This document shows, one piece after another, positions 1-64,000 of a stretch of DNA of 64,000 nucleotides (positions are counted from its first letter, which is position 1; each line of letters opens with the position of its first letter). Made by a program: the position numbers and the translations under genes. The DNA is from Maribacter algarum (ex Zhang et al. 2020) (GTDB lineage Bacteria; Bacteroidota; Bacteroidia; Flavobacteriales; Flavobacteriaceae), in NCBI RefSeq assembly GCF_005885635.1, contig NZ_VATY01000001.1, positions 434,001-498,000 of the forward strand, read 5' to 3'. Under the pieces are notes generated by a model. The model did no database searches. It was not told the DNA's origin and saw nothing but the letters and a program-made list of their open reading frames with translations.

Positions 1-3000
1 AATAGGTAGAGTATTTTTTTCTATAATATTCTTTTTTATTTGGTGTTCTGCATCTAGTCAATCTACTCCTATTCCTGACCCGAATTTTGAAGCTCAGCTA
101 ATCGCACTAGGATATGACTCAAATGGAGCTAACGGAAACATTCTCAATAGTGATGCCGACCTAGTTACTAATCTCACAACCAACAGAAATGACATCACTA
201 ATTTTGATGGATTACAAGCTTTTAGAAATTTAATTGAGCTCAATTTAGACCGAAACCAGTTTACCACCTTACCAATGAGCAACTTAACTGGCTTAGAAAG
301 ATTAACTTTTAGGGATAACGAAGTACTCGCAAGCCTTGATTTAACAAGAAATGTCAATCTTAAATGGTTAGATATTCAATCTATACCAGCTATAAACACT
401 TCTACATTGACAACATTGGATCTTTCTGCAAATATTAGGCTTGAGCACATTCATATTTTTAATTTTCAAGATTTAGAAACGATTGTACTCCCGCGAACTA
501 AAACATTGACATATTTAGATATTAAATCAAATTTTGATCTAATTGCAGACACCTCATATTATGACAACCTAGAATTCTTAGATATCGAAGTGTTTCGAGG
601 CATGATTATCACACTAACATTGCCACAGGTTAAAACAAATTTAAGATCGATTCGCGTTGCCAATGGAGAAGTAATAGATTTCAGGGGCTTAGGGGAATTT
701 GTCAACTTAGAAAAAATAATTCTATTCACACGCACAGAATTTATTGAATTTCCTCAATCAAATAGTCTGACCGATGTTCAAATAATCCCACATTATATTG
801 CTACTCCTGTTTCTTTTAATGGAGTACCGAATCTAAACTCATTAACCATAGGTTCAAGCAAGGTAGAAACTCCTTTTATAATTGATTTAGGATCTAACTC
901 CGAATTAGAAATACTGGTGTTGAAAGATACCAAACTGGTCAATCTCGATTTGTCAGGTAATCCAAAATTACGTCTTCTTGAAGTAAAGGAGAATAACCTT
1001 GAAGAGCTTGACTTGAGCAAGAACTCAGAGCTTGAATCTGTAATCGCTTTCAAAAATTTAATTACCAATATAGATTTAAGAAATAGCAATAAAATAACCG
1101 TTTTAGATCTGTCTGATAATAGATTGGAAGGAATAGATCTTAGTCAAAATACAGTTTTGGAAGATTTAAATGTTTCGAAAAACTTATTTTCGGGTGAAGG
1201 GCCAGACATCACTCAAAATACGGAGTTAGTAAAACTTAATATGGCTAACAATAGTATTTCTACCTTAGATATAACTTCATGTCTAAAATTGGAATCTGTT
1301 GATCTTTCTTTCAATCAATTTTCAGGCAATAACATCTTAGAACAAATAGTTCAAAATTATCAAACTGCGGGCAGAACATTAGGCGAAGAGACCTACGCAC
1401 TAAATGACAATCTTTTGTCAAACACGATACCAGATTTCACCTCACTTGTATCAACCACCACAAGAAATTTTAGTTTGAATTTTCAGAATAATAATTTTCA
1501 TTTCGGTGATTTCGAACAGCAGCATGCGCAGTATTTAAGTTATCGAGATACGCCCCGAGGTGGAGGAACAATTTTTAAGAGATATTGGTATGCTGGTCAG
1601 AATAAAGTCAACGTACGAGAGGTAATTACGACGGTACCAGGTCAACCAATTACCTTGGCAACCGTGGTGCGAGGTGCCCGAAATCATTACAAATGGTTTA
1701 AAGACGGGGTTGAAATTCCTGGTGCAGCAGATGCACCCGAGTATACCATTTCTTCACCTGAATCCTGTGAATCTGGTATTTATTATGCAGAAATAACAAG
1801 TGATTTGGTACCACTTGAAGATGGGGATGACCCTGGTAATAATGGAAGGAATCTTGTCTTACAACGAAACGATTTGGTATTAGGCGCTAATGGAGTACCA
1901 ACTTGCGCGCTCTTAATCAGCCCTTTGAACAAGTCGGTCGATGTACCAATTAATACTGGAATTGAATGGGAGAGTGAATCTGGTGCTTGTGGTTTTTTAT
2001 TGAGTGTTGGATCGACATCAGGGGCTTCTGATATACTAGATGCGTTAGACGTTGGTAACGTAAGTGGATATAACTTTGAAAATAATCTTCCTCCTGATTC
2101 TGAGATTTTTGTGACCATTACGCCTTATTTTGAAGACGGTTCTTTAGATGGATGTCTTGAAGAATCATTCTTTACCAGCAGTGAGGCTACCGTGCCGGAT
2201 TGTGCAATTCTTACACAACCCCTTGCGGGTAGTGTGGGCGTAGATGCCAATACAAATATCAATTGGTCAGTTGCTAGTGGTGCAAGTGGATATCGTATTA
2301 GATTAGGAACAAGTTCTGGTGCCAGTGATTTGGCAAATACCAATATCGATGATGGAAGCACATCGTACGATCCGATTGATGATTTTGTAGTCGGATCTGA
2401 AGTTTTTGTTACAATTACTTCATTCAATGATGTGGGTGATGCTATAGGTTGCGATGAAAGTAGTTTTTTTATCGCCTCCGCGGATGCTCTTCCGCCATGT
2501 ACTAACCTATCGCGCCCACTCAATGGAGAGCTTGAAGTAAATGCAAATACTATTATTCGCTGGAATAGAGTTGGTAATGCAAGTGGGTATGTGCTCAATA
2601 TTGGAACCTCTGCATTTGGAACTGATATACTCTCACGTGACGTTGGCTCGGAAATAGAGTTTCAACTTGACAATAATTTACCAAATGAACAAACCATTTT
2701 TGTTACGGTCATCCCGTACAATACGCAAGGTTCAGCGGAAGGATGTGTTTCAGAAAGTTTTGAAACAGCGGCGGAAACACCTTTACCAGAATGTACTACT
2801 TTGATTTCACCCGCAAATGGTGAAAGGGATGTAGACCCACTCATAGATTTGGCTTGGAATATTTCTGAAAATGCTACAGGTTATATTATAGAGGTAGGAA
2901 CCACACCGGATGGTGATGATTTCTTTTCACAAGATGTTGGCTTGACAACCTTTTACAATTTCAGGGATGATTTGCCCGAAGGGAGGCCAATATATGTGAA

Positions 3001-5146
3001 AATCATCCCATATAATGAGACTGGTGAAGCAGTTGATTGTCAAGGGGAGAGCTTTTCGACAAGTGTACCTACAAGACCAGAATGTACTTCGTTAGCACTG
3101 CCGGAAAACGGTGCAATAAATGTTAGCACCACTACAAATTTTGCGTGGAATGCCATTTCCACCGCCAAGGGATATACCCTAAATATTGGTACTACTATGG
3201 GAGGCTCTGATATACTTTCTGAAGATGTTGGTGCAACTACCTTTTTTGATTTACCAGATAGTTTACCTGAAGAGCAAATTATTTATGTGAGCATAGTACC
3301 GTATAACGATTCAGGTGATGCAATTGATTGTATCGAAGAAAGTTTTACCACAAGTGGAGCTATTGTCCTACCTGAATGTACCAATTTGACAATGCCTACC
3401 GATGGAACTACCGAAGTTCCTGTTACGACCAGTCTTGCGTGGAATGCCATTAGCAATGCCGAGGGGTATCGAGTTATAATTGGGACTTCAAGTGGGGCTT
3501 CAGATGTATTCTCTGAGGATGTCGGTATTGCAAACGCTATAAGTCTCCCTGAAAACTTACCTGAAAATAGTAGTATTTATGTTTTGGTTACACCATATAA
3601 TGCCATAGGGGATGCTCTCTCCTGTAGCGAAGAAACTTTTACAACTACGGCTGCCCCCATCACACCTTCATGTGCAAACTTGACCATGCCAACCAATGGA
3701 GGTACAGCAGTGAGTATGTCTACTAATTTTGCCTGGTCTGCAGTTGCCAATGCCAGTGGTTATTTCTTGAACATTGGTACGTCTACTAACGGTACAGATA
3801 TCTTTTCAGAAGATATTGGGTTGACGAACTTTTATGATTTAGCACAAGATTTGCCACCAAGTACAGTCATTTACGTCTCCATTGTACCCTATAACAATGA
3901 AGGTTCTGCCCTTGCATGCACAGAAGATTCTTTTACCACCGCTTCTGTACCGACTATTCCTTCCTGTACTTCGCTTAGTTTACCCATTAATGGAGAGATG
4001 TCTGCGAGTACTTTTACCAACTTTGCATGGAATCTGGTTGACAACGCGCAAGGTTATACCCTACAGATCGGCACTTCATCAGGTGGTTCTGAAATTTTCT
4101 CCGGAGATGTCGGAAGCACAACTTGGTACGATTTAGAAAACGAATTGCCCGAGAGTACTGAAATTTTTGTAACCATTGGAGCATACAATGATTTAGGCGA
4201 AGCTCAAGGTTGTTTGGAGGAAAGCTTTACCACTGCCGATGCACCAACAGTGCCTTCTTGTTCTCTTCTAATATCCCCCGTAGAAGGTTCGAGAGCTGTG
4301 GACCCAAATACTAGAGTTGTTTGGAACGCAGTTTCAGATGCCGATGGGTATCGTCTTTCAGTAGGAACTACTGCAGGGGGTACCGATATCATTGACAATC
4401 AAGATGTAGGCCTACTCACCGAATTTTCCTTGAATGGAGGTTTCCCTACCGCTTCTCAGATATATGTTACGATTGCTCCATATAATGTTGTAGGAGAAAA
4501 TTTAAATTGTTCCAGTCAATCCTTTACCACCGCAGCTTCAAGTACAGACGTCGTTCCTTTTTGCACCTCCTTATATGAACCCATTGATGGTCAATCAAAT
4601 ATACAGACGGAGACAACACTTCGTTGGAACGAAGTATCCAATACAGATGGATACCGAATATCTATTGGGACCACTTCTGGAGAAAACGATATCCTTGATA
4701 ATTTTGATGTGGGTTCATCTACTAGTTATGATGTGGAAGGACTACCCATAGGAGCTATTATTTATGTACAGATAAAACCTTATAACGCACAAGGAATTCA
4801 AGAGGGCTGTCAAGAAACTAAATTTATTACCACTTTTGTGGAACCATCAAAAAATGAAACCAAATTTGCACTTACACCGAATGGAGATGGACTCAATGAC
4901 TTTTGGCGAATAGAGGGTATCGAAGCACATCCAAATAATATTGTCCGTATTTTCAATAGGTGGGGCGATGAAGTATTTAAGATAAATGGCTATAACAATC
5001 TGACGAATGTCTTTTCTGGAGAAGCAAATCAAATGGCCAGTTTAGGAGCCGGTCAGCTTCCAACAGGTACTTATTTTTTTGATATTCGCATTGATGGGGA
5101 GCATGATATCGATAAGTTAAGAGGCTATCTAATACTTAAAAGATAA
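1..5146 (+). CDS. Giant LRR and repeat-containing T9SS type B secreted protein (5' partial)
   Basis: The reading frame is open from base 2, well before the first in-frame ATG at 275. The first 20 codons encode a hydrophobic signal-peptide core ending ..CSASSQ, followed by a flavobacterial leucine-rich-repeat N-terminus (IPDPNFEAQLIALGYDSNGA). The true start therefore lies a few codons left of the window; 1714 residues are visible. Order: signal peptide (1-20), leucine-rich repeats (about 25-520), an Ig-like segment (about 550-605), ten fibronectin-III-like repeats of 97-101 residues (about 635-1612), and a C-terminal gliding-motility/type B sorting domain (about 1620-1714) with TPNGDGLNDFW and IFNRWGDEVF. 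Proteins with this ending are exported by the type IX system and normally stay at the cell surface or are released. Adhesion or ligand binding is likely, but the ligand is unknown. A PorP/SprF gene follows after 2 nt, the usual partner arrangement. Confidence 0.9.
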   Translation, partial: IGRVFFSIIFFFIWCSASSQSTPIPDPNFEAQLIALGYDSNGANGNILNSDADLVTNLTTNRNDITNFDGLQAFRNLIELNLDRNQFTTLPMSNLTGLERLTFRDNEVLASLDLTRNVNLKWLDIQSIPAINTSTLTTLDLSANIRLEHIHIFNFQDLETIVLPRTKTLTYLDIKSNFDLIADTSYYDNLEFLDIEVFRGMIITLTLPQVKTNLRSIRVANGEVIDFRGLGEFVNLEKIILFTRTEFIEFPQSNSLTDVQIIPHYIATPVSFNGVPNLNSLTIGSSKVETPFIIDLGSNSELEILVLKDTKLVNLDLSGNPKLRLLEVKENNLEELDLSKNSELESVIAFKNLITNIDLRNSNKITVLDLSDNRLEGIDLSQNTVLEDLNVSKNLFSGEGPDITQNTELVKLNMANNSISTLDITSCLKLESVDLSFNQFSGNNILEQIVQNYQTAGRTLGEETYALNDNLLSNTIPDFTSLVSTTTRNFSLNFQNNNFHFGDFEQQHAQYLSYRDTPRGGGTIFKRYWYAGQNKVNVREVITTVPGQPITLATVVRGARNHYKWFKDGVEIPGAADAPEYTISSPESCESGIYYAEITSDLVPLEDGDDPGNNGRNLVLQRNDLVLGANGVPTCALLISPLNKSVDVPINTGIEWESESGACGFLLSVGSTSGASDILDALDVGNVSGYNFENNLPPDSEIFVTITPYFEDGSLDGCLEESFFTSSEATVPDCAILTQPLAGSVGVDANTNINWSVASGASGYRIRLGTSSGASDLANTNIDDGSTSYDPIDDFVVGSEVFVTITSFNDVGDAIGCDESSFFIASADALPPCTNLSRPLNGELEVNANTIIRWNRVGNASGYVLNIGTSAFGTDILSRDVGSEIEFQLDNNLPNEQTIFVTVIPYNTQGSAEGCVSESFETAAETPLPECTTLISPANGERDVDPLIDLAWNISENATGYIIEVGTTPDGDDFFSQDVGLTTFYNFRDDLPEGRPIYVKIIPYNETGEAVDCQGESFSTSVPTRPECTSLALPENGAINVSTTTNFAWNAISTAKGYTLNIGTTMGGSDILSEDVGATTFFDLPDSLPEEQIIYVSIVPYNDSGDAIDCIEESFTTSGAIVLPECTNLTMPTDGTTEVPVTTSLAWNAISNAEGYRVIIGTSSGASDVFSEDVGIANAISLPENLPENSSIYVLVTPYNAIGDALSCSEETFTTTAAPITPSCANLTMPTNGGTAVSMSTNFAWSAVANASGYFLNIGTSTNGTDIFSEDIGLTNFYDLAQDLPPSTVIYVSIVPYNNEGSALACTEDSFTTASVPTIPSCTSLSLPINGEMSASTFTNFAWNLVDNAQGYTLQIGTSSGGSEIFSGDVGSTTWYDLENELPESTEIFVTIGAYNDLGEAQGCLEESFTTADAPTVPSCSLLISPVEGSRAVDPNTRVVWNAVSDADGYRLSVGTTAGGTDIIDNQDVGLLTEFSLNGGFPTASQIYVTIAPYNVVGENLNCSSQSFTTAASSTDVVPFCTSLYEPIDGQSNIQTETTLRWNEVSNTDGYRISIGTTSGENDILDNFDVGSSTSYDVEGLPIGAIIYVQIKPYNAQGIQEGCQETKFITTFVEPSKNETKFALTPNGDGLNDFWRIEGIEAHPNNIVRIFNRWGDEVFKINGYNNLTNVFSGEANQMASLGAGQLPTGTYFFDIRIDGEHDIDKLRGYLILKR
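1904..4837 (+). repeat. Ten tandem ~294-bp coding repeats (fibronectin-III-like modules)
   Basis: Ten consecutive modules each begin with a Cys (TGT/TGC) codon at 1904, 2201, 2498, 2792, 3083, 3377, 3671, 3965, 4259 and 4562, so spacing is 291-303 bp. Each has the pattern C-x-x-L-x-x-P, a central W (typically AW/RW), GY, IGT/VGT and a closing ESFTT-like strand. The two conserved Cys per module, one at the start and one near the end, could form a disulphide outside the cell. The repeats are diverged at DNA level, so they are old duplications rather than fresh expansions. Confidence 0.9.
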
Positions 5147-5148
5147 TC

Positions 5149-6054
5149 ATGAGTTTTCGCTTTTTTATTGTAGCAATTTTGCTAGGAGTCGCATGTTATG
5201 CCCAGCAGACTCCGGTTTTTTCAGAATATAATTACAATCCTTTTCTTATTAATTCCGCTCATGCAGGGGCTTTGCAAAATGCTGAAATTTCGTTGACGCA
5301 TTCGGGGCTTTTTAGCACTATAGATGGTAGTCCAAAAAGTTCAAATGTTAGCTTTAGAACACCTTTAGCAAATAAGCAAATGGGTTTAGGTGGAGGATTC
5401 ATTCATGATGAAATTGGCGTAACAACTACAACCTCAACTTTTGCCGCCTATTCGTATAGAATACCATTAAATTTGGACGATGAGCCCTACTGGAAAGTGC
5501 AAGAACCCACAGGTATTTCTTTTGGATTGACAATCGGGTTTCAAAAATATCAAGAGAACTTATTAGGTCTAGGTCTAGGCACGGATCCGCTATTATCTCA
5601 AAATATCAATGCTACTCTTCCCATGGTCGGTGCTGGGATTGTATTGAACTATGCTAAATTTTATATTGGATTATCTACTCCAAATTTGTTAGGAGATCGT
5701 TTTGCTTCCGAGGATAATCTGGATCTTCAAAGCCCATACTATGCCTATATTGGTTATCGTTTTTACTTTAGTCGCTTTGAAAATGTCTTATTGAAACCAA
5801 ATGTGCTTTTGAAATACGAAAATGGAGCTCCGATTCAAGCAGATTTGAACCTATCCTTTACCATGAATTCAAAACTTGAATTTGGATTAGGGTATAGAAC
5901 AAACTCATCCCTTAATATCCTTGCAGGTGTATATTTATTCGAAAGTCTCCGAATCATATATAGTTACAACGTAGCTTCAAAAAATCTAAGCTTTGGAAAT
6001 ACCCACGGTATTGTATTAAGTTATCGATTTAATCGTGGCTATTCTAGAAACTAA
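5149..6054 (+). CDS. PorP/SprF family type IX secretion outer-membrane protein
   Basis: 301 residues with a signal peptide ending CYAQ and the family start QTPVFSEYNYNPFLINSAHAG. The rest is a beta-barrel-like alternation with family motifs such as MGLGGGFIHDEIG and GLSTPNLLGDR. PorP/SprF proteins are outer-membrane beta-barrels; SprF is needed for secretion of SprB-type adhesins and several paralogues are each paired with a type B substrate. The start lies 2 nt after the stop of the giant LRR protein, so the two are surely co-transcribed, and this protein probably serves as its dedicated export or anchoring partner (inference from synteny). Length is typical for the family. Confidence 0.9.
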   Translation: MSFRFFIVAILLGVACYAQQTPVFSEYNYNPFLINSAHAGALQNAEISLTHSGLFSTIDGSPKSSNVSFRTPLANKQMGLGGGFIHDEIGVTTTTSTFAAYSYRIPLNLDDEPYWKVQEPTGISFGLTIGFQKYQENLLGLGLGTDPLLSQNINATLPMVGAGIVLNYAKFYIGLSTPNLLGDRFASEDNLDLQSPYYAYIGYRFYFSRFENVLLKPNVLLKYENGAPIQADLNLSFTMNSKLEFGLGYRTNSSLNILAGVYLFESLRIIYSYNVASKNLSFGNTHGIVLSYRFNRGYSRN

Positions 6055-6441
6055 ATCATTCTGGGGAAAAGTCGAAATACTAAAAATATAATCAACCATA
6101 TTAGGTGCCATTGACCTCAGAAATTTCAAATTTCAAAAAGCTATTTCGCTTCATAATCAGAACTCAGTTAGTACATCTCATTTACCTTTCTTAAAGCCAA
6201 AATAACCGCTCATCGATAACTTTTACCCTTTAAAGAGTTTTTAAATACCCATTTGGCAATATCAGTATCTTTCACGTCTCATCGATTAAATGCAATAATC
6301 AATGAGCGGATTTTTACCAAATCCATTTTTTTAGAATCGAGAAGTGGCTTGATATTTATACCTTAAAAACCAGGCGCAGATATCACAGCATCGAGAACAT
6401 TTTTTTGAATAGCGACCATACCAATATAACAAACCAAATAA
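6055..6441. other. 387-bp intergenic region before the polysaccharide locus
   Basis: No convincing coding sequence on either strand; the short minus ORF here is a shadow extending into the epimerase gene. It probably contains the 3' end of the T9SS pair transcript and the promoter of the epimerase operon, but I see no clear TAnnTTTG box. The one visible structure is a near-perfect inverted repeat, listed separately. Confidence 0.5.
6206..6309. repeat. Spaced inverted repeat CCGCTCATCGAT / ATCAATGAGCGG
   Basis: CCGCTCATCGAT at 6206-6217 is the reverse complement of ATCAATGAGCGG at 6298-6309 except for one position. The arms are 80 bp apart, and a further TCATCGATT occurs at 6279-6287 inside the interval. 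It lies upstream of the epimerase operon. It could be a pair of binding sites for one regulator or the base of a long RNA stem; chance cannot be excluded. Confidence 0.4.
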
Positions 6442-7449
6442 ATGAGTACAACACCAAATAAAGTACTAGTAACTGGCGTTGCAGGATTTTTAGGCTCGAA
6501 CCTTTTGAGCAAACTCCTGAATGAAGGACACCATGTTGTGGGTATCGACAATCTTTCAATGGGGAGATTAGAAAACATTCAAGGTTCTTTAAATCATGAG
6601 AACTTTGTTTTTCTAGAGAATGACATCCTAGATAAAGACTTTGTAGAAAATCTGGATAACGATTTTGATGTAATCATCCATTTAGCGGCCTTTAAAATTC
6701 CTAGATATGGAAATGCCGTGGCTACCCTACAAATCAATTCCAAGGGAAGCGAGAATATGCTTGAATTCGCCCGTAAAACCAAAACTAAATTTGTTTTGGC
6801 GTCTACCTCAGATGTATATGGTATGAGCCCTGATATTCCTTTTAGAGAAGATGGCAACTGTGTCATCGGCGATTCAAAGGTACCGCGTTGGGCCTATGCT
6901 GTTTCAAAACTCTTTGACGAACATTTGGCACTCGCCTATATGGAAGATTACGATTTTCCGGTAGTAATGTTACGATTCTTTGGCTCTTACGGCCCAAACC
7001 AGCATCTTTCTTGGTGGGGCGGCCCACAATCGGTATTTATTGATTGTATCTTAAATAATAAAGTGATTCCTATTCATGGCGATGGAAAGCAAACAAGAAC
7101 CTTTACTTTTGTAGATGACACTGTTGAAGGCATTTATGCGGCTGCCATGAAACCAGAGGCAAATGGTGAAATCTTCAACATTGGTGCGAATGAAGAGATT
7201 ACGATTCTTGAGTTGGCAGAAATGCTCAACGACATAGCTGATGAAACCGTAAAGGCCGAAATACAGCTGATTCCATATAACGAAATCTCAAGTGGTAGAA
7301 AATATCAAGATGTGATGCGGCGCGTACCAGATACTTCAAAAGCTGAAAGAATTTTAGGTGTTAAGGCAAAAACTAAGATGAGGGAAGGTCTACGCCTAAC
7401 TTATGAGTGGCAAAAACAGGTCACAATGGATAAAGTCGAAACTACATGA
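6442..7449 (+). CDS. NAD-dependent nucleotide-sugar epimerase/dehydratase (extended SDR)
   Basis: 335 residues. The N-terminal Rossmann motif reads GVAGFLGSNL (residues 12-21), an acidic-end strand GIDNLS follows, and the catalytic set is Ser/Thr in ASTSDVYG plus YAVSK (Tyr and Lys). The C-terminal part has the substrate-side motifs PIHGDGKQTRTFTFVDD and IFNIGANEEITI typical of UDP-glucose 4-epimerase/GDP- or dTDP-sugar dehydratase relatives. It should act on a nucleotide sugar in the cytoplasm to supply the polysaccharide locus; the exact sugar cannot be read from sequence. It is first in an overlapping operon: its end overlaps the next ATG by 4 nt (ATGA), indicating translational coupling. 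Confidence 0.88.
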   Translation: MSTTPNKVLVTGVAGFLGSNLLSKLLNEGHHVVGIDNLSMGRLENIQGSLNHENFVFLENDILDKDFVENLDNDFDVIIHLAAFKIPRYGNAVATLQINSKGSENMLEFARKTKTKFVLASTSDVYGMSPDIPFREDGNCVIGDSKVPRWAYAVSKLFDEHLALAYMEDYDFPVVMLRFFGSYGPNQHLSWWGGPQSVFIDCILNNKVIPIHGDGKQTRTFTFVDDTVEGIYAAAMKPEANGEIFNIGANEEITILELAEMLNDIADETVKAEIQLIPYNEISSGRKYQDVMRRVPDTSKAERILGVKAKTKMREGLRLTYEWQKQVTMDKVETT

Positions 7450-8783
7450 AAGTAGGTATTGTTGGCGGAGGTTTTATGGGGCTGGTATTGGCCCATGAAA
7501 TTTCAAAAACAAATACCAAAGTAAAAGTGTTTGAAAGTGACTCGCAATTAGGAGGCCTGGCAACACACTATGATTTCGGTTCTTTCATATGGGACAAGTT
7601 CTATCATGTCATTTTACCGACAGATAATCATCTTATCAATCTTATCAATGACATAGGGCTTGAAGAAAGTTTGCAGTGGCGAAGGTCAATGACTGGGTAC
7701 TACGTAAATAAAAAATTCTATTCCATAAGCAGTTCCAAAGAATTTTTGCTTTTCCCCGCTTTAAACATTTTCGATAAAATCAAACTGGCCTATACTATAT
7801 TTTATGGTTCCAAAATTAAGGACCGTAAGAAACTCGAAGGGATTTCAGTAAGAGATTGGCTCGTAAAAATGGGTGGCGAAAAGACGTATGAGAAGTTTTG
7901 GTCTCCCCTATTAAAGGCAAAACTGGGAGACAACCATGACAGGGTATCCGCGGTTTTCATTTGGACCTATATCAAAAGATTATTTCAAGCACGAAGTTCA
8001 GCTGCTCAAAAAGAACATATGGGTTATGTATCAGGCGGATATAAAACCATCTTTGATAGCATACAACAACTGCTTAATGAAAAAGGTTCAGAAGCAATTA
8101 CCAATGCTAGCATTGAACGAATTGAACCAAACCCACTGGGAGGAATAACACTTCATCACAACGGTGGTGAAGAGCATTTTGACAAGGTCATATTTACTGC
8201 TCCTTTGAACATATTGGAAAAAGTAAGTTCACCAGATCTTTTTATGCTTTCAAATAATAAAGAGGCTGTGGAGTATCTTGGGGTAATCTGCATGGCCCTA
8301 ATAACCAAAGAACCCTTGACACCTTATTATGTATTGAATATCGCTGATAAAGAGGTGCCTTTCACTGGTGTTATAGGTATGAGTTCTTTGGTTGATTTAG
8401 AACAGACAGATGGGAGTTACATTACTTATTTTCCAAAATATATAACAGCTGATCATGACTATTGGTGTAAATCAAATGAAGAATTGGAGGCAATTTTCCT
8501 TGATGGCGTTCGACGTCTTTATCCGGAGTATGACATGAAAGCGGTTCAATCCGTTCATATGAACAAAGCATTTAAGGTACAGCCCCTACAAGTATTGAAC
8601 TATTCGGACATTATCCCAAAAATAAAAACAAAACATTCAGACTTTTTTGTTTTGAACACCTCTCAGTTTGTTAATGACACCCTCAATAACAACTCTGTAG
8701 TGAATCATGTTCAAAGCTTTATGAATGATTTCAAAATAGAACTTTCATCAAAGCCAAAGACCAAAATTGAAAATACGTTATGA
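7446..8783 (+). CDS. FAD/NAD(P)-dependent oxidoreductase of polysaccharide loci (amine-oxidase/UGM-like fold)
   Basis: 445 residues. The N-terminal dinucleotide-binding motif GIVGGGFMGLVLAHE is followed by an acidic residue (FESD) and LGGLATHY, the pattern of protoporphyrinogen-oxidase-like and UDP-galactopyranose-mutase-like flavoproteins. No signal peptide or membrane helix stands out. Such proteins often lie beside glycosyltransferases and a sugar epimerase and are thought to act on sugars or lipid-linked sugars, but no reaction can be assigned here. Both ends overlap neighbours by 4 nt (ATGA at 7446 and at 8780), so five genes from 6442 to 12196 appear to form one unit. Confidence 0.75.
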   Translation: MKVGIVGGGFMGLVLAHEISKTNTKVKVFESDSQLGGLATHYDFGSFIWDKFYHVILPTDNHLINLINDIGLEESLQWRRSMTGYYVNKKFYSISSSKEFLLFPALNIFDKIKLAYTIFYGSKIKDRKKLEGISVRDWLVKMGGEKTYEKFWSPLLKAKLGDNHDRVSAVFIWTYIKRLFQARSSAAQKEHMGYVSGGYKTIFDSIQQLLNEKGSEAITNASIERIEPNPLGGITLHHNGGEEHFDKVIFTAPLNILEKVSSPDLFMLSNNKEAVEYLGVICMALITKEPLTPYYVLNIADKEVPFTGVIGMSSLVDLEQTDGSYITYFPKYITADHDYWCKSNEELEAIFLDGVRRLYPEYDMKAVQSVHMNKAFKVQPLQVLNYSDIIPKIKTKHSDFFVLNTSQFVNDTLNNNSVVNHVQSFMNDFKIELSSKPKTKIENTL

Positions 8784-9751
8784 GTAAACCATTTTTAAGC
8801 CTTTCACTTGATATGGATAACCAATGGTCGTACATGAAAATTCATGGCGAAGAAGGTTGGGAAGAATATCCTTCATATCTCGATATTTTTGTGCCGCATG
8901 TGCTAAAAGTATTGGCTGATTTGGACTTGAAAATCACTTTTTTCATAGTAGGGCAAGATGCCGCTTTTGAAAGCAATCATAAGTATCTTAAGGCAATAGC
9001 CGATGCTGGTCATGACATTGCAAATCATTCCTTCAAACATGAAACTTGGCTACATCTTTACACCAAGGAAGAAATGAAAGAGGAAATAGATACAGCTCAT
9101 GATATCATTGAAAAGGTTACAGGAAAAACGCCTAGCGGCTTTCGTGGCCCAGGCTTTAGTTGGAGTCGCACCTTATTGGAGGTTTTATCAGAAAAAAACT
9201 ATAAGTATGACGCATCAACACTACCTACCGTAATTGGGCCGCTTGCCCGAGCCTATTACTTTAGTACGTCTAACCTTTCCAAAGAGGAAAAAGAAGACAG
9301 GAAAGAAATTTTTGGTAAATTTTCTGATGGCTTCCGAAAGCTAAAACCTTACTATTGGCAGTTAAAAAAGGAAAAGAAGTTGCTTGAACTGCCTGTAACA
9401 ACAATGCCTCTTTTTCGAATACCATTTCACCTGAGCTATCTTTTATATTTAAGTAACATTTCTATTCATATCGCAATGTTGTATTTAAATATTGCCATCT
9501 TTCTTTGCAAAATAACACGGACTGAACCTAGTTTCTTGTTACATCCTTTGGATTTAATTGGTGGAGATCAAATTGAAAGCCTGGCCTTTTTTCCGGGAAT
9601 GAATATCTCAAGCGATCGGAAAATATTTATTTTTAAGAAAGTAATGCGTAAACTGGCAAAACATTTTACCCTGGTAGATATGAATACCCACGTTGAGGCC
9701 ATTGAAAGTAAAACTTCATTGAAATCAGTAGCAATAAGTAGTTTATCATAA
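8780..9751 (+). CDS. Polysaccharide deacetylase family protein (NodB domain)
   Basis: 323 residues. NodB motif 1 is SLDMDN (Asp-x-Asp; residues 9-11 region), motif 2 is NHSFKH (His-x3-His metal ligands) and motif 3 is FRGPGFSW. The family removes N- or O-acetyl groups from sugars with a divalent metal. There is no signal peptide, so it probably acts in the cytoplasm or at the inner membrane face on a lipid-linked sugar. A strongly hydrophobic stretch around residues 212-247 is unusual for a soluble NodB enzyme and may anchor it in the membrane. Its neighbours, a GT2 enzyme and a GT39-like transferase, suggest it modifies a polyprenyl-linked sugar before transfer (inference). Confidence 0.82.
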   Translation: MSKPFLSLSLDMDNQWSYMKIHGEEGWEEYPSYLDIFVPHVLKVLADLDLKITFFIVGQDAAFESNHKYLKAIADAGHDIANHSFKHETWLHLYTKEEMKEEIDTAHDIIEKVTGKTPSGFRGPGFSWSRTLLEVLSEKNYKYDASTLPTVIGPLARAYYFSTSNLSKEEKEDRKEIFGKFSDGFRKLKPYYWQLKKEKKLLELPVTTMPLFRIPFHLSYLLYLSNISIHIAMLYLNIAIFLCKITRTEPSFLLHPLDLIGGDQIESLAFFPGMNISSDRKIFIFKKVMRKLAKHFTLVDMNTHVEAIESKTSLKSVAISSLS

Positions 9752-9839
9752 GAAATAAAAAAACGGTGCCAATTTCTTTGTTTACCTAAATTGGTGAAAC
9801 CGCCATATTAATTAATATTAACCGACCAAACCACCTTAA

Positions 9840-10922
9840 ATGGTTGCAGAAAATCAAACCGTCACTTTAATCAAGCCTTTGGTTTCGATAATTATACCAG
9901 CGTATAATGAAGAGGCATTGATAGAGCAGAATGTCGGCCTGTTATATACTTATTTAGAAACGCTAGGTGATTCGTATCGTTGGGATATTTTAATTGTCAA
10001 TGATGGTAGCAGTGACCAGACTGGTCCGATAGCCGATGCATTGGCTGAGAAGTATGATAACTTAAGGGTACTCCATCACATAACCAATAGAAATTTGGGA
10101 ACAGCTTTACGTACTGGCTTCCAAAACACAAAGGGAGACTACGTTATTGTTCTTGATATTGATTTGAGTTATTCCCCCGATCATATTGAAAAGCTCTTAT
10201 CAAAGGTGAAAGAGTGCGATGCTGATATGGTGATTGCCTCCCCCTATATGAAAGGTGGTAAAAATACAGCCGTTCCGCCCTTGCGTTTGTTTCTTAGCAA
10301 GACCGTTAATTTTATTATGCGTAAAGCATCAGGTTTAAATATCTGTACATTCACGGGTATGGTACGGATTTTTAAAGGTGAGTTTATACGATCGGTCAAC
10401 ACAAAATCAAGCACCTTTGATATCAATTCAGAACTCATTTTCAAAGCTCATATTTTGAGAGCAAGAGTAATCGAGATCCCTGCTCATTTAGACTGGTCGG
10501 CACAACGGGATTTAGGAAAAGTAAGAACCTCTGGAGTTCGAATTGTAAAAGGCATTTTCAATGGTTTGGTGAATAGTTTTATCTTTCGCCCTTACTTATT
10601 TTTCTGGCTGTTGGGTATATCTGTTTTTCTGATTTCGCTATACATTATTGTCTGGATTTTCATCAACACCTATTTACAGTACCCAATGACGGCTGAGCTA
10701 GCCCAAGGCTTTGAAAATAGATTTAGTCTAGCTGTATCTGAAGTATACCGACAGCGACCGTATTCTTTTGTTGTAGGTGGTGTAACCTTGATTATATCTA
10801 TTCAAATTATGAGTTTAGGTTTTATATCGCTTCAAAAGAAGCGTTATTTTGATGAGTTGTTTCATTTGAATTCCGCTATTCTAAAAAAGAACCAGAGAGA
10901 TTCAGAAAATATAGACTTATGA
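9840..10922 (+). CDS. Glycosyltransferase family 2, polyprenyl-phosphate sugar synthase-like
   Basis: 360 residues. The GT-A core has SIIIPAYNEE, LIVNDGSSDQT and the metal-binding VLDIDLSYSP. The C-terminal third has two probable transmembrane helices (about 250-280 and 309-330). This is the layout of DPM1/ArnC-type enzymes that load a sugar from a nucleotide donor onto polyprenyl phosphate. It is followed by a 4-nt overlap with a GT39-like membrane transferase, the class that uses such polyprenyl-phosphate sugars, so the two probably work in sequence. An 88-nt gap separates it from the deacetylase. Confidence 0.87.
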   Translation: MVAENQTVTLIKPLVSIIIPAYNEEALIEQNVGLLYTYLETLGDSYRWDILIVNDGSSDQTGPIADALAEKYDNLRVLHHITNRNLGTALRTGFQNTKGDYVIVLDIDLSYSPDHIEKLLSKVKECDADMVIASPYMKGGKNTAVPPLRLFLSKTVNFIMRKASGLNICTFTGMVRIFKGEFIRSVNTKSSTFDINSELIFKAHILRARVIEIPAHLDWSAQRDLGKVRTSGVRIVKGIFNGLVNSFIFRPYLFFWLLGISVFLISLYIIVWIFINTYLQYPMTAELAQGFENRFSLAVSEVYRQRPYSFVVGGVTLIISIQIMSLGFISLQKKRYFDELFHLNSAILKKNQRDSENIDL

Positions 10923-12196
10923 AACTTGCCAAAAAAATAGGCTTGAAACACCTAATACCTTTTTTACCCCTTCTTGCACTATATGTCGTTTTGATTTTGG
11001 TTTTTTCACCAGACCAACTCGTTGGCGACGAAGGTAGGTATATGTATTATGCCAATAATATTATAGAAGGATTTTATGCGGACACCTCTGATCCGTGGAT
11101 AAGAAATGGCCCTGGGTATCCACTAGCAATTACGCTTCCGGTATTACTCAAGACACCTTTTCTGTTGATTCGGCTTTTGAATGTTGTTTTTTTGGCCATG
11201 GCCTTATTGCTATTTTACCAATTGCTTGCCATGTTTATCAAAACCCCAAGAATTGTCATAGCCATTTGTTATCTGCTGGGCTTATATCCTCCACTGGCCA
11301 GAAGTGTAACAGGAATACTATCCGAATCCTTTTCTATATTCTTGATGTGCGGGTTTTTATTTTTCTTTGTTAAACTTTGCACCCATCAATTTAAACAAGG
11401 CCGTAATTTATTCCTTTCAGGTCTTTTTCTCGGTGTTTTAGCTTTGACCAAAGTAATCTTTGGATATGTTATTTTATTGGGAATACTTGGATGTTTAGTG
11501 ACATTTATTTTCAATACGTCCAAAAAAATCAAACTAAGTCTTTTCACCTTCATTCTAAGTTTTTTATTCTGTATTCCGTATTTAGCGTATACACAGCATG
11601 TAACTGGTAAAAAATTCTTATGGGGAACTCATAGCGGTGAAATGTTATATTGGAGATCTACCCCCTTTGAGAACGAGTATGGAGACTGGGTAAGTGCTGA
11701 TATTATAACAGGAAAATCAGAATCGAATTACATTGACACGGAAAGCTTAGTTGCGAATCATGGGGAATTCATCAAATCTTTGGAACCCTATTCAGCAATT
11801 GAAAGAGACAGTATTTACAAAGAAAAAGCTATTGAAAATATTAAAAACCATCCTACTAAGTTTGCTAAAAATACAGTTGCCAGTGGATTTCGATTATTTT
11901 ATAATTACCCGTATACCCATATGCCCCTAAAGGTATCCACCTATTTCTATTTATTGCCCAATACTTTTCTCATCGTATTTTTATTGATAACATCATTTTT
12001 GGTTTTTACCAATATAAAAGTTGTTCCATTTGAGATATACATATTAGGTTTTTTATCTATTGTTCTTATGGGAGGGTTGACCCTTTTGGATGGTCGAGTT
12101 CGGCATCTGCTTCCGATTATTCCGATTTTGATATTTTTAATTGCCTATACTTTAAATAGGTTCTTGCAGGTCAAAATCATAAATCGGGAGGCCTAA
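10919..12196 (+). CDS. Multi-pass GT-C glycosyltransferase (ArnT/PMT, GT39-like)
   Basis: 425 residues with about 10-12 hydrophobic helices. The first extracytoplasmic loop carries VGDEGRYMYYANNI, an acidic motif where ArnT/PMT-type GT-C enzymes place their catalytic Asp/Glu, and then NGPGYPL. These enzymes transfer a sugar from polyprenyl phosphate to an acceptor on the periplasmic side. The 4-nt overlap with the upstream GT2 gene supports a donor-synthase/transferase pair. The acceptor, whether lipid, polysaccharide or protein, is not evident. It is the last gene of the 6442-12196 operon; transcription converges with the lyase-like gene that follows. Confidence 0.78.
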   Translation: MKLAKKIGLKHLIPFLPLLALYVVLILVFSPDQLVGDEGRYMYYANNIIEGFYADTSDPWIRNGPGYPLAITLPVLLKTPFLLIRLLNVVFLAMALLLFYQLLAMFIKTPRIVIAICYLLGLYPPLARSVTGILSESFSIFLMCGFLFFFVKLCTHQFKQGRNLFLSGLFLGVLALTKVIFGYVILLGILGCLVTFIFNTSKKIKLSLFTFILSFLFCIPYLAYTQHVTGKKFLWGTHSGEMLYWRSTPFENEYGDWVSADIITGKSESNYIDTESLVANHGEFIKSLEPYSAIERDSIYKEKAIENIKNHPTKFAKNTVASGFRLFYNYPYTHMPLKVSTYFYLLPNTFLIVFLLITSFLVFTNIKVVPFEIYILGFLSIVLMGGLTLLDGRVRHLLPIIPILIFLIAYTLNRFLQVKIINREA

Positions 12197-12324
12197 ATCC
12201 TGAACTAGATTAACACAGTATACACTAATTATTCAATGCTAACTGAACTAGAATATTTTCTACAATTGTAGTAGCTTCTTTTAAAGCGAATCGTTAAATT
12301 CTTATACTACTTTCTTCATAGCCA

Positions 12325-15012
12325 TTACCTCGGTGCTACGGTATTATATGCATTTTTACCGTAATCGCCATGCGTAGGTTTTCTCATGACTTGTCTTAGG
12401 TTACCAATTGAGGTATGTAATTCAGTGGTGCCGTTTGCCCTGGAATTATTGACCGCGGTACTATTTCTCCAATTAGCCTGATAAACACCTACCTTCCAAT
12501 ATCCCACTTCTTGCTCACTTCCAAATAAAACCCTTTGTTGCTTGTCATAAACCAATGCTCCATTTACCCATAGCCTGAATCTGCCACTGGAGGCATCACC
12601 CCAAACAATGTGCATAACTATATCGTAACTGCCCCCAGCAACAGGAACAACACCCGTCGCAGCAGTGTCAAGATTTGGCTGACTGACCGCGCTATTAACG
12701 ACACAAAGCTCACCTGAAGCATTTCCCAGCCCTCCATGGTTTACGGGCAAGGGCTGTAAGCTAAGCATAGGTTGTGTATTACCTCTAGATGATTCTATTT
12801 TAAATTGGGTCATCACCCAAGGATTATTATCGGGCACATAATTAGAATCAAATTTAATATTGTATCCTATCCATTCCTCTGTGTTTGATGGAAGTACTGT
12901 ATACGCATCGGTCCTTATCTCCTGTCTGTAGTCAAGCGAAGATGCATTTGCAATAAGATTAAAATGTAAACGACCACCTTGGACATAGGTACCTGAATCT
13001 TGATAATGGGCACTTCTGTATAAATTACCACCTGCAAAAGATTCTAAGGCATTTGTGTTAGCAACCTCTCCTGCTAAGTCGGTCCAACACCATTGCTTAA
13101 ATCCTTCCGTGCTTCTTGGGGTTGATATTGTAGAACAAGAATTACTGACGACTATTTCTTCTTCCACCGTTATAGTAACTGCAGCCAAATCCGATAAGCC
13201 TTGTGCATCGTAAACAACTAAGTCTACGTTATAAACACCGGGGGTATTAAATGTATGGGAAGGATTGGCCAAATCAGAGATAGAACCATCTTTAAAGTTC
13301 CACTCATAGCGCTCAATAGCCTCATTATCTGTCGAATTGCTTCCTGTAAAATTCACCTGCAATGGTGCCGTACCTGAAGTTATGTTTGCAGATACAACTG
13401 CTACCGGTGCCTGATTTGGAGGGTCGCTTACAGTTATCGTAACGGAATCGGTATCAGTCAGACCTTTCTCGTCTTCAACCGTTAGTTCAACAACATACGT
13501 ACCTGGAGTATTAAAAGTATGCGACGGGTTGGCTGAACTAGATGAAGAACCATCTTTGAAATTCCATGTATACTTGGTTACCGCTTCATCATCTGTTGAA
13601 TCACTACCATTAAAGTTCACTTGTAATGGTGCTGTTCCCGAAGTAACATTTGCATTTGCCCTGGCAACTGGAGTTTCATTCTCTTTTTCATTTACGGTTA
13701 TCGTTACGGTATCTGTTGAATTTAACCCTTCTGCATCAGTAACTTTGAGCGTGACGACGTAACTTCCTGGCTCAGAGAATGTATGAGTAGGGTTTGCTGA
13801 GGAGGCCGTATTCCCATTCTTGAAATCCCATTCGTAACTGGCTACCCCCTTGTCATCCGTCGATTTACTAGCACTAAAGTTTACTTCTAGAGGAACTATT
13901 CCAGAAGAAGGTGTCGCTTCTGCTACTGCTTTTGGGGCAGAATTTATTTCTTCTTCGGGAGTATCCTCTTCGGTAGGCTTGTCCTCGGTAGTGTCATCTT
14001 CCGTAGGATTATCCTCGGTTGTATCATCTTCCGCAGGATTATCGCCAGTAGTATCATCTCCAGTGGGAGTGTCCCCAGTAGTATCATCTTCGGTAGGATT
14101 GTCCTCAGTCGTATCGTCTTCCGTGGGACTGTCCTCAGTCGTATCATCTTCTGTAGGGTTGTCCTCTGTTGTGTCATCTTCCGTAGGACTGTCTTCAGTG
14201 CTATCGTCTTCTGTAGGACTATCTTCTGTTGTATCGTCGTCTGGCCCCACTAATTCCTGATTGTCATCTACTATAATTACTTCGGAGCTAGTAGGTGCAT
14301 CATAAGTCACTATTAATTTTGGCCCTTTATTCGTTTTATTTTCCTTGGAAGCAAAAGCCAAATCATTTCCATCTTCATGTTCCAAGATTAAAGTGAAAAT
14401 TTCGGGAAATAATTCAGTAACCTTTAATTCTATATCGATTTCTACCCCAACATGATATACTTGCTCTATTTTTCCCAACTCGGTAATAGTTTGGGGAGCG
14501 GACTTTTCAGAAAGCTTATCTTCAGTCCAATCACTTGAAGCCCCTTTAAAGGCCTTTATTATACCGTTACCATCATCGGCATTTATAATGAATTCAAGAC
14601 GTGCAGATGTTATGCTTCCTCCGATGGAATCAATCGGGCTTAAATCAAACATCAGGTAGCTCCTTCGAAAATTTTCTTGTAACCTAACCAGTTCTTGATC
14701 AAAGCCAATTCCATTTTGGAGATAGGCATCGTTTATTGCAGGAAAAGTAGTTGTTCTGCTTTCGAGCTCTATTTCTTCTTCACTTACGTCATCAGTTTCT
14801 TCGACATCACTCTCATCTTGAATTTGATCTTCAGATTGATCCTCGTTTTCCTCTAGCGTACTACTATCTTCTTCGATAACGGGAACTTCCTCCTCGTTAA
14901 GAACAGCATCAAGAAATGTATCTCTGTCTTTATTACAAGAAATAACTAACAAAAACGATATAAAAATAAGGCATATGAAAGACCTAAATAGACGAGTGGG
15001 GCGTTTATTCAT
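12325..15012 (-). CDS. Multidomain surface lipoprotein with CBM96-like, PKD and polysaccharide-lyase-like domains
   Basis: 895 residues. A lipoprotein signal ends FLLVISC with Cys26; the following NKDRD fits the C-x-K-(D/E) surface-export signature known from Bacteroidota. Then come an acidic linker, a DNRLRE/CBM96-like beta domain (about 86-240), a 10-residue acidic repeat stalk (257-355), three PKD domains (about 360-622, each with YxWdFKDG/N and SHTF/THTF), and a C-terminal jelly-roll domain (about 625-895). That last domain has RQEIRTDAY, EEWIGYNIKF and IVWGDASSGRFRLWVNG, resembling the heparin-lyase-I/PL20-type Polysacc_lyase family. It should cleave or bind a uronic-acid polysaccharide outside the cell. 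The C-terminal domain is paralogous to the gene at 16810-17874. Upstream it carries ACCCCAAAT 9 nt before the ATG. Substrate unknown; catalysis not proven. Confidence 0.82.
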   Translation of the reverse strand: MNKRPTRLFRSFICLIFISFLLVISCNKDRDTFLDAVLNEEEVPVIEEDSSTLEENEDQSEDQIQDESDVEETDDVSEEEIELESRTTTFPAINDAYLQNGIGFDQELVRLQENFRRSYLMFDLSPIDSIGGSITSARLEFIINADDGNGIIKAFKGASSDWTEDKLSEKSAPQTITELGKIEQVYHVGVEIDIELKVTELFPEIFTLILEHEDGNDLAFASKENKTNKGPKLIVTYDAPTSSEVIIVDDNQELVGPDDDTTEDSPTEDDSTEDSPTEDDTTEDNPTEDDTTEDSPTEDDTTEDNPTEDDTTGDTPTGDDTTGDNPAEDDTTEDNPTEDDTTEDKPTEEDTPEEEINSAPKAVAEATPSSGIVPLEVNFSASKSTDDKGVASYEWDFKNGNTASSANPTHTFSEPGSYVVTLKVTDAEGLNSTDTVTITVNEKENETPVARANANVTSGTAPLQVNFNGSDSTDDEAVTKYTWNFKDGSSSSSANPSHTFNTPGTYVVELTVEDEKGLTDTDSVTITVSDPPNQAPVAVVSANITSGTAPLQVNFTGSNSTDNEAIERYEWNFKDGSISDLANPSHTFNTPGVYNVDLVVYDAQGLSDLAAVTITVEEEIVVSNSCSTISTPRSTEGFKQWCWTDLAGEVANTNALESFAGGNLYRSAHYQDSGTYVQGGRLHFNLIANASSLDYRQEIRTDAYTVLPSNTEEWIGYNIKFDSNYVPDNNPWVMTQFKIESSRGNTQPMLSLQPLPVNHGGLGNASGELCVVNSAVSQPNLDTAATGVVPVAGGSYDIVMHIVWGDASSGRFRLWVNGALVYDKQQRVLFGSEQEVGYWKVGVYQANWRNSTAVNNSRANGTTELHTSIGNLRQVMRKPTHGDYGKNAYNTVAPR
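13948..14244 (-). repeat. Ten-unit 30-bp tandem repeat encoding an acidic PTEDDTTED(S/N) stalk
   Basis: About ten consecutive 10-codon units (consensus P-T-E-D-D-T-T-E-D-S/N) with variants such as PTGDDTTGDN and PAEDDTTEDN. The units are highly similar at DNA level, so the array is prone to slippage and length change. It separates the carbohydrate-binding-like domain from the PKD domains and is likely an extended, negatively charged, possibly calcium- or glycan-bearing spacer (inference). The open frame on the opposite strand (VSSSVGLS-type) is only its mirror. Confidence 0.9.
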
Positions 15013-15021
15013 GTGGGATAA

Positions 15022-15030
15022 ATTTGGGGT
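15022..15030 (-). promoter_or_regulatory. ACCCCAAAT leader motif, site 1
   Basis: Reading on the minus strand, ACCCCAAAT ends exactly 9 nt before the ATG of the 895-residue lyase-like lipoprotein. The same 9-mer, with one W position, occurs at the same spacing before two other lipoprotein genes (17884-17892 and 34392-34400). It is not complementary to the usual anti-Shine-Dalgarno sequence, so a post-transcriptional or operator role is more likely than a plain ribosome-binding site (inference). Confidence 0.6.
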
Positions 15031-15068
15031 TTATCTTTACTTCGTTATAGCTACGCGACCATCTTATA

Positions 15069-15105
15069 AATAGCCGATGAACGACCCATTATTTCGATGA
15101 AATGC
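15069..15105 (-). promoter_or_regulatory. Conserved upstream block of lyase-like gene 1
   Basis: On the plus strand the elements are AATAGCCG (15069-15076), ACGACC (15081-15086) and TTTCGATGAAATGC (15092-15105). The same elements in the same order occur upstream of the paralogous lyase-like gene at 17942-18008. The block lies 57-93 nt before the start codon. It may be an activator site or promoter region, either conserved through duplication or maintained for co-regulation. Confidence 0.5.
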
Positions 15106-15577
15106 ACTTTATTTTAACAATTACACTTGTTTAATACGTTTTTAGAGCAGGTTTAGTATGATTCTATTCATATTTTTTAGTGATATTAAAGTACTCTTTA
15201 GGTGCCTTGAAACAGCGACGAAATCTATTCATCAATAAAAAACCCTATTCTTGAGTAAGTAGTTTGGCGAAGAGATACCTTGTTACGTGGGCATTCTTCC
15301 AATTTCAGAAGTACGATGAAAAATTATATTCCATGAAAATCAATTGGGTACTCTCACGAGTTCGTCCTTTATTTTAACCTTTTCAAAGAATTTTAATGCA
15401 GTTACAGTTTTAAAATATAATCTTTGCTACTACTATGATTACACAATCCTAAATCGCAAGAAAAGTGTCTTAGTTATTGAAATTCAGGTTAAAAATAATG
15501 CCTGTATGGCCGATTAATGAAAACTTAATAGCACATCCAAAGCATTCATACCAATGAAGCGCAGGTGGAAAAATTGA

Positions 15578-16759
15578 ATGAAAAGTACTATTTACATATA
15601 TGGCAATTTAGATTTTTCAGGCAACTCCGCTGCAGCAAAACGAATGATGTATTATGCAAAAGCTTTAGCCGATGAAAAAAGAAAGGTCTATTTGCTTAGC
15701 TGTAGCCGTACTAAAATTTGCCCTGAAAATTTTATCGAGGTCGAAAATGGAATTCATCTACTTAAAAGTAAATCGTATACTACATCATCTTTTAGTTCTT
15801 TCTTATTTTTAAGACGACTGTACTCTTTTTCAAAATCGAAAGCCACTCCTGCTTCATTTATTTTATATCCGCAGGCCTATTTTTTCTTGGAATTATGGAC
15901 CGTATTTTACTTGATATTCCTTAAACGACAGAAAGTCTTTTATGAATTCAATGAAGTTAAGAAACACTATATCTTTCTATACAAATCAAATTCAAGTTCA
16001 AAAATCAAGGCTTTCTTTAAAACCAATATTCATAAGGTTCTGTTTGTGATACTAGATTATTTGATGCGCTTTTACGAAGGTCTCATTTGTATTTCAACAA
16101 ACATTCAAGCCTATGGTGAGCTTTATAATAAGAATACGATACGTATTCCGATTTTGACAAATCCTAGACTTAAAATTGAGCATTCAAATAAAGAATATGC
16201 AGACGCAGACAGTTTTAATATCGGGTTTTCAGGTTCTATTGTCCCAGGAAAAGAAAACCTAATAGAGTTTGTACAGGTAATAAATAAAGTTCAAGAGAAA
16301 GGGTTTGCCTTAAAATTCAATTTATGCGGAACGTTATCAGAAAAGAATTCTAAGCTGATGATAGATTCCTGCACTCAAGAAAACACCATAAACTATTATG
16401 GAAATCTAAATGAAACGGAGTTGTCTAATTTTCTAAAACAACAAGATTTACTAGTGGTTCCACGTGGTTATACCCTTCAAAATAAATATGGGTTTTCCAC
16501 AAAACTTTCCGACTATCTCAATCACCTAAAAGTTATTCTAATTACTGACATCAGTGATAATGCCCTGTACATCAAAGATGGTGTAAACGGTTTCATAGTA
16601 GAACCAAACAGTCAAGAAATGATGTTCGAAAAACTAGTTTACATTATTGAAAATTTTGATGCTTTGAAAGAAGATATTATTGAGAATGCAATTAAAACTT
16701 CAAAAGAAAGTTTTGATTTTAGGTTATATAAAAGCGAACTTCAATCTTTTGTCAGTTGA
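15578..16759 (+). CDS. Glycosyltransferase family 4-like protein
   Basis: 393 residues. The N-terminal half opens with IYIYGNLDFSGNSAAAKRM, a glycine-containing donor/acceptor loop of GT-B enzymes. The C-terminal half has NIGFSGSIVPGKENLIEF and the variant motif GFSTKLSDYLNHLKVILITD in place of the usual E-x7-E. That FSTKLSDYL variant is common among GT4 enzymes of capsule and EPS loci. The protein is cytoplasmic with no signal peptide. It is a single-gene unit between the two divergently or convergently placed lyase-like lipoproteins. Sugar donor and acceptor are unknown. Confidence 0.8.
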   Translation: MKSTIYIYGNLDFSGNSAAAKRMMYYAKALADEKRKVYLLSCSRTKICPENFIEVENGIHLLKSKSYTTSSFSSFLFLRRLYSFSKSKATPASFILYPQAYFFLELWTVFYLIFLKRQKVFYEFNEVKKHYIFLYKSNSSSKIKAFFKTNIHKVLFVILDYLMRFYEGLICISTNIQAYGELYNKNTIRIPILTNPRLKIEHSNKEYADADSFNIGFSGSIVPGKENLIEFVQVINKVQEKGFALKFNLCGTLSEKNSKLMIDSCTQENTINYYGNLNETELSNFLKQQDLLVVPRGYTLQNKYGFSTKLSDYLNHLKVILITDISDNALYIKDGVNGFIVEPNSQEMMFEKLVYIIENFDALKEDIIENAIKTSKESFDFRLYKSELQSFVS

Positions 16760-16809
16760 ATACTTTACATCGTGTTACTAACTGATTTCAATAATTTCTC
16801 CATGGGAGT

Positions 16810-17874
16810 CTATTCGGGAGAAACTTTATCATACGCATTTTGTCTATAATTCGTATCACTAGGCTTTCTTGTAATGATGCGCAAAGGGCCCATAAAGGTC
16901 TCAACTTCACTGACACCTTGAGCTGCAGAAGTTTGAACCCCTGTTTCACTACGCCAGGCATGTTTGTAGATTCCAAATTTAGAATTACCTCCAACTCGGG
17001 TCGAGCTGCGGACTGTTCTTGTTGTTTGTAGGTCAACTAATTTGTTGCCATTTAACCACACTTCAAGCAAACCGGTGTTTTCATCTCCCCAAATCACATG
17101 AAGCACCACGTCAACCGTCTCTCCTGCCGTTGGCACAATGTTGGTGCCATAAATTGAATTTTTCGAACCATCCTGTGAGGCGTTCACAACAACTATTTCA
17201 CCGGTTTTATATGAGCTACCAGCTCTTCCGTCTATTTGCAATGAAAGCAATGGACTTGCCCCTAGGGTGCCTTCATGCGCTTGATAAAAAACCCAGTTAT
17301 TGGTAGGGTCAGGAATATAATTATCACCAAAACCATAGCTAAAACCAATCCATTCCTCAGTTCCGGATGGGTGATCAACGTTCCAAGGCATTGTTCTGAT
17401 TTCTGAGCGCATATTGAAATTTTCAGGACACCAGCTAGCGGGAGAAGGTTTGGTCGGATTAAGTACAAATCGCAAACGATTTCCTTCTTTATAAACTTGA
17501 TTGGCATTGCATTGAATGTTCAACGCCAATTGGCCATTGCTGAAGCTATCTCTTCCTGTAGATGCTCCCGATGGAACATCAATATCTCCCCAACACCAGG
17601 TCTTTAGTCCTGAATCATTTGCCATGCCCCCAGAGGTTGCGCAATCACCTGTTTCAGCAACTCCTTCATCATCTGAATCTTCCTTGGAAATATTTTCTTC
17701 TTGTTCTTCATTGGTTGTACCATCCTGTTCAATCAACGAAACAGTTTCTTCTTTGACAGTCTTGGCACTCAAAGTATCAGCATCCTTACTACAAGAAAAG
17801 TTGAATAGAAAAATTGCGATAAAAGTGCAAATAAAGTGCATAGGTAATCGTGTTCGAAAAGCCTGTAAGTTCAT
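16810..17874 (-). CDS. Surface lipoprotein with polysaccharide-lyase-like domain (paralogue)
   Basis: 354 residues. A lipoprotein signal ends FNFSC with Cys28, followed by SKDADT (C-x-K-D, like the CNKDRDT of the larger paralogue). An acidic linker (about 30-75) leads to a single jelly-roll domain (about 78-354) containing MRSEIRTMPW, EEWIGFSYGF, NWVFYQAHEG and HVIWGDENTGLLEVWLNG. It aligns along its length with the C-terminal domain of the protein at 12325-15012, including the terminal KPS/KPT..NAY(D/N)xV ending. The family cleaves acidic polysaccharides by beta-elimination; the shared R-x-E-I-R segment is a plausible active-site strand. The ATG at 17874 is preferred over the later Met12 because ACCCCAAAT sits 9 nt upstream, as in its relatives. 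It faces the GT4 gene convergently. Confidence 0.82.
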   Translation of the reverse strand: MNLQAFRTRLPMHFICTFIAIFLFNFSCSKDADTLSAKTVKEETVSLIEQDGTTNEEQEENISKEDSDDEGVAETGDCATSGGMANDSGLKTWCWGDIDVPSGASTGRDSFSNGQLALNIQCNANQVYKEGNRLRFVLNPTKPSPASWCPENFNMRSEIRTMPWNVDHPSGTEEWIGFSYGFGDNYIPDPTNNWVFYQAHEGTLGASPLLSLQIDGRAGSSYKTGEIVVVNASQDGSKNSIYGTNIVPTAGETVDVVLHVIWGDENTGLLEVWLNGNKLVDLQTTRTVRSSTRVGGNSKFGIYKHAWRSETGVQTSAAQGVSEVETFMGPLRIITRKPSDTNYRQNAYDKVSPE

Positions 17875-17883
17875 AAGTAGTAG

Positions 17884-17892
17884 ATTTGGGGT
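17884..17892 (-). promoter_or_regulatory. ACCCCAAAT leader motif, site 2
   Basis: On the minus strand ACCCCAAAT ends 9 nt before the ATG of the 354-residue lyase-like lipoprotein, identical in sequence and spacing to site 1. Outside the 9-mer the two leaders differ in the N9 spacer and in most of the preceding 40 nt, so the 9-mer stands out as the conserved part. Confidence 0.6.
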
Positions 17893-17941
17893 TAAAAGCT
17901 ATAGATAGAGCTCTTACACTACGTACGTAACTTACAATGCG

Positions 17942-18008
17942 AATAGTCGGCTAAAAGTATTAAAATTAGATGAAATACAATGTCACGACCAAGTTTTCGA
18001 TGAAATAC
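17942..18008 (-). promoter_or_regulatory. Conserved upstream block of lyase-like gene 2
   Basis: Plus-strand elements AATAGTCG (17942-17949), ACGACC (17985-17990) and TTTCGATGAAATAC (17995-18008) match the order found at 15069-15105. The ACGACC-to-TTTCG spacing is 4 nt here and 5 nt there. The gap between AATAGYCG and ACGACC is longer here. It lies 68-134 nt upstream of the ATG. Confidence 0.5.
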
Positions 18009-18410
18009 GCGATTCTATCCGAATTTATGAACTGTACATCGGAGATTGAACAAAGCCAGTTTTGTAAAATGCTGGTTCTAAAGCTTATAAAACGGCAAGG
18101 AAAATCTATACTATTCTAAGACCATGGCCGGGAAATCTTGTCACTGCTTTTTTATAATCCCCCAAATCATACCGATTAAAAAAATAAAGCTACTTATGTC
18201 GTATTATTTAACATTTTGAACGAAGTATAGACAGTTTAAACCAATAAATCCATAATTTGGTCGTCCCTAAAAAGTCCCAAAAAATAATAACCAAAAACAT
18301 CCTTAAATCGTTGATTATATGACGACTTTGATACAGCCAACACCTCATTCTGCAATGGATAACGGAAACCTAATACTTATACTATCCGACATTCAATAGA
18401 AGACGATTAA

Positions 18411-19505
18411 ATGAAAAAGAAAATTGCAGTAATTGGATTAAAAGGACTACCCGCCTTTGTTGGTGCTGGTACTGTTGGAGAAAACATTATTGACCAATTA
18501 AAAGATGAGTTCGACTTTTACGTATACTCAACCGCATCGCACACCGATCATAAATCAGGTTATTTAAATGGGTATTATCAAAAAGTTTTCAAAACCCTTC
18601 CTAACAAAAAACTTAATGCATTTTGGTATTACTTAATATCTGCATTACACGCTCGATTTATAGGAAAGTATGATGTAATTCATATACATAACAGTTTTGC
18701 TGGTTTTACCGTGGGACTGCTGAAAAGAAAATACCCTATTGTATTAACCACACACGGTGCCTTTATAGTTAGAGATAAGTGGAAAAAATTTGCATGGTTT
18801 TTTGAATATAATACGAAGCACCTCGTCAAAAAAGCGGACTATTTGTGCTGTGTATCAAAAGATGAGAGAAGACAATTCAAAGATCTACTAAACCTTGATG
18901 CTCATTACATTCCCAATGGCATTAATCCTGTTGATAAAAACACTTTGCCAAAACTTGACATTACGGAGCCTTATCTTTTCTTCGGTTCAGGTCGTATAAT
19001 ACCAACCAAAGGCTTACATGATTTAATGAAAGCATTGCATAAAATCAATTATAAAGGAAAATTAATTGTGGCAGGTGATATGGATCAAATGCAATCATAT
19101 AAATCTGAGCTTTTAAGTTTAGTTGGAGATTTAAATATTGAATTCATCGGCTTAATTAAGGACAAAAATCTACTTTATAGTTATATGATGCATGCTAAAA
19201 TGCTCATTTTCCCATCTTATGTTGAAGGCATGTCTATGATGTTGCTAGAAGCTGTCGCCGTAGATTGTCCGATAATCAGTAGTGATATAATTGCTAACAA
19301 AGATGTTTTGGCCAATAATGAGACCTTATATTTTAAAACTGGTGATATTGATGACCTAGCAGAAAAAATCACTTGGGCCTATTCGAATTTTGACGAGATG
19401 ATTAATCGCTCAAAAAATGCAAAAACTAAATTTTTGACCGAATACAATTGGCCGACTATTGCGCGTCAATATGAAGAAGTATTTAAGAAAGTTGCAAACA
19501 GATAA
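18411..19505 (+). CDS. Glycosyltransferase family 4
   Basis: 364 residues with a GT-B fold. The start MKKKIAVIGLKGLPAFVGAG is typical of rhamnosyl/mannosyl-transferase relatives. DVIHIHNSFAGF and TTHGAF lie in the N-domain. The C-domain has FGSGRIIPTKGLHDLMKA and the E-x7-E motif in VEGMSMMLLEAVAVDCPIIS. It is a cytoplasmic enzyme that adds one sugar to the lipid-linked repeat unit, probably from a nucleotide donor. It heads a three-gene plus-strand run (gaps of 28 and 30 nt) with a Gfo/Idh/MocA oxidoreductase and an uncharacterised barrel protein. Confidence 0.87.
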   Translation: MKKKIAVIGLKGLPAFVGAGTVGENIIDQLKDEFDFYVYSTASHTDHKSGYLNGYYQKVFKTLPNKKLNAFWYYLISALHARFIGKYDVIHIHNSFAGFTVGLLKRKYPIVLTTHGAFIVRDKWKKFAWFFEYNTKHLVKKADYLCCVSKDERRQFKDLLNLDAHYIPNGINPVDKNTLPKLDITEPYLFFGSGRIIPTKGLHDLMKALHKINYKGKLIVAGDMDQMQSYKSELLSLVGDLNIEFIGLIKDKNLLYSYMMHAKMLIFPSYVEGMSMMLLEAVAVDCPIISSDIIANKDVLANNETLYFKTGDIDDLAEKITWAYSNFDEMINRSKNAKTKFLTEYNWPTIARQYEEVFKKVANR

Positions 19506-19533
19506 ACCACAGTATACTTATAAAAATTAAAGA

Positions 19534-20574
19534 ATGAAACAAGAAAAACTAAAAATAGGAATCATCGGCCTCGGAAGAATGGGCTTGGTTCATGCTGCCA
19601 TATTTAACTCTCTTCCCGAAAGTGAAGTCGTGGCCGTGGTTGACCCTGCATTATTTCCAGCAAAGCCGCTTCAGATGATGAATCCTAAAATCAAAGTTTT
19701 TAAGTCTATTGACAAAATGTTAAAAAAGATGCATATAGACGGTGTTTTGATTGCTAGCCCAGTGGGGTTTCACATTGAGAATGCTTTAGAGTGTGTCCGT
19801 AATAACATCCCCTTCCTTATGGAAAAGCCACTGGCTTTAAATGCGGAACAAGCTCAGCCATTAATTGATGAACTTAAAAAAAATCCTGTGCCAAATATGA
19901 TCGGGTACATGGCACGTAATATTGATAGCTTTCAAGAAGGTAAAAAAATAATCGATTCAGGTGCCTTAGGTAAAATTATTAATGTCAAGGGAACGGTTTA
20001 CGTGTCACAACTTTTCAAGCAAGGAAAAGGTTGGAGATACGACCCAAAAATATCAGGAGGTGGCGTATTAGAAAGTCAAGGGTCTCATTTACTCGATTTA
20101 TTATACTGGTACTTTGGCCCTGTCAAAAAGGTGAATGCTGATATTCTTTCGGTATACTCAAAGGGAATTGAAGATTTCTCGCACGTAGTAATGGATTTTG
20201 AAAGCGGTCTAAAAGGTTGGATCGATGCTTCTTGGAGTGTACGGTTCAAAAGAAAGATGGAATTGAAAATAGATATCCTTGGGGAAAACGGAAACCTTGC
20301 CATCAGTGATGATTCGGTTGATCTTTTTCTAGATTCTCCAGTTGGGGACTATAAGAAAGGAAAGACTTATTTGTCAGCCAATGAATTATTCTCAGGGGTA
20401 CATATTGATATTTCAGGGGCAAAATTCACCTATCAAGATCAGGAATTTATTCGCGCTATTATGGAAAAAGATAGCACTTCTCCTTCCATACACGATGGTT
20501 TTCACATTCAAAAGATTGTAGATTCTTGTTACGAATCGGCATCAAATGATGGAGCACCTGTTTTTATAAAATGA
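19534..20574 (+). CDS. Gfo/Idh/MocA family sugar oxidoreductase
   Basis: 346 residues. The N-terminal Rossmann motif GIIGLGRMGLVHA is followed by VVAVVDP and the EKPL motif (FLMEKPLALNAEQA) that carries the conserved Lys. The C-terminal substrate domain contains GGGVLESQGSHLLDLLYWYFGP, with the family's catalytic His in GSHLLD. These NAD(P) enzymes oxidise or reduce sugars, often at C3 or C4 of nucleotide sugars in surface-polysaccharide loci. It is co-transcribed with the adjacent GT4 and the barrel protein; the specific sugar is not deducible. Confidence 0.88.
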   Translation: MKQEKLKIGIIGLGRMGLVHAAIFNSLPESEVVAVVDPALFPAKPLQMMNPKIKVFKSIDKMLKKMHIDGVLIASPVGFHIENALECVRNNIPFLMEKPLALNAEQAQPLIDELKKNPVPNMIGYMARNIDSFQEGKKIIDSGALGKIINVKGTVYVSQLFKQGKGWRYDPKISGGGVLESQGSHLLDLLYWYFGPVKKVNADILSVYSKGIEDFSHVVMDFESGLKGWIDASWSVRFKRKMELKIDILGENGNLAISDDSVDLFLDSPVGDYKKGKTYLSANELFSGVHIDISGAKFTYQDQEFIRAIMEKDSTSPSIHDGFHIQKIVDSCYESASNDGAPVFIK

Positions 20575-20604
20575 TTTGATTTAAAAGAATAACCATTAAT
20601 TATA

Positions 20605-21483
20605 ATGAAAAAATTAGATAAGATACTACTCGGACATAACCCGTTATTTGGGGTAGATCACCTTTCTCAAGCACAAGGAAATGCGAAAGATCAAAAGTTC
20701 GAAAACAAGAACGCCTTGACTGATATATTGAGGTATGCTCATAGTAAGGGTGTAAAAGCCATGATGATGTCCACCCATCCTCGGGCACAAGTAATTCTTG
20801 ATATTATTGAAAAAGACCCTGTATTAAAGGATGATTTTACCGTTTATCCACTTTTACCCTACGTTGTAAAATATGTAAGAGCATCCAATGAAAAAGGAAT
20901 GTTCAACGTGGTAAAAGATTTGCTGGGCCAAGCAGGAACCGGTGGAAGCTTATCTATGTTCATGAGCGGATTAAGTAGTCTTGTAGGCGGAAATCTTTAT
21001 AAGACTATAAAAATTCTAATTGACATTGAAATGCTACCATTCAAAAATCACAAATTGGGAGCTGTTTTCATGCATGACGGATTGGTCGATTTGGCATTAG
21101 GTCTTGGTTGTGACGAAGCGTTTGATGTTTTCAGAGACCATATCGAAAAAAAGTACAGTGTCCCTGGTGGCCTGATTACCAAAAATGTACCAATGCTAGT
21201 GGATACCCTAGATGCTAGAGGTTGGGAGGAGTATCTCATCATGGCAGCTTTTAATAAAACGGGGTTCTATATCAACCCTTCTTTGGAATTGACCGAAAAG
21301 ACCTTGAAAAAACCTGGAATGAACTTTATCCCGATGAGTACCCTAGCTGCTGGTGCTATTCCGCCTCAAGAGGCATTCGAATATATCGGACAATTTCCTG
21401 AAGTTAAATCTGTAGTAGTTGGTATGTCTAAGAAAAGCCATATTGATCAGACCGTAGATTTAATAAATCAAAATATTAGGTAG
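20605..21483 (+). CDS. Uncharacterised TIM-barrel/aldo-keto-reductase-like protein
   Basis: 292 residues, not confidently recognised. It begins LDKILLGHNPLFGVDHLSQAQG and ends with TLAAGAIPPQEAFEYIGQFPEVKSV and VGMSKKSHIDQTV. Those endings resemble the final strands of aldo-keto reductase barrels (G-A-x-P and SVVVG...HI). The classic AKR catalytic Tyr/Lys/His tetrad is not obvious, so it may be a degenerate or divergent barrel. Two glycine-rich stretches (GQAGTGGSLSMF, GLSSLVGG) occur in the middle. Position after a Gfo/Idh/MocA enzyme with 30 nt between them suggests a linked step on the same sugar, perhaps isomerisation or lyase chemistry (inference only). Confidence 0.6.
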   Translation: MKKLDKILLGHNPLFGVDHLSQAQGNAKDQKFENKNALTDILRYAHSKGVKAMMMSTHPRAQVILDIIEKDPVLKDDFTVYPLLPYVVKYVRASNEKGMFNVVKDLLGQAGTGGSLSMFMSGLSSLVGGNLYKTIKILIDIEMLPFKNHKLGAVFMHDGLVDLALGLGCDEAFDVFRDHIEKKYSVPGGLITKNVPMLVDTLDARGWEEYLIMAAFNKTGFYINPSLELTEKTLKKPGMNFIPMSTLAAGAIPPQEAFEYIGQFPEVKSVVVGMSKKSHIDQTVDLINQNIR

Positions 21484-21493
21484 TAATTTATAC

Positions 21494-21535
21494 GTTTCTG
21501 GGAAGAGTTTCTTTCCAGAAACTTAGTATTTCTTT
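21494..21535. terminator. Hairpin terminator between convergent genes
   Basis: GTTTCTGGGAAG (21494-21505) pairs with CTTTCCAGAAAC (21511-21522) through 12 pairs, one of them G-U, with a 5-nt loop. A T-rich tail (TTAGTATTTCTTT) follows on the plus strand. It lies between the stop of the barrel protein (plus) and the stop of the GT4 gene (minus), where a shared terminator is expected. Confidence 0.75.
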
Positions 21536-21543
21536 AGCAGTAT

Positions 21544-22668
21544 TTACGCTTTCCCTTTTATTTCAAAATCACCATCTTTAATCGCTACATCGTCAATGTT
21601 TGCGATAAAATCTAGGTACTTTTTTTGAAAGGCTTCAAAACTAAAGTTATCAATCAAGTGAGTATAACTATGTTTTCCCATTTCCGCTCTAAGCTGAGGG
21701 TTCTCAATTAATTGCTTTACTTTTTGAGCAAGGTTTTTGTAATCATTAACCTCAGCAAGAAAGCCATTTTTGGTGTCTAGCACCAAACGAGAATTATCTC
21801 CCACATCTGTCGCAATAATAGGCATAGCACAATTCATAGCCTCCATTAAAGCATTAGAAATACCTTCAAATGACGAAGTACACAGGTAGATATTTGCCGT
21901 GTCAAGCATCGCATACATGTCTGTAGCATCAGTTACAACATCTATTTCCTCTTTTACATCATGTTTTTTAATTTGTTCTAAAATAGAATCATATTCCGGT
22001 CCTTGACCGACAATTGTGTATTTAAGACTAATATTTTCATGGATAATTGTTTTTAGGTGAGCAATAGTTTGAATTGCAATATCATATCGCTTAGGCAATG
22101 CCAATCTTCCAAGACTTATCATCTTAATCTGATCTGCATCATCTGCTTTTTCATGAAGTTCTCTAATTTCAATACCATTTGGAATTACGAATATCTTCGG
22201 AGTAAATCCAAAATCTATAGCAACTTGGTAGCCCGCATAGTTATTCGCAATGGTATAATCCAGTAAGTAGTTGTGCGTGGCTTTTAAGGCCCTAAACTTC
22301 CACTTAGGCCAAGAACTACTTCTAATACCTCCTATTCTATATTTGACTCCGGATAATTTCCCTACGATAGCTGATAAAACAGTGTCGGTCGCTAGAAACG
22401 AAAAGGTGTATTCTATCTTTTTCTTCTTAAATAACTTAAATAAAACTTGAGTCTTGCCAAAGATGCTTTTAGGAAGGAAAATAGTTTCAATACCCTCTTC
22501 TTGAATGGTCTTTAATCTAGGAGCATACACTTCTTTCGTTGGGTCAACTACAACGAGAATAACGTTATGAAATGGTTTTAGGGCCTGAGCTAATAGCACA
22601 CTTTGTTTTTCAGCCCCGCCCATTACAAGCGCGTTAATTGTAATACAGATGTTTTTCTTTTGCTTCAT
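21544..22668 (-). CDS. Glycosyltransferase family 4
   Basis: 374 residues with a GT-B fold. The N-terminus NICITINALVMGGAEKQSVLLAQAL carries the G-G-A-E acceptor-site loop of GT4 enzymes. The C-domain has MISLGRLALPKRYDIAIQTIA and the E-x7-E motif SSFEGISNALMEAMNCAMPIIATDVGD. Cytoplasmic. It is the last gene of the minus-strand polysaccharide operon that begins at 31831, 89 nt downstream of another glycosyltransferase. It probably adds a sugar to the repeat unit; donor unknown. Confidence 0.88.
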   Translation of the reverse strand: MKQKKNICITINALVMGGAEKQSVLLAQALKPFHNVILVVVDPTKEVYAPRLKTIQEEGIETIFLPKSIFGKTQVLFKLFKKKKIEYTFSFLATDTVLSAIVGKLSGVKYRIGGIRSSSWPKWKFRALKATHNYLLDYTIANNYAGYQVAIDFGFTPKIFVIPNGIEIRELHEKADDADQIKMISLGRLALPKRYDIAIQTIAHLKTIIHENISLKYTIVGQGPEYDSILEQIKKHDVKEEIDVVTDATDMYAMLDTANIYLCTSSFEGISNALMEAMNCAMPIIATDVGDNSRLVLDTKNGFLAEVNDYKNLAQKVKQLIENPQLRAEMGKHSYTHLIDNFSFEAFQKKYLDFIANIDDVAIKDGDFEIKGKA

Positions 22669-22757
22669 TAGTTATCTTCCACTCAAATATTTTATCTTAA
22701 ATACTGCTTTTAAAATGCACTACTTGCCATCATCCTTTGTTTCGCTTTTGCAGTTAT

Positions 22758-23966
22758 TTATTTTAAATCTTGTAAAAATTGTTTCATCTTTTGTCCATAG
22801 ACTTTGAAATGAAAATTTCTCTCCCCTAACTCTTTACCCTGAATTCCTACTTTTCTAGCTTGTTCTAAGTTATCAGGTACATAGTCCATTTTTTGTGCAA
22901 ATTCCTCAACATCATATTTTTGAGATATCAAAGCAGTTACCTCATCTTCAAAGTACGCACTTATCTCACCCACGTTTGTTGTGATAACCGGATTGCCCGT
23001 TGCAAGATATTCTCCTATTTTATGTGGAAATCTTGCGGTATCTTCCACGGTATGGCGCAAAGGTATCAGAAGGGCTTGGGCATCTGTAAACAACTGCATT
23101 AATTCTTGATAAGGCACATTGGAAAATAGTCTTACATTGCCCTTAGGAAACCTTTTATTCAATTTCTCTTGTAGTTCCTCAAATTGCCATTGCTCCCTAA
23201 CACCAATCAGTAAATACAATTTAAATTTATCCTTATTCTTCATGTTTTGATAGGAATCAAGTACGAATTCAACAACATCCATAAAGGAAATACTCGCACA
23301 GTAGAGAAAATAAGGTTCCTGAGGATTCCTTTTGACCTCGGCAAAAGTATCATAATCACATATCACCGGGACTTTCATATTCCCTTTGTTAGGTGCAATA
23401 TCAGCATAGAATTCACATAACTTATTGCTTATCGGCATTGCCCCTTCGAAACGCTTAAGCAGCCATTTTTCCATCAACCAATTTTGAATTCTCATTGAAA
23501 TGGAAGACCTACGATCTAAGGCTGAGGCCATTTCAAGCAAACTAAGAGCAATGGGAAAGCCTAGAAAAACGCTGTATAATTTATAGCGTAAAGCATCAGT
23601 AAAATTCATGGTAGAAAGAACTGCTGCGTCTATGCTTCCTTCCTTTTTTAGTTTTATCAGATAAAAAAATTCATTAATAAGTCCTTTTAAGCGTTGGTAT
23701 TGCCTCGAGATAAAACCCTCTTGCCTAAAAGGACTATCCACAGTATACTTATAATGAATACCTTCATGTATGCCCTCTTTCCCATAGTCAGTTTTGACAT
23801 TTTTACGCCACACTCCGTATCTACAGACTACTCTTACCTCGCATCCTGCTTCTATCAGAGCCCTTCCCATTAAGGTCATACGTTGTATATGCGCCAAGCC
23901 CACCGGAAAACCGGAATCACCGAGAAACACAACAGACTTTACTTCTTTCATATTCTCTTTAGACAT
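22758..23966 (-). CDS. Glycosyltransferase family 4-like protein
   Basis: About 402 residues from the ATG at 23966; the frame also continues to a TTG at 24023, but those extra 19 residues look unlike coding start sequence. The protein begins with VKSVVFLGDSGFPVGLAHIQRM. A C-terminal GT-B domain contains PYFLYCASISFMDVVEFVLDS, ALLIPLRHTVEDTARFPHKI and GEYLATGNPVITTNVGE, the FPxKIGEYLA variant of the donor-site motif. It is a cytoplasmic enzyme of the minus-strand operon, between the flippase and the final GT4. Another possible start is the Met at 23951, which has AAAGAGA just upstream. Confidence 0.82.
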   Translation of the reverse strand: MSKENMKEVKSVVFLGDSGFPVGLAHIQRMTLMGRALIEAGCEVRVVCRYGVWRKNVKTDYGKEGIHEGIHYKYTVDSPFRQEGFISRQYQRLKGLINEFFYLIKLKKEGSIDAAVLSTMNFTDALRYKLYSVFLGFPIALSLLEMASALDRRSSISMRIQNWLMEKWLLKRFEGAMPISNKLCEFYADIAPNKGNMKVPVICDYDTFAEVKRNPQEPYFLYCASISFMDVVEFVLDSYQNMKNKDKFKLYLLIGVREQWQFEELQEKLNKRFPKGNVRLFSNVPYQELMQLFTDAQALLIPLRHTVEDTARFPHKIGEYLATGNPVITTNVGEISAYFEDEVTALISQKYDVEEFAQKMDYVPDNLEQARKVGIQGKELGERNFHFKVYGQKMKQFLQDLK

Positions 23967-24074
23967 TTGGTGATGCTTTAAAAAAATAGAGTTGTTCGAA
24001 ATTAATTGTTCCGGCCAACGCAATGGTCACGGTAATCAGGATATAGTTACGACATCGTAATCCTGTAAGACAAA

Positions 24075-25436
24075 TCATCGAGACCATATTCCACGCTCCT
24101 TTCTTAATAAAATCTTTCTCACCTGAATGGGTGAGATAATTGCCAAGGGAATCAAACTTGTAATCGTACCTAAAACAATACCTACAACTCCTAAATCAAA
24201 GACCTTAACAAAGAATAGCGATGCAGGAATATTAATGATTGCAGCAAATATCCATGCATACATTTGTAAAGTAATTTTACCCGTGCCATTTAGGACAATA
24301 TTGTACATATTTACCCAATTGGTCAAGCAAACGGATATAGCTACCGAAATGGTAATCGCTATAGGGATATCCAATTGCCCTTGCAGCCATAACTCATAAA
24401 CGTAGGGAGATACCAGTACCATTAAGGCTGCCAAAATCAAAGTTCCAAACCAAATTTTAATTACGCTACGCATTGACTTTTTCATCCAATTAAAATCTCC
24501 TTTATTAAACGCATCAATATTCGAAGGCCATAATTGATTATTTAACACTACAAATAATAACATAAAAACAGAGAGATATTTATAAGCAGCTTCATATTTC
24601 GGCACGCCTTCTAAGGAGACAAAACTTGCTATCAAAACGTTATTCGTATTGTGTATTATAAGAATCGAAATCTTCATTACAAAGAACTTCACTCCTAAAG
24701 AAAATAGGTCTTTAAAATAGGATAGTTTAACATGTGCAATTGAGGGCCTGTATTTTTTGAATTTGGTTCTGAAATAGTAAAAGCCCACAAACAATGGCAC
24801 AAGTGCAAAAGTCATGGCCCTAGCACTACCGAATAGAATTAGAGAATCTTTCTTTATAAATGGTAGTGCCAAAATGAGCAATAAAAATGACAACTTTGTC
24901 AAGAAGGTGAAAATCTCCACATATGCCATTTTTTGAAGCGCATAAAATATCTCATATACATTTTGAGCTATGAATCGAATTCCGAAAGCTAGAATTATTA
25001 CGGCATTCAGAGTTTTAACCTCTTCAACATAAATTTGCTTTATATTCAACCAATCGGTCCAAGGCAACGTGAAGTTTAGAATTAGTAATATTAGTGTTAA
25101 GCAGACGATAATAATGCTCAATATAAAGTAAGCAGTACTCACATAACGTATCGCATTGTCTTCTTCGCCCTTAGCCACTGACTCACCAAATTTGTTACGC
25201 AAGCCTAATCCAATTCCAATATCAAAATTTAGAAACCAATCAACGGCAGAAAGTAAAGTCAAGAAAATTCCAAATTTAACGGCACCTAGATAATCAAGTG
25301 ATAAAGGAAAGTAGGCAAAGCCTATCAAAATGCCCATTGCTTTTATTACTATAGACAGCAATACATTTTTTTTGGCATTCACTGTTCGAGCACTACCTTT
25401 TAACAAAATACTTTTAACCTTATCGAACAGATTCAT
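24075..25436 (-). CDS. Oligosaccharide flippase, Wzx-like (MATE/MOP superfamily)
   Basis: 453 residues with about 12-14 hydrophobic helices spread along the whole length and a basic N-terminus. It resembles the O-antigen/EPS flippase family, with helix-1 sequence VLLSIVIKAMGILIGFAYFP and DWFLNFDIGIGLGLRNKF, typical of Wzx-like MOP exporters. It should move undecaprenyl-linked repeat units across the inner membrane. It lies 17 nt downstream of the Wzy-like gene in the minus-strand operon, the usual Wzx/Wzy pairing. Confidence 0.87.
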   Translation of the reverse strand: MNLFDKVKSILLKGSARTVNAKKNVLLSIVIKAMGILIGFAYFPLSLDYLGAVKFGIFLTLLSAVDWFLNFDIGIGLGLRNKFGESVAKGEEDNAIRYVSTAYFILSIIIVCLTLILLILNFTLPWTDWLNIKQIYVEEVKTLNAVIILAFGIRFIAQNVYEIFYALQKMAYVEIFTFLTKLSFLLLILALPFIKKDSLILFGSARAMTFALVPLFVGFYYFRTKFKKYRPSIAHVKLSYFKDLFSLGVKFFVMKISILIIHNTNNVLIASFVSLEGVPKYEAAYKYLSVFMLLFVVLNNQLWPSNIDAFNKGDFNWMKKSMRSVIKIWFGTLILAALMVLVSPYVYELWLQGQLDIPIAITISVAISVCLTNWVNMYNIVLNGTGKITLQMYAWIFAAIINIPASLFFVKVFDLGVVGIVLGTITSLIPLAIISPIQVRKILLRKERGIWSR

Positions 25437-25453
25437 TTTATAAAATTGATGAC

Positions 25454-26833
25454 TTATGAACCGGTAGCAGGTTCTAATGGCTTTGGTTGGTTTTTGGCCA
25501 GTTTCATATACCCAATACCAATACCAATATGAATGGCATAAATTATTCCAGGGTCTGATAATAGTACAAGTGAGTTTGTCAAATTTCCAACCAAGAAAAT
25601 AATGCCGCTAAGAAAAGGAATGACGAAATAATCGTCCATTCTTATATATTGGCTATGGAAAACAACTGATAAAACAGTAAATAAAGTAAAAAAGATTAAC
25701 GCAGGAATGCCATAATAGAACAATACAGCCAAAAACCCATTGTGAATACCTCCAACCGTACCTTCAGCACGATCCCTGTTTCGTGTTATCGACAACATAC
25801 CCGTATAATAGACTTCATTATTACGATCGCCATATCCCAAAATTGGTTTTTTTTGATAATTGTTAAAAACCATGGTATAGTACCCTTTTCGCCCATCAAT
25901 ATCGTCTGAAAGTCGCTCTTTAACCAGTGCGCTATTCATAATGTCTTGATAGTAAAAAATGGACACAGATAGCCCTAAAGCTAGCATCGACAAACCTAAT
26001 ACCATTAATTTTTCTATGGCAGTTTTTCGTACGTAAACAAAATAAGTTACTAATACCAAAGCCAAGACTAACCAACTCATTCGCATAAACGAAGTGATAA
26101 CTCCAAATGAAAATAAGGTAACGAGTAGTATCTTATATACTTCCTTTTTAACGGTGGTCAGTACCCATGCAATTGCAATTATTAAATAATAAGAATGGTG
26201 ATACTCTTGACTGAATATACCATTAGACCGCAACACATCTCCAAATGCATCTCGAGCCGAACCGATTCTCATAAAAAAAGGGTCGATTACCAATTGTATA
26301 ATAGCCACTATACTGGTAATTACGGCACATATAATAATAGATTTACCTATAAGAGCATAGGAAGCTTTATCCTTCATTATACCTACGCCTTTAATAATAA
26401 TTAGAAATGCAAATCCATCTAAAATGACTTTTAGCCCGGTTGGAAAAATATTTACTACAATGGAAAGTGTTTGAAAAATTAAGAAACCTATTAGGGCCAG
26501 TTCGTACCAAGGAAGGGTATTTTTAAAACTTATTCCTTGACCATTTTTTGAAAAAAATGTTTTTCTGAGTAGCAGGAACCCTAAAAGCAAATAAATCAAT
26601 CGTATGGGTTGGATTTCAAAAAGACTGAGACCTGGAATTTTTAATATTAACAGATTGTTTAAATTTCCTGTCAATAGATAAAATGATATAAAAAATAACT
26701 CAACCTTATGTTTAGAATTACTTTTAAAGATCAAATAACTGGCAACTAACAAGGCGAAAACAAAATAAATATAAAAATGCGTTATATTTATTTCGGCCAA
26801 ATCAAAATAAAAATAATCTGAATATTCAATCAT
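25454..26833 (-). CDS. O-antigen ligase/polymerase family protein, Wzy-like
   Basis: 459 residues with about 11-12 transmembrane helices. The large periplasmic loop region contains GYGDRNNEVYY and the family motif GGIHNGFLAVLFYYGIPAL, where H-N is the conserved Wzy_C signature. It polymerises or ligates undecaprenyl-linked oligosaccharides at the periplasmic face. In this operon, next to a flippase and a Wzc-like kinase, polymerase (Wzy) is the likelier role than lipid-A ligase. Confidence 0.85.
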   Translation of the reverse strand: MIEYSDYFYFDLAEINITHFYIYFVFALLVASYLIFKSNSKHKVELFFISFYLLTGNLNNLLILKIPGLSLFEIQPIRLIYLLLGFLLLRKTFFSKNGQGISFKNTLPWYELALIGFLIFQTLSIVVNIFPTGLKVILDGFAFLIIIKGVGIMKDKASYALIGKSIIICAVITSIVAIIQLVIDPFFMRIGSARDAFGDVLRSNGIFSQEYHHSYYLIIAIAWVLTTVKKEVYKILLVTLFSFGVITSFMRMSWLVLALVLVTYFVYVRKTAIEKLMVLGLSMLALGLSVSIFYYQDIMNSALVKERLSDDIDGRKGYYTMVFNNYQKKPILGYGDRNNEVYYTGMLSITRNRDRAEGTVGGIHNGFLAVLFYYGIPALIFFTLFTVLSVVFHSQYIRMDDYFVIPFLSGIIFLVGNLTNSLVLLSDPGIIYAIHIGIGIGYMKLAKNQPKPLEPATGS

Positions 26834-26904
26834 TTTACCCTAGTATTGGAGAAATCGATTACAACGGCTCGATAAACATTTTACCGTTAGAAATTAATAT
26901 AAAC

Positions 26905-29301
26905 TTAAACTGAAAGTGACTCGTTGACTAATTGGTCTTCTTTGTTTTTGCCATATTTCTCCTCATAACCGTATTTGTGGTCTTTTTTAGGTACGTCATT
27001 AAAGATTATGAAGCTTTTCTTATTCTTCAGAATTAGCCCTTTTAAATCTTCTAAAAATTTGATTCTTGCTATCTTTCTTCGTACCACAAATAAATTGATG
27101 TCTATAACTTCTGAGAGAAGCATAAAATCAGAAACAAGACCTGCGGCCGGCGTGTCTAGAATGATATAATCAAATTTCCCTTTCAGTTCTTCCACGAGGT
27201 TTTTCAGTCTAGAGCCTGAAAGCAGCTCATGTACATTCCCCTCTGCCAAAGAAGTAGGTATGAACTTCAGATTGCTCAATTCCTCATGCGGATAAGTAAT
27301 ATCGTTTATCTCAAAAACATTACCCCGCAGGTAGTTGTAAAGCCCTTTTCCTTCAACCTTATTCACCCTATTTACTAGACTTGGATTACGTAAATCCATA
27401 TCAATAATGAGTGTTCTTTTACCAGCTTCAGCAAAAGTGATTCCCAAATTAATGGCACTATACGTTTTTCCCTCTTCAGGCATAATTGATGTCACACCTA
27501 AAACACAAGGTTCTTTTGAACTCACAAACCTTAAGTTGGTACTTAGGTCTCTAAATGATTCTTTAAACTTCCATAAGGATACATCAGATTTGGATTTTTT
27601 GCCTTTTGATTCGTGATGTACAATACTTGCTATGACCGGAATATCACTATTCGCCATGATCTGACCCACGTTTTCAATAATATCCCTTGACGAAAACAAA
27701 ACAATCCATGCCATTGGAATCAATGTGCCCACTATAAGTGCCAATAATAAAAGAAGGGGTTTCTGAGGTGAAACCGGGCCAGTTCCAACCATTCTTGCTT
27801 CATCCAATATTCTGGTATCGGAAGTATTTTCGGCACCAGCAATACCCGTTTTTGCTAACTCCTGACTGAGGTAGTTGAAGAGGTTCTCGTAAAGCGCACT
27901 TTGCCTTTCAATAGTTAGTAGTTGGTTTTCTTGGTTCGGCAGAGAACTAATAACCCCATTATAACTTGATAACTGTGAATTGATTCTTTCTAAAGTAAAC
28001 TCAGAAGACTTAATAGAATTTCTCAAATTACTTAAAAGTAAATCTGTCGATTCATCAATTTGTTTGTTGAGAATATTCATTTCTTGATTCGTACTGGTCA
28101 CATAGAACTTCTTTTTTGACCGTTCCGCGTACAATCTTTTGAGTTCAAGTACATTTTCATTTATTAGACGGTCATCTATACCGATGGCCGTGGGTATTAC
28201 AAACTCTTCACTGTTTCGATTATCTTGAATATTTTGAATTAGGGAATTGTAATAGTCAACATTCAATTTGATTTTGGCCTTTTGCATTTGCAAGTTCGAA
28301 GTTCGACCTAGTGCGTTGGAGGCAGTGGCACTTAAGTCAAGTGCTCTCTTATCCTTTTTGAAGTTCTCGAGACTTAATTCAACCTTCGTCAGGGAATCTG
28401 ACACAACCTTCAATTGATTTCTTATGAAATCCTCTTTGGCCGATGCAATCTTGTTTCTGGAGGTAAGCTTGCTTTCAACGTAGTTTTCAGTAAGCTTCTT
28501 CAGAAAATCTACCTCCTTGGCAACAAGGGTACCAGACGATGTTATTTTAAATATACTGGCTTGGATATCAATATTGCTAACCCCTATTTTTGAAGCGTAG
28601 CCTCCAGCCACGGCATCTAGACTACTAATAGTAAAACTTAGTTGCTCTTCCTTAAAATCTTCATTTAACACCTTATACTCAGGTTTTTCAAGAGTAAAAT
28701 TGAAATAATCATGAATGACAGGTTGACCTAGTCTATATTCCTTGGAGAATCTGAAGTCTCTCTTAATCTCCCGTGTAGAGCCATTTACCGGATTCGAAAC
28801 AGTAAAATCATCACCTTCAATAGTTATTCTGTACGTATCATTCGGAAGCATTTCAATCTCAAATGGAACACCGTACAGCTGCGATTTGCTCTTATCAAGT
28901 GTAACCACAATAGGAAAATAACCGTAGGATTCTTTTTCCTTAATGAGACCTTTCGTATGATAACTGACATCGAACCCAAGATCTTCAACGGTTTGCCTGA
29001 TTAGACTAAAGGATTTAATAATACCTATTTCGTTATACAAGTTCTTTTCAACGTCTATAAGACCTACTCCCCCATCAACATATTTACTATCACCCAAAGC
29101 CCGGCTTCCAGAGGCATCAATTAGAATAGAAGTAGATGCTTCATATTTTGGTGTGGCCAATTTAATATAAACCATAGCAAGAGCTAAGCACAGACCGATA
29201 CTCAAAATAAAAAACCATTTATTTTGAAGTATTTTCTGAAAAAATAATTTCAAATTAACCTCGTGTTGAGCGTTAAATTGAGAGTCCTTATTCTCTTTCA
29301 T
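26905..29301 (-). CDS. Wzc-like polysaccharide co-polymerase and tyrosine autokinase
   Basis: 798 residues. A Wzz-type N-terminal helix (about 29-50) leads to a long periplasmic part with coiled coil and GNVR-like segment, then a second helix (about 517-540, KPLLLLLALIVGTLIPM). The cytoplasmic kinase domain has Walker A SIMPEEGKTYSA (about 605-613), Walker A' TLIIDMDLRNP and Walker B FDYIILDTPAAG. The C-terminal Tyr cluster is HKYGYEEKYGK. BY-kinases of this type control chain length by cycles of autophosphorylation. The Wza-like lipoprotein is immediately upstream (51 nt). No low-molecular-weight tyrosine phosphatase (Wzb) is present in the window, so dephosphorylation must be encoded elsewhere. 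Confidence 0.92.
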   Translation of the reverse strand: MKENKDSQFNAQHEVNLKLFFQKILQNKWFFILSIGLCLALAMVYIKLATPKYEASTSILIDASGSRALGDSKYVDGGVGLIDVEKNLYNEIGIIKSFSLIRQTVEDLGFDVSYHTKGLIKEKESYGYFPIVVTLDKSKSQLYGVPFEIEMLPNDTYRITIEGDDFTVSNPVNGSTREIKRDFRFSKEYRLGQPVIHDYFNFTLEKPEYKVLNEDFKEEQLSFTISSLDAVAGGYASKIGVSNIDIQASIFKITSSGTLVAKEVDFLKKLTENYVESKLTSRNKIASAKEDFIRNQLKVVSDSLTKVELSLENFKKDKRALDLSATASNALGRTSNLQMQKAKIKLNVDYYNSLIQNIQDNRNSEEFVIPTAIGIDDRLINENVLELKRLYAERSKKKFYVTSTNQEMNILNKQIDESTDLLLSNLRNSIKSSEFTLERINSQLSSYNGVISSLPNQENQLLTIERQSALYENLFNYLSQELAKTGIAGAENTSDTRILDEARMVGTGPVSPQKPLLLLLALIVGTLIPMAWIVLFSSRDIIENVGQIMANSDIPVIASIVHHESKGKKSKSDVSLWKFKESFRDLSTNLRFVSSKEPCVLGVTSIMPEEGKTYSAINLGITFAEAGKRTLIIDMDLRNPSLVNRVNKVEGKGLYNYLRGNVFEINDITYPHEELSNLKFIPTSLAEGNVHELLSGSRLKNLVEELKGKFDYIILDTPAAGLVSDFMLLSEVIDINLFVVRRKIARIKFLEDLKGLILKNKKSFIIFNDVPKKDHKYGYEEKYGKNKEDQLVNESLSV

Positions 29302-29352
29302 TTTTCAATTATAAAGTTCAAGTGCTTATGCATACCTCCAATAAATTTTTTC

Positions 29353-30198
29353 CTACTTCGTAGTAAAATTCAATACTAAAACAGTAGTTGTAATGGCTGA
29401 TAAAATTAAAGTTAACACTCCCAAGTTACTTTGTTTTATATTAGGTTTTGAAGTCTCTACATAAATAACATCGTTAGGATGTAAAAAATAGTATGGAGAC
29501 TTAATAATCGAAGGTTTCGTTAAATCTAAATTTACTACCACTGATTCGTTCCCAATCTGTCTTATAACCTTTACCTTTTTTCGCTTCGCAGATAGGTTTA
29601 AATCCCCAGCGGCCGCCAATCCTTCAAAAATTGTGGCCTGGTTATTATATATATAATTTGTTCCCGGGTTTTTGACATCACCCAAAACAGAGACTTTAAA
29701 ACTTGTTAATTGAACAGTTACTGCTGCATTAACAAGGTATTTGTCTATTTCTACTTGCACCAAATCTCGAATCTCATCGACATTGAGTCCACCCACCTTA
29801 AGTTCGCCAACAATAGCGAGATTTATTGCTCCTTCTGGATCGACCGTGTAACCACTAAGAAACAAGGAAGCAGGATTTGCTTGAAAATTTCTATTCTCGA
29901 TAGAGGTCAAGTTAAAAAAAGCCGTTTGTTCAGGATCTCTACTTTGCACTTTTATACTTAAGACATCACTAGGTTGAATCTTGTATTGCTCTCCTTTGTT
30001 AAGGGGTAAAATAATAGTTTGTTGATTACTTTGTAAATAATCAACCCCTTTTGATGTATAGCAAGAAGATAACATGAATGCCAAGATCAATGCAATTGAA
30101 AAGTTAAAACCTATTGATTTTCTCATATCCAACATAGACTTCTTCATTTTAGATGTTATACTCTTTTTACTCATACTATTTGTGCAATTTGCAGTCAT
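29353..30198 (-). CDS. Wza-like polysaccharide export outer-membrane lipoprotein
   Basis: Up to 281 residues. The lipobox is AFMLSSC, followed by YTSKGVDYLQ. A Poly_export domain (YKIQPSDVLSIKVQSRDPEQ), a SLBB-like domain (FKVSVLGDVKNPGTNYIYNNQ) and a C-terminal hydrophobic segment (LGVLTLILSAITTTVLVLNF) follow. The start is uncertain: Met1 at 30198 gives an unusually long pre-signal region, while ATGs at 30147 and 30126 give conventional lipoprotein signals, 30126 being the most economical. It forms the outer-membrane channel for polysaccharide export with the Wzc-like protein just downstream. Confidence 0.9.
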   Translation of the reverse strand: MTANCTNSMSKKSITSKMKKSMLDMRKSIGFNFSIALILAFMLSSCYTSKGVDYLQSNQQTIILPLNKGEQYKIQPSDVLSIKVQSRDPEQTAFFNLTSIENRNFQANPASLFLSGYTVDPEGAINLAIVGELKVGGLNVDEIRDLVQVEIDKYLVNAAVTVQLTSFKVSVLGDVKNPGTNYIYNNQATIFEGLAAAGDLNLSAKRKKVKVIRQIGNESVVVNLDLTKPSIIKSPYYFLHPNDVIYVETSKPNIKQSNLGVLTLILSAITTTVLVLNFTTK

Positions 30199-30325
30199 TG
30201 AAGACTTAATTTATACTTTAAAAACATGAAGCATCTGGGCGCTCGGCCTTTTATTTCATTATGTGTATTCCAATTGGACTGTAACATGTTTGCGTTTCAA
30301 TATCTAGTTTTTCTTCCTTGATGTA

Positions 30326-30333
30326 CAAAGTTA
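30326..30333 (-). promoter_or_regulatory. Candidate -7 promoter box (TAACTTTG) for the wza-like operon
   Basis: The minus-strand sequence TAACTTTG matches the Bacteroidota -7 consensus TAnnTTTG. It lies in the 214-nt gap between the phosphoglycosyl transferase and the Wza-like gene, 128-193 nt upstream of the possible starts. No clear TTG element is seen at the usual distance upstream. It could allow the export genes to be transcribed apart from the initiating transferase. Confidence 0.4.
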
Positions 30334-30412
30334 AAACCCAAAATTAATCTATAGTTAATATTATGTATTATTATCATACATATCACTCCATTCAAAGGTG
30401 ATAATTTATGGT

Positions 30413-31831
30413 TTAAAATGCCTTTTTATGGTGACCCCCAAAAACCGTCATAAAAATGATCTTTACATCTAACCAAAAACTCCAATTTTCAATATACCAT
30501 AAATCATGATGAACGCGTTCGTTTTTTTGTTCTTCGGTCACCGTTGGGCCACGCCAACCATTTACTTGCGCCCAACCAGTAATCCCGGGTTTCACGTAAC
30601 TCCTAACCATATAGTTTTTAACCGTACTTCTAAAATCATTCTGTAAATGAATTCGGTGTGGCCTGGGTCCTATAACGCTCATATCACCTTTCAATACATT
30701 AAAAAACTGAGGTAGCTCATCTAAATCCAACTTTCTTAAGAACTTACCCACCCTAGTTATTCTTGGGTCATTGACTTCTGTTGATTTTGTCCCATTCATA
30801 GGGTCTTCACAGACAGACATTGTTCTAAACTTATAGCATTTAAATGTTCTATTTGCTTCTCCTTTTCTGTAAGGTGTATAAAAAATAGGACCTCTATTAT
30901 CTAGATATATCAGAATCGCAATTAACAAGAAAATCGGTGCAAATGCGATAAGTATAAAAAAAGCAAACAAGAAATCGAAAAGACGCTTTAAAATAGTTAA
31001 ACTGAAATTATCCAATGGTGATTGGCGCAATTTAAAAACGGCCAACTCGCCCATAGTAAATGCCTTATAGTTTTTTGACATTAAAAGCGGGTTCTCAGGA
31101 ATCAATTTAATGCGAACTCCAAAATCATCGGCAACCTTAATGACCTCCGCAATTTTTTCGTGTTTCACATCTGACATGGAAACGAAAATTTCATCAATGG
31201 AATAATCTCGCAACACATCTGGTAAATCATCGATTTCACCAGAAACACTCAAATCAAGATCGTTTGGGGTCATTACATTTCGATCTTCAAGATAGCCCAT
31301 TACATTATACCCATATTGGGTCATAGCATTTATAAAACCCGTTAGGTTATTGCCTTTGTAACCTGAACCAATCAATAAGGTATTTGAAAAAAGGTGAGAA
31401 CCTTTATCCTTTAGAAATCTCAACAAGTACTTAGCACTAATCAAGATTAAGTATGAAAAGATAAAAATTGGTATGATAAAGGTTGAGCGAACAAAATAAT
31501 CAATCCTAAAAACCAAGGCCAAAGTTGTAACTATTCCTATAAAGAAGAACAAAGAAGTTAAAACGTTCTTCATATAACGATAATCTGCATTGAAATAGAA
31601 TTCATTATCACGAATGTAGAGTATTATAAATAACCAACTTAGGTTATAAATAGTACCTAGTTTTACCATATTCAAAAGAAACCCGGTATCATTAAAAGAG
31701 AATTGTGGAAGCTTGAAGTAAAGAAATACAACCAAAACAAAATTCAATAAAATGAATTCAATGGCCAGTAAATTGACAAGTACAAATCTATTTTTAGAAT
31801 TCATGAAAAAGGTTATAAAAAGGAACAACAT
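30413..31831 (-). CDS. Initiating polyprenyl phosphoglycosyl transferase (WcaJ/WbaP-like)
   Basis: 472 residues from 31831, or 463 from the ATG at 31804, which is followed by the more usual MNSKNRFVLVNLLAIEFI. Four N-terminal helices and a CoA-binding-like Rossmann segment (NTLLIGSGYKGNN) precede the catalytic bacterial-sugar-transferase domain. That domain has the membrane-entry helix KRLFDFLFAFFILIAFAPIF, KCYKFRTM, LRKLDLDELPQFFNVLKGDM, SVIGPRPHR and GWAQVNGWRGPT. It transfers a sugar phosphate (glucose or galactose type) to undecaprenyl phosphate, the first step of repeat-unit assembly. It is the first gene of the minus-strand operon. Confidence 0.92.
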   Translation of the reverse strand: MLFLFITFFMNSKNRFVLVNLLAIEFILLNFVLVVFLYFKLPQFSFNDTGFLLNMVKLGTIYNLSWLFIILYIRDNEFYFNADYRYMKNVLTSLFFFIGIVTTLALVFRIDYFVRSTFIIPIFIFSYLILISAKYLLRFLKDKGSHLFSNTLLIGSGYKGNNLTGFINAMTQYGYNVMGYLEDRNVMTPNDLDLSVSGEIDDLPDVLRDYSIDEIFVSMSDVKHEKIAEVIKVADDFGVRIKLIPENPLLMSKNYKAFTMGELAVFKLRQSPLDNFSLTILKRLFDFLFAFFILIAFAPIFLLIAILIYLDNRGPIFYTPYRKGEANRTFKCYKFRTMSVCEDPMNGTKSTEVNDPRITRVGKFLRKLDLDELPQFFNVLKGDMSVIGPRPHRIHLQNDFRSTVKNYMVRSYVKPGITGWAQVNGWRGPTVTEEQKNERVHHDLWYIENWSFWLDVKIIFMTVFGGHHKKAF

Positions 31832-32304
31832 GAAATCCCATTAGATAACCTTCCATACTTTTGTATAGACTGTACCTGATTAATGTTCTGCCCCTTTTGG
31901 TTTGGTCTTTATAGTTAAAAGTCGAAATTAATTTTATGCTACCTAACAGGGCAAATTATTAGATGAACGACGAAAATATCCTTCGTACTACAAACGAATT
32001 ACTAATTAAGCAACATTCAAGGTTCAAAATGCAAAACCATCAAACCTGCCTATATTATTGCCTTTTCAAGTAACATTTAATATAAGAAACATATTGGACC
32101 ATGGGTTTATCAAAAGATTAATTTTTATGTTTTCAAAATTCACCCTCCCTGATAACCGTTTCAATAAATTTTCGAACATTTATCTGAGGAATTCTGATTT
32201 GCTCGATAAGTAAGGATATTATTTCTCAAAATAACCTTAGCACAAGGCCTAGCCAAAAAACTGATGGCATTTACCTATCTTTAATATTGGATTTTTAATT
32301 TAGG
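31832..32304. other. 473-bp divergent intergenic region upstream of the EPS operon
   Basis: Separates the minus-strand polysaccharide operon from the plus-strand SanA-like gene. No ORF is supportable. A strict plus-strand TACTTTTG box lies at 31856-31863 but is 440 nt from the gene it would serve. A near-consensus TATCTTTA at 32276-32283 is better placed for the SanA-like gene. I find no strict box pointing into the EPS operon. Confidence 0.5.
32276..32283 (+). promoter_or_regulatory. Near-consensus -7 box (TATCTTTA) before the SanA-like gene
   Basis: TATCTTTA differs from TAnnTTTG only at the last base and lies 21 nt before the ATG at 32305, giving a very short leader as is common in this phylum. 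No TTG element at the normal distance is clear, so the call is weak. Confidence 0.3.
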
Positions 32305-32940
32305 ATGAAAAAAAAATACTTCCGGATTCTACTTTGGCTTACAGTAATACCAATTCTCCTGGTTTTGCTTTGCAACTTTGCTATTAATTCTTCAGCTGAG
32401 GGAAAAACGTTTTCGCGAATCGAAGAGGTTCCAAAAAATAAAGTAGGTTTGGTTCTTGGCACTGCTAAAAAGTTATCCGATGGTCGTCCGAACCTTTACT
32501 ATTCATATCGTATAATGGCAACTGTAGCTCTTTTCGAAGCGGGTAAAATAGAATTTGTTTTGGTGAGTGGTGATAATGGTACACAATACTACAATGAACC
32601 TACTACCATCAAGAAAGATTTGATCGCGGAGGGAATTCCTCAAGAAAAGATATTTCTAGATTATGCCGGTTTTCGAACTTTAGATTCAATGGTTCGCGCC
32701 AAAGAAGTATTCGGTTTGGAAAAAGCGACCGTAATTTCACAAAAATTTCACAACCAGAGAGCTATTTATATCGCCGAGCGAAAGGGGCTCACCGCTATTG
32801 GTTTTAACGCTACGGATGTAACTGGCAATTCTGGACTGAAAGTACATCTCAGGGAATATCTTGCACGTGTAAAAGTGTTCATTGACTTAATATTCAATAC
32901 TCAACCCAAATTTTATGGTGAGCGCATCGAAATAAGGTAA
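32305..32940 (+). CDS. SanA/YdcF/ElyC family protein (DUF218)
   Basis: 211 residues. One N-terminal membrane helix (about 7-27) is followed by a DUF218 domain with VGLVLGTAKKLSDGRPNLYY, VLVSGDNG, LDYAGFRTLDSMVRAKEVFG and ISQKFHNQRAIYIA. These motifs are those of E. coli SanA, an inner-membrane-anchored periplasmic protein linked to envelope barrier function and vancomycin exclusion; its reaction is not established. It precedes an NRAMP-like transporter by 58 nt. It may be envelope-related rather than part of the polysaccharide machinery. Confidence 0.87.
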   Translation: MKKKYFRILLWLTVIPILLVLLCNFAINSSAEGKTFSRIEEVPKNKVGLVLGTAKKLSDGRPNLYYSYRIMATVALFEAGKIEFVLVSGDNGTQYYNEPTTIKKDLIAEGIPQEKIFLDYAGFRTLDSMVRAKEVFGLEKATVISQKFHNQRAIYIAERKGLTAIGFNATDVTGNSGLKVHLREYLARVKVFIDLIFNTQPKFYGERIEIR

Positions 32941-32998
32941 CAAGAACACCTTTAAGGAAAAAAACTTATTTTAGGAAGCGTAATAAGAACCATCGCCA

Positions 32999-34252
32999 AT
33001 GTCAAAACTTCAAACACTTCTTAAAAATCTTGGCCCTGGGCTTTTGTTTGCCAGCATGGCTATTGGCACCTCTCACTTGGTTCTTTCCACCAAAGCTGGG
33101 GCTCAATATGGTTGGTTGATGGTAATTCCAATTATTCTAGCTAACATTTTTAAGTATCCTTTTTTTGAGTTTGGTGTGCGTTACACTAACGTTACAAACA
33201 AAACCCTTATTGAAGGTTATCTTAATCGCGGAAAAGGCTGGTTATGGTTTTACGCTTTCATCACTTTGATTACAACTTTTACGATATTAGCTGCTCTTTA
33301 TACGGTCACGGCAGGTCTTTTCATAAACCTATTCAAAATTTCAGATATTTCCATTGCCATGGTAGCTCTTGGCCTCTTTGTGTTCATTAGTGCTTTGCTA
33401 ATAATTGGTCGTTATCGGTTTCTTGAAACCTCCTTAAAGTTTGTAGTGGCCATTTTATTCATCGCACTTTTGGTTACTACTATTCTCGTAATTTATAAGG
33501 GTCAAGTCGATTCTGTCGTTGACTTCTCACCACCTCCTATATTTAACGATGCGGGAATTTTATTTTTAATAAGTCTAATGGGATGGATGCCCACCACGGT
33601 AGAAGCCTCAAGTTGGGTTAGTCTTTGGAGCATTGAAAAATGGAAAAACCAGAATGTAAAACCTACCTTGAAACAGTCACTACAAGAATTCAATATTGGG
33701 TATTTAATGACAGCAATTTTAGCGATATTCTTTTTGATTATAGGTTCAATGACGCTATATGGAACTGGTATTGAATTAAGCGGTAACGGTGTCGTTTTTG
33801 CGGATCAGGTTGTTTCATTATTTACAACGCATATTGGTTCGTGGGCTTATATATTTATTGCCGTTTCCGCTTTTGCAACTATGTTTAGCACCTGTATGAC
33901 GGCCCACGATGCTGTAACCCGCGTGAGTTTGGATATTATCGATTTATTATCCCCAAAGACGAAGCTTCAGGGTAAAAAAAGTTTCTTTGCAATTGGCGTT
34001 CTTTTGCTAGCTGCTATCAATTTTATAGTTATCGCCCTGTTCTCCGCCAACATGGGTAAGTTAGTTGCTCTGGCCACTTTTGTTTCATTTGTAGTTGCTC
34101 CTATTATAGGTTACATGAACCTCAAAAATGTTATGAGCGACGATTTAGCAGAGGAAAACAAGCCTCAAAAATGGCTACAATACTTAACCTATGCGGGTAT
34201 TGTTTTTTTGGCTTTCTTTTCAATTTACTATTTCTACATAGTAATTTTTTAG
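32999..34252 (+). CDS. NRAMP-related (SLC11-like) membrane transporter
   Basis: 417 residues with about 11 transmembrane helices. The start LLKNLGPGLLFASMAIGTSH and the glycine pattern are NRAMP-like. Helix 1 of canonical Mn/Fe NRAMPs carries Asp-Pro-Gly-Asn, but here the equivalent is AIGTSHLVLSTKAGAQYGW. The helix-6 Met-Pro-His motif is replaced by MGWMPTTVEASSW. The canonical metal ligands therefore appear altered, as in NRAMP-related subgroups with different substrates (Mg-like or non-metal); the substrate here is unknown. Confidence 0.82.
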   Translation: MSKLQTLLKNLGPGLLFASMAIGTSHLVLSTKAGAQYGWLMVIPIILANIFKYPFFEFGVRYTNVTNKTLIEGYLNRGKGWLWFYAFITLITTFTILAALYTVTAGLFINLFKISDISIAMVALGLFVFISALLIIGRYRFLETSLKFVVAILFIALLVTTILVIYKGQVDSVVDFSPPPIFNDAGILFLISLMGWMPTTVEASSWVSLWSIEKWKNQNVKPTLKQSLQEFNIGYLMTAILAIFFLIIGSMTLYGTGIELSGNGVVFADQVVSLFTTHIGSWAYIFIAVSAFATMFSTCMTAHDAVTRVSLDIIDLLSPKTKLQGKKSFFAIGVLLLAAINFIVIALFSANMGKLVALATFVSFVVAPIIGYMNLKNVMSDDLAEENKPQKWLQYLTYAGIVFLAFFSIYYFYIVIF

Positions 34253-34391
34253 CAGTAATTTTCATGCTTCTATTTTATACCCACCCCTGCAATTTGTTAG
34301 ACAAAATACTGGTTATCAATTAAATAAAGTATAAACTCAATTCTAGGTTGAAGTCCTTAAAGTGATTTTTTTACGTACATATTTAAAATTC

Positions 34392-34400
34392 ACCCCTAAT
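34392..34400 (+). promoter_or_regulatory. ACCCCTAAT leader motif, site 3
   Basis: ACCCCTAAT ends exactly 9 nt before the ATG at 34410 of the beta-propeller lipoprotein. It matches sites 1 and 2 in 8 of 9 bases and in spacing. A TTACGTAC stretch at 34370-34377 upstream recalls the TACGTAC near site 2, but site 1 lacks it. Confidence 0.55.
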
Positions 34401-34409
34401 CCCTGAATT

Positions 34410-35732
34410 ATGAAAATCCAAAGCTCCCATGTGGCCTTGTTACTCTGTATATTCATTTTCGTTAATTGCAATAGTGACAATACCGTTCTAGTTCTATTAG
34501 ATGAAGAACAGGTCGATACCGATAACACACCTGAGGATACTAATACAGAACCCGATGAAAATACCGATTCAAGTGAAAACACTTTAGAACTCGTAGCTAA
34601 TGATTTGTCCGCTCATCCAATGCAGGGTATTGACAAACCGGCGTATTTAGAAACTATTACCGACCCTTCATTCGGAACGACCATTCGTCGCATTAGTGAT
34701 GCAGGCGATGGCAATATTATCAAACCCATGTATAGCACTATTCAAGCGTGGAATTCCGACGAAAGTTTAATGATTTTGTATGAGCAAGGAGTAGGACATC
34801 AACTGCTCAATGGAATGGACTATAGTTTTATTCGATATTTAGACGATGTAAATCCTGATGACTTAGAACAGATTTTTTGGGATTTCAATGACCCCGAAAT
34901 ATTTTTTTATATCGACAGAACAACCGCTGAATTAGTTAAATACAATACGACTACTCAAAACAAGGAAGCTCTAACGAATTTAAAGTCCCTAACCAATTGT
35001 GCTGATAATATTGGCTCTGGAAACGATGTGCAGATGATGTCATGGAATTCAGATGTTATCGGCTTTCGATGTGATAATACAGGCGCATATGCTTACAGAA
35101 TTTCAACCGGAGAACTAATTACTTTTAACATTGATGATGTTCAGTATACAGCTCCTATGCCGGGAGCAAGTGGAAATCAATATTATCATGGAAAGGCAGT
35201 CTACGATATGGATGGTAATCAAGCAGCTTTACTAAATGAAAGTAGTGTTGAACATTCATGTCTTGGTAAGTTGATAGGGGGTAATGATGCTCATTTTGCC
35301 GTTGCTTTTGCTGAAGGGCCAGAAGGAGGTTGTATTGGAAATATTATTGCCCATGACTTAACCACCGGTGAATGCTTTCCAGTTATCAGTGAAGAACAAG
35401 GTTATGATTATCCTAAAAGCGGTACCCATATCTCGGCTGTAGCTCATAAAAGCCCGGGGTGGATTGCCGCTTCTATGGTTGGCAATGACGAAGATGGTCA
35501 AAGTCTTTTAGATCAAGAACTAATTATTGCCCGAGTAGAAAAAGGAAATGTGGAAGTATACCGTATAGGTCATCACAGAGCAGACGAGAACGAATTCGAC
35601 TATTGGGGTGAGCCGCATGCAGTAATAAGTCCGACAGGCACTAGAGTGCTTTTTGGTTCTGACTGGAGTGGCTCACAAGATGGAAAATCAGTAGACGCTT
35701 ACGTTGTAGAACTACCGAATTTTATTAAATAA
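34410..35732 (+). CDS. Beta-propeller surface lipoprotein, oligogalacturonate-lyase-like
   Basis: 440 residues. The lipoprotein signal ends IFVNC with Cys20, then an acidic Asp/Glu/Thr-rich linker (about 25-70). The remainder looks like a WD40/TolB-type propeller with repeating strands such as TIQAWNSDESLMILYEQGV, MMSWNSDVIGFRCDN and EPHAVISPTGTRVLFGSDW. The last pattern is frequent in oligogalacturonate-lyase-like and related propellers, but metal-binding His residues of true PL22 enzymes cannot be confirmed by eye. Function is therefore open: lyase, sugar-binding or structural. It shares the ACCCCWAAT leader with both lyase-like lipoproteins, which argues for co-regulation with them. It is transcribed alone and convergent to the OmpA-family gene. 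Confidence 0.7.
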   Translation: MKIQSSHVALLLCIFIFVNCNSDNTVLVLLDEEQVDTDNTPEDTNTEPDENTDSSENTLELVANDLSAHPMQGIDKPAYLETITDPSFGTTIRRISDAGDGNIIKPMYSTIQAWNSDESLMILYEQGVGHQLLNGMDYSFIRYLDDVNPDDLEQIFWDFNDPEIFFYIDRTTAELVKYNTTTQNKEALTNLKSLTNCADNIGSGNDVQMMSWNSDVIGFRCDNTGAYAYRISTGELITFNIDDVQYTAPMPGASGNQYYHGKAVYDMDGNQAALLNESSVEHSCLGKLIGGNDAHFAVAFAEGPEGGCIGNIIAHDLTTGECFPVISEEQGYDYPKSGTHISAVAHKSPGWIAASMVGNDEDGQSLLDQELIIARVEKGNVEVYRIGHHRADENEFDYWGEPHAVISPTGTRVLFGSDWSGSQDGKSVDAYVVELPNFIK

Positions 35733-35779
35733 ACTCCCCTTTTTACAAGCGAAAAAAGCAAAAACCCTTCTTGCAAACC

Positions 35780-37711
35780 TTACTTTAATTCATCAAGATT
35801 TTGAATAACAAAAAGTGTTCTAAGATTTTGTTTGTGTAGAAAATCTAGGCAGTACACCCCATTTGTGCAGCTATTCATTATTTTTTCTTCTCCATAACCA
35901 GTAGACGATAAAATATTACTTGAAGAAGCACCATTTTGTAAAAGGTAATTACGAACCGCATCCGCTCTCTTTTGAGAAAGTGCTTTATTGGTTCTACTTC
36001 CGCCTCTACTATCCGTATGGGTCTCTATTTGTAATTTTAACTGTGGAAATTGACGTAACATTTTAATAACATTGTCCAATTCAAGAGCAATATCTGCCGT
36101 CACATCACTTTTGCCTCTTGCAAAAAAGAAATCATTTACATCTAAAACATTTTTACTCTCTCGCTCAGTAACTATATCATCAATACTAACCATTTCAACA
36201 TTCAAACCACTTTTTTGTAAGTCTTCTAGCTGCCCTTTATTATAGGAACTATAAAAAGAGGAATGCCCATCTTTCTTTATTTCAATAATTAAATTATCTC
36301 TCCAGGGAATTTCAATTTGATATTTACCATTGCCCTTGGTAATGAATTCTTTCAATAGATTACCCTCGGTATCCATTAGACGCACCGCCACATTTATAAT
36401 ACCTTGCTGGTATTTAGGCTCGACTACTTCACCTTTGAGGGAGAAAGTTTTTGGCCCTAAATACTCTCTAATTTTAAAACCGTATATATCATCATTGCCT
36501 TTACCTCCAGGTCGGTTCGAAGAAAAATATCCTGAAAAACCTAAATTTTCATCTCCTCGTATAATAAAACCAAACTCATCTTTTTCAGAATTGATTCCAG
36601 CTCCCAGATTTATAGGGATACTAAAAGTTCCATCTAATCTTGTATTGGCTTTGTAGATGTCCATTCCTCCGAGACCGTAAAAAATATCCGAAGAGAAATA
36701 CAAACTATTGTCGTGTATAAAGGGGGCAATCTCATTCCCTGGAGAATTCACTCTAGGCCCTAAATTAACTGGTTCAGACATTATTTGCCCGTTGTTCGTT
36801 GAAACATAGTAAATGTCGGTACCTCCGTAACCATCTTCAAAATTTGCGGCAAAATACAGTCGGCCACTTGAATCATCATAGAATGGATAGTAAAAGGAAG
36901 TGCTCAAATCACGAAGTAAGAATGAAAAAAAGCCATTTTCATAAACCATACCTATCGCCATTGAATTTTTTCCATTGTCATCAAAGGATAACTTATCACC
37001 TTCTGCATTTGATAGAATGTAAAAGATTTTATCCAATTCCTTCGCATAAAATGGGGTCGATTTGTGAAACTTTGTATTGGGCATTCGGTCGAAAACGTTC
37101 GGGTTTAAAACGTCTCCATTCTGACCTATTCGAGCGACATAAATATCATAATAAGATTCACCTGAGGGACCATAAATCCTTTTTGATTTTACAGGGCGTC
37201 CACTACTAAATAGTAATTTATCCTTATAAAAACTCGGCGAAAAATCCCCCTGAGGACTATTTCCATTTATATTGAAAATTTCGAACTTTTGAGGGTCTTT
37301 TGTTGTTTCTAAAAGTTCAAAATTGAATTCGGCATTTTCCATTAATTCATTTGCCAGCAAGTCACCTTTTGTATTCAAAAAAGCCTTTATACGCTCCTTT
37401 TCAGAGGTTTTTGACAAACTTTGTAACATCTTATTGAAACGATGATTATCTATTATTGTATCTCTCTTATTGATGTCTAAGTATATTCTTGAAGCATTTG
37501 TATAGTCTCCTGTTCTAAAATAACTATCGGCCAAATTAAGGAACTGGTGATTTGTAATAAGTTTCCCATCCCGCATATCCTTGTTATACTCTGCTATAGC
37601 TTCCTCATAAGCATACATGTAAAAATACTTGTCCGCTTTCGACATTTCCTCTTGAGCATGAGATACCACGACCATTAGCAAGAAAAAAAGTATGAAATTC
37701 TTTATCTCCAT
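35780..37711 (-). CDS. OmpA-family protein with TPR, PD40 propeller and CarboxypepD-reg domains
   Basis: 643 residues. The signal peptide ends VVVSHAQ. TPR-like helices (about 20-130) are followed by PD40/WD40-like repeats (about 145-410; for example LYFAANFEDGYGGTDIYYVS, LYFSSDIFYGLGGMDIY), a carboxypeptidase-regulatory-like domain (about 415-500) and a C-terminal OmpA domain (about 520-640). The OmpA domain retains the peptidoglycan contacts HTDSRG and LSQKRADAV; its end reads NLRTLF where relatives usually have NRRTEF. Such proteins link the outer membrane to peptidoglycan and are regularly found beside PorP/SprF and type B substrates. It is the last gene of the three-gene unit 35780-42971, 12 nt after the PorP/SprF gene. 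Confidence 0.88.
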   Translation of the reverse strand: MEIKNFILFFLLMVVVSHAQEEMSKADKYFYMYAYEEAIAEYNKDMRDGKLITNHQFLNLADSYFRTGDYTNASRIYLDINKRDTIIDNHRFNKMLQSLSKTSEKERIKAFLNTKGDLLANELMENAEFNFELLETTKDPQKFEIFNINGNSPQGDFSPSFYKDKLLFSSGRPVKSKRIYGPSGESYYDIYVARIGQNGDVLNPNVFDRMPNTKFHKSTPFYAKELDKIFYILSNAEGDKLSFDDNGKNSMAIGMVYENGFFSFLLRDLSTSFYYPFYDDSSGRLYFAANFEDGYGGTDIYYVSTNNGQIMSEPVNLGPRVNSPGNEIAPFIHDNSLYFSSDIFYGLGGMDIYKANTRLDGTFSIPINLGAGINSEKDEFGFIIRGDENLGFSGYFSSNRPGGKGNDDIYGFKIREYLGPKTFSLKGEVVEPKYQQGIINVAVRLMDTEGNLLKEFITKGNGKYQIEIPWRDNLIIEIKKDGHSSFYSSYNKGQLEDLQKSGLNVEMVSIDDIVTERESKNVLDVNDFFFARGKSDVTADIALELDNVIKMLRQFPQLKLQIETHTDSRGGSRTNKALSQKRADAVRNYLLQNGASSSNILSSTGYGEEKIMNSCTNGVYCLDFLHKQNLRTLFVIQNLDELK

Positions 37712-37723
37712 TTTACCCTTTCT

Positions 37724-38713
37724 TTAGAAAAATCTAGGTGTATCGATTTGTTTCGGTTTTCCTTTTAGCTTCTTATTATTAGAACCACTGCTGCTACTAT
37801 CACCTTTGCCTAAATAGAACTTCAAAACCACCTCATGAGAACCGCTATTAAATTCTCCCAAGCCATTGGTATTGTAATCATATGAATATCCAATAAATGT
37901 TCCACCACCTACTTGAAATCCAGCTAACCCGCTAATGGAATTTCCAACGCGATAAGATGCCCCTGCAGTAAACTTGTCATTTATTAAAAAGTTAGTCGAA
38001 ACATTTATATTAAGTGGAGCTCCGCCAATATAATTAAGTAAAAATGCGGGTTTAAATTTTAAGCCCTCACTAATATCAAATACATAGCCCCCGATAAAAT
38101 TTAACTGCATTTTATCCTCCACAATTGTAGCTACATCTTCATTATAAATACCATCGGTTAAGAAATTAGGTATTGAGGCTCCCAAATACCAAGTATCTCG
38201 TCCGTACATAAAAAGCCCTGCCCCGATGGTAGGATAGAACTTATTAATCATTTCACGATCTAAAATGGGTTCACCTGGGTTCTCGAAAGAACCTTTGGTA
38301 AAATCTACATTTAATAATGAGCCTCCAACATCCATACCGAAAGAGAGTTTGGTATTTTCCGAGAGATTGAATTGGTACGAATAGGCCACATCAATATAAG
38401 TTTGGCCTGTTGGGCCTATTTGGTCGTTAACGATGTTAAATCCAATACCCATTTTTTCGTTCGAAAATGGAATGTTCGTACCTAATCGTATTGTGCTTGG
38501 GGCCCCGGGTAAACTAATCCACTGCGCACGATAGGATCCAATAATCTCAGGTACTTCAGTAGTACCCACATATGCAGGGTTGAAACTACCAATATTGTAC
38601 ATGTATTGTGTATACTGGGGTTCCTTTTGAGCATGAGATACGCTAACAAAGCACCAAAAAAGGCCAATAGACATAACGTACTTATATAGAAATCTACTTT
38701 TACTGTAAATCAT
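37724..38713 (-). CDS. PorP/SprF family type IX secretion outer-membrane protein
   Basis: 329 residues. The signal peptide ends SVSHAQ, then KEPQYTQYMYNIGSFNPAYVG, the hallmark start of the PorP/SprF family. QWISLPGAPSTIRLGTNIPF, MGIGFNIVNDQIGPTGQ and LGASIPNFLTDGIY follow. An outer-membrane beta-barrel is expected. It lies between a type B adhesin-like protein (7 nt upstream) and an OmpA-family protein, and likely acts as the export/anchoring partner of that adhesin, by analogy with SprF and SprB. Confidence 0.92.
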   Translation of the reverse strand: MIYSKSRFLYKYVMSIGLFWCFVSVSHAQKEPQYTQYMYNIGSFNPAYVGTTEVPEIIGSYRAQWISLPGAPSTIRLGTNIPFSNEKMGIGFNIVNDQIGPTGQTYIDVAYSYQFNLSENTKLSFGMDVGGSLLNVDFTKGSFENPGEPILDREMINKFYPTIGAGLFMYGRDTWYLGASIPNFLTDGIYNEDVATIVEDKMQLNFIGGYVFDISEGLKFKPAFLLNYIGGAPLNINVSTNFLINDKFTAGASYRVGNSISGLAGFQVGGGTFIGYSYDYNTNGLGEFNSGSHEVVLKFYLGKGDSSSSGSNNKKLKGKPKQIDTPRFF

Positions 38714-38720
38714 TCGTATC

Positions 38721-41700
38721 TTATCTTATGAGCTGAATCCAGCCTTTTTTGAGTTTTGGACCATCACCTATATCTAAATTCATCGTATAGAAATAGGTTC
38801 CATTAGGAGCGTCTTTGCCCTTCCAAGAACCATCCCAAACTTCACCGTCAGATTTGTTGTTTGCTTCATAAACTAAGTTTCCATATCGATTAAAAATCTG
38901 AATGTTGTATCTGACCTCTACTTCTTGATTAGTTTCACTGTTCAATCTATTTATTTTCAGCACGTCATTAGTACCATCTCCATTAGGCGAAAATTGATTA
39001 AATAAAAAGCCAACGTCCGCAGGGGTCGGCAGACTTACAGTTACCTCAACAGTAGCCTCATTATTGGCGGGATTGCCGTCAACAGGAGTTGACCTTACTA
39101 TAGAAGCCGTATTTGTGAATTTACCCTCATTAGGTACCCTTACCCTAATCTCAAGTGTTACTTCTTGCCCTTTTGCCATGGAAGGAACACTCCAAATACC
39201 TGTAACTACATTAAACTCACCTGAAACAGTATTGTGATCAATGTATTCAAAGTTCTCAGTATCAATAATATCTCTTACCTCAATATTGTTAACGGGATTG
39301 GCATCAATTGAAGCATTGGTAACTTTAAGAGTGAAAATCACCTCTTCGTTAATCAATGGATTCGCACTCAACGCTGTTTTCTCCAATACCAAATCAATTC
39401 CTTCAGGGAGCTCAATTGGTAAGGTTATAGGTTCACTGCGGTCATTGGCCGGATTGGTATCCATCTGAAAAACTTCCAGCAATTCCGCGATGTTGGTGTA
39501 GGTGCCGCCTTCAAGAATATTTACGGTTATTTCCAAAGAAGCACTATCCATTCCATCAATAAGTGGTATAGACCACTCTCCGCTATTCGGATCATACCCT
39601 TCGGTGGCTGGACTATGCGATACGTATTCAAAACCACTTTCCAGTAAGTCTCCTATTACAATACGGCTCGCCCTATTACTAGAGAGGTTATTAACGGTAA
39701 TCGTAAAAACAACCGTTTCCCCTATCAGTCCATTTAAGTTATCAACAGCTTTCAATACTTCTAGGTCGACTTCAGCGTTACATGCACTATTCTCGAGGTC
39801 AGGATCACAAGGGTCATCTGGGTCACTACCATTTGAAACCTCATCACTATCGGTTATACTATCACCATCAAAATCGCATACCCCGTTTAATCTTGTAGGT
39901 ATGCAAGGGTCCGGATTACTAGGATCCAACTGATCAACCACCCCATCTCCGTCTGAATCCAAGATATTTGAATCCAGTGCATCGATAATTCCATCAGGGC
40001 TTGGCATTCCATCAGCATCTAAATCACTATCCAAAGGATTTTCAATATCACCGCCAACTTCTTCACCATCGTTAATACCATCACCATCGGTATCAGCGTT
40101 GTTAGGGTCTGTACCCAAGATAGCTTCGGGACCATCGAACAATCCGTCCATATCCGTATCGATGTCACAATCATTTACAGTTATGGTCATAACCGTCGAT
40201 TCGTTCACACAAGGCGCCTGAGCCCCAGTAGTTGTATACGTAAACACATATTCTCCATCTGGTCTCCCTTCAAAATTAAGGATATTGTTGGATGGAATAT
40301 TAAAATCTGCAAAAGGTCCACTTGTATAAGCCCAATTCCCTGTATCTTCTCCGGAAATCAAATCATCTAAATCTAAAATTGTAGGCCCGTTTTCTTCAAC
40401 GCTGCAGGCAGAAGCATTTCCGCCATTCTGAGGCGTTCCTGAAGAAGGTTGTTGTTGCACCATTGCAATTACCTGTTGCCTTTCGCTAGCACAACCATTC
40501 AATGTAGCTTCGGCATAATACGAAGTTGTTGTTGAAATGACAGGGGTTGTAAAACTTGAACCCGTGCCGATTATTCCTCCCCCCGTTTCAGAGGCATACC
40601 AATTGATTGTTGCATTATCAGAAGCCATAGCACCGAGAACAACCATACCAGTGCCGCAACGTCCATTTCCAGTTACCTCATTTAAAACAGGAGTAGTATT
40701 CAGAACCAAATTAACCTGAAGTGTCGGACTAGCGCACATATTTACAGCATCATAGAAAAAACCATAGTAAGTACCCTCTAAAGTTGGAGGATTATTGGCT
40801 TGTGCAGGAGTTAAATGTGCATTTGTATTCTCCGCATCTGAATCCGTACTCCATGTGAGTACAGTGCCAGTTGGGGCCGTACTATTTGTGTAATCGTTGA
40901 AACTTGCTGTAAACTCATCACAGGCTATAGTTGGTGTGTCCGGGTCTAATACTGGGGCTATATTCCCTGCAACACAGGGGTCACAATCATCGACCGAAAT
41001 GGTAAACACAGCAGCATCGTTCGTACAGGGCGCAACGGCATTGTTAGTTGTATAGGTATACACATAAGTACCTGCATCTCGATTTCTAAATTGCACCCGA
41101 TTATTCGCATTCGGTATCAAGGTCTCTGGCCCAGAGGTAAAAGCCCAAGTACCTGCATCAACACCTGCGGAAAGCAAGTCATCGAGGTCTATTAGCGTTG
41201 GCCCGAAGGTATCATCAGGATTATTACAAGCAGAACCATTGGCGTCAGCTCCTGCAGTCGGAGACTGACTTAAAACCAAATCAACTTGGTTCGATGGACT
41301 AGCACAAGGAGTAGCAGCGTCCCAATATACCCCATAATAAGTTCCGGAGGCTGTTGCAGTATTGGTCGGAAGAAGATTCCCCGCCGTTGTAGGGTTAGCA
41401 ATCGAGCTCCATCGTAAAGTGGTTCCAGCTGGCGCACTTGCTGCCCCACCCGTGATAAAAGTATTTAGATTAACACTGGCCACATCACAACGGTCAGTTG
41501 CTGTAGCTGTATTTAAAGGTGGTGCGGTATTTCCCGCTAGACAAGGGTCACAACCAGCAACCGTAATGGTAACATCCTCATTATCATTTGTGCAAGGCGC
41601 AACCCCTGTCACAGTATATCTAAAAACATAAGTGCCGGCTGCATCACCGTTAAAATTGACCACGTCACTTGCATTGATTCCCGGATCTCCTGTCCCACCA

Positions 41701-42971
41701 GAAATATAGGTCCATGTGCCCCCAGTATCCTCCCCTGTAATTGCAGTATTCAAATTAATAGCAGTAAGTTGTCCGAAACCACTTTCATTACATCTTGTCA
41801 ATCCCGTAACTGCAGTACCTGCCGAAGGAGACGTATTTAAAACAATAACCAACTCTGTGGAGGGGCTACTACAAAAAGCTGCACCCGTACCCGCCGTGAA
41901 CAAGGCGTAATACGTACCCGCCGGTGCTGCAGTAACCGCAGTACCTGAAAGTAATTGTGCCTCAGTCGGGTTTGCTACCGTGCTCCACGATAAAGAGGCT
42001 CCCCCAGGAGCTAATCCATTAACAAAAGAATTCAAGTCAACATTTGCAACATCACAAAGTGTTGTTGGGTTACCATTTAAAACTGGTGCCGTTGTTCCGG
42101 CTGCACAATCATCATCAATGATTGTCACAGTACCTGTATTTGGCACTCCAATAGAGTAAAGCGGATTACTAGTTCCTGTTAGCGTTATTATAACAGTTTT
42201 GTCAGATTCTGCAATATTATCATCCCAGGGCACCACATTTATGTTTCTTCCCAAGGTACCTTCGGGAAAAGTTGCCCTGTTGTTCGCGGCATTGACAGCT
42301 CCGGTGAGATCATGATCAAATGATGCACCAACGCCCGGACCGGGGGTTGAAGTCCCAGTTATTACAAAGTCTACCAATACCGTTGCACCTGTGCCATTGG
42401 CCTTATCGACGCTTAATCGAAACTGACCATTTTGACCACCTTCAAATGCATTGGGTCGATATCCATTAATTACCGAAGTATCCAAATTTAAAGTGACCAC
42501 TCCTACATCGTTATCAGCGATATTAATAGTTACCTCATCGGCAGCAGCATTGATAATACCCGTACTAGTAACAGATGTTAATGTCACAATTATTGTCTCC
42601 ACACCTTCTACCAACTCGTCATCAGTTATTGAGGTAATATTAACGGTAACTTCGGAATCCGTCCCAGCCCCAGTAATTGGCAAAGTCACCGTACCAGAAA
42701 CCAAATCATGATCAACACCACTAGTCGCAGTACCAGTAACGGTATAACCTACCATAGGGGCTGAAAGTGTCCCTCCAGGCCTGGAAATTGTAAAACTGGC
42801 CAAATTCTGAGCTCCAGGAGCCGTAACTTCACCGGCATCAGAATCAGCAGAGGTTATTGATACCAGTTGTGCGGACAATGCATTAGTCAACAGCAATATG
42901 CCAAAAAATAAAAATCCTTTAAAAACTTTTGACAAATTCATAAAGGAGCTATGTTCTCGTTTCAAAATCAT
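38721..42971 (-). CDS. Large multidomain T9SS type B secreted adhesin-like protein
   Basis: 1416 residues from 42971, or 1406 from Met11 at 42941, where MNLSKVFKGFLFFGILLLTN gives a cleaner signal peptide ending ALSAQ. Two Calx-beta-like domains (about 30-290) are followed by several Ig/PKD-like segments with paired Cys (about 290-930), thrombospondin-type-3-like Asp-rich repeats (about 937-1060; DTDMDGLFDGPEAILGTDP), two DUF11 domains (about 1065-1310) and the C-terminal type B sorting domain (about 1320-1416; FSPNGDGTNDVLKI, IFNRYGNLVYE). Calcium binding is likely for the Calx-beta and TSP3 parts. It is a surface or released adhesin exported by the type IX system, first gene of a unit with PorP/SprF and OmpA-family genes. 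Confidence 0.9.
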   Translation of the reverse strand: MILKREHSSFMNLSKVFKGFLFFGILLLTNALSAQLVSITSADSDAGEVTAPGAQNLASFTISRPGGTLSAPMVGYTVTGTATSGVDHDLVSGTVTLPITGAGTDSEVTVNITSITDDELVEGVETIIVTLTSVTSTGIINAAADEVTINIADNDVGVVTLNLDTSVINGYRPNAFEGGQNGQFRLSVDKANGTGATVLVDFVITGTSTPGPGVGASFDHDLTGAVNAANNRATFPEGTLGRNINVVPWDDNIAESDKTVIITLTGTSNPLYSIGVPNTGTVTIIDDDCAAGTTAPVLNGNPTTLCDVANVDLNSFVNGLAPGGASLSWSTVANPTEAQLLSGTAVTAAPAGTYYALFTAGTGAAFCSSPSTELVIVLNTSPSAGTAVTGLTRCNESGFGQLTAINLNTAITGEDTGGTWTYISGGTGDPGINASDVVNFNGDAAGTYVFRYTVTGVAPCTNDNEDVTITVAGCDPCLAGNTAPPLNTATATDRCDVASVNLNTFITGGAASAPAGTTLRWSSIANPTTAGNLLPTNTATASGTYYGVYWDAATPCASPSNQVDLVLSQSPTAGADANGSACNNPDDTFGPTLIDLDDLLSAGVDAGTWAFTSGPETLIPNANNRVQFRNRDAGTYVYTYTTNNAVAPCTNDAAVFTISVDDCDPCVAGNIAPVLDPDTPTIACDEFTASFNDYTNSTAPTGTVLTWSTDSDAENTNAHLTPAQANNPPTLEGTYYGFFYDAVNMCASPTLQVNLVLNTTPVLNEVTGNGRCGTGMVVLGAMASDNATINWYASETGGGIIGTGSSFTTPVISTTTSYYAEATLNGCASERQQVIAMVQQQPSSGTPQNGGNASACSVEENGPTILDLDDLISGEDTGNWAYTSGPFADFNIPSNNILNFEGRPDGEYVFTYTTTGAQAPCVNESTVMTITVNDCDIDTDMDGLFDGPEAILGTDPNNADTDGDGINDGEEVGGDIENPLDSDLDADGMPSPDGIIDALDSNILDSDGDGVVDQLDPSNPDPCIPTRLNGVCDFDGDSITDSDEVSNGSDPDDPCDPDLENSACNAEVDLEVLKAVDNLNGLIGETVVFTITVNNLSSNRASRIVIGDLLESGFEYVSHSPATEGYDPNSGEWSIPLIDGMDSASLEITVNILEGGTYTNIAELLEVFQMDTNPANDRSEPITLPIELPEGIDLVLEKTALSANPLINEEVIFTLKVTNASIDANPVNNIEVRDIIDTENFEYIDHNTVSGEFNVVTGIWSVPSMAKGQEVTLEIRVRVPNEGKFTNTASIVRSTPVDGNPANNEATVEVTVSLPTPADVGFLFNQFSPNGDGTNDVLKINRLNSETNQEVEVRYNIQIFNRYGNLVYEANNKSDGEVWDGSWKGKDAPNGTYFYTMNLDIGDGPKLKKGWIQLIR

Positions 42972-43128
42972 AATCTGTTCATTGAATTACAAATAATCCA
43001 AAGGGACAGCATGAATAGGCATTCCAAGTAGGTAAAAAATGGGTGTCAATAATACTAAAAAAATCTACCAATACCTTAAATAACTAGCTAAATATGGGTT
43101 ATTCAAGATAAACAACAGATAAAATCGG

Positions 43129-44022
43129 TCACTGATTTTGTATTAAGGTGACCGAAGCCGTTTGAGCCTCTGAATTAATTTTCCGAACCAAGCCCTGTAA
43201 TACCTTACCTGGGCCCACCTCTGTAAACAAAGTAGCTCCGTCTTTTATCATATTTTGTACACTTTGCGTCCATTTAACCGGTGCCGTCAGTTGAGAAATC
43301 AAATTATTTTTAATATCCTCTGAATTAGATACCGCCGTTGTCGAAACATTCTGATAAATGGGACATTTAGCCGTCGAGAAGCTTGTATTTTCGATAGCAT
43401 TGGCAAGTTCTTCTCTTGCGGGTTCCATTAAGGGGGAATGAAAAGCACCACCGACAGGAAGCACTAAAGCTCTTCTTGCCCCCGCTTCTTTCATTTTTTC
43501 GCAGGCAGCCTCAATTGCTGACACCTCTCCAGAAATCACCAACTGTCCCGGGCAATTATAGTTAGCAGCAACTACTACACCGGGAGTTTCCTCGCATAGT
43601 CTTTCTACAACATCATCCGGCAAATTTAAAACCGCGGCCATTGTACTAGGTCGTAATTCACATGCTTTTTGCATCGCCAAAGCCCGTTGAGATACCAATT
43701 TTAAACCATCCTCAAAATTCAAAACTTCATTGGCAACCAAGGCTGAGAATTCACCAAGCGAATGGCCAGCTACCATATTGGGCTGAAAAGAATCGCCCAT
43801 TACCTTGCTTAAAATAACGGAATGCAGGAAAATCGCAGGCTGGGTAACCTTAGTTTGCTTTAGCTCCTCCGGAGTGCCCTCAAACATGATATCGGTAATG
43901 GAAAAACCTAAAATCTCATTCGCCCTTTCAAATAACTCTTGTGCTATTGGGTATTTTTCGTAAAGATCCAGCCCCATACCCACAAACTGGGCTCCCTGAC
44001 CGGGAAATATATATGCCTTCAT
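43129..44022 (-). CDS. fabD: Malonyl-CoA:ACP transacylase
   Basis: 297 residues, the normal length. The oxyanion motif FPGQGAQFVGMG, the nucleophile motif AGHSLGEFSAL (Ser of GHSLG) and the catalytic His region GGAFHSPLM are all present, with the usual R-x-x-x-M-Q stretch SQRALAMQKA. It loads malonyl groups onto acyl carrier protein for fatty-acid synthesis in the cytoplasm. It is a single gene with its own promoter (44042-44069), 106 nt from the carbonic-anhydrase-like gene and unrelated to the adhesin operon downstream. Confidence 0.96.
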   Translation of the reverse strand: MKAYIFPGQGAQFVGMGLDLYEKYPIAQELFERANEILGFSITDIMFEGTPEELKQTKVTQPAIFLHSVILSKVMGDSFQPNMVAGHSLGEFSALVANEVLNFEDGLKLVSQRALAMQKACELRPSTMAAVLNLPDDVVERLCEETPGVVVAANYNCPGQLVISGEVSAIEAACEKMKEAGARRALVLPVGGAFHSPLMEPAREELANAIENTSFSTAKCPIYQNVSTTAVSNSEDIKNNLISQLTAPVKWTQSVQNMIKDGATLFTEVGPGKVLQGLVRKINSEAQTASVTLIQNQ

Positions 44023-44041
44023 TACTTTCTAATTTGATTGG

Positions 44042-44069
44042 CAAAAATAAGGATATAAAATAAGTTCAA
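44042..44069 (-). promoter_or_regulatory. Promoter of fabD (TTG-N17-TATTTTTG)
   Basis: On the minus strand a TTG (44069-44067) precedes TATTTTTG (44049-44042) by 17 nt. TATTTTTG fits the Bacteroidota -7 consensus TAnnTTTG, and it lies 19 nt before the fabD ATG. The TTG-to-box spacing is slightly short compared with the usual 19-21. Confidence 0.55.
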
Positions 44070-44137
44070 GCACAAGTACTAAGTTCAAATTCAATGATTA
44101 TGTACTTAAAGTATTAACAATTGAAGAATGATAATCC

Positions 44138-44656
44138 CTACTCATCTGTTTTGAACCAACTGGAATACTTGACATAATTATTAGCGATACGATCTACTTC
44201 TCCCGTGCTTAATTCAGGACTAATATCTTTTATTTTTTTTGCCGGCATACCTGCGAAGACAGTTCCTGCTGGTACATGGGTCCCTTTAGTTAAGACTGCC
44301 CCAGCGGCAATGATACTGTTGCTTTCGATAATACAGTCATCCATTATAATACTTCCCATACCTACCAAAACATTATCTTTAATGGTGCAACCATGAACGA
44401 TGGCATTATGACCTATTGAAACGTTATTCCCGACCGTGGTAGGTGATTTTTCATAGGTACAATGTACAACAGCGCCATCCTGTACATTTACCTTATTGCC
44501 CAATTTGATGAAATGAACATCTCCGCGCAATACTGCATTAAACCAGATGCTACATTGGTCTCCCATGCTAACTTCCCCAACTATTGTTGCATTTTCTGCT
44601 ATATAACAATCTTCTCCTATTTGCGGAGTTTTACCGTTTATTGTTTTTATAATCAT
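44138..44656 (-). CDS. Gamma carbonic anhydrase family protein (left-handed beta-helix)
   Basis: 172 residues built of hexapeptide repeats. Metal-ligand positions are filled: QDGAVVHCTYE and SIGHNAIVHGC supply three His. The usual RGDVHFIKLGNKVNVQDG segment is present, with the conserved Arg and Asp/Gln. Family members are zinc or iron gamma-carbonic anhydrases or PaaY/YrdA-like proteins with unknown substrates, so activity on bicarbonate is plausible but not certain. It stands 28 nt downstream of the LytTR regulator on the same strand. Confidence 0.88.
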   Translation of the reverse strand: MIIKTINGKTPQIGEDCYIAENATIVGEVSMGDQCSIWFNAVLRGDVHFIKLGNKVNVQDGAVVHCTYEKSPTTVGNNVSIGHNAIVHGCTIKDNVLVGMGSIIMDDCIIESNSIIAAGAVLTKGTHVPAGTVFAGMPAKKIKDISPELSTGEVDRIANNYVKYSSWFKTDE

Positions 44657-44684
44657 GTGTGAATTGAATATTTAAAAAGGTACT

Positions 44685-45413
44685 CTAAAAATAAGCCAAA
44701 AGATCTTTTTTCTTTGATGCGGACACTAACAATTCCTTTCCATTGGAAACAACTACGCTTCCCCCTTTACCCTTTCTGTATTTAACAACTTCATTGACGT
44801 TCACCAAATATGATTTGTGAATTCTGGCAAAGGCAAATTTTGAAAGCGCTTCTTCAAAATACTTTAAAGTCTTGCTCACCAATATTTTCTTGTTCTCTAA
44901 ATAAATTTCAGTATAATTATCATCTGCTTTACAATAGAGTATGTCAGCGACATTCAGCACTTGAAAACCGTCTTGTTGCGGAAGCGTTATTTTACCATCC
45001 ACTTTATTTAATTTTGGAGTAAGTACGCGGTCTTCTAATGCATCTTCTTTTGTTCTGATTTCAGTCACATAGTCCACGGCTTTGATGAGTTCATCAATAT
45101 TAATGGGTTTCATTAAATAGTAAGCTGCGTGATTGTTCAGCGCATCAATTGCATATTGATTATAGGCGGTTACAAAAACGGTTTCAAAAGTACGATTGGG
45201 TAATTGCTCAAGTAAGTCAAAACCAGTACCAAAGGGCATTTCCACATCTAAGAATACTAAATCCAAAGAATGTTTTTCAATTAAATTCTTAGCTTCTTCA
45301 ATAGATTCAGCTTCCCCTACAAGATTTACACTTGGGCAGTATTTAGTCAAATAGTTCCTCAGTATTTCACGACTATTTGCTTCATCTTCTACTATAATTG
45401 ATTTTAGTTTCAT
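44685..45413 (-). CDS. LytTR-family response regulator
   Basis: 242 residues. The receiver domain (about 4-115) has acidic residues EDEAN, phosphoacceptor Asp in LVFLDVEMPFGTGFDLL, Thr in VFVTAYNQ and Lys in LMKPINIDEL. A C-terminal LytTR DNA-binding domain (about 140-242) has ILYCKADDNYTEIYLENKK and FARIHKSYLVNVNEV. It pairs with the TPR histidine kinase whose stop codon is 1 nt upstream. Targets are unknown; a LytTR operator search near the envelope genes would be reasonable. Confidence 0.94.
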   Translation of the reverse strand: MKLKSIIVEDEANSREILRNYLTKYCPSVNLVGEAESIEEAKNLIEKHSLDLVFLDVEMPFGTGFDLLEQLPNRTFETVFVTAYNQYAIDALNNHAAYYLMKPINIDELIKAVDYVTEIRTKEDALEDRVLTPKLNKVDGKITLPQQDGFQVLNVADILYCKADDNYTEIYLENKKILVSKTLKYFEEALSKFAFARIHKSYLVNVNEVVKYRKGKGGSVVVSNGKELLVSASKKKDLLAYF

Positions 45414-45414
45414 G

Positions 45415-47643
45415 TTAATCTTTTTTCAAGGTAAATACGACTCTTGTACCAGTTCCATCAGTCTCTAAATCTGCAATATGCACATCTACTTTATCTTTGT
45501 ACATATCGTTCAGAATGGCAACTCTTTTCTTAATATTACCCATTCCTTTTGATTTCTGTTTCTTTTGATTTGTTGTTTTCAACGCTGCGGATTTCTTTCT
45601 ACCAATTCCATTATCGGTTATTGTAATCTCAATGGTTTCTTTATCCTTTTGCAAGAGCTCAATATTCAAGAATCCTTTTTCTTCCTTATATCGAAGTCCA
45701 TGCCAAATGGAATTTTCAATATAGGGTTGCAATAGCATAGGCGGAATTTGAAAAGCACCAACGTCTAAATGGTCTCCTATCGTAATTTTGTAATCAAACT
45801 TATCAGGAAAACGTGAATGCTCAAGCTTGACATAAAGTTCAAGAAGTTCAAGTTCTTTGGGTAATGGAATAAAATCTTCCTCAGAATTCTCCAACACCGA
45901 GCGCATTAGTGTTGAAAACTCACTCAAATAACGATTCGCACTTCGCTCATCACTCTTCGCGATGTAATTATTGACCGAATTCAGCGCATTGAATATAAAA
46001 TGAGGGTTCATTTGAGATCTTAAGGATTTCAGAGCCAGTAGGTTATTAGCTAACTTTTGTTGTTGATTGCTTCTATAAAAAAAGAAGGTTGCCAAAGCCA
46101 TCAAAATCAATCCAAAAATTAAAGAATAGATTACCCATTTTTGCCGCTTGTTACTTTCAGTTATCAGCTGTTGCTCTGTAACCGCTAAGTCATACTTACT
46201 TTGCGAAAGCTCCCTTTCTTGTTCCAAACCTGAAATGCGACTCTGCTTCGTTGAAATTTCCCGATTGAAACGTGCTGCTCGCGAAATCTCTTGTTCTTTT
46301 CTAATATATAGTGTGTCCACTACCGAAACATAGGCCTGATATGTTGCTAAGGCTTTTGTAAAATCTCCGTTATATTCATAGACTTCAGAAAGTTTTCTAG
46401 TAGCATCTTTCTGAACTATCAAATCATCATCGGAATCTGCTTCTACAATACTCTTCTCTAAATAGGGAATGGCCTGTTCATATTTGTCTTGAGCAATATA
46501 CGCGCTAGCAATTTTATAGTTGATACGTTGTGGAGTAATTGTATCAGGCTTGATTAGACCTGAATCATACTCAAAAGATGGTTCTGGAAGGTTGTTAACT
46601 TCATTTAAAATCTGTTTCCGCAATTGTATTTCATCATCATAGCGGTTCTTCTTATTATAAAAATTCGCCACCTTTTCCTTTTCTTGAATGGCACGCTGTG
46701 GTGCTTCATTTTCTGCCAATTTCAAGGAATTTCCGTAATATCCTTCTGCCTCAATGGACTTATTATCGATTGCGTATGCATCGGCTATTTTGGAATTCAA
46801 ATCAGTTAACTTTGGTGTAATCTGATTCTTATTAGCGACAGTCAAACCTTCCTCATAAAAATCCACAGCCTTATTGATATCACCCAAACCTATATACGTA
46901 TCTCCAAGGTTTTCATACAATTGCACCCGTTGAAAAGGAATCAAATTTTTAACTTTCAGGAGCGGCCTTAAAATCTTCTCAGCACTTTTAAAATCTTTAT
47001 TCGATAAATATGCGCTACTTAAAAGTATAGTGGTTTTACTTGTTTTATTTGCTTCTAAAGCATCTTTATAGTTGGTAATTGCCAAATCATGTTGATTGTG
47101 ATACTGGTATACCTCACCGAGAGCCGTTAGCGATAGGGCCAACTCCTTTTTATTTCCCCGTTTTCCAAGTTGCGCGATAGACTGAGTTATAAAGTCAATA
47201 CTTTTCTCTATGTCCTTTTTCTTATAAGTGTCGGCAGAGTCCAAATAAGACTGGTGGATCGAAATTTTATTATCCCTGAGCATCTTACTTTTTGACCTTA
47301 CAGAACTATCCTCCGAATAACCTTCTACCCGTACATCAACATCTTCATCACTTTTGATAAGGTATCGCTTGGTTTCAAATTCTGGGCTTTGAAAAATCAG
47401 TTCGTCGCCAATGGCAGCCCGAATCTTATATTCTCCTTGACTATCCGTTATTGTGTAAATTCCTTTATCTGTTGATACCTCGACACCAGATATGGGCTCA
47501 AAATTCTCCTTTCCTTGTACCGAGCCTTTTATTTCAACAATTCTACGGATTTCCGTGGCACCATTAAATTCGGGCTGCTCCTGTGCAAAAAGGAAAGAAC
47601 ATCCCGAGAAAAAAAGAATCCATATATAAATGTACTTTCTCAT
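45415..47643 (-). CDS. LytS-type sensor histidine kinase with TPR and CarboxypepD-reg domains
   Basis: 742 residues from the ATG at 47643; the frame also has an earlier Met at 47655, but MRKYIYIWILFFSGCSFLFA forms the signal sequence. A carboxypeptidase-regulatory-like domain (about 30-100) is followed by a long TPR region (about 130-470), a coiled-coil, one membrane helix (about 511-531) and a His_kinase domain with SQMNPHFIFNALNSVNNYIA (phosphoacceptor His, about 546). The ATPase part has QPYIENSIWHGL and TITDNGIGRKKS. Such hybrid kinases sense periplasmic or envelope state; the signal is not known. It is co-transcribed with the LytTR regulator. Confidence 0.92.
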   Translation of the reverse strand: MRKYIYIWILFFSGCSFLFAQEQPEFNGATEIRRIVEIKGSVQGKENFEPISGVEVSTDKGIYTITDSQGEYKIRAAIGDELIFQSPEFETKRYLIKSDEDVDVRVEGYSEDSSVRSKSKMLRDNKISIHQSYLDSADTYKKKDIEKSIDFITQSIAQLGKRGNKKELALSLTALGEVYQYHNQHDLAITNYKDALEANKTSKTTILLSSAYLSNKDFKSAEKILRPLLKVKNLIPFQRVQLYENLGDTYIGLGDINKAVDFYEEGLTVANKNQITPKLTDLNSKIADAYAIDNKSIEAEGYYGNSLKLAENEAPQRAIQEKEKVANFYNKKNRYDDEIQLRKQILNEVNNLPEPSFEYDSGLIKPDTITPQRINYKIASAYIAQDKYEQAIPYLEKSIVEADSDDDLIVQKDATRKLSEVYEYNGDFTKALATYQAYVSVVDTLYIRKEQEISRAARFNREISTKQSRISGLEQERELSQSKYDLAVTEQQLITESNKRQKWVIYSLIFGLILMALATFFFYRSNQQQKLANNLLALKSLRSQMNPHFIFNALNSVNNYIAKSDERSANRYLSEFSTLMRSVLENSEEDFIPLPKELELLELYVKLEHSRFPDKFDYKITIGDHLDVGAFQIPPMLLQPYIENSIWHGLRYKEEKGFLNIELLQKDKETIEITITDNGIGRKKSAALKTTNQKKQKSKGMGNIKKRVAILNDMYKDKVDVHIADLETDGTGTRVVFTLKKD

Positions 47644-47852
47644 ATCTCTTAGCAATACAACGTAAACTTAGCTGATTTATGTCTTATTAAAAAATGAGTA
47701 TTGGCGATAACCCTCAATAAAATGGGCATGTTTATTAGGTTTACGCAATCAAACTGCTTGTTTACGCATTCGGAAGTCCGTTTCACTCATTCCACATTTT
47801 ATTAGAAAAACTTTGAATATAGTTTTACCTCATAATCACTAACAATATCAAG

Positions 47853-48698
47853 ATGAAATCCTTCATTAAAAAACGATTCAAGAAAGTAGCTTCAATTCTG
47901 GTATTACTCTTTGTTGCACTTTTTATCTTCAGACTGATATATGGATATCAAACGGTTACGGAACCGACGATATCTAACCGATTCCATGAAGTAATTGATA
48001 TTTCTTCGGAAGTGCGCAAAAACTATGCATCCAAAAAGTATCAACTTAATTCAGGAATGTCCCCTGTAAGCGTAGATCAGAAATATGAAAAGATTGCTGA
48101 CGTCAATACCCTATCAACCAAGTTTGACAAAGAGGAAAAACAGATTCGTGCTCAAGTAAAAGATTATAAAGGTTTGATTCAATTTGAAAACAAAAGTGGT
48201 AATGAAGGTCATCGCAGATTGAACTTGATAATCGGTATTCCGCCTGAGAATTTTGACTCTATCTATCATAGCATTATAAAGATTGGAAAAATTCAATCAA
48301 AACAAATTACTAAAACAGATAAAACAAATGAGTATAAGGAACTAAATGCTAAGAAGGCATCCCTTGAAAAAATACGTAGCTCTTTAATTGAACTGAAGAA
48401 CAAAGGTGGACGAATTGACGAATATATGCAGTTAGAGAACCGGATCTTAGAGATTGAACAACAGCTGCAAGAACTTGGCGTGAGTTTGGGAAACTTCGAT
48501 GATGAAAACGAATTCTGTACCGTAAAGGTAGCTTTATCAGAGGTGCAACTTATTGAAATAAGCACCCTACAGCGAATTAAGGTAGCTCTAGAATGGACGA
48601 TTAAATACTATATCCTTCTACTGGTGGGATTGTCTTTTGCAGCGCTATTTACCTACCTCCTGCTACTATCCATAGAAAAAATACGAACAAATATTTAA
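47853..48698 (+). CDS. DUF4349 domain-containing membrane protein
   Basis: 281 residues. An N-terminal helix (about 13-30), a periplasmic domain with a long coiled coil (about 150-210; EYKELNAKKASLEKI, LENRILEIEQQLQELGV) and a C-terminal helix (about 250-273) form the DUF4349 layout. FRLNLIIGIPPENFDSIYHSI precedes the coil. Function of the family is not known; an envelope or stress role is often suspected. It is followed 51 nt later by a VWA-domain protein, likely the same transcript. Confidence 0.82.
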   Translation: MKSFIKKRFKKVASILVLLFVALFIFRLIYGYQTVTEPTISNRFHEVIDISSEVRKNYASKKYQLNSGMSPVSVDQKYEKIADVNTLSTKFDKEEKQIRAQVKDYKGLIQFENKSGNEGHRRLNLIIGIPPENFDSIYHSIIKIGKIQSKQITKTDKTNEYKELNAKKASLEKIRSSLIELKNKGGRIDEYMQLENRILEIEQQLQELGVSLGNFDDENEFCTVKVALSEVQLIEISTLQRIKVALEWTIKYYILLLVGLSFAALFTYLLLLSIEKIRTNI

Positions 48699-48749
48699 TA
48701 ATGAACAGATTTCCCTCTTCAAGGAAATGAAAAATAAAAGATTCTATTT

Positions 48750-49922
48750 ATGAAAAATGCAAGACAAATATTAGGAATTGGGCTTATGGCCCTAACGCTT
48801 TCATCGGCCTATGGTTGTGAACTGAAAACAAAAAAAACAGAATCACTTATCGCCCATGCTATAGCCAATAATGAAAAAGAAGCAAACAATACGGTAAAAA
48901 TTGCCCTTCTGCTTGATACTAGCAATAGTATGGACGGACTTATCAATCAAGCCAAGGCGCAACTTTGGGATATCGTAAACAAGTTTACCCACGCGAAATG
49001 CGGCAATGAAGCACGTCCGAAATTACAAATTGCCTTATATCAGTACGGCAATGACGATTTATCTTCGAGAGAAGGTTACATACAGCAAGTACTTGATTTC
49101 AGTGGAGATTTAGATGAAATTTCTGAAAAACTATTTTCTCTGACCACCAATGGTGGAGAGGAGTATTGCGGAGAAGTTATTCAAACCTCATTAAAACAAT
49201 TGGATTGGGGTAAAAATGCTGATAATCTTAAAATGATATTCATCGCAGGTAATGAACCTTTTACACAAGGAAAATTGAACTACAAGGATGCCGTTACCAA
49301 CGCAAAGGAAAAGGATGTAGTAGTAAATACCATTTTTTGCGGGAATTATGACCAAGGAGTCAACACCGATTGGAAAAATGGTGCCAAACTCACAGGCGGT
49401 GAATATATCGCCATTGACCATAACCGTCAAGTAGTTCATATTGATACACCTTATGACGAAGTAATCATCAAATTAAATTCCAAACTAAACAAGACATATG
49501 TTTCTTATGGAGCCTTAGGAACAGTAAACATGAACAAGCAATCCAGGCAAGATTACAATGCCCTGGAAATGGAAGAAGCTGTTGCCGTAAAACGTGCCGT
49601 AAGCAAATCTTCAAGAATGTACAATAACGCTTCTTGGGATTTAGTTGATGCAATCGAAGACGATAAAATTGAAATCTCAGATATAGCAGATGAAGATTTA
49701 CCAGAGGAATTAAAGGATAAGTCCGACGCTGAAATCACCTCTTATATTGAAGAAAAGAAATCAGAACGAGTCAAAATTCAGAAGGAAATTCAAGAACTGA
49801 ATAGCAAGCGTGAAGCTTACATTTCTGAAAATCAAAAAGAAAGTACAAAAGGTGAATTGGAAAATGCAATGTTAGAGGCTATCAAAAGGCAGGCAAAAAA
49901 GAAAAATTATACCTGGGAATAA
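48750..49922 (+). CDS. VWA domain-containing exported protein
   Basis: 390 residues. The signal sequence ends SSAYGCELKT; the Cys could be a lipoprotein site, though the lipobox (AYGC) is not ideal. The von Willebrand A domain (about 45-240) keeps the MIDAS start LLLDTSNSMDGL (Asp-x-Ser-x-Ser). The C-terminal part (about 290-390) is charged and helical, likely coiled coil, ending KRQAKKKNYTWE. Metal-dependent protein binding at the envelope is probable, possibly with the adjacent DUF4349 protein (inference from gene order). Confidence 0.82.
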   Translation: MKNARQILGIGLMALTLSSAYGCELKTKKTESLIAHAIANNEKEANNTVKIALLLDTSNSMDGLINQAKAQLWDIVNKFTHAKCGNEARPKLQIALYQYGNDDLSSREGYIQQVLDFSGDLDEISEKLFSLTTNGGEEYCGEVIQTSLKQLDWGKNADNLKMIFIAGNEPFTQGKLNYKDAVTNAKEKDVVVNTIFCGNYDQGVNTDWKNGAKLTGGEYIAIDHNRQVVHIDTPYDEVIIKLNSKLNKTYVSYGALGTVNMNKQSRQDYNALEMEEAVAVKRAVSKSSRMYNNASWDLVDAIEDDKIEISDIADEDLPEELKDKSDAEITSYIEEKKSERVKIQKEIQELNSKREAYISENQKESTKGELENAMLEAIKRQAKKKNYTWE

Positions 49923-49977
49923 ACACCTAAATCATATAGATGAAATTGTTGAACGCAGTTGGTTGGTGTTTAGTTAG

Positions 49978-50013
49978 TGGGTCTATCCGAATTTTGGGTA
50001 GGCCCATTTTATT
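49978..50013. terminator. Hairpin terminator between convergent VWA and PorP/SprF genes
   Basis: TGGGTCTATCC (49978-49988) pairs with GGGTAGGCCCA (49996-50006) over 11 pairs including two G-U, with a 7-nt loop. TTTTATT follows on the plus strand. It serves the VWA gene; its tail overlaps the stop codon of the PorP/SprF gene on the other strand. Confidence 0.75.
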
Positions 50014-51001
50014 GAGCGGCCGGACAATAACAATCGTACTTTCTTTCCGTCTGTCCGAAATCATACCCAACAGTAAGTTGGTGGAACCCGCCGTTATCAA
50101 AACGGATGTCCCCTATCTGATAAGAGTAGTTATATGAAACTAAAAATCTCCCAACATTGGCACCGACAATTGGGGTAATAAGCTGTAGTCTTTGTTCTCC
50201 AAAAGTTCCATCGGTTTGAAATTGAGCACCATCGAAACTTCTACGATACGATAAACCGCCCCATATTCTTCCAAAATTAACATCTTTGTAAATCTTGGCA
50301 TTAATATCCAAAGTTTTTTCCTGCGTAAATTCAGTCATTTGAAAAAGCACTGAAGGTTCAATTTGAACCTCGTTTCTTCCAAAAATATATCCTAATGAGA
50401 CCAAATATCTCCGAAGATTATCAAACTCAATCGCAGTGTACAAATCACGGCCCGTACCTAGAATATTCAGTGCAGCAAAATGCGCGTAAAATTCCATTTT
50501 GCTGTAAGACATACCGAAATCGACATTTCCATAGCTCACACTATTATTTGAACCTGTAATAACCGGGTCTTGAATAACCGAGCGAAACTCCGATTCATCC
50601 AAATTACTCTGTAGCAAACCTGCACTAAGTCCAAATGAAAGTTGGTTCAAATAGCGCGCATCCCCACCTAGTTTTAAATGATGTGCATAAGTCAGTTTTA
50701 CGCCCGTTTGAGAATGATATCCATTGGCATCATTGAATACAATTGCACCAATACCACTATTACTATCCCCTAATCGAAAGTGTGCATTCAAGGTTTGAAG
50801 ACTTGGAGCTTCATCTACATTGAACCATTGTTTTCTGATAGTTCCACGTATTTTGCCCCCTTCACCAATACCTGCCATTGAAGGATACACGAGATAGTAA
50901 TTATCAGATAGATAATCAAAATATACTGGAATACCTTCTTGAGCATAAGAATAACTTCCAAAGGCTAGGAAAGTGAATAGGGCTACTAAAAGATTCTTCA
51001 T
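50009..51001 (-). CDS. PorP/SprF family outer-membrane protein (orphan)
   Basis: 330 residues. The signal peptide ends GSYSYAQ and the barrel motifs are LVYPSMAGIGEGGKIRG, RKQWFNVDEAPSLQTLNAHF, SGIGAIVFNDANGYHSQTG and SYNYSYQIGDIRFDNGGF. Unlike the two others in the window, it has no type B adhesin gene next to it, being followed by the VWA gene convergently and preceded by a 290-bp gap. It may be a general T9SS/gliding component or serve a substrate encoded elsewhere. Confidence 0.9.
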   Translation of the reverse strand: MKNLLVALFTFLAFGSYSYAQEGIPVYFDYLSDNYYLVYPSMAGIGEGGKIRGTIRKQWFNVDEAPSLQTLNAHFRLGDSNSGIGAIVFNDANGYHSQTGVKLTYAHHLKLGGDARYLNQLSFGLSAGLLQSNLDESEFRSVIQDPVITGSNNSVSYGNVDFGMSYSKMEFYAHFAALNILGTGRDLYTAIEFDNLRRYLVSLGYIFGRNEVQIEPSVLFQMTEFTQEKTLDINAKIYKDVNFGRIWGGLSYRRSFDGAQFQTDGTFGEQRLQLITPIVGANVGRFLVSYNYSYQIGDIRFDNGGFHQLTVGYDFGQTERKYDCYCPAAQ

Positions 51002-51268
51002 TTATGGGATGAGGCTATTGTTCTACCGTCTAAATATAAAGTATAACGGATGAAATGCAACTATATTATACGTGGATATACTGGTAATCCGGTATGGATT
51101 TTAGCAAAAAATGAGTATCCTTTTCAAAAACTCAACCTTATTTTTCCAATTTCAAGTTCAATTAGATAGAAAAATGATCGAGAATCATAGGATCCCCGGC
51201 ATTACGATTTAACATAAAATGAAAAGCTATTGAACTTTATAAACAGGATACATTTAGATTTACTTCGT

Positions 51269-51276
51269 ATTTTTGC
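51269..51276 (+). promoter_or_regulatory. Candidate -7 promoter box (TATTTTTG) of the Nfu-like gene
   Basis: TATTTTTG fits TAnnTTTG and lies 15 nt before the ATG at 51292, giving a very short leader. A TTG at the usual upstream spacing is not present; the nearest one (51231) is too far. Confidence 0.4.
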
Positions 51277-51291
51277 CAAAAATTAAACGCA

Positions 51292-52203
51292 ATGAAGGAG
51301 TATTCAATTACTGTCGTAGAAACCAACAATCCTACCATATTAAAATTCGAAACCAATCACTTCATAACTACAGGTGCCAATTACGAGTTTAAAAATATAG
51401 ATGAGGCGAAAAACTCTCCATTGGCCCAACAATTATTCTATCTACCTTTTATAAAAACAGTTTATATTTCAGGAAACTTTATAGGTCTTGAGCGGTTTGA
51501 CATTGTGGAATGGCAAGATGTAGAAGACGAAGTTGCACAGCAGCTGGTAGAATACCTAAACGCAGGCGAACCTATTATAATAGAAGAAGAAAAGACAAAA
51601 CCAGTCGCGGTAACCGTATATGCGGAGGTAACTCCAAATCCGTCGACTATGAAGTTCGTGGCCAGTCGGAAAATAGTACCCGCAGCCTTTGAATTCAAAA
51701 ATATTGATGAAGCTAAAGATTCTGATTTGGCTTTGGCCCTTTTTCAATTCCCTTTTGTGAAACAAGTATTTCTAGATGAAAACTATGTTTCGGTAAGCAA
51801 GTATGATGTTGCCGAATGGGATGACATAACCATGGAATTGCGCGAACTTATCCGCAATTTTATCGCTGATGGAAAAGATGTTGTTTCCCTTAACATTCAA
51901 CCTCAAAACAAACCAGAAGTAAAAGAGTCTCAAAATCAAAATCAGCCAGCTGCTGATTTAGACGACACCTCACTAGAGATTATCGACATTCTAGAAGAAT
52001 ACGTTAAACCTGCTGTAGCTAGTGACGGTGGTAATATTCTGTTTCAATCTTATGAGAAAGAGAGTAAAACTGTGAATGTTATTTTACAAGGTGCCTGCAG
52101 CGGTTGCCCTTCTTCCACTTTTACTCTCAAAAATGGAATCGAAACGATGCTCAAAAATATGATGGGAGATAGAATCAACGAGGTCGTAGCTCTAAACGGA
52201 TAA
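51292..52203 (+). CDS. NifU-like Fe-S scaffold protein with duplicated Nfu N-domain
   Basis: 303 residues. Two Nfu N-terminal-type domains in tandem (about 1-90 and 107-195) share EFKNIDEAKxSxLA, the spacing PFIKTVYI/PFVKQVFL and VEWQD/AEWDD. A short Gln/Pro linker follows (about 200-220) and then a C-terminal NifU domain (about 225-303) with the iron-sulphur CSGCPSS motif (C-x2-C). It should assemble and deliver Fe-S clusters to target proteins in the cytoplasm. The doubled N-domain is what is unusual compared with single-domain Nfu, though relatives in this phylum may share it. A dodecin gene follows. Confidence 0.9.
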   Translation: MKEYSITVVETNNPTILKFETNHFITTGANYEFKNIDEAKNSPLAQQLFYLPFIKTVYISGNFIGLERFDIVEWQDVEDEVAQQLVEYLNAGEPIIIEEEKTKPVAVTVYAEVTPNPSTMKFVASRKIVPAAFEFKNIDEAKDSDLALALFQFPFVKQVFLDENYVSVSKYDVAEWDDITMELRELIRNFIADGKDVVSLNIQPQNKPEVKESQNQNQPAADLDDTSLEIIDILEEYVKPAVASDGGNILFQSYEKESKTVNVILQGACSGCPSSTFTLKNGIETMLKNMMGDRINEVVALNG

Positions 52204-52274
52204 TTTGTAAGATTTATCTAGCATTTTACCTTATTAATTTGCTATCTTGAACCAAATCTAAAAAACAAAAAATT

Positions 52275-52475
52275 ATGGCAATTTTAAAAGTTATAGAAGT
52301 ATTGGCCAATTCTGACAAAAGCTGGGAAGACGCAACAAAAAAGGCAGTTGCACAGGCTTCTAAATCAGTAAAAAATATTCGTTCGGTTTACGTTCAAGAC
52401 CAAAGCGCTAGTGTAAAAGACGGCGAAATAAGTGATTTTCGAGTAAATGTTAAAATCACTTTTGAAGTGAAATAA
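52275..52475 (+). CDS. Dodecin family flavin-binding protein
   Basis: 66 residues, the full length for dodecins. Features are [20 protein letters not shown], a Trp at position 17 and the strand [12 protein letters not shown] at the end. Dodecins form dodecamers that store flavin or CoA and protect against flavin photochemistry. It lies 71 nt after the Nfu-like gene and ends at a strong terminator (52500-52532). Confidence 0.9.
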
Positions 52476-52499
52476 ATTTTACAACATCAAACTTTTTTT

Positions 52500-52532
52500 A
52501 AAAGCATCCTTCCTAAGCGGGATGCTTTTTTT
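52500..52532 (+). terminator. Strong rho-independent terminator after dodecin
   Basis: AAAAGCATCC (52500-52509) pairs perfectly with GGATGCTTTT (52520-52529) through 10 pairs with a 10-nt loop and a T run to 52532. The ATG at 52522 that could extend the next gene lies inside this hairpin, which argues for the start at 52561. Confidence 0.85.
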
Positions 52533-52560
52533 ATGCCTGATATTAGCATTAACTTTGAGT

Positions 52561-54669
52561 ATGCGCAGCTTGTTCAAATTAACAGTACTCTTATTGTTTT
52601 CATTGAACTTTTATGCTCAAAAAAAGGACACCATGACTCATAAATACACCAATGCCCTCATTAATGAAACGAGCCCTTATTTGTTGCAGCACGCTCATAA
52701 TCCGGTTAATTGGGAAGCTTGGAACCCCGAAGTACTTGAGCGGGCCAAAAAAGAGAATAAACTTCTCCTAATAAGCATTGGGTATGCTGCTTGTCATTGG
52801 TGTCATGTTATGGAGCATGAATGTTTTGAAGATGATGAAGCGGCTACGGTTATGAATGCTAATTTCATAAACATAAAGATAGATAGGGAAGAGCGACCAG
52901 ACGTAGACCATGTTTATATGGATGCCCTTCAAATGATGACCGGAAGTGGTGGTTGGCCCCTCAATATCGTAGCGCTACCTGATGGCCGTCCATTTTGGGG
53001 AGCAACCTATGTTAAAAAGAAAGATTGGATAAGTATCTTAAATCAATTGTCGGAAACGTATAAAAATAGTCCGCAAAAGGTTGAAGAATATGCGCAGAAC
53101 CTTGCGAATGGAATAAAAGCCATCAATCTTGTAGAAAACCAAAATGAGCTTCATCTTTTTACCGCAGAGCAATTAGACGATGCTGTAAAAGATTGGTCTC
53201 GCTATTTTGATACTTTTTTAGGAGGCTACAAACGTGCGCCTAAATTCATGATGCCTGTCAATTTGAATTTTCTATTGCATTACGGTACTGCACGGAAAAA
53301 TGAAAAAGTTCTTGAATACACGCATACCACTTTGACAAAAATGGCTTGGGGAGGAATTTTTGACCATGTCGGTGGGGGGTTCTCACGCTATTCGGTAGAT
53401 ACAAAATGGCATGTACCGCATTTTGAAAAAATGCTCTACGACAATGGACAATTGGTAAGTTTATATGCAAAAGCTTATGCCGCAACTAAAAATGACTTAT
53501 ACAAAACCACAGTTGAGCAAACGATTGCTTTTGTAGAAAAAGAATTAATGCATCATACTTTCGGATTCTATTCTTCATTAGATGCGGATAGTTTTACCGA
53601 AACTGGAGAACTCGAAGAGGGAGCCTATTACGTTTGGCAGGAAGAAGAATTAAAAAAGTTCTTGGGAGATAACTTCGGAATTTTTAAAGATTATTTCAAT
53701 ATCAATGGTTATGGACATTGGGAACATGGCAATTATGTTCTGATTCGGGATGCATCCGACAAAAAAATTGCTCGGAAACATTCCATTAATACTGATGATT
53801 TAAAAGGAATTATCAATAGCTCTTTAGCGATACTGGATGCGGAACGAAGCAAAAGAAACCGACCCCGATTAGATGATAAGATTCTAACCTCTTGGAATGG
53901 ACTTATGTTAAACGGGCTCGTAGATGCCTATCGGTATTTAGGAAATGATTCCTATTTAGAACTCGCCTTAAAGAATGCCAGTTTCATTTTAGAAAATTTA
54001 GTAAAACCCGATGGCGGACTTTGGCACAATCACAAAAACGGAAAGAGCACCATCAATGGCTATTTAGAAGATTATGCTTCTATCATTGAGGCTTTTATAG
54101 GCTTGTACGAAGTTACCTTTGATGAACAATGGTTAACTCATGCGAACATTTTAACTGCCTATTGCCAGAAAAACTTCTTTGATGCCGAGAGTGGAATGTT
54201 CTTCTTCACCTCAAAGCAAGACGATTATGTTATCAGAAGAACAATTGAAACTTCTGATAACGTAGTGCCAGCATCGAACTCCATAATGGCAAAGAATCTA
54301 TTTCGACTTTCAAAGCTATTCCCAGAAAAGAGTTATGAGGAAACTGCTTTGCAATTATTGAAAAACGTACAGCACAACTTTGATAAGAATGCTCAAAACC
54401 ATGCCAATTGGTTAGAACTACTTTTGTTCTTTGACCAACCGTATTATGAAATAGCTATCGTTGGAGAAAATCACAAGGAGAAAGCCAAGGAAATTGCGGG
54501 TTACTATTTATCAAACACTATTATGGCCGCAACGGAGAAGGAAAGCACTTTAAGCATTCTTCAAAACAGACACTCACCCGAGAATACCTTCATTTACATA
54601 TGCGAGCAAGGCGCCTGCAAGCTTCCTGTACCGACGGTAAATGAGGCTTTGGAGTTGCTCAGAAATTAA
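52561..54669 (+). CDS. YyaL/SPATA20-like thioredoxin-domain protein
   Basis: 702 residues from the ATG at 52561. An earlier Met at 52522 is rejected because it sits in a terminator and gives a non-signal-like tail. [20 protein letters not shown] is a plausible signal peptide, so the protein may be exported, unlike cytosolic members. The family start is [20 protein letters not shown] thioredoxin-like domain has [20 protein letters not shown] (C-x-x-C) and [19 protein letters not shown], then a long (alpha/alpha)-barrel domain with [40 protein letters not shown] and [15 protein letters not shown]. Function of the family is not settled. Confidence 0.85.
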
Positions 54670-54722
54670 ATTCTAAAAGCCAGGTTCTTTGGTGCTATTA
54701 CTTAAATTTCTAGGTTTGGTAT

Positions 54723-54730
54723 TATTTTTG
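54723..54730 (+). promoter_or_regulatory. Candidate -7 promoter box (TATTTTTG)
   Basis: TATTTTTG fits TAnnTTTG and lies 68 nt before the ATG at 54799 of the small exported protein. The TTG at the proper distance is missing; the closest one is 31 nt upstream. Confidence 0.35.
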
Positions 54731-54798
54731 TAAGAATATGCATCGTAGTTTCCCACCATTCTAATTTGAATTTGGGAAAGTTTTTTTATCTTCTGTTT

Positions 54799-55533
54799 AT
54801 GAAAACAAAACTTTCCTTCTTGATTTTGTTGTCTAGTTTTTACTGTTTTTCACAGGATACCGATGAGCCAGTGACCATAAGGTTCAGTTTGCCTTCTACT
54901 GCCGACCGATTGCAAGATGATAGAACAAGAATTTTTACCATAAAGGGTACTCCATATCTAAATGAGGAGCATCAATTAGGAACTATTATCAATGGCGAGA
55001 CAACAATGGAGGCACCCATTCGATACAATGCATACTATGACTATTTTCAAGTTTTGGATGAAAACAAAAAGAAGGCATCTGTCCTAAAATCGAATAATGT
55101 AATAGTACAGCTAGACGGGAAAACCTACCATCTGCTCACCTATGAAGAGACGGTTCAAGACAAGGCATTATATTATTTACCGCAAAACAAAAATCAGCAA
55201 TTAAGCGGCAATATGAAGGAAGGTTATTTCTGTGCGCTATCTGATGGAGAGACCGTCCTTTATAACAAAACAACTAAAAGAGTTCCAAAGTTCAAATTAC
55301 AAGATCATGGTTACACACAATTTGCACCAACCGACTTAGTAACTCTCAACCATTATTATATCAAAAGAAAACATAGACCGGCCGTACGAATTAAATTGTC
55401 AAAAAAAGAAGTATTATTCGCTCTCAACAACAAATACAATGAAGTACGGGATTACATTAAAAAGAACAAACTAAAAGTTAAAACAGAAGAAGAAGTTATT
55501 CAGATTCTCTCCTATTATGATACTTTGGATTAA
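54799..55533 (+). CDS. Hypothetical exported protein
   Basis: 244 residues from the ATG at 54799; the frame extends to a TTG at 54766, which is less likely. The signal peptide is MKTKLSFLILLSSFYCFSQ. The mature part mixes beta-strands (FSLPSTADRLQDDRTRIFT, IRYNAYYDYFQVLDEN) with a basic C-terminus (KKEVLFALNNKYNEVRDYIK). I recognise no family. Its stop lies 2 nt from the stop of tsaB on the other strand. Confidence 0.75.
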   Translation: MKTKLSFLILLSSFYCFSQDTDEPVTIRFSLPSTADRLQDDRTRIFTIKGTPYLNEEHQLGTIINGETTMEAPIRYNAYYDYFQVLDENKKKASVLKSNNVIVQLDGKTYHLLTYEETVQDKALYYLPQNKNQQLSGNMKEGYFCALSDGETVLYNKTTKRVPKFKLQDHGYTQFAPTDLVTLNHYYIKRKHRPAVRIKLSKKEVLFALNNKYNEVRDYIKKNKLKVKTEEEVIQILSYYDTLD

Positions 55534-55535
55534 GT

Positions 55536-56213
55536 TCATTTCTTTGCTTTTGTTTGAAGGATAAAGTCTTTTAGGTAGTAAGGTTCGAAGTAGGCCACAT
55601 CTTCAAAGTCCCTATTTTGGTATTTCTCAAATGAGAGTTGCGACAATTGTTCTGCGGAAGGAACATGTTCGTCAGCGATACTCAAATTTTCATTTTTCAA
55701 TACTTCTTGGCATTTCGATGCACCACTCCCAAGTAGCAACACTTTTCCTTGATTCAAAAAAGAGCTGAACGAATTTGCATCTATAATTTCCGCCTTTGTT
55801 TCTCGAATCTCATTTAATAGGTTATCGAAAACCTTGGAATAAACCTCCATACGTCTGGCATCAAGAACTGGAATAAGAAAATCAAACGCCTGAGATTTTT
55901 CTTGGTACGCCAGACTTTCTAAAGTCTCAACGGAAATCAAAGGAACGTCCAAAGAAAAGCAAAGTCCTTTGGCTGCGGAAACACCTATTCGAAGTCCGGT
56001 ATATGAACCAGGTCCTTTGCTAATAGCAATTGCATCTAAGTTAGACAAAGAAATCGACGCTTCTTTTAAGACTTCCTGTATAAAAACATGCAATTGTTCA
56101 GAATGTGAATAGTTTGGCGTATCATGCTCCTTTATTGCAATAGTCTTGCCTTCTTTAGCCACGCTCACCGAGCAGTTTGTAGTTGCCGTTTCTAGATTTA
56201 AAATCAATGCCAT
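55536..56213 (-). CDS. tsaB: tRNA threonylcarbamoyladenosine biosynthesis protein TsaB
   Basis: 225 residues. The start LILNLETATTNCSVSVAKEG and GPGSYTGLRIGVSAAKGLCF are the TsaB signatures; LDARRMEVYS follows. TsaB is the non-catalytic paralogue of TsaD and is needed, with TsaD and TsaE, to make the t6A modification of ANN-decoding tRNAs in the cytoplasm. It appears to have its own promoter just upstream and no co-transcribed partner. Confidence 0.95.
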   Translation of the reverse strand: MALILNLETATTNCSVSVAKEGKTIAIKEHDTPNYSHSEQLHVFIQEVLKEASISLSNLDAIAISKGPGSYTGLRIGVSAAKGLCFSLDVPLISVETLESLAYQEKSQAFDFLIPVLDARRMEVYSKVFDNLLNEIRETKAEIIDANSFSSFLNQGKVLLLGSGASKCQEVLKNENLSIADEHVPSAEQLSQLSFEKYQNRDFEDVAYFEPYYLKDFILQTKAKK

Positions 56214-56221
56214 AATGGGCG

Positions 56222-56229
56222 CAAAGATA
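56222..56229 (-). promoter_or_regulatory. -7 promoter box (TATCTTTG) of tsaB
   Basis: The minus-strand TATCTTTG is a strict TAnnTTTG match and ends 8 nt before the tsaB ATG, so the transcript would be nearly leaderless. It begins about 15 nt downstream of the T-tract of the TolC-operon terminator. No TTG is seen at the usual distance. Confidence 0.5.
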
Positions 56230-56243
56230 TGTGCTTCCTATTA

Positions 56244-56285
56244 AAAGAAAAAAGACCCGTAAGCTTTTAAAGAAGCTTGCGGGTC
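56244..56285 (-). terminator. Strong terminator of the TolC/ABC efflux operon
   Basis: GACCCGTAAGCTT (56254-56266) pairs with AAGCTTGCGGGTC (56273-56285): 13 pairs with one wobble and a 6-nt loop. On the minus strand the stem is followed by a T-rich run (56253-56244, TTTTTTCTTTT-like). It lies 22 nt after the TolC stop. Confidence 0.88.
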
Positions 56286-56306
56286 GATTAACCAACATAT
56301 GGAAAA

Positions 56307-57656
56307 TTAATCCAACTTAATGGGAATTCCGAAATAGAATTCCAATACCTTAAGTCTAAAAATATAGTCATATTTCGTTCGTATTACTTCAGCTTCCGCG
56401 TTATCAACTCTCGCTTGTGCTTGACTGAAATCGAAGGCGTTCATTAAACCAACATCAAAACGTTCTTTGGAATATTGATAGGCCAAACGTCTTGCCTCAA
56501 GCGTTTTTTCGGCTGCTTCGTATGACGCAAAAGAGCTATTTACATTCGCATAGGTTTGATTCACCGTTGTCTCTAGGGCCAGTTTATCCTGTTCCAATTG
56601 CACTTTTGCTTTTTCAACGCCAATCTCTGAACGTCTGATAGAGTTTCTTGTACTAAAGCCATTGAAAATTGGAATGCTTAATTGACCACCATATGTGATT
56701 CCATCAAAAAGCCATAGCTGATCCAATAAATCAAATCTTGAAGATGTTTGCGTAATAGGGTCAAATTGCTTTCTGCTCGAATATGAAGTATTGTAATTAA
56801 AAAAAGCTGCCAAGGTTGGATATCTAGCCCCCTTAGCTATATCAAGATCTTTTTCAGCAAGTTCAACATTCGACTCTGAGAGTTTAATATCATTTCGGAA
56901 TCCGACTGCTTTAGCAAAAATGGATTTAGGCGAATTGTTCAATATATCAGAGGGAGGTATCTCAAAGGCATCATCCGCAATATCAAAATTTTCATAATCC
57001 GTTATCTGCAACAGTTGCGCTAAAGTGATTCGAGAAATAAGCACTTGATTTTCACCATTAACTATTTGTTGTTGTTGACCAGCCGCAGTTGCCTCGATTT
57101 CTAACAAATCCCCTTTAGGAACAACACCAGATTCTACTAATTCTTTCGTCCTTTTCAAATCTTGTTCAGTGAACGCATATTGCGCCTTAAAAACTTTTAA
57201 AGCCTCTTTATTTGAAAGTATATCTAAATAATTTAAGGCGACATTTAATCTGATATCATCCTTTAGGTCGTCTAAACGATATTGACCTGCGATAGCGTTC
57301 AACTTGGCTCTATTCATGCGATTTTTATTTCGCATTCCGTTGAACAAAACCACATTTGAAGAAAGATTACCCCCTAGTGTAAAAATACCAGCAGTAAAAT
57401 TACTACCTGTAATAGGATCCGAAGATAAACCTCTACTTCCAGAAGCAGTAACCGTTGAGTTTAGGTTTGGAAGAAAATTACCCAATGCATCTGATTCATC
57501 TATTTGAGCATTCTGAAGGTCGAGTTCAAATTGTTCGATACTAAGATTATTCTCTACTGCATATTCAACGCACTCCTGTAACGTCCATTTTTTAGTTTGT
57601 GCAGATAGTATTCCTATTGTCAATACTAGAAATAGGGTTGTAAGTTTAAATTTCAT
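56307..57656 (-). CDS. TolC family outer-membrane efflux protein
   Basis: 449 residues. The signal peptide ends GILSAQ and the opening WTLQECVEYAVENNLSIEQ is typical of OEP/TolC proteins. Two OEP repeats with long helices follow, for example NQTYANVNSSFASYEAAEKT and FDVGLMNAFDFSQAQARV. It forms the outer-membrane channel of a tripartite pump. It is the last gene of the operon beginning beyond the right edge, after two adaptors, permeases and an ATPase. Confidence 0.92.
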   Translation of the reverse strand: MKFKLTTLFLVLTIGILSAQTKKWTLQECVEYAVENNLSIEQFELDLQNAQIDESDALGNFLPNLNSTVTASGSRGLSSDPITGSNFTAGIFTLGGNLSSNVVLFNGMRNKNRMNRAKLNAIAGQYRLDDLKDDIRLNVALNYLDILSNKEALKVFKAQYAFTEQDLKRTKELVESGVVPKGDLLEIEATAAGQQQQIVNGENQVLISRITLAQLLQITDYENFDIADDAFEIPPSDILNNSPKSIFAKAVGFRNDIKLSESNVELAEKDLDIAKGARYPTLAAFFNYNTSYSSRKQFDPITQTSSRFDLLDQLWLFDGITYGGQLSIPIFNGFSTRNSIRRSEIGVEKAKVQLEQDKLALETTVNQTYANVNSSFASYEAAEKTLEARRLAYQYSKERFDVGLMNAFDFSQAQARVDNAEAEVIRTKYDYIFRLKVLEFYFGIPIKLD

Positions 57657-57688
57657 TTGATTTGTTTTCTTGATTATTGATTGATGTA

Positions 57689-58849
57689 TTAGTCTTCGCT
57701 TTCTTCACTATCCTCTTCGCCTTCTTCATCTTCTTCACCTTTTTTAATTGGCTCTGTTTTGTTCCATTGTTTTATTTCGTCACTTTCTGTAAGACCAGAA
57801 ACAATCTCAACGTTTACTCCATCAGAAATTCCAATTTCAATTTCCTTTCTTTCCCATTTTTGTTCCTCTGCGGAACCTACTGCCAACTCAACATAGGGCT
57901 TATCTGTTTTTTTATCGAATTGCAACAAGGCTTCTGAGATAACCAAAATGCTATCTTTCTTTTCTAAGACTATCGAGGCATTGGCACTATATCCTGCGCG
58001 GATAAAAACATCTTCCTTAACTTCAACATCTCCCTCAATCTTGAATTGAACCGCTCCTGTTTCTTCCACTCCTTTTGGAGCAATGAACTTTAACTTAGCA
58101 TCAAGCTCTGCTCCCTCCACGGCTCCGAGGCTTATTTTCAATGGAGTTCCAACTTGTAATTTTCCAACTTCCCCTTCATCTACTTTTCCTTCAAAAATCA
58201 TCTTGGTCAAATCGGCTATTGAAGCAATAGTAGTACCATCATTAAAGTTATTGCTTTGAATCACCTGGTCGCCTTCCTCAACTGGGATTTCCAAAATTGT
58301 TCCACTGACCGTAGCTCTAATATTCGTATTAGCGGTCGCGGAACCTCCCGCAGAACCTCTTCGAATGATTTGATAATCCGCTTGCGCATTCGATAATTCC
58401 TGCTTAGCCTGATCTATTTGAAGTTGAAGATTATTAAAATCTTGACTTGAAATAACTCCTTTATCAAATAAGGCTTTGTTTCTGTTGTACTCTATAGTTG
58501 TATTATTTAAGGCGATTTCCGCATTACGAACCCGACCACGAGATTGGTTCAAGGACTGCTCATTTGGAACAATCTTTATCTTGGCAATCAAATCACCAGC
58601 TTTTACCTTCGCCCCTTCTTCCAAATATATCTTTTCGATGATACCTGAAATTTGAGGTTTAATCTCTACCTCATCTTCTGGTACCACTTTACCTGTAGCA
58701 ACAGTTTTCTTTTCGATACTAGAGATGAATGGTTTCTGGGTCTCATAGGTAATCGAAGATTTACTATTTGATGAAATGAAGAAAACAGCAGCCGCTAAAA
58801 TGCCTACAATAAAAGCGAAAATTAAAAAGTATTTTAAATATTTGTTCAT
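57689..58849 (-). CDS. HlyD/MacA-like periplasmic adaptor protein
   Basis: 386 residues. One N-terminal helix (about 5-27), then a lipoyl-type segment VEIKPQISGIIEKIYLEEGA, a coiled coil (about 95-155), the second lipoyl half TVSGTILEIPVEEGDQVIQS and beta-barrel parts. The C-terminus is strongly acidic (KGEEDEEGEEDSEESED). It bridges the ABC permeases and TolC. It is closely similar to the adaptor at 62186-63301. Confidence 0.9.
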   Translation of the reverse strand: MNKYLKYFLIFAFIVGILAAAVFFISSNSKSSITYETQKPFISSIEKKTVATGKVVPEDEVEIKPQISGIIEKIYLEEGAKVKAGDLIAKIKIVPNEQSLNQSRGRVRNAEIALNNTTIEYNRNKALFDKGVISSQDFNNLQLQIDQAKQELSNAQADYQIIRRGSAGGSATANTNIRATVSGTILEIPVEEGDQVIQSNNFNDGTTIASIADLTKMIFEGKVDEGEVGKLQVGTPLKISLGAVEGAELDAKLKFIAPKGVEETGAVQFKIEGDVEVKEDVFIRAGYSANASIVLEKKDSILVISEALLQFDKKTDKPYVELAVGSAEEQKWERKEIEIGISDGVNVEIVSGLTESDEIKQWNKTEPIKKGEEDEEGEEDSEESED

Positions 58850-58886
58850 TTTAAATGTATTTGAATTCGTCTATTGGTTTTGTTTA

Positions 58887-60155
58887 TTATTCTTCACGTA
58901 ATGCGTCTATTGGTTTGATACTGACCGCACGTTGTGCTGGTATTAGTCCTATTAAGGTGCCTAACACTACCATAATTACCAAAGCCCCTAAAACATAAGG
59001 GATGGGTACCGTAGGATTGGTGTATGGAAAATCAACGTCTTTGGTAAATGCGTTTATTGCAGATAAAACCCCTGCTCCGAGTATTATTCCTAGAACTCCA
59101 GCGATAAGTGTTAAGAAAACAGATTCTAAAACAATAAGATTCCGCACCTCACTTGGAGTTGCACCAAGTGCTCGTCGTACTCCCAATTCTTTCGTTCTCT
59201 CCTTTACTGAAATCAAAAGAATATTTCCAATACCGATTACTCCTGCCAAAATGGTTGCTATTCCCACTATTAGTGACATAAAGGTTAAACCAAATGCAAA
59301 ATCCATAGTTCTGCCGAAAGCCTCCCCTAAGTTAAATGACCCAAACGCCCTTTCATCATCAGGGTGTACTCTTTTCGTACTCCTTAAAAGTGCTTTAATA
59401 TCTTTTTCCACTTTAACAACATCGACATCATCATAGGCTGCAATGCATAAATAACTTACCAGATCTCCAGTATTATACAGTTTTCGATGTGTGGTAAAAG
59501 GAATGAACATATCGCTATCTGAATCAAAACTTACCCCATTAGCTAACTTATGCACTCCCACTACTTGAAAATAAACCGTTCCCACGCGTATGTATGCGCC
59601 AATTGGGTCTTCATCCTTCTCAAAAAGCTCTTGTTGAACACGTTCTCCAATTACGATAACCTTTCTCGCCTGTTCTATATCTTCCTCATTGATAAATCTC
59701 CCTCCGTCATAGATTTTCTTTGTTGCTATTTTTGTATACACCGGATAGTCACCGTACAAGCCATAATTGCCTGACTTTTGACCTTTTACTGTATAAACAG
59801 GCTCTGAATTCGGGCCACCGTCACCTTGTCTAATCCGAGGAGCTATATACTGAACTTCCTGTATTCTATTTTGTATCGTAGAAACGTCATTCAATCTTAA
59901 ATCCATTTGCCTTCCTGTCTTGAAGCCATCATGGGGCATACTTGTACTCTGAGGCCAAACGAACATACTATTCATTGCTACGGTCTTAAATGCCTTGTCA
60001 AATCCGTTATTCAATCCTTGAGCAGATCCTGCCAAGGCTATGTAAATAAAAATTCCCCATAGTACACCTATTACGGTTATCACCGTTCGCGTCTTGTTCT
60101 TACTAATAGAACCAAAGATCTCTTGCCAGGTATTACTATCGAATATAAATCTCAT
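58887..60155 (-). CDS. MacB-like ABC transporter permease
   Basis: 422 residues. A MacB periplasmic core domain (about 20-270) sits between helix 1 (VITVIGVLWGIFIYIALAGS) and three C-terminal FtsX-type helices. The FtsX motif KERTKELGVRRALGATPSEV and the closing PAQRAVSIKPIDALREE are present. Separate permease and ATPase genes distinguish this from fused MacB. It is adjacent (1 nt gap) to a second permease; a heterodimeric channel is plausible. Confidence 0.9.
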   Translation of the reverse strand: MRFIFDSNTWQEIFGSISKNKTRTVITVIGVLWGIFIYIALAGSAQGLNNGFDKAFKTVAMNSMFVWPQSTSMPHDGFKTGRQMDLRLNDVSTIQNRIQEVQYIAPRIRQGDGGPNSEPVYTVKGQKSGNYGLYGDYPVYTKIATKKIYDGGRFINEEDIEQARKVIVIGERVQQELFEKDEDPIGAYIRVGTVYFQVVGVHKLANGVSFDSDSDMFIPFTTHRKLYNTGDLVSYLCIAAYDDVDVVKVEKDIKALLRSTKRVHPDDERAFGSFNLGEAFGRTMDFAFGLTFMSLIVGIATILAGVIGIGNILLISVKERTKELGVRRALGATPSEVRNLIVLESVFLTLIAGVLGIILGAGVLSAINAFTKDVDFPYTNPTVPIPYVLGALVIMVVLGTLIGLIPAQRAVSIKPIDALREE

Positions 60156-60156
60156 A

Positions 60157-61386
60157 TCATTCGTCTCTTAATGCTACAATAGGCTTTATACGGGCGGCGC
60201 GTTTTGCTGGAATATATCCGGCCAGTGCGCCAAAAAGTATTAAGACTATAGTTGCTCCAATTGCCATTCCCATATCTATGTAAGGATCGGTAATAAAAAA
60301 ATCCTTTAATTTTTCCCCAAAGGAACTGAGCATTGAAATGCCTATTATCATTCCAACAAAGCCTGAAACTGTGGTGATAAAAATGGACTCCAAAAGAATT
60401 GTACCAATTACTGATTTTGGAGTAGCTCCCAGGGCCTTTCGAATTCCCAATTCCTTGGTTCGCTCTTTGACCACAAAGACCATTATATTGCTGATACCGA
60501 TTATACCGGCAATGATAGTTCCAAAGGCAACAAAAGCAACAATGAGTTGTAAGACCCCCGCAAACTGTTGGCTTTGTTTTAATCCTTCGGCAACATTACG
60601 TATGAAAATACCTTGTTGATCTTCAGGACTGATATACTTCTTTTCTCTAATGAAGGTATTCAAGCTTCTATCAAGAGCCAATGCACCGGCGTATCCCAAT
60701 TCTGGTTTAAAGGCAACAATTAGCTGGTCAACTTTATCGGTATTTTTTTCAATAAGCTGCCGTGTAGTATAGGGAATATAAATTCTCCGCTCCTCATCAT
60801 CACCACCGTCATCTTGATAAACACCAATAACTTTGAAAGCACTACCTGCAATATCTATGTATTTGCCCATGGCGTTTTCCTCACCAAACAAATCTTGTTC
60901 TACCAATCGACCAACAATTGCATTTTTAGTTTTGTTTTTGATATCAAGGCTATTTAAATACCGCCCTTTCATCATAATTGTTTTCTCCGCAAATTGATGA
61001 GAAGGAGCAACAGCCCTCGTAGAATAGTTATTAGATTCATTCTTATAACTCACTAGGCCACCTCTGGTAATTCTTGGTGTTGTATACTCCAAGAACATGC
61101 TGAAGTTTTTTTCAATATCGACCAGGTCGCTATTATCAAATTCAATTTGACGACCTGACTTGTAGCCTTTATATGGCTCCGTAGTGCGACCAGGAAAAAC
61201 AAAAATTAAATTTTGGGCATCATCTTCAAAAAAAGATTGAAACGTATTGATTAGTCCATTACCAAAACCAAAAAGCACAACAAAAATCAAAATACCCAAG
61301 GCTACGGTAAAGCCCGATAAGAACGTACGTAGTTTGTTCTTTTGAATTGTCTCGAATATTTCTTTCCAGTTGTCCCTACTAAACAT
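60157..61386 (-). CDS. MacB-like ABC transporter permease (second)
   Basis: 409 residues with the same plan: helix 1 (FLSGFTVALGILIFVVLFGF), MacB core domain and C-terminal FtsX helices. KERTKELGIRKALGATPKSV and PAKRAARIKPIVALRDE are present. Its start overlaps the end of the ATPase gene by 8 nt. It differs enough from its neighbour to be an older paralogue, which fits a heterodimer. Confidence 0.9.
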   Translation of the reverse strand: MFSRDNWKEIFETIQKNKLRTFLSGFTVALGILIFVVLFGFGNGLINTFQSFFEDDAQNLIFVFPGRTTEPYKGYKSGRQIEFDNSDLVDIEKNFSMFLEYTTPRITRGGLVSYKNESNNYSTRAVAPSHQFAEKTIMMKGRYLNSLDIKNKTKNAIVGRLVEQDLFGEENAMGKYIDIAGSAFKVIGVYQDDGGDDEERRIYIPYTTRQLIEKNTDKVDQLIVAFKPELGYAGALALDRSLNTFIREKKYISPEDQQGIFIRNVAEGLKQSQQFAGVLQLIVAFVAFGTIIAGIIGISNIMVFVVKERTKELGIRKALGATPKSVIGTILLESIFITTVSGFVGMIIGISMLSSFGEKLKDFFITDPYIDMGMAIGATIVLILFGALAGYIPAKRAARIKPIVALRDE

Positions 61387-62080
61387 ATTCTGAAGCCCTA
61401 ACTTGTTTGATTTTTTTATCCTCTAGAATAATACCATCCTTCAAATGCACAATACGCTTACACATATCTGCAATATCGGGTTCGTGAGTAACGATTAAAA
61501 TGGTATTGCCCTGATCGTTAATTTTTTGAATCAAATCCATCACTTCATACGAAGTTTTACTGTCCAATGCACCTGTAGGCTCATCGGCTAACAGCACCTT
61601 TGGTTCAGCAGCCATTGCCCTAGCGATTGCGACACGTTGTTTTTGACCACCCGAAAGTTCACTGGGAAGGTGTTCAGCCCATTCTTTCAGACCAACTTGA
61701 TCTAGATATTTGAGGGCTTTCTCTTGACGCTCTTTTCTTCCTACTCTTTGATAGTATAATGGGAGTGCAACATTTTCCATTGCACTTTTGTAGTTGATTA
61801 AATTAAACGATTGAAAAACGAAGCCTAGGAATTTATTGCGATAATTGGCGGCTTTGGTCTCATTAAGATTTTTTATAGGAACTCCATCTAAATCATACGA
61901 CCCTTCATCCAGTTCGTCTAACATTCCTAAAATATTGAGCAATGTAGACTTTCCTGAACCCGAGGAACCCATAATAGCGACTAATTCACCTTCTTCTACA
62001 GAAAAGTTGATACCTTTTAAAACATGTAGGGAATTGCTTCCCATCTTATACGATTTATGAAGGTTTTTGATTTCAATCAT
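61379..62080 (-). CDS. ABC transporter ATP-binding protein (MacB/LolD type)
   Basis: 233 residues from the ATG at 62080 (MIEIKNLHKSYKMG); an upstream frame to 62128 adds a poor-looking N-terminus. Walker A GSSGSGKST, Q-loop FVFQSFNL, signature LSGGQKQRVAIARAM, Walker B VLLADEPTGALD and switch His IVTHEPD are all intact. It powers the adjoining permeases; only one ATPase is seen for at least three permeases. Substrate unknown: antibiotic, lipid or peptide. Confidence 0.93.
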   Translation of the reverse strand: MIEIKNLHKSYKMGSNSLHVLKGINFSVEEGELVAIMGSSGSGKSTLLNILGMLDELDEGSYDLDGVPIKNLNETKAANYRNKFLGFVFQSFNLINYKSAMENVALPLYYQRVGRKERQEKALKYLDQVGLKEWAEHLPSELSGGQKQRVAIARAMAAEPKVLLADEPTGALDSKTSYEVMDLIQKINDQGNTILIVTHEPDIADMCKRIVHLKDGIILEDKKIKQVRASEYV

Positions 62081-62185
62081 GTTGGTAGTATTTGTTTTGT
62101 TTGGTGATTGCCAAAAGGTATTCGGCAATAAGACACCTAAGTTGTTAATTTGTTACAAGATTTCCTCCAAATTTTATGTTAAAGA

Positions 62186-63301
62186 TTAGTTGGAATCTTC
62201 TTCGCCCGATTCTATAGCATTCCAGACTTTTATTTTATCATCTTTGGATATCCCTGATTTCACTTCTACGAAAATTCCATCGCTCACTCCTAATTCGACA
62301 TCTTTTCGATCAAACTTTTGATTTCCACTTTCAATTTCGACAAAAGGTTTCTTGGTCTCATCATCAAATTGCACCAAGGCCTCTTTAACAGCCAATACAC
62401 TATCGGCTCTTGCCAAAATAATAGAGGCATTTGCACTCAGACCAGCACGAATGAATACCGTATCTTGCTTCTTCATGGTACCTTTAATTTCGAACTGAAT
62501 CGCACCATTTTCTTCTTTCCCTTTGGGAGCTATATAATCCAACACGGCATCAAATACTGTATTTTCAATAGCTCCAACTGTAATCTCTAAAGGAAGATCT
62601 TCTTTGATTTTACCCACCTCAGACTCATCTACCTTGCCTTCAAAAATCATTTTTTCAACATCGGCGATAGCGGCAATCGTGGTGCCCTCATTAAAGTTGT
62701 TACTTTCTATTACTTGGTTACCCACTTCCACTGGTACTTCCAATACCATTCCGCTAACTGTCGCCCTAATCTGCGTATTAGCTGAATTCCCGAACCCTTT
62801 GGCAGTACCTGTTTTTACAATATCGTACCTTTTGTTGGCCGCACCATAAGACTGTTTGGCTTGATCGTAAGTCACTTGAGCTCGTTCCAAATCCACTTTA
62901 GAAATCACTCCTTTCGCAAAAAGACCTTTTTGACGTTCCAAATTACGGAGTTGATCATCTAATCCGATTTTTGCTTCATCGATTGCATTTCTTGCGTCAT
63001 TTAGCGCATTTAAATTCGGCACAACTTTTATTCTGCATAGCAGATCTCCGGACTTCACATAATCTCCACCTTCGACAAAAACCTCTTCTATTACCCCAGA
63101 AATATTAGGTTTAATTAAAACCTCTTCTAAAGGAAGAATACTTCCAGTGGCTACTGTTTTCTTAATGATGGTTTGGGTCGAGGCTTGATCTGTTTCGTAT
63201 ACAACAGGGTCTTCTGAATTTTTTTGATAGAGATAATACATTGCTCCTCCGAATAAAATAACGATAAGCAATAAGATAATTCTAGTAACTGATTTCTTCA
63301 T
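62186..63301 (-). CDS. HlyD/MacA-like periplasmic adaptor protein (second)
   Basis: 371 residues. One N-terminal helix (about 5-25), then VLIKPNISGVIEEVFVEGGD, a coiled coil, TVSGMVLEVPVEVGNQVIES, KMIFEGKVDESEVGKI and the C-terminal WNAIESGEED. It resembles the adaptor at 57689-58849 along its whole length, including the KLIFEGKVDE-type barrel strand, so the two are paralogues. It lies just upstream of the ATPase gene. Confidence 0.9.
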   Translation of the reverse strand: MKKSVTRIILLLIVILFGGAMYYLYQKNSEDPVVYETDQASTQTIIKKTVATGSILPLEEVLIKPNISGVIEEVFVEGGDYVKSGDLLCRIKVVPNLNALNDARNAIDEAKIGLDDQLRNLERQKGLFAKGVISKVDLERAQVTYDQAKQSYGAANKRYDIVKTGTAKGFGNSANTQIRATVSGMVLEVPVEVGNQVIESNNFNEGTTIAAIADVEKMIFEGKVDESEVGKIKEDLPLEITVGAIENTVFDAVLDYIAPKGKEENGAIQFEIKGTMKKQDTVFIRAGLSANASIILARADSVLAVKEALVQFDDETKKPFVEIESGNQKFDRKDVELGVSDGIFVEVKSGISKDDKIKVWNAIESGEEDSN

Positions 63302-63340
63302 TTTTGATTGGTTTGTTAATAAATACTTGATTGATGTTCT

Positions 63341-64000
63341 TTATTCTGTCCTTAAAGCTTCTATGGGCCGTACTCGTATTGCACTATTTGCAGGAATGAA
63401 ACCTGCTAATAATCCGGATACGATTAATATAACCAGGGCACTAACAACAACACCTAAACTTACGCTCGGATTAAGAAACATATCTACGGGACCAATCGAA
63501 TCTAAGAGCGAATTTATGCCGTAAATAGAAAGAGCTCCGAAAATTATGCCTATCATTCCAGAAATAATGGTCAAGAAAATGGACTCCATTAAGATTTGTA
63601 AACGTATTGACCAAGGGTTTTCCCCTAAGGCCCTGCGTATCCCAATTTCTTTAGTTCGCTCCTTTATTACAATGAGCATGATATTACTCACCCCTATTAT
63701 TCCTGAAATGAGTACTAAAATACCAACGAAATAGGCCACGAACCTCAATGCCCCAAATAAGCTTTCCACCCTATTAAATTGCTCGTACAAATCAAAATAC
63801 CCAATGGCTCTTTCATCATCTGGATGTACTTTTCTACTTTGTTTTACGGTGTTAATTACCTCCTCATTTAATTCACTTATTGAGCTTCCGTCTTTTGCCG
63901 TAATGGCCATCCATCCAACATTATCAGCTCTATTGTAAGCTTGGGAAAAGGATGTAAACGGCATGAAGATTTGACGTTCACTGTTTTCACCACCATTGTT
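63341..64000 (-). CDS. MacB-like ABC transporter permease (partial)
   Basis: The visible C-terminal part has 219 residues, 12 of them upstream of the first in-frame Met at 63964: the frame is open to the window edge and reads NNGGENSERQIF into MPFTSFSQAYN. MacB-core end and FtsX helices contain KERTKEIGIRRALGENPWSI and end PANSAIRVRPIEALRTE. The N-terminal helix and most of the periplasmic domain lie beyond 64000. It is the third permease of the operon. Confidence 0.9.
   Translation of the reverse strand, partial: NNGGENSERQIFMPFTSFSQAYNRADNVGWMAITAKDGSSISELNEEVINTVKQSRKVHPDDERAIGYFDLYEQFNRVESLFGALRFVAYFVGILVLISGIIGVSNIMLIVIKERTKEIGIRRALGENPWSIRLQILMESIFLTIISGMIGIIFGALSIYGINSLLDSIGPVDMFLNPSVSLGVVVSALVILIVSGLLAGFIPANSAIRVRPIEALRTE

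Follow-up and report, generated by a model that had tools for sequence, protein, structure and literature searches.

Why should three surface-lipoprotein genes, one of them encoding a protein of another fold, carry the same nine nucleotides at the same distance from their start codons? In the window, a 64,000-nt stretch of the Maribacter algarum genome, the first-pass annotation had noted ACCCCWAAT exactly 9 nt before three ATG codons, and had proposed a leader element or operator co-controlling surface lipoproteins that act on polysaccharides. The coordinates and distances of all three sites proved correct:

12325–15012, minus strand: lipoprotein of 895 aa with PKD domains and a C-terminal Polysacc_lyase domain (PF14099)
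15022–15030, minus strand: site 1, ACCCCAAAT, 9 nt before the ATG at 15012; C-tract at 15026–15029, A-rich WAAT at 15022–15025
16810–17874, minus strand: lipoprotein of 354 aa, Polysacc_lyase (PF14099)
17884–17892, minus strand: site 2, ACCCCAAAT, 9 nt before the ATG at 17874; C-tract at 17888–17891
34392–34400, plus strand: site 3, ACCCCTAAT, 9 nt before the ATG at 34410; C-tract at 34393–34396
34410–35732, plus strand: lipoprotein of 440 aa, predicted beta-propeller

Gene families and rarity of the shared 9-mer

That the third gene belongs to a different fold was borne out, its product being a predicted beta-propeller as opposed to the PF14099 lyases. The 440-aa protein had no Pfam match at E 0.001; its best Foldseek match was oligogalacturonate lyase (3c5m, E 5e-12), followed by unrelated WD40 propellers (E about 3e-9). 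A profile of the PL set (PL20-like lyases, including the 354-aa protein) matched glucuronan lyase A (2zzj, E 6e-6). Judging from these fold and profile matches, both lipoprotein families are probably polyuronate lyases. As two of the three genes are paralogous, the independent evidence within the window amounts to two leaders rather than three.

No other gene start in the window is preceded by the motif at spacing 9, as had been claimed: the fourth copy (20646–20654, minus strand) lies within an open reading frame on the plus strand (20605–21483) and precedes, at spacing 8, just a 3-codon ORF. The bare count of ACCCCWAAT in the window was ordinary (four observed vs. 1.57 expected), with 9 of 100 shuffles reaching four. 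Genome-wide, the exact pattern ACCCCWAAT-N9-ATG occurred in six places vs. four in the reversed control, and only the three in the window were gene starts; the others precede ORFs of 2, 5 and 7 codons. Among 200 random sets of 46 genes, drawn from a genome sample of 627 genes outside the window, 18 contained a 9-mer (one free position, one spacing) shared by at least three genes. In 300 further random sets, for each of which the first top-ranked 9-mer was inspected, none of these 9-mers combined at least three genes with at least four G/C. Across 14 genomes, 13 of 136 matches to AACCCCWAAT..ATG had spacing 9, as compared to 17 with spacing 4 and 14 with spacing 3; 11 of the 123 matches at spacings other than 9 were fetched and examined. 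The distance between C-run and start codon varies from 7 to 17 nt, and the 9-nt spacing is common, not invariant. In the literature surveyed, titles and opening lines of abstracts held nothing on the ACCCCWAAT motif. Taken as a whole, the tag looks like a small but real control element rather than a chance occurrence or a genome-wide switch.

A general and a specific half

The WAAT half, at positions −13 to −10, looks like the general A-rich translation-initiation site of Bacteroidota: WAA occupies −13 to −11 in all three leaders, and the A frequency at −13 to −10 was 0.45–0.56 in genes of this genome (G000) and of G014. Bacteroidota mRNAs have been described as devoid of Shine-Dalgarno sites, and in Flavobacterium johnsoniae an A enrichment at −14 to −11 was reported, with −12/−13 promoting translation (PMC6847099). 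The earlier statement that the motif is not complementary to the usual anti-Shine-Dalgarno tail holds for the motif letters alone, as ACCCCWAAT contains no purine-rich Shine-Dalgarno sequence and fails to complement the CCUCC of 16S rRNA.

The C-tract, with its CCCC at −17 to −14 in the window's leaders, is kept in many orthologues of both families, in support of a conserved leader element. At positions −21 to −11, CCCC was present in 9 of 12 propeller-lipoprotein leaders from five genera (window gene included) and in 9 of 33 PL-type lipoprotein leaders (window genes included; several of the 33 come from the same genome and hence are not independent), vs. six among 765 other genes, taken from four genomes. 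For CCC, the counts rose to 10/12 and 14/33 vs. 39/765, with at most 1/12 and 2/33 in any of the remaining 10-nt bins of the same leaders. CCC was missing from −21 to −11 in two of the 12 propeller leaders and, even over −24 to −8, in 17 of the 33 PL-type leaders. In 18 of 26 leaders the tract lies 13–14 nt from the start codon, a distance common to both families. From these comparisons, the C-tract, spanning roughly −18 to −14, is best read as an element specific to these families of genes for surface polyuronate-lyase lipoproteins.

For these counts, start codons were chosen by lipobox rules, and the 33 PL-type leaders are those of 47 PL ORFs with a lipobox and 120 nt of upstream sequence. 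For two propeller orthologues, L213 (TTG start) and L217 (second ATG), the start was set by alignment with relatives, which favours the 14-nt spacing, and L218, missed by the lipobox rule, was set by hand. L219–L230 (apparently non-lipoprotein forms or doubtful starts) and the weak matches L083 and L084 were omitted. Read by eye and outside the 12, L082 has a GTG start with ACCCTAAAT 8 nt before it.

The case illustrates that a conspicuous 9-mer common to several genes may combine a general signal in one half with a specific one in the other. Our preferred account, tentative and at somewhat less than even confidence, is a compound short-leader signal in which a family-specific promoter or leader C-tract would be joined to the general A-rich translation site.

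Search for a wider regulon

Of the proposed co-control of surface polysaccharide-acting lipoproteins, the leader element in two lyase families stood, whereas a wider regulon of such exported proteins did not. Genes with C-tract leaders were not enriched for exported proteins (16/39 vs. 238/726, p 0.19), nor was there a general lipoprotein signal (6/39 vs. 82/726), arguing against a genome-wide lipoprotein or export signal. A subset limited to ATGAA starts did give 8/8 vs. 143/267 (p 0.008), a post hoc result from one of several subsets tried.

A CGTA..ACCCC regulon was rejected, as CGTAN{7,16}ACCCCNAA was rarer than its reversed control in all but two of 12 genomes, G014 and G024, where it was commoner. 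The core CCC[AT]AAT, with the window included, had seven matches in −20 to −11 vs. five across the nine other bins; with the window excluded, four remained in −20 to −11 among 354 genes of the same genome. A family-wide rule placing this core near starts was dismissed on its counts in the last 20 nt of leaders in three further genomes (0/209 in G014, 0/97 in G002 and 1/105 in G013). ACCCNWAN{9,12}ATGAA occurred 67 times in the own genome vs. 31 in the reversed control, an excess partly expected because real starts are A-rich; by a crude rule, 20 of the 67 resemble starts, and their products—exported, membrane and cytosolic—follow no clear theme.

The two leader families might also be alike merely by chance, each having inherited its own C-rich leader, with the A-rich site adding to a meaningless likeness. 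Indeed, they have little in common apart from CCCC and the general A-rich site. Their genes, which no regulon links, lie on different contigs in G014 and G024, and two of the window's three are paralogous. We nevertheless regard such a coincidence as rather improbable, as C-runs are rare at this position and yet conserved in both families, and the polymers on which the two sets of products act are probably similar.

Transcript start, RNA and DNA readings of the C-tract

Under the compound signal, the C-tract would most likely mark the transcript start. The features upstream of the three tracts are as follows:

34374–34378, plus strand: CGTAC box, 19 nt before the C-tract of the propeller gene; candidate −10 CGT box of an ECF-type promoter
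15052–15055, minus strand: CGTA, 26 nt before the C-tract of the 895-aa gene
17920–17927, minus strand: CGTACGTA, 36 and 32 nt before the C-tract of the 354-aa gene
15094–15105, minus strand: GCATTTCATCGA, upstream of the 895-aa gene; widespread as an element in its own right
17997–18005, minus strand: TTTCATCGA, a related element upstream of the 354-aa gene

In nine of ten tract-bearing propeller leaders CGTA precedes the tract by 14–16 nt, the window's leader having 19 nt. Akin to the −10 CGT box of flavobacterial ECF sigma factors, this box could set +1 at or just before the C-tract, yielding an unstructured 5′ UTR of about 18–22 nt in which the unpaired tract would lie at or near the mRNA 5′ end, directly before the A-rich site. 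In Flavobacterium psychrophilum, the median 5′ UTR is 24 nt long (PMC9723704). CGTA is nonetheless a common 4-mer, present in 148 of 364 long upstream regions. In 16 tract-bearing PL leaders, CGTA lies 26–42 nt before the tract in 11 and is not found close by in five; long homologues of the 895-aa gene have it at 34–42 nt, mostly 36–38, and a second CGTA occurs at 26 nt in one of these homologues, L160. If the CGTA of the lyase genes were the −10 element, this distance would place the C-tract inside the leader rather than at +1. Motif discovery upstream of genes returned variants of the sigma-A −7 box, TAnnTTTG, as top motifs; matches near C-tracts were mostly weak, the strongest, in L150, being TATATTTG at 4 nt upstream of the tract, and no fixed position of the C-motif relative to this box was found.

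An RNA-level operator, in which a trans-acting sRNA or RNA-binding protein would bind the leader's unpaired C-tract and control lyase translation, is possible, though we consider it doubtful. The tract is predicted to be mostly single-stranded, with a mean pairing probability of 0.15 in 26 leaders vs. 0.37 in 55 other CCC leaders (a difference given without a significance test) and values of at least 0.30 in 5 of the 26. Further in favour of an RNA operator, the distance from tract to start codon is common to both families while that from tract to CGTA is not, and the tract overlaps a region in which access of the ribosome can be blocked. However, a wider target set was not found, and the similar distances that subfamily members keep to DNA boxes further upstream speak for a role of DNA too. 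A hairpin involving the C-tract was not predicted for most leaders, and Rfam leader RNAs had no match in the window at gathering score.

The boxes in question were measured as (T/C)(A/G)TCGA, a pattern wider than TCATCGA. They lie 56–57 nt before the C-tract in four short-PL leaders (83, 85 and 111 nt in others) and 79–87 nt before it in six of nine long-PL leaders; the window's long leader has its box at 70 nt, another at 63 nt, and one has none. Propeller leaders lack this box. Such distances could indicate a DNA operator, with ACCCC forming part of a transcription-factor site that overlaps the transcription start: box-to-tract distances of about 57, 70 and 80–83 nt follow roughly helical-turn steps, and both boxes are about one turn closer in the window's 895-aa gene than in three long homologues of the same genus. 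We judge this unlikely, as ACCCCWAAT has no built-in dyad or repeat and is not enriched genome-wide, and as the association of C-motifs with GCATTTCATCGA, suggestive by single sites (CCCCAA at 16/42 vs. 26/364), was not significant after homology grouping (5/24 clusters vs. 33/364, p 0.07). GCATTTCATCGA itself is separate from the C-tract motif and strongly enriched.

In line with the compound reading, lyase leaders of one subfamily tend to keep their C-tract at characteristic distances from boxes further upstream, which is what would be expected of a core promoter. Few promoter or leader signals have been mapped in Flavobacteriaceae, and a short conserved C-tract marking many genes for polyuronate-lyase lipoproteins, with two unrelated folds among them, offers a small, concrete target for transcript-start mapping. 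It also bears on whether slime-making bacteria co-control the surface enzymes that may cut their slime.

Pyrimidine-sensitive start-site choice or reiterative initiation at C-runs operates at E. coli pyrC and similar genes, which the present leaders resemble in having a C-run at or near the putative transcript start. The C-tract might be an initially transcribed sequence through which the promoters of a small set of surface polyuronate-lyase genes sense pyrimidine nucleotides, by start-site switching or slippage at CCCC; we consider this very improbable. If true, the amount of surface lyase would be set by how heavily exopolysaccharide synthesis draws on nucleotide sugars. The SM6 promoters of F. 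psychrophilum carry a −10 CGT box and are attributed to ECF sigma factors (PMC9723704), and the propeller CGTA box lies at a plausible −10 position; the present leaders differ in that no −35 element was recognised by eye and that the CGTA of lyase genes is more distant from the tract or not close by (11/16 and 5/16, as above). The A-rich and Kozak-like initiation determinants described for F. johnsoniae (PMC6847099) share with our motif its WAA in the A-enriched positions, whereas the C-tract, rare in other genes, is not part of the signal as described there.

Three lipoprotein genes and their shared motif

The motif ACCCCWAAT lies where the first-pass annotation had reported it, in each case exactly 9 nt before an ATG, and the observation is real:

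15022–15030 (−), before the long-type PL lipoprotein gene (895 aa; 12325..15012, −)
17884–17892 (−), before the PL lipoprotein gene of 354 aa (16810..17874, −)
34392–34400 (+), before the beta-propeller lipoprotein gene (440 aa; 34410..35732, +)

No other gene start in the window carries it, as the only further ACCCCWAAT is intragenic and precedes just a 3-codon ORF. The proposed scan of the whole 5.1-Mb genome for ACCCCWAAT-N9-ATG found six places versus four for the reversed control, a number not clearly raised. All copies at real gene starts fall inside the window, the three places outside it preceding ORFs of 2, 5 and 7 codons. At least three genes with a common 9-mer (one free position, one spacing) occurred in 18 of 200 random sets of 46 genes from the same genome; in 300 further sets, taking only the first top-ranked 9-mer per set, none combined at least three genes with at least 4 G/C. 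Two of the three genes are paralogues, which leaves the window by itself as weak evidence; it is the orthologues that decide on the motif.

Both PL proteins contain PF14099, and the family profile matched glucuronan lyase A (2zzj; E 6e-6). The propeller protein had zero Pfam matches at E 0.001; its structure model (pLDDT 76.6) was closest to oligogalacturonate lyase 3c5m (E 5e-12, TM 0.50–0.57, 14% identity), followed by unrelated WD40 propellers (E ~3e-9). Judged by the 2zzj profile and 3c5m fold matches, the two families are therefore probable polyuronate lyases. PL-carrying relatives include records of Zobellia, Pseudozobellia, Maribacter, Pricia and Eudoraea, three Saprospiraceae records and one labelled Granulosicoccaceae. 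Genes of an exopolysaccharide or capsule cluster also lie in the window (Wzz, an export protein, a sugar transferase, Wzy_C, a flippase and glycosyltransferases). One PL copy in genome G014 (L039; G014:C16:47068-48129), whose match contains an in-frame TAA, may be a paralogue in decay.

Conservation of the C-tract

Comparison of leaders shows that the CCCC of the motif, the C-tract, is conserved. Counting the window's own genes, propeller leaders carried CCCC at −21 to −11 in 9/12 cases (five genera) and CCC in 10/12 (six genera), the exceptions being loci L215 (CCTCAAAT) and L079; CGTACATNTTTAAACCCCGAAAT-N9-ATG is the leader sequence in the three Zobellia-type genomes (g2). For PL leaders, again with those of the window, the counts were 9/33 and 14/33, versus 6/765 and 39/765 for other genes of four genomes. 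Adjacent 10-nt bins contained CCC in at most 1/12 propeller and 2/33 PL leaders. Seventeen of the 33 PL-type leaders lacked any CCC at −24 to −8, including those of the 356-aa and 357-aa lyases of genomes G004 and G009.

As described in passages of PMC6847099, Flavobacterium johnsoniae genes are enriched in A at −14 to −11, with −12/−13 promoting translation; in the M. algarum genome and G014, A frequency at −13 to −10 rises to 0.45–0.56. The WAA half, at −13 to −11, falls on these general A-rich positions, so that both it and its distance to the ATG are expected. ACCCCWAAT has two halves, and what sets it apart is CCCC, occupying −17 to −14. The leader element proposed earlier holds up as conserved and on probable polyuronate-acting lipoproteins, but is narrower than suggested, and half of it is a general signal.

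The C-run ended 13–14 nt before the start codon in 18 of 26 leaders (range 7–17), and AACCCCWAAT-N{2,20}-ATG gave 136 matches in 14 genomes of the genus, 13 at spacing 9, 17 at 4 and 14 at 3; a 9-nt spacing is therefore common but not fixed. Seven of the 13 spacing-9 matches were gene starts where visual inspection showed a lipobox or signal peptide, and four of these seven belonged to PL genes; of 11 matches inspected at other spacings, 2 were gene starts.

Upstream boxes and the place of the C-tract

Upstream of the C-tract, CGTA stands 14–16 nt away in the propeller family (19 in the window gene) and 34–42 nt, mostly 36–38, in long PL genes (26 in that of the window; L160 carries a second CGTA at 26). 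A (T/C)(A/G)TCGA box lies 56–57 nt upstream in four short-PL leaders, at 83, 85 and 111 nt in other short ones, and at 79–87 nt in 6/9 long ones, the exceptions being the window gene (70), L159 (63 nt) and L161 (none). Measured against three long homologues from its own genus, both boxes of the 895-aa gene (15052–15055 and 15094–15105) sit ~11 nt, one helical turn, nearer the C-tract.

In F. psychrophilum, passages of PMC9723704 describe ECF-sigma promoters whose −10 region is marked by a CGT box, and a median 5′ UTR of 24 nt. We infer that the C-tract, in the propeller gene at least, lies on or close to +1 and would make up the 5′ terminus of a leader that is very short. The C-tract is predicted to be mostly single-stranded, with a mean pairing probability of 0.15 in 26 leaders (at least 0.30 in five) versus 0.37 in 55 other CCC leaders. 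Such low predicted structure also fits a rival reading as an RNA operator, as does the shared distance from C-tract to start codon.

Co-control of surface polysaccharide-acting lipoproteins as a wider set, also proposed earlier, found no backing: export and lipoprotein shares, a CCC[AT]AAT scan and a CGTA-spaced scan revealed no wider C-motif regulon. Genes with CCC at −21 to −11 were not significantly richer in lipoproteins (6/39 versus 82/726) or exported proteins (16/39 versus 238/726); at ATGAA starts only, one of several subsets, the exported share was 8/8 versus 143/267 (p 0.008). CCC[AT]AAT occurred in the last 20 nt of none of 209 G014 and 97 G002 leaders and of one of 105 in G013. CGTAN{7,16}ACCCCNAA was rarer than its reversed control in 10/12 genomes, exceeding it in G014 (45 versus 35) and G024 (49 versus 35).

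A second upstream element

The sequences upstream of the PL genes brought GCATTTCATCGA to light, strongly over-represented with 80 copies in 11 genomes versus 4 for the reversed pattern, with at least seven copies in 8/11 genomes and an apparently intergenic position in 42 of 52 sites read:

15094–15105 (−), GCATTTCATCGA in the window; the other 79 sites, spread over 11 genomes, include L333–L382

The element precedes several unrelated families, in part at a kept distance: 52 nt upstream of a MENS-type protein gene (~124 aa), 166–187 nt upstream of a MEYFINCNTS-type protein gene, and also upstream of SCSKD lipoprotein genes. A second group of ~1000-aa lipoproteins (L266 and L042 in G000, the M. 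algarum genome, contig C15 near 213 kb; L028, L041) has an N-terminal SCSKDxD region in common with the PL lipoproteins; in the M. algarum gene, TCCCAAAT stands 3 nt ahead of the ATG, with GCATTTCATCGA ~250 nt upstream. At L333 and L374, from two genera, the gene downstream of GCATTTCATCGA carries CCCCCAAAT or CCCCCAAT 16–21 nt before an ATG. After homology grouping, the link between GCATTTCATCGA and the C-motif was not significant (5/24 clusters versus 33/364, p 0.07). A literature search with the letters of GCATTTCATCGA returned no title on the topic among the matches listed. A weak second copy lies ~20 nt downstream of the element, an arrangement that, we presume, resembles tandem LytTR-type sites.
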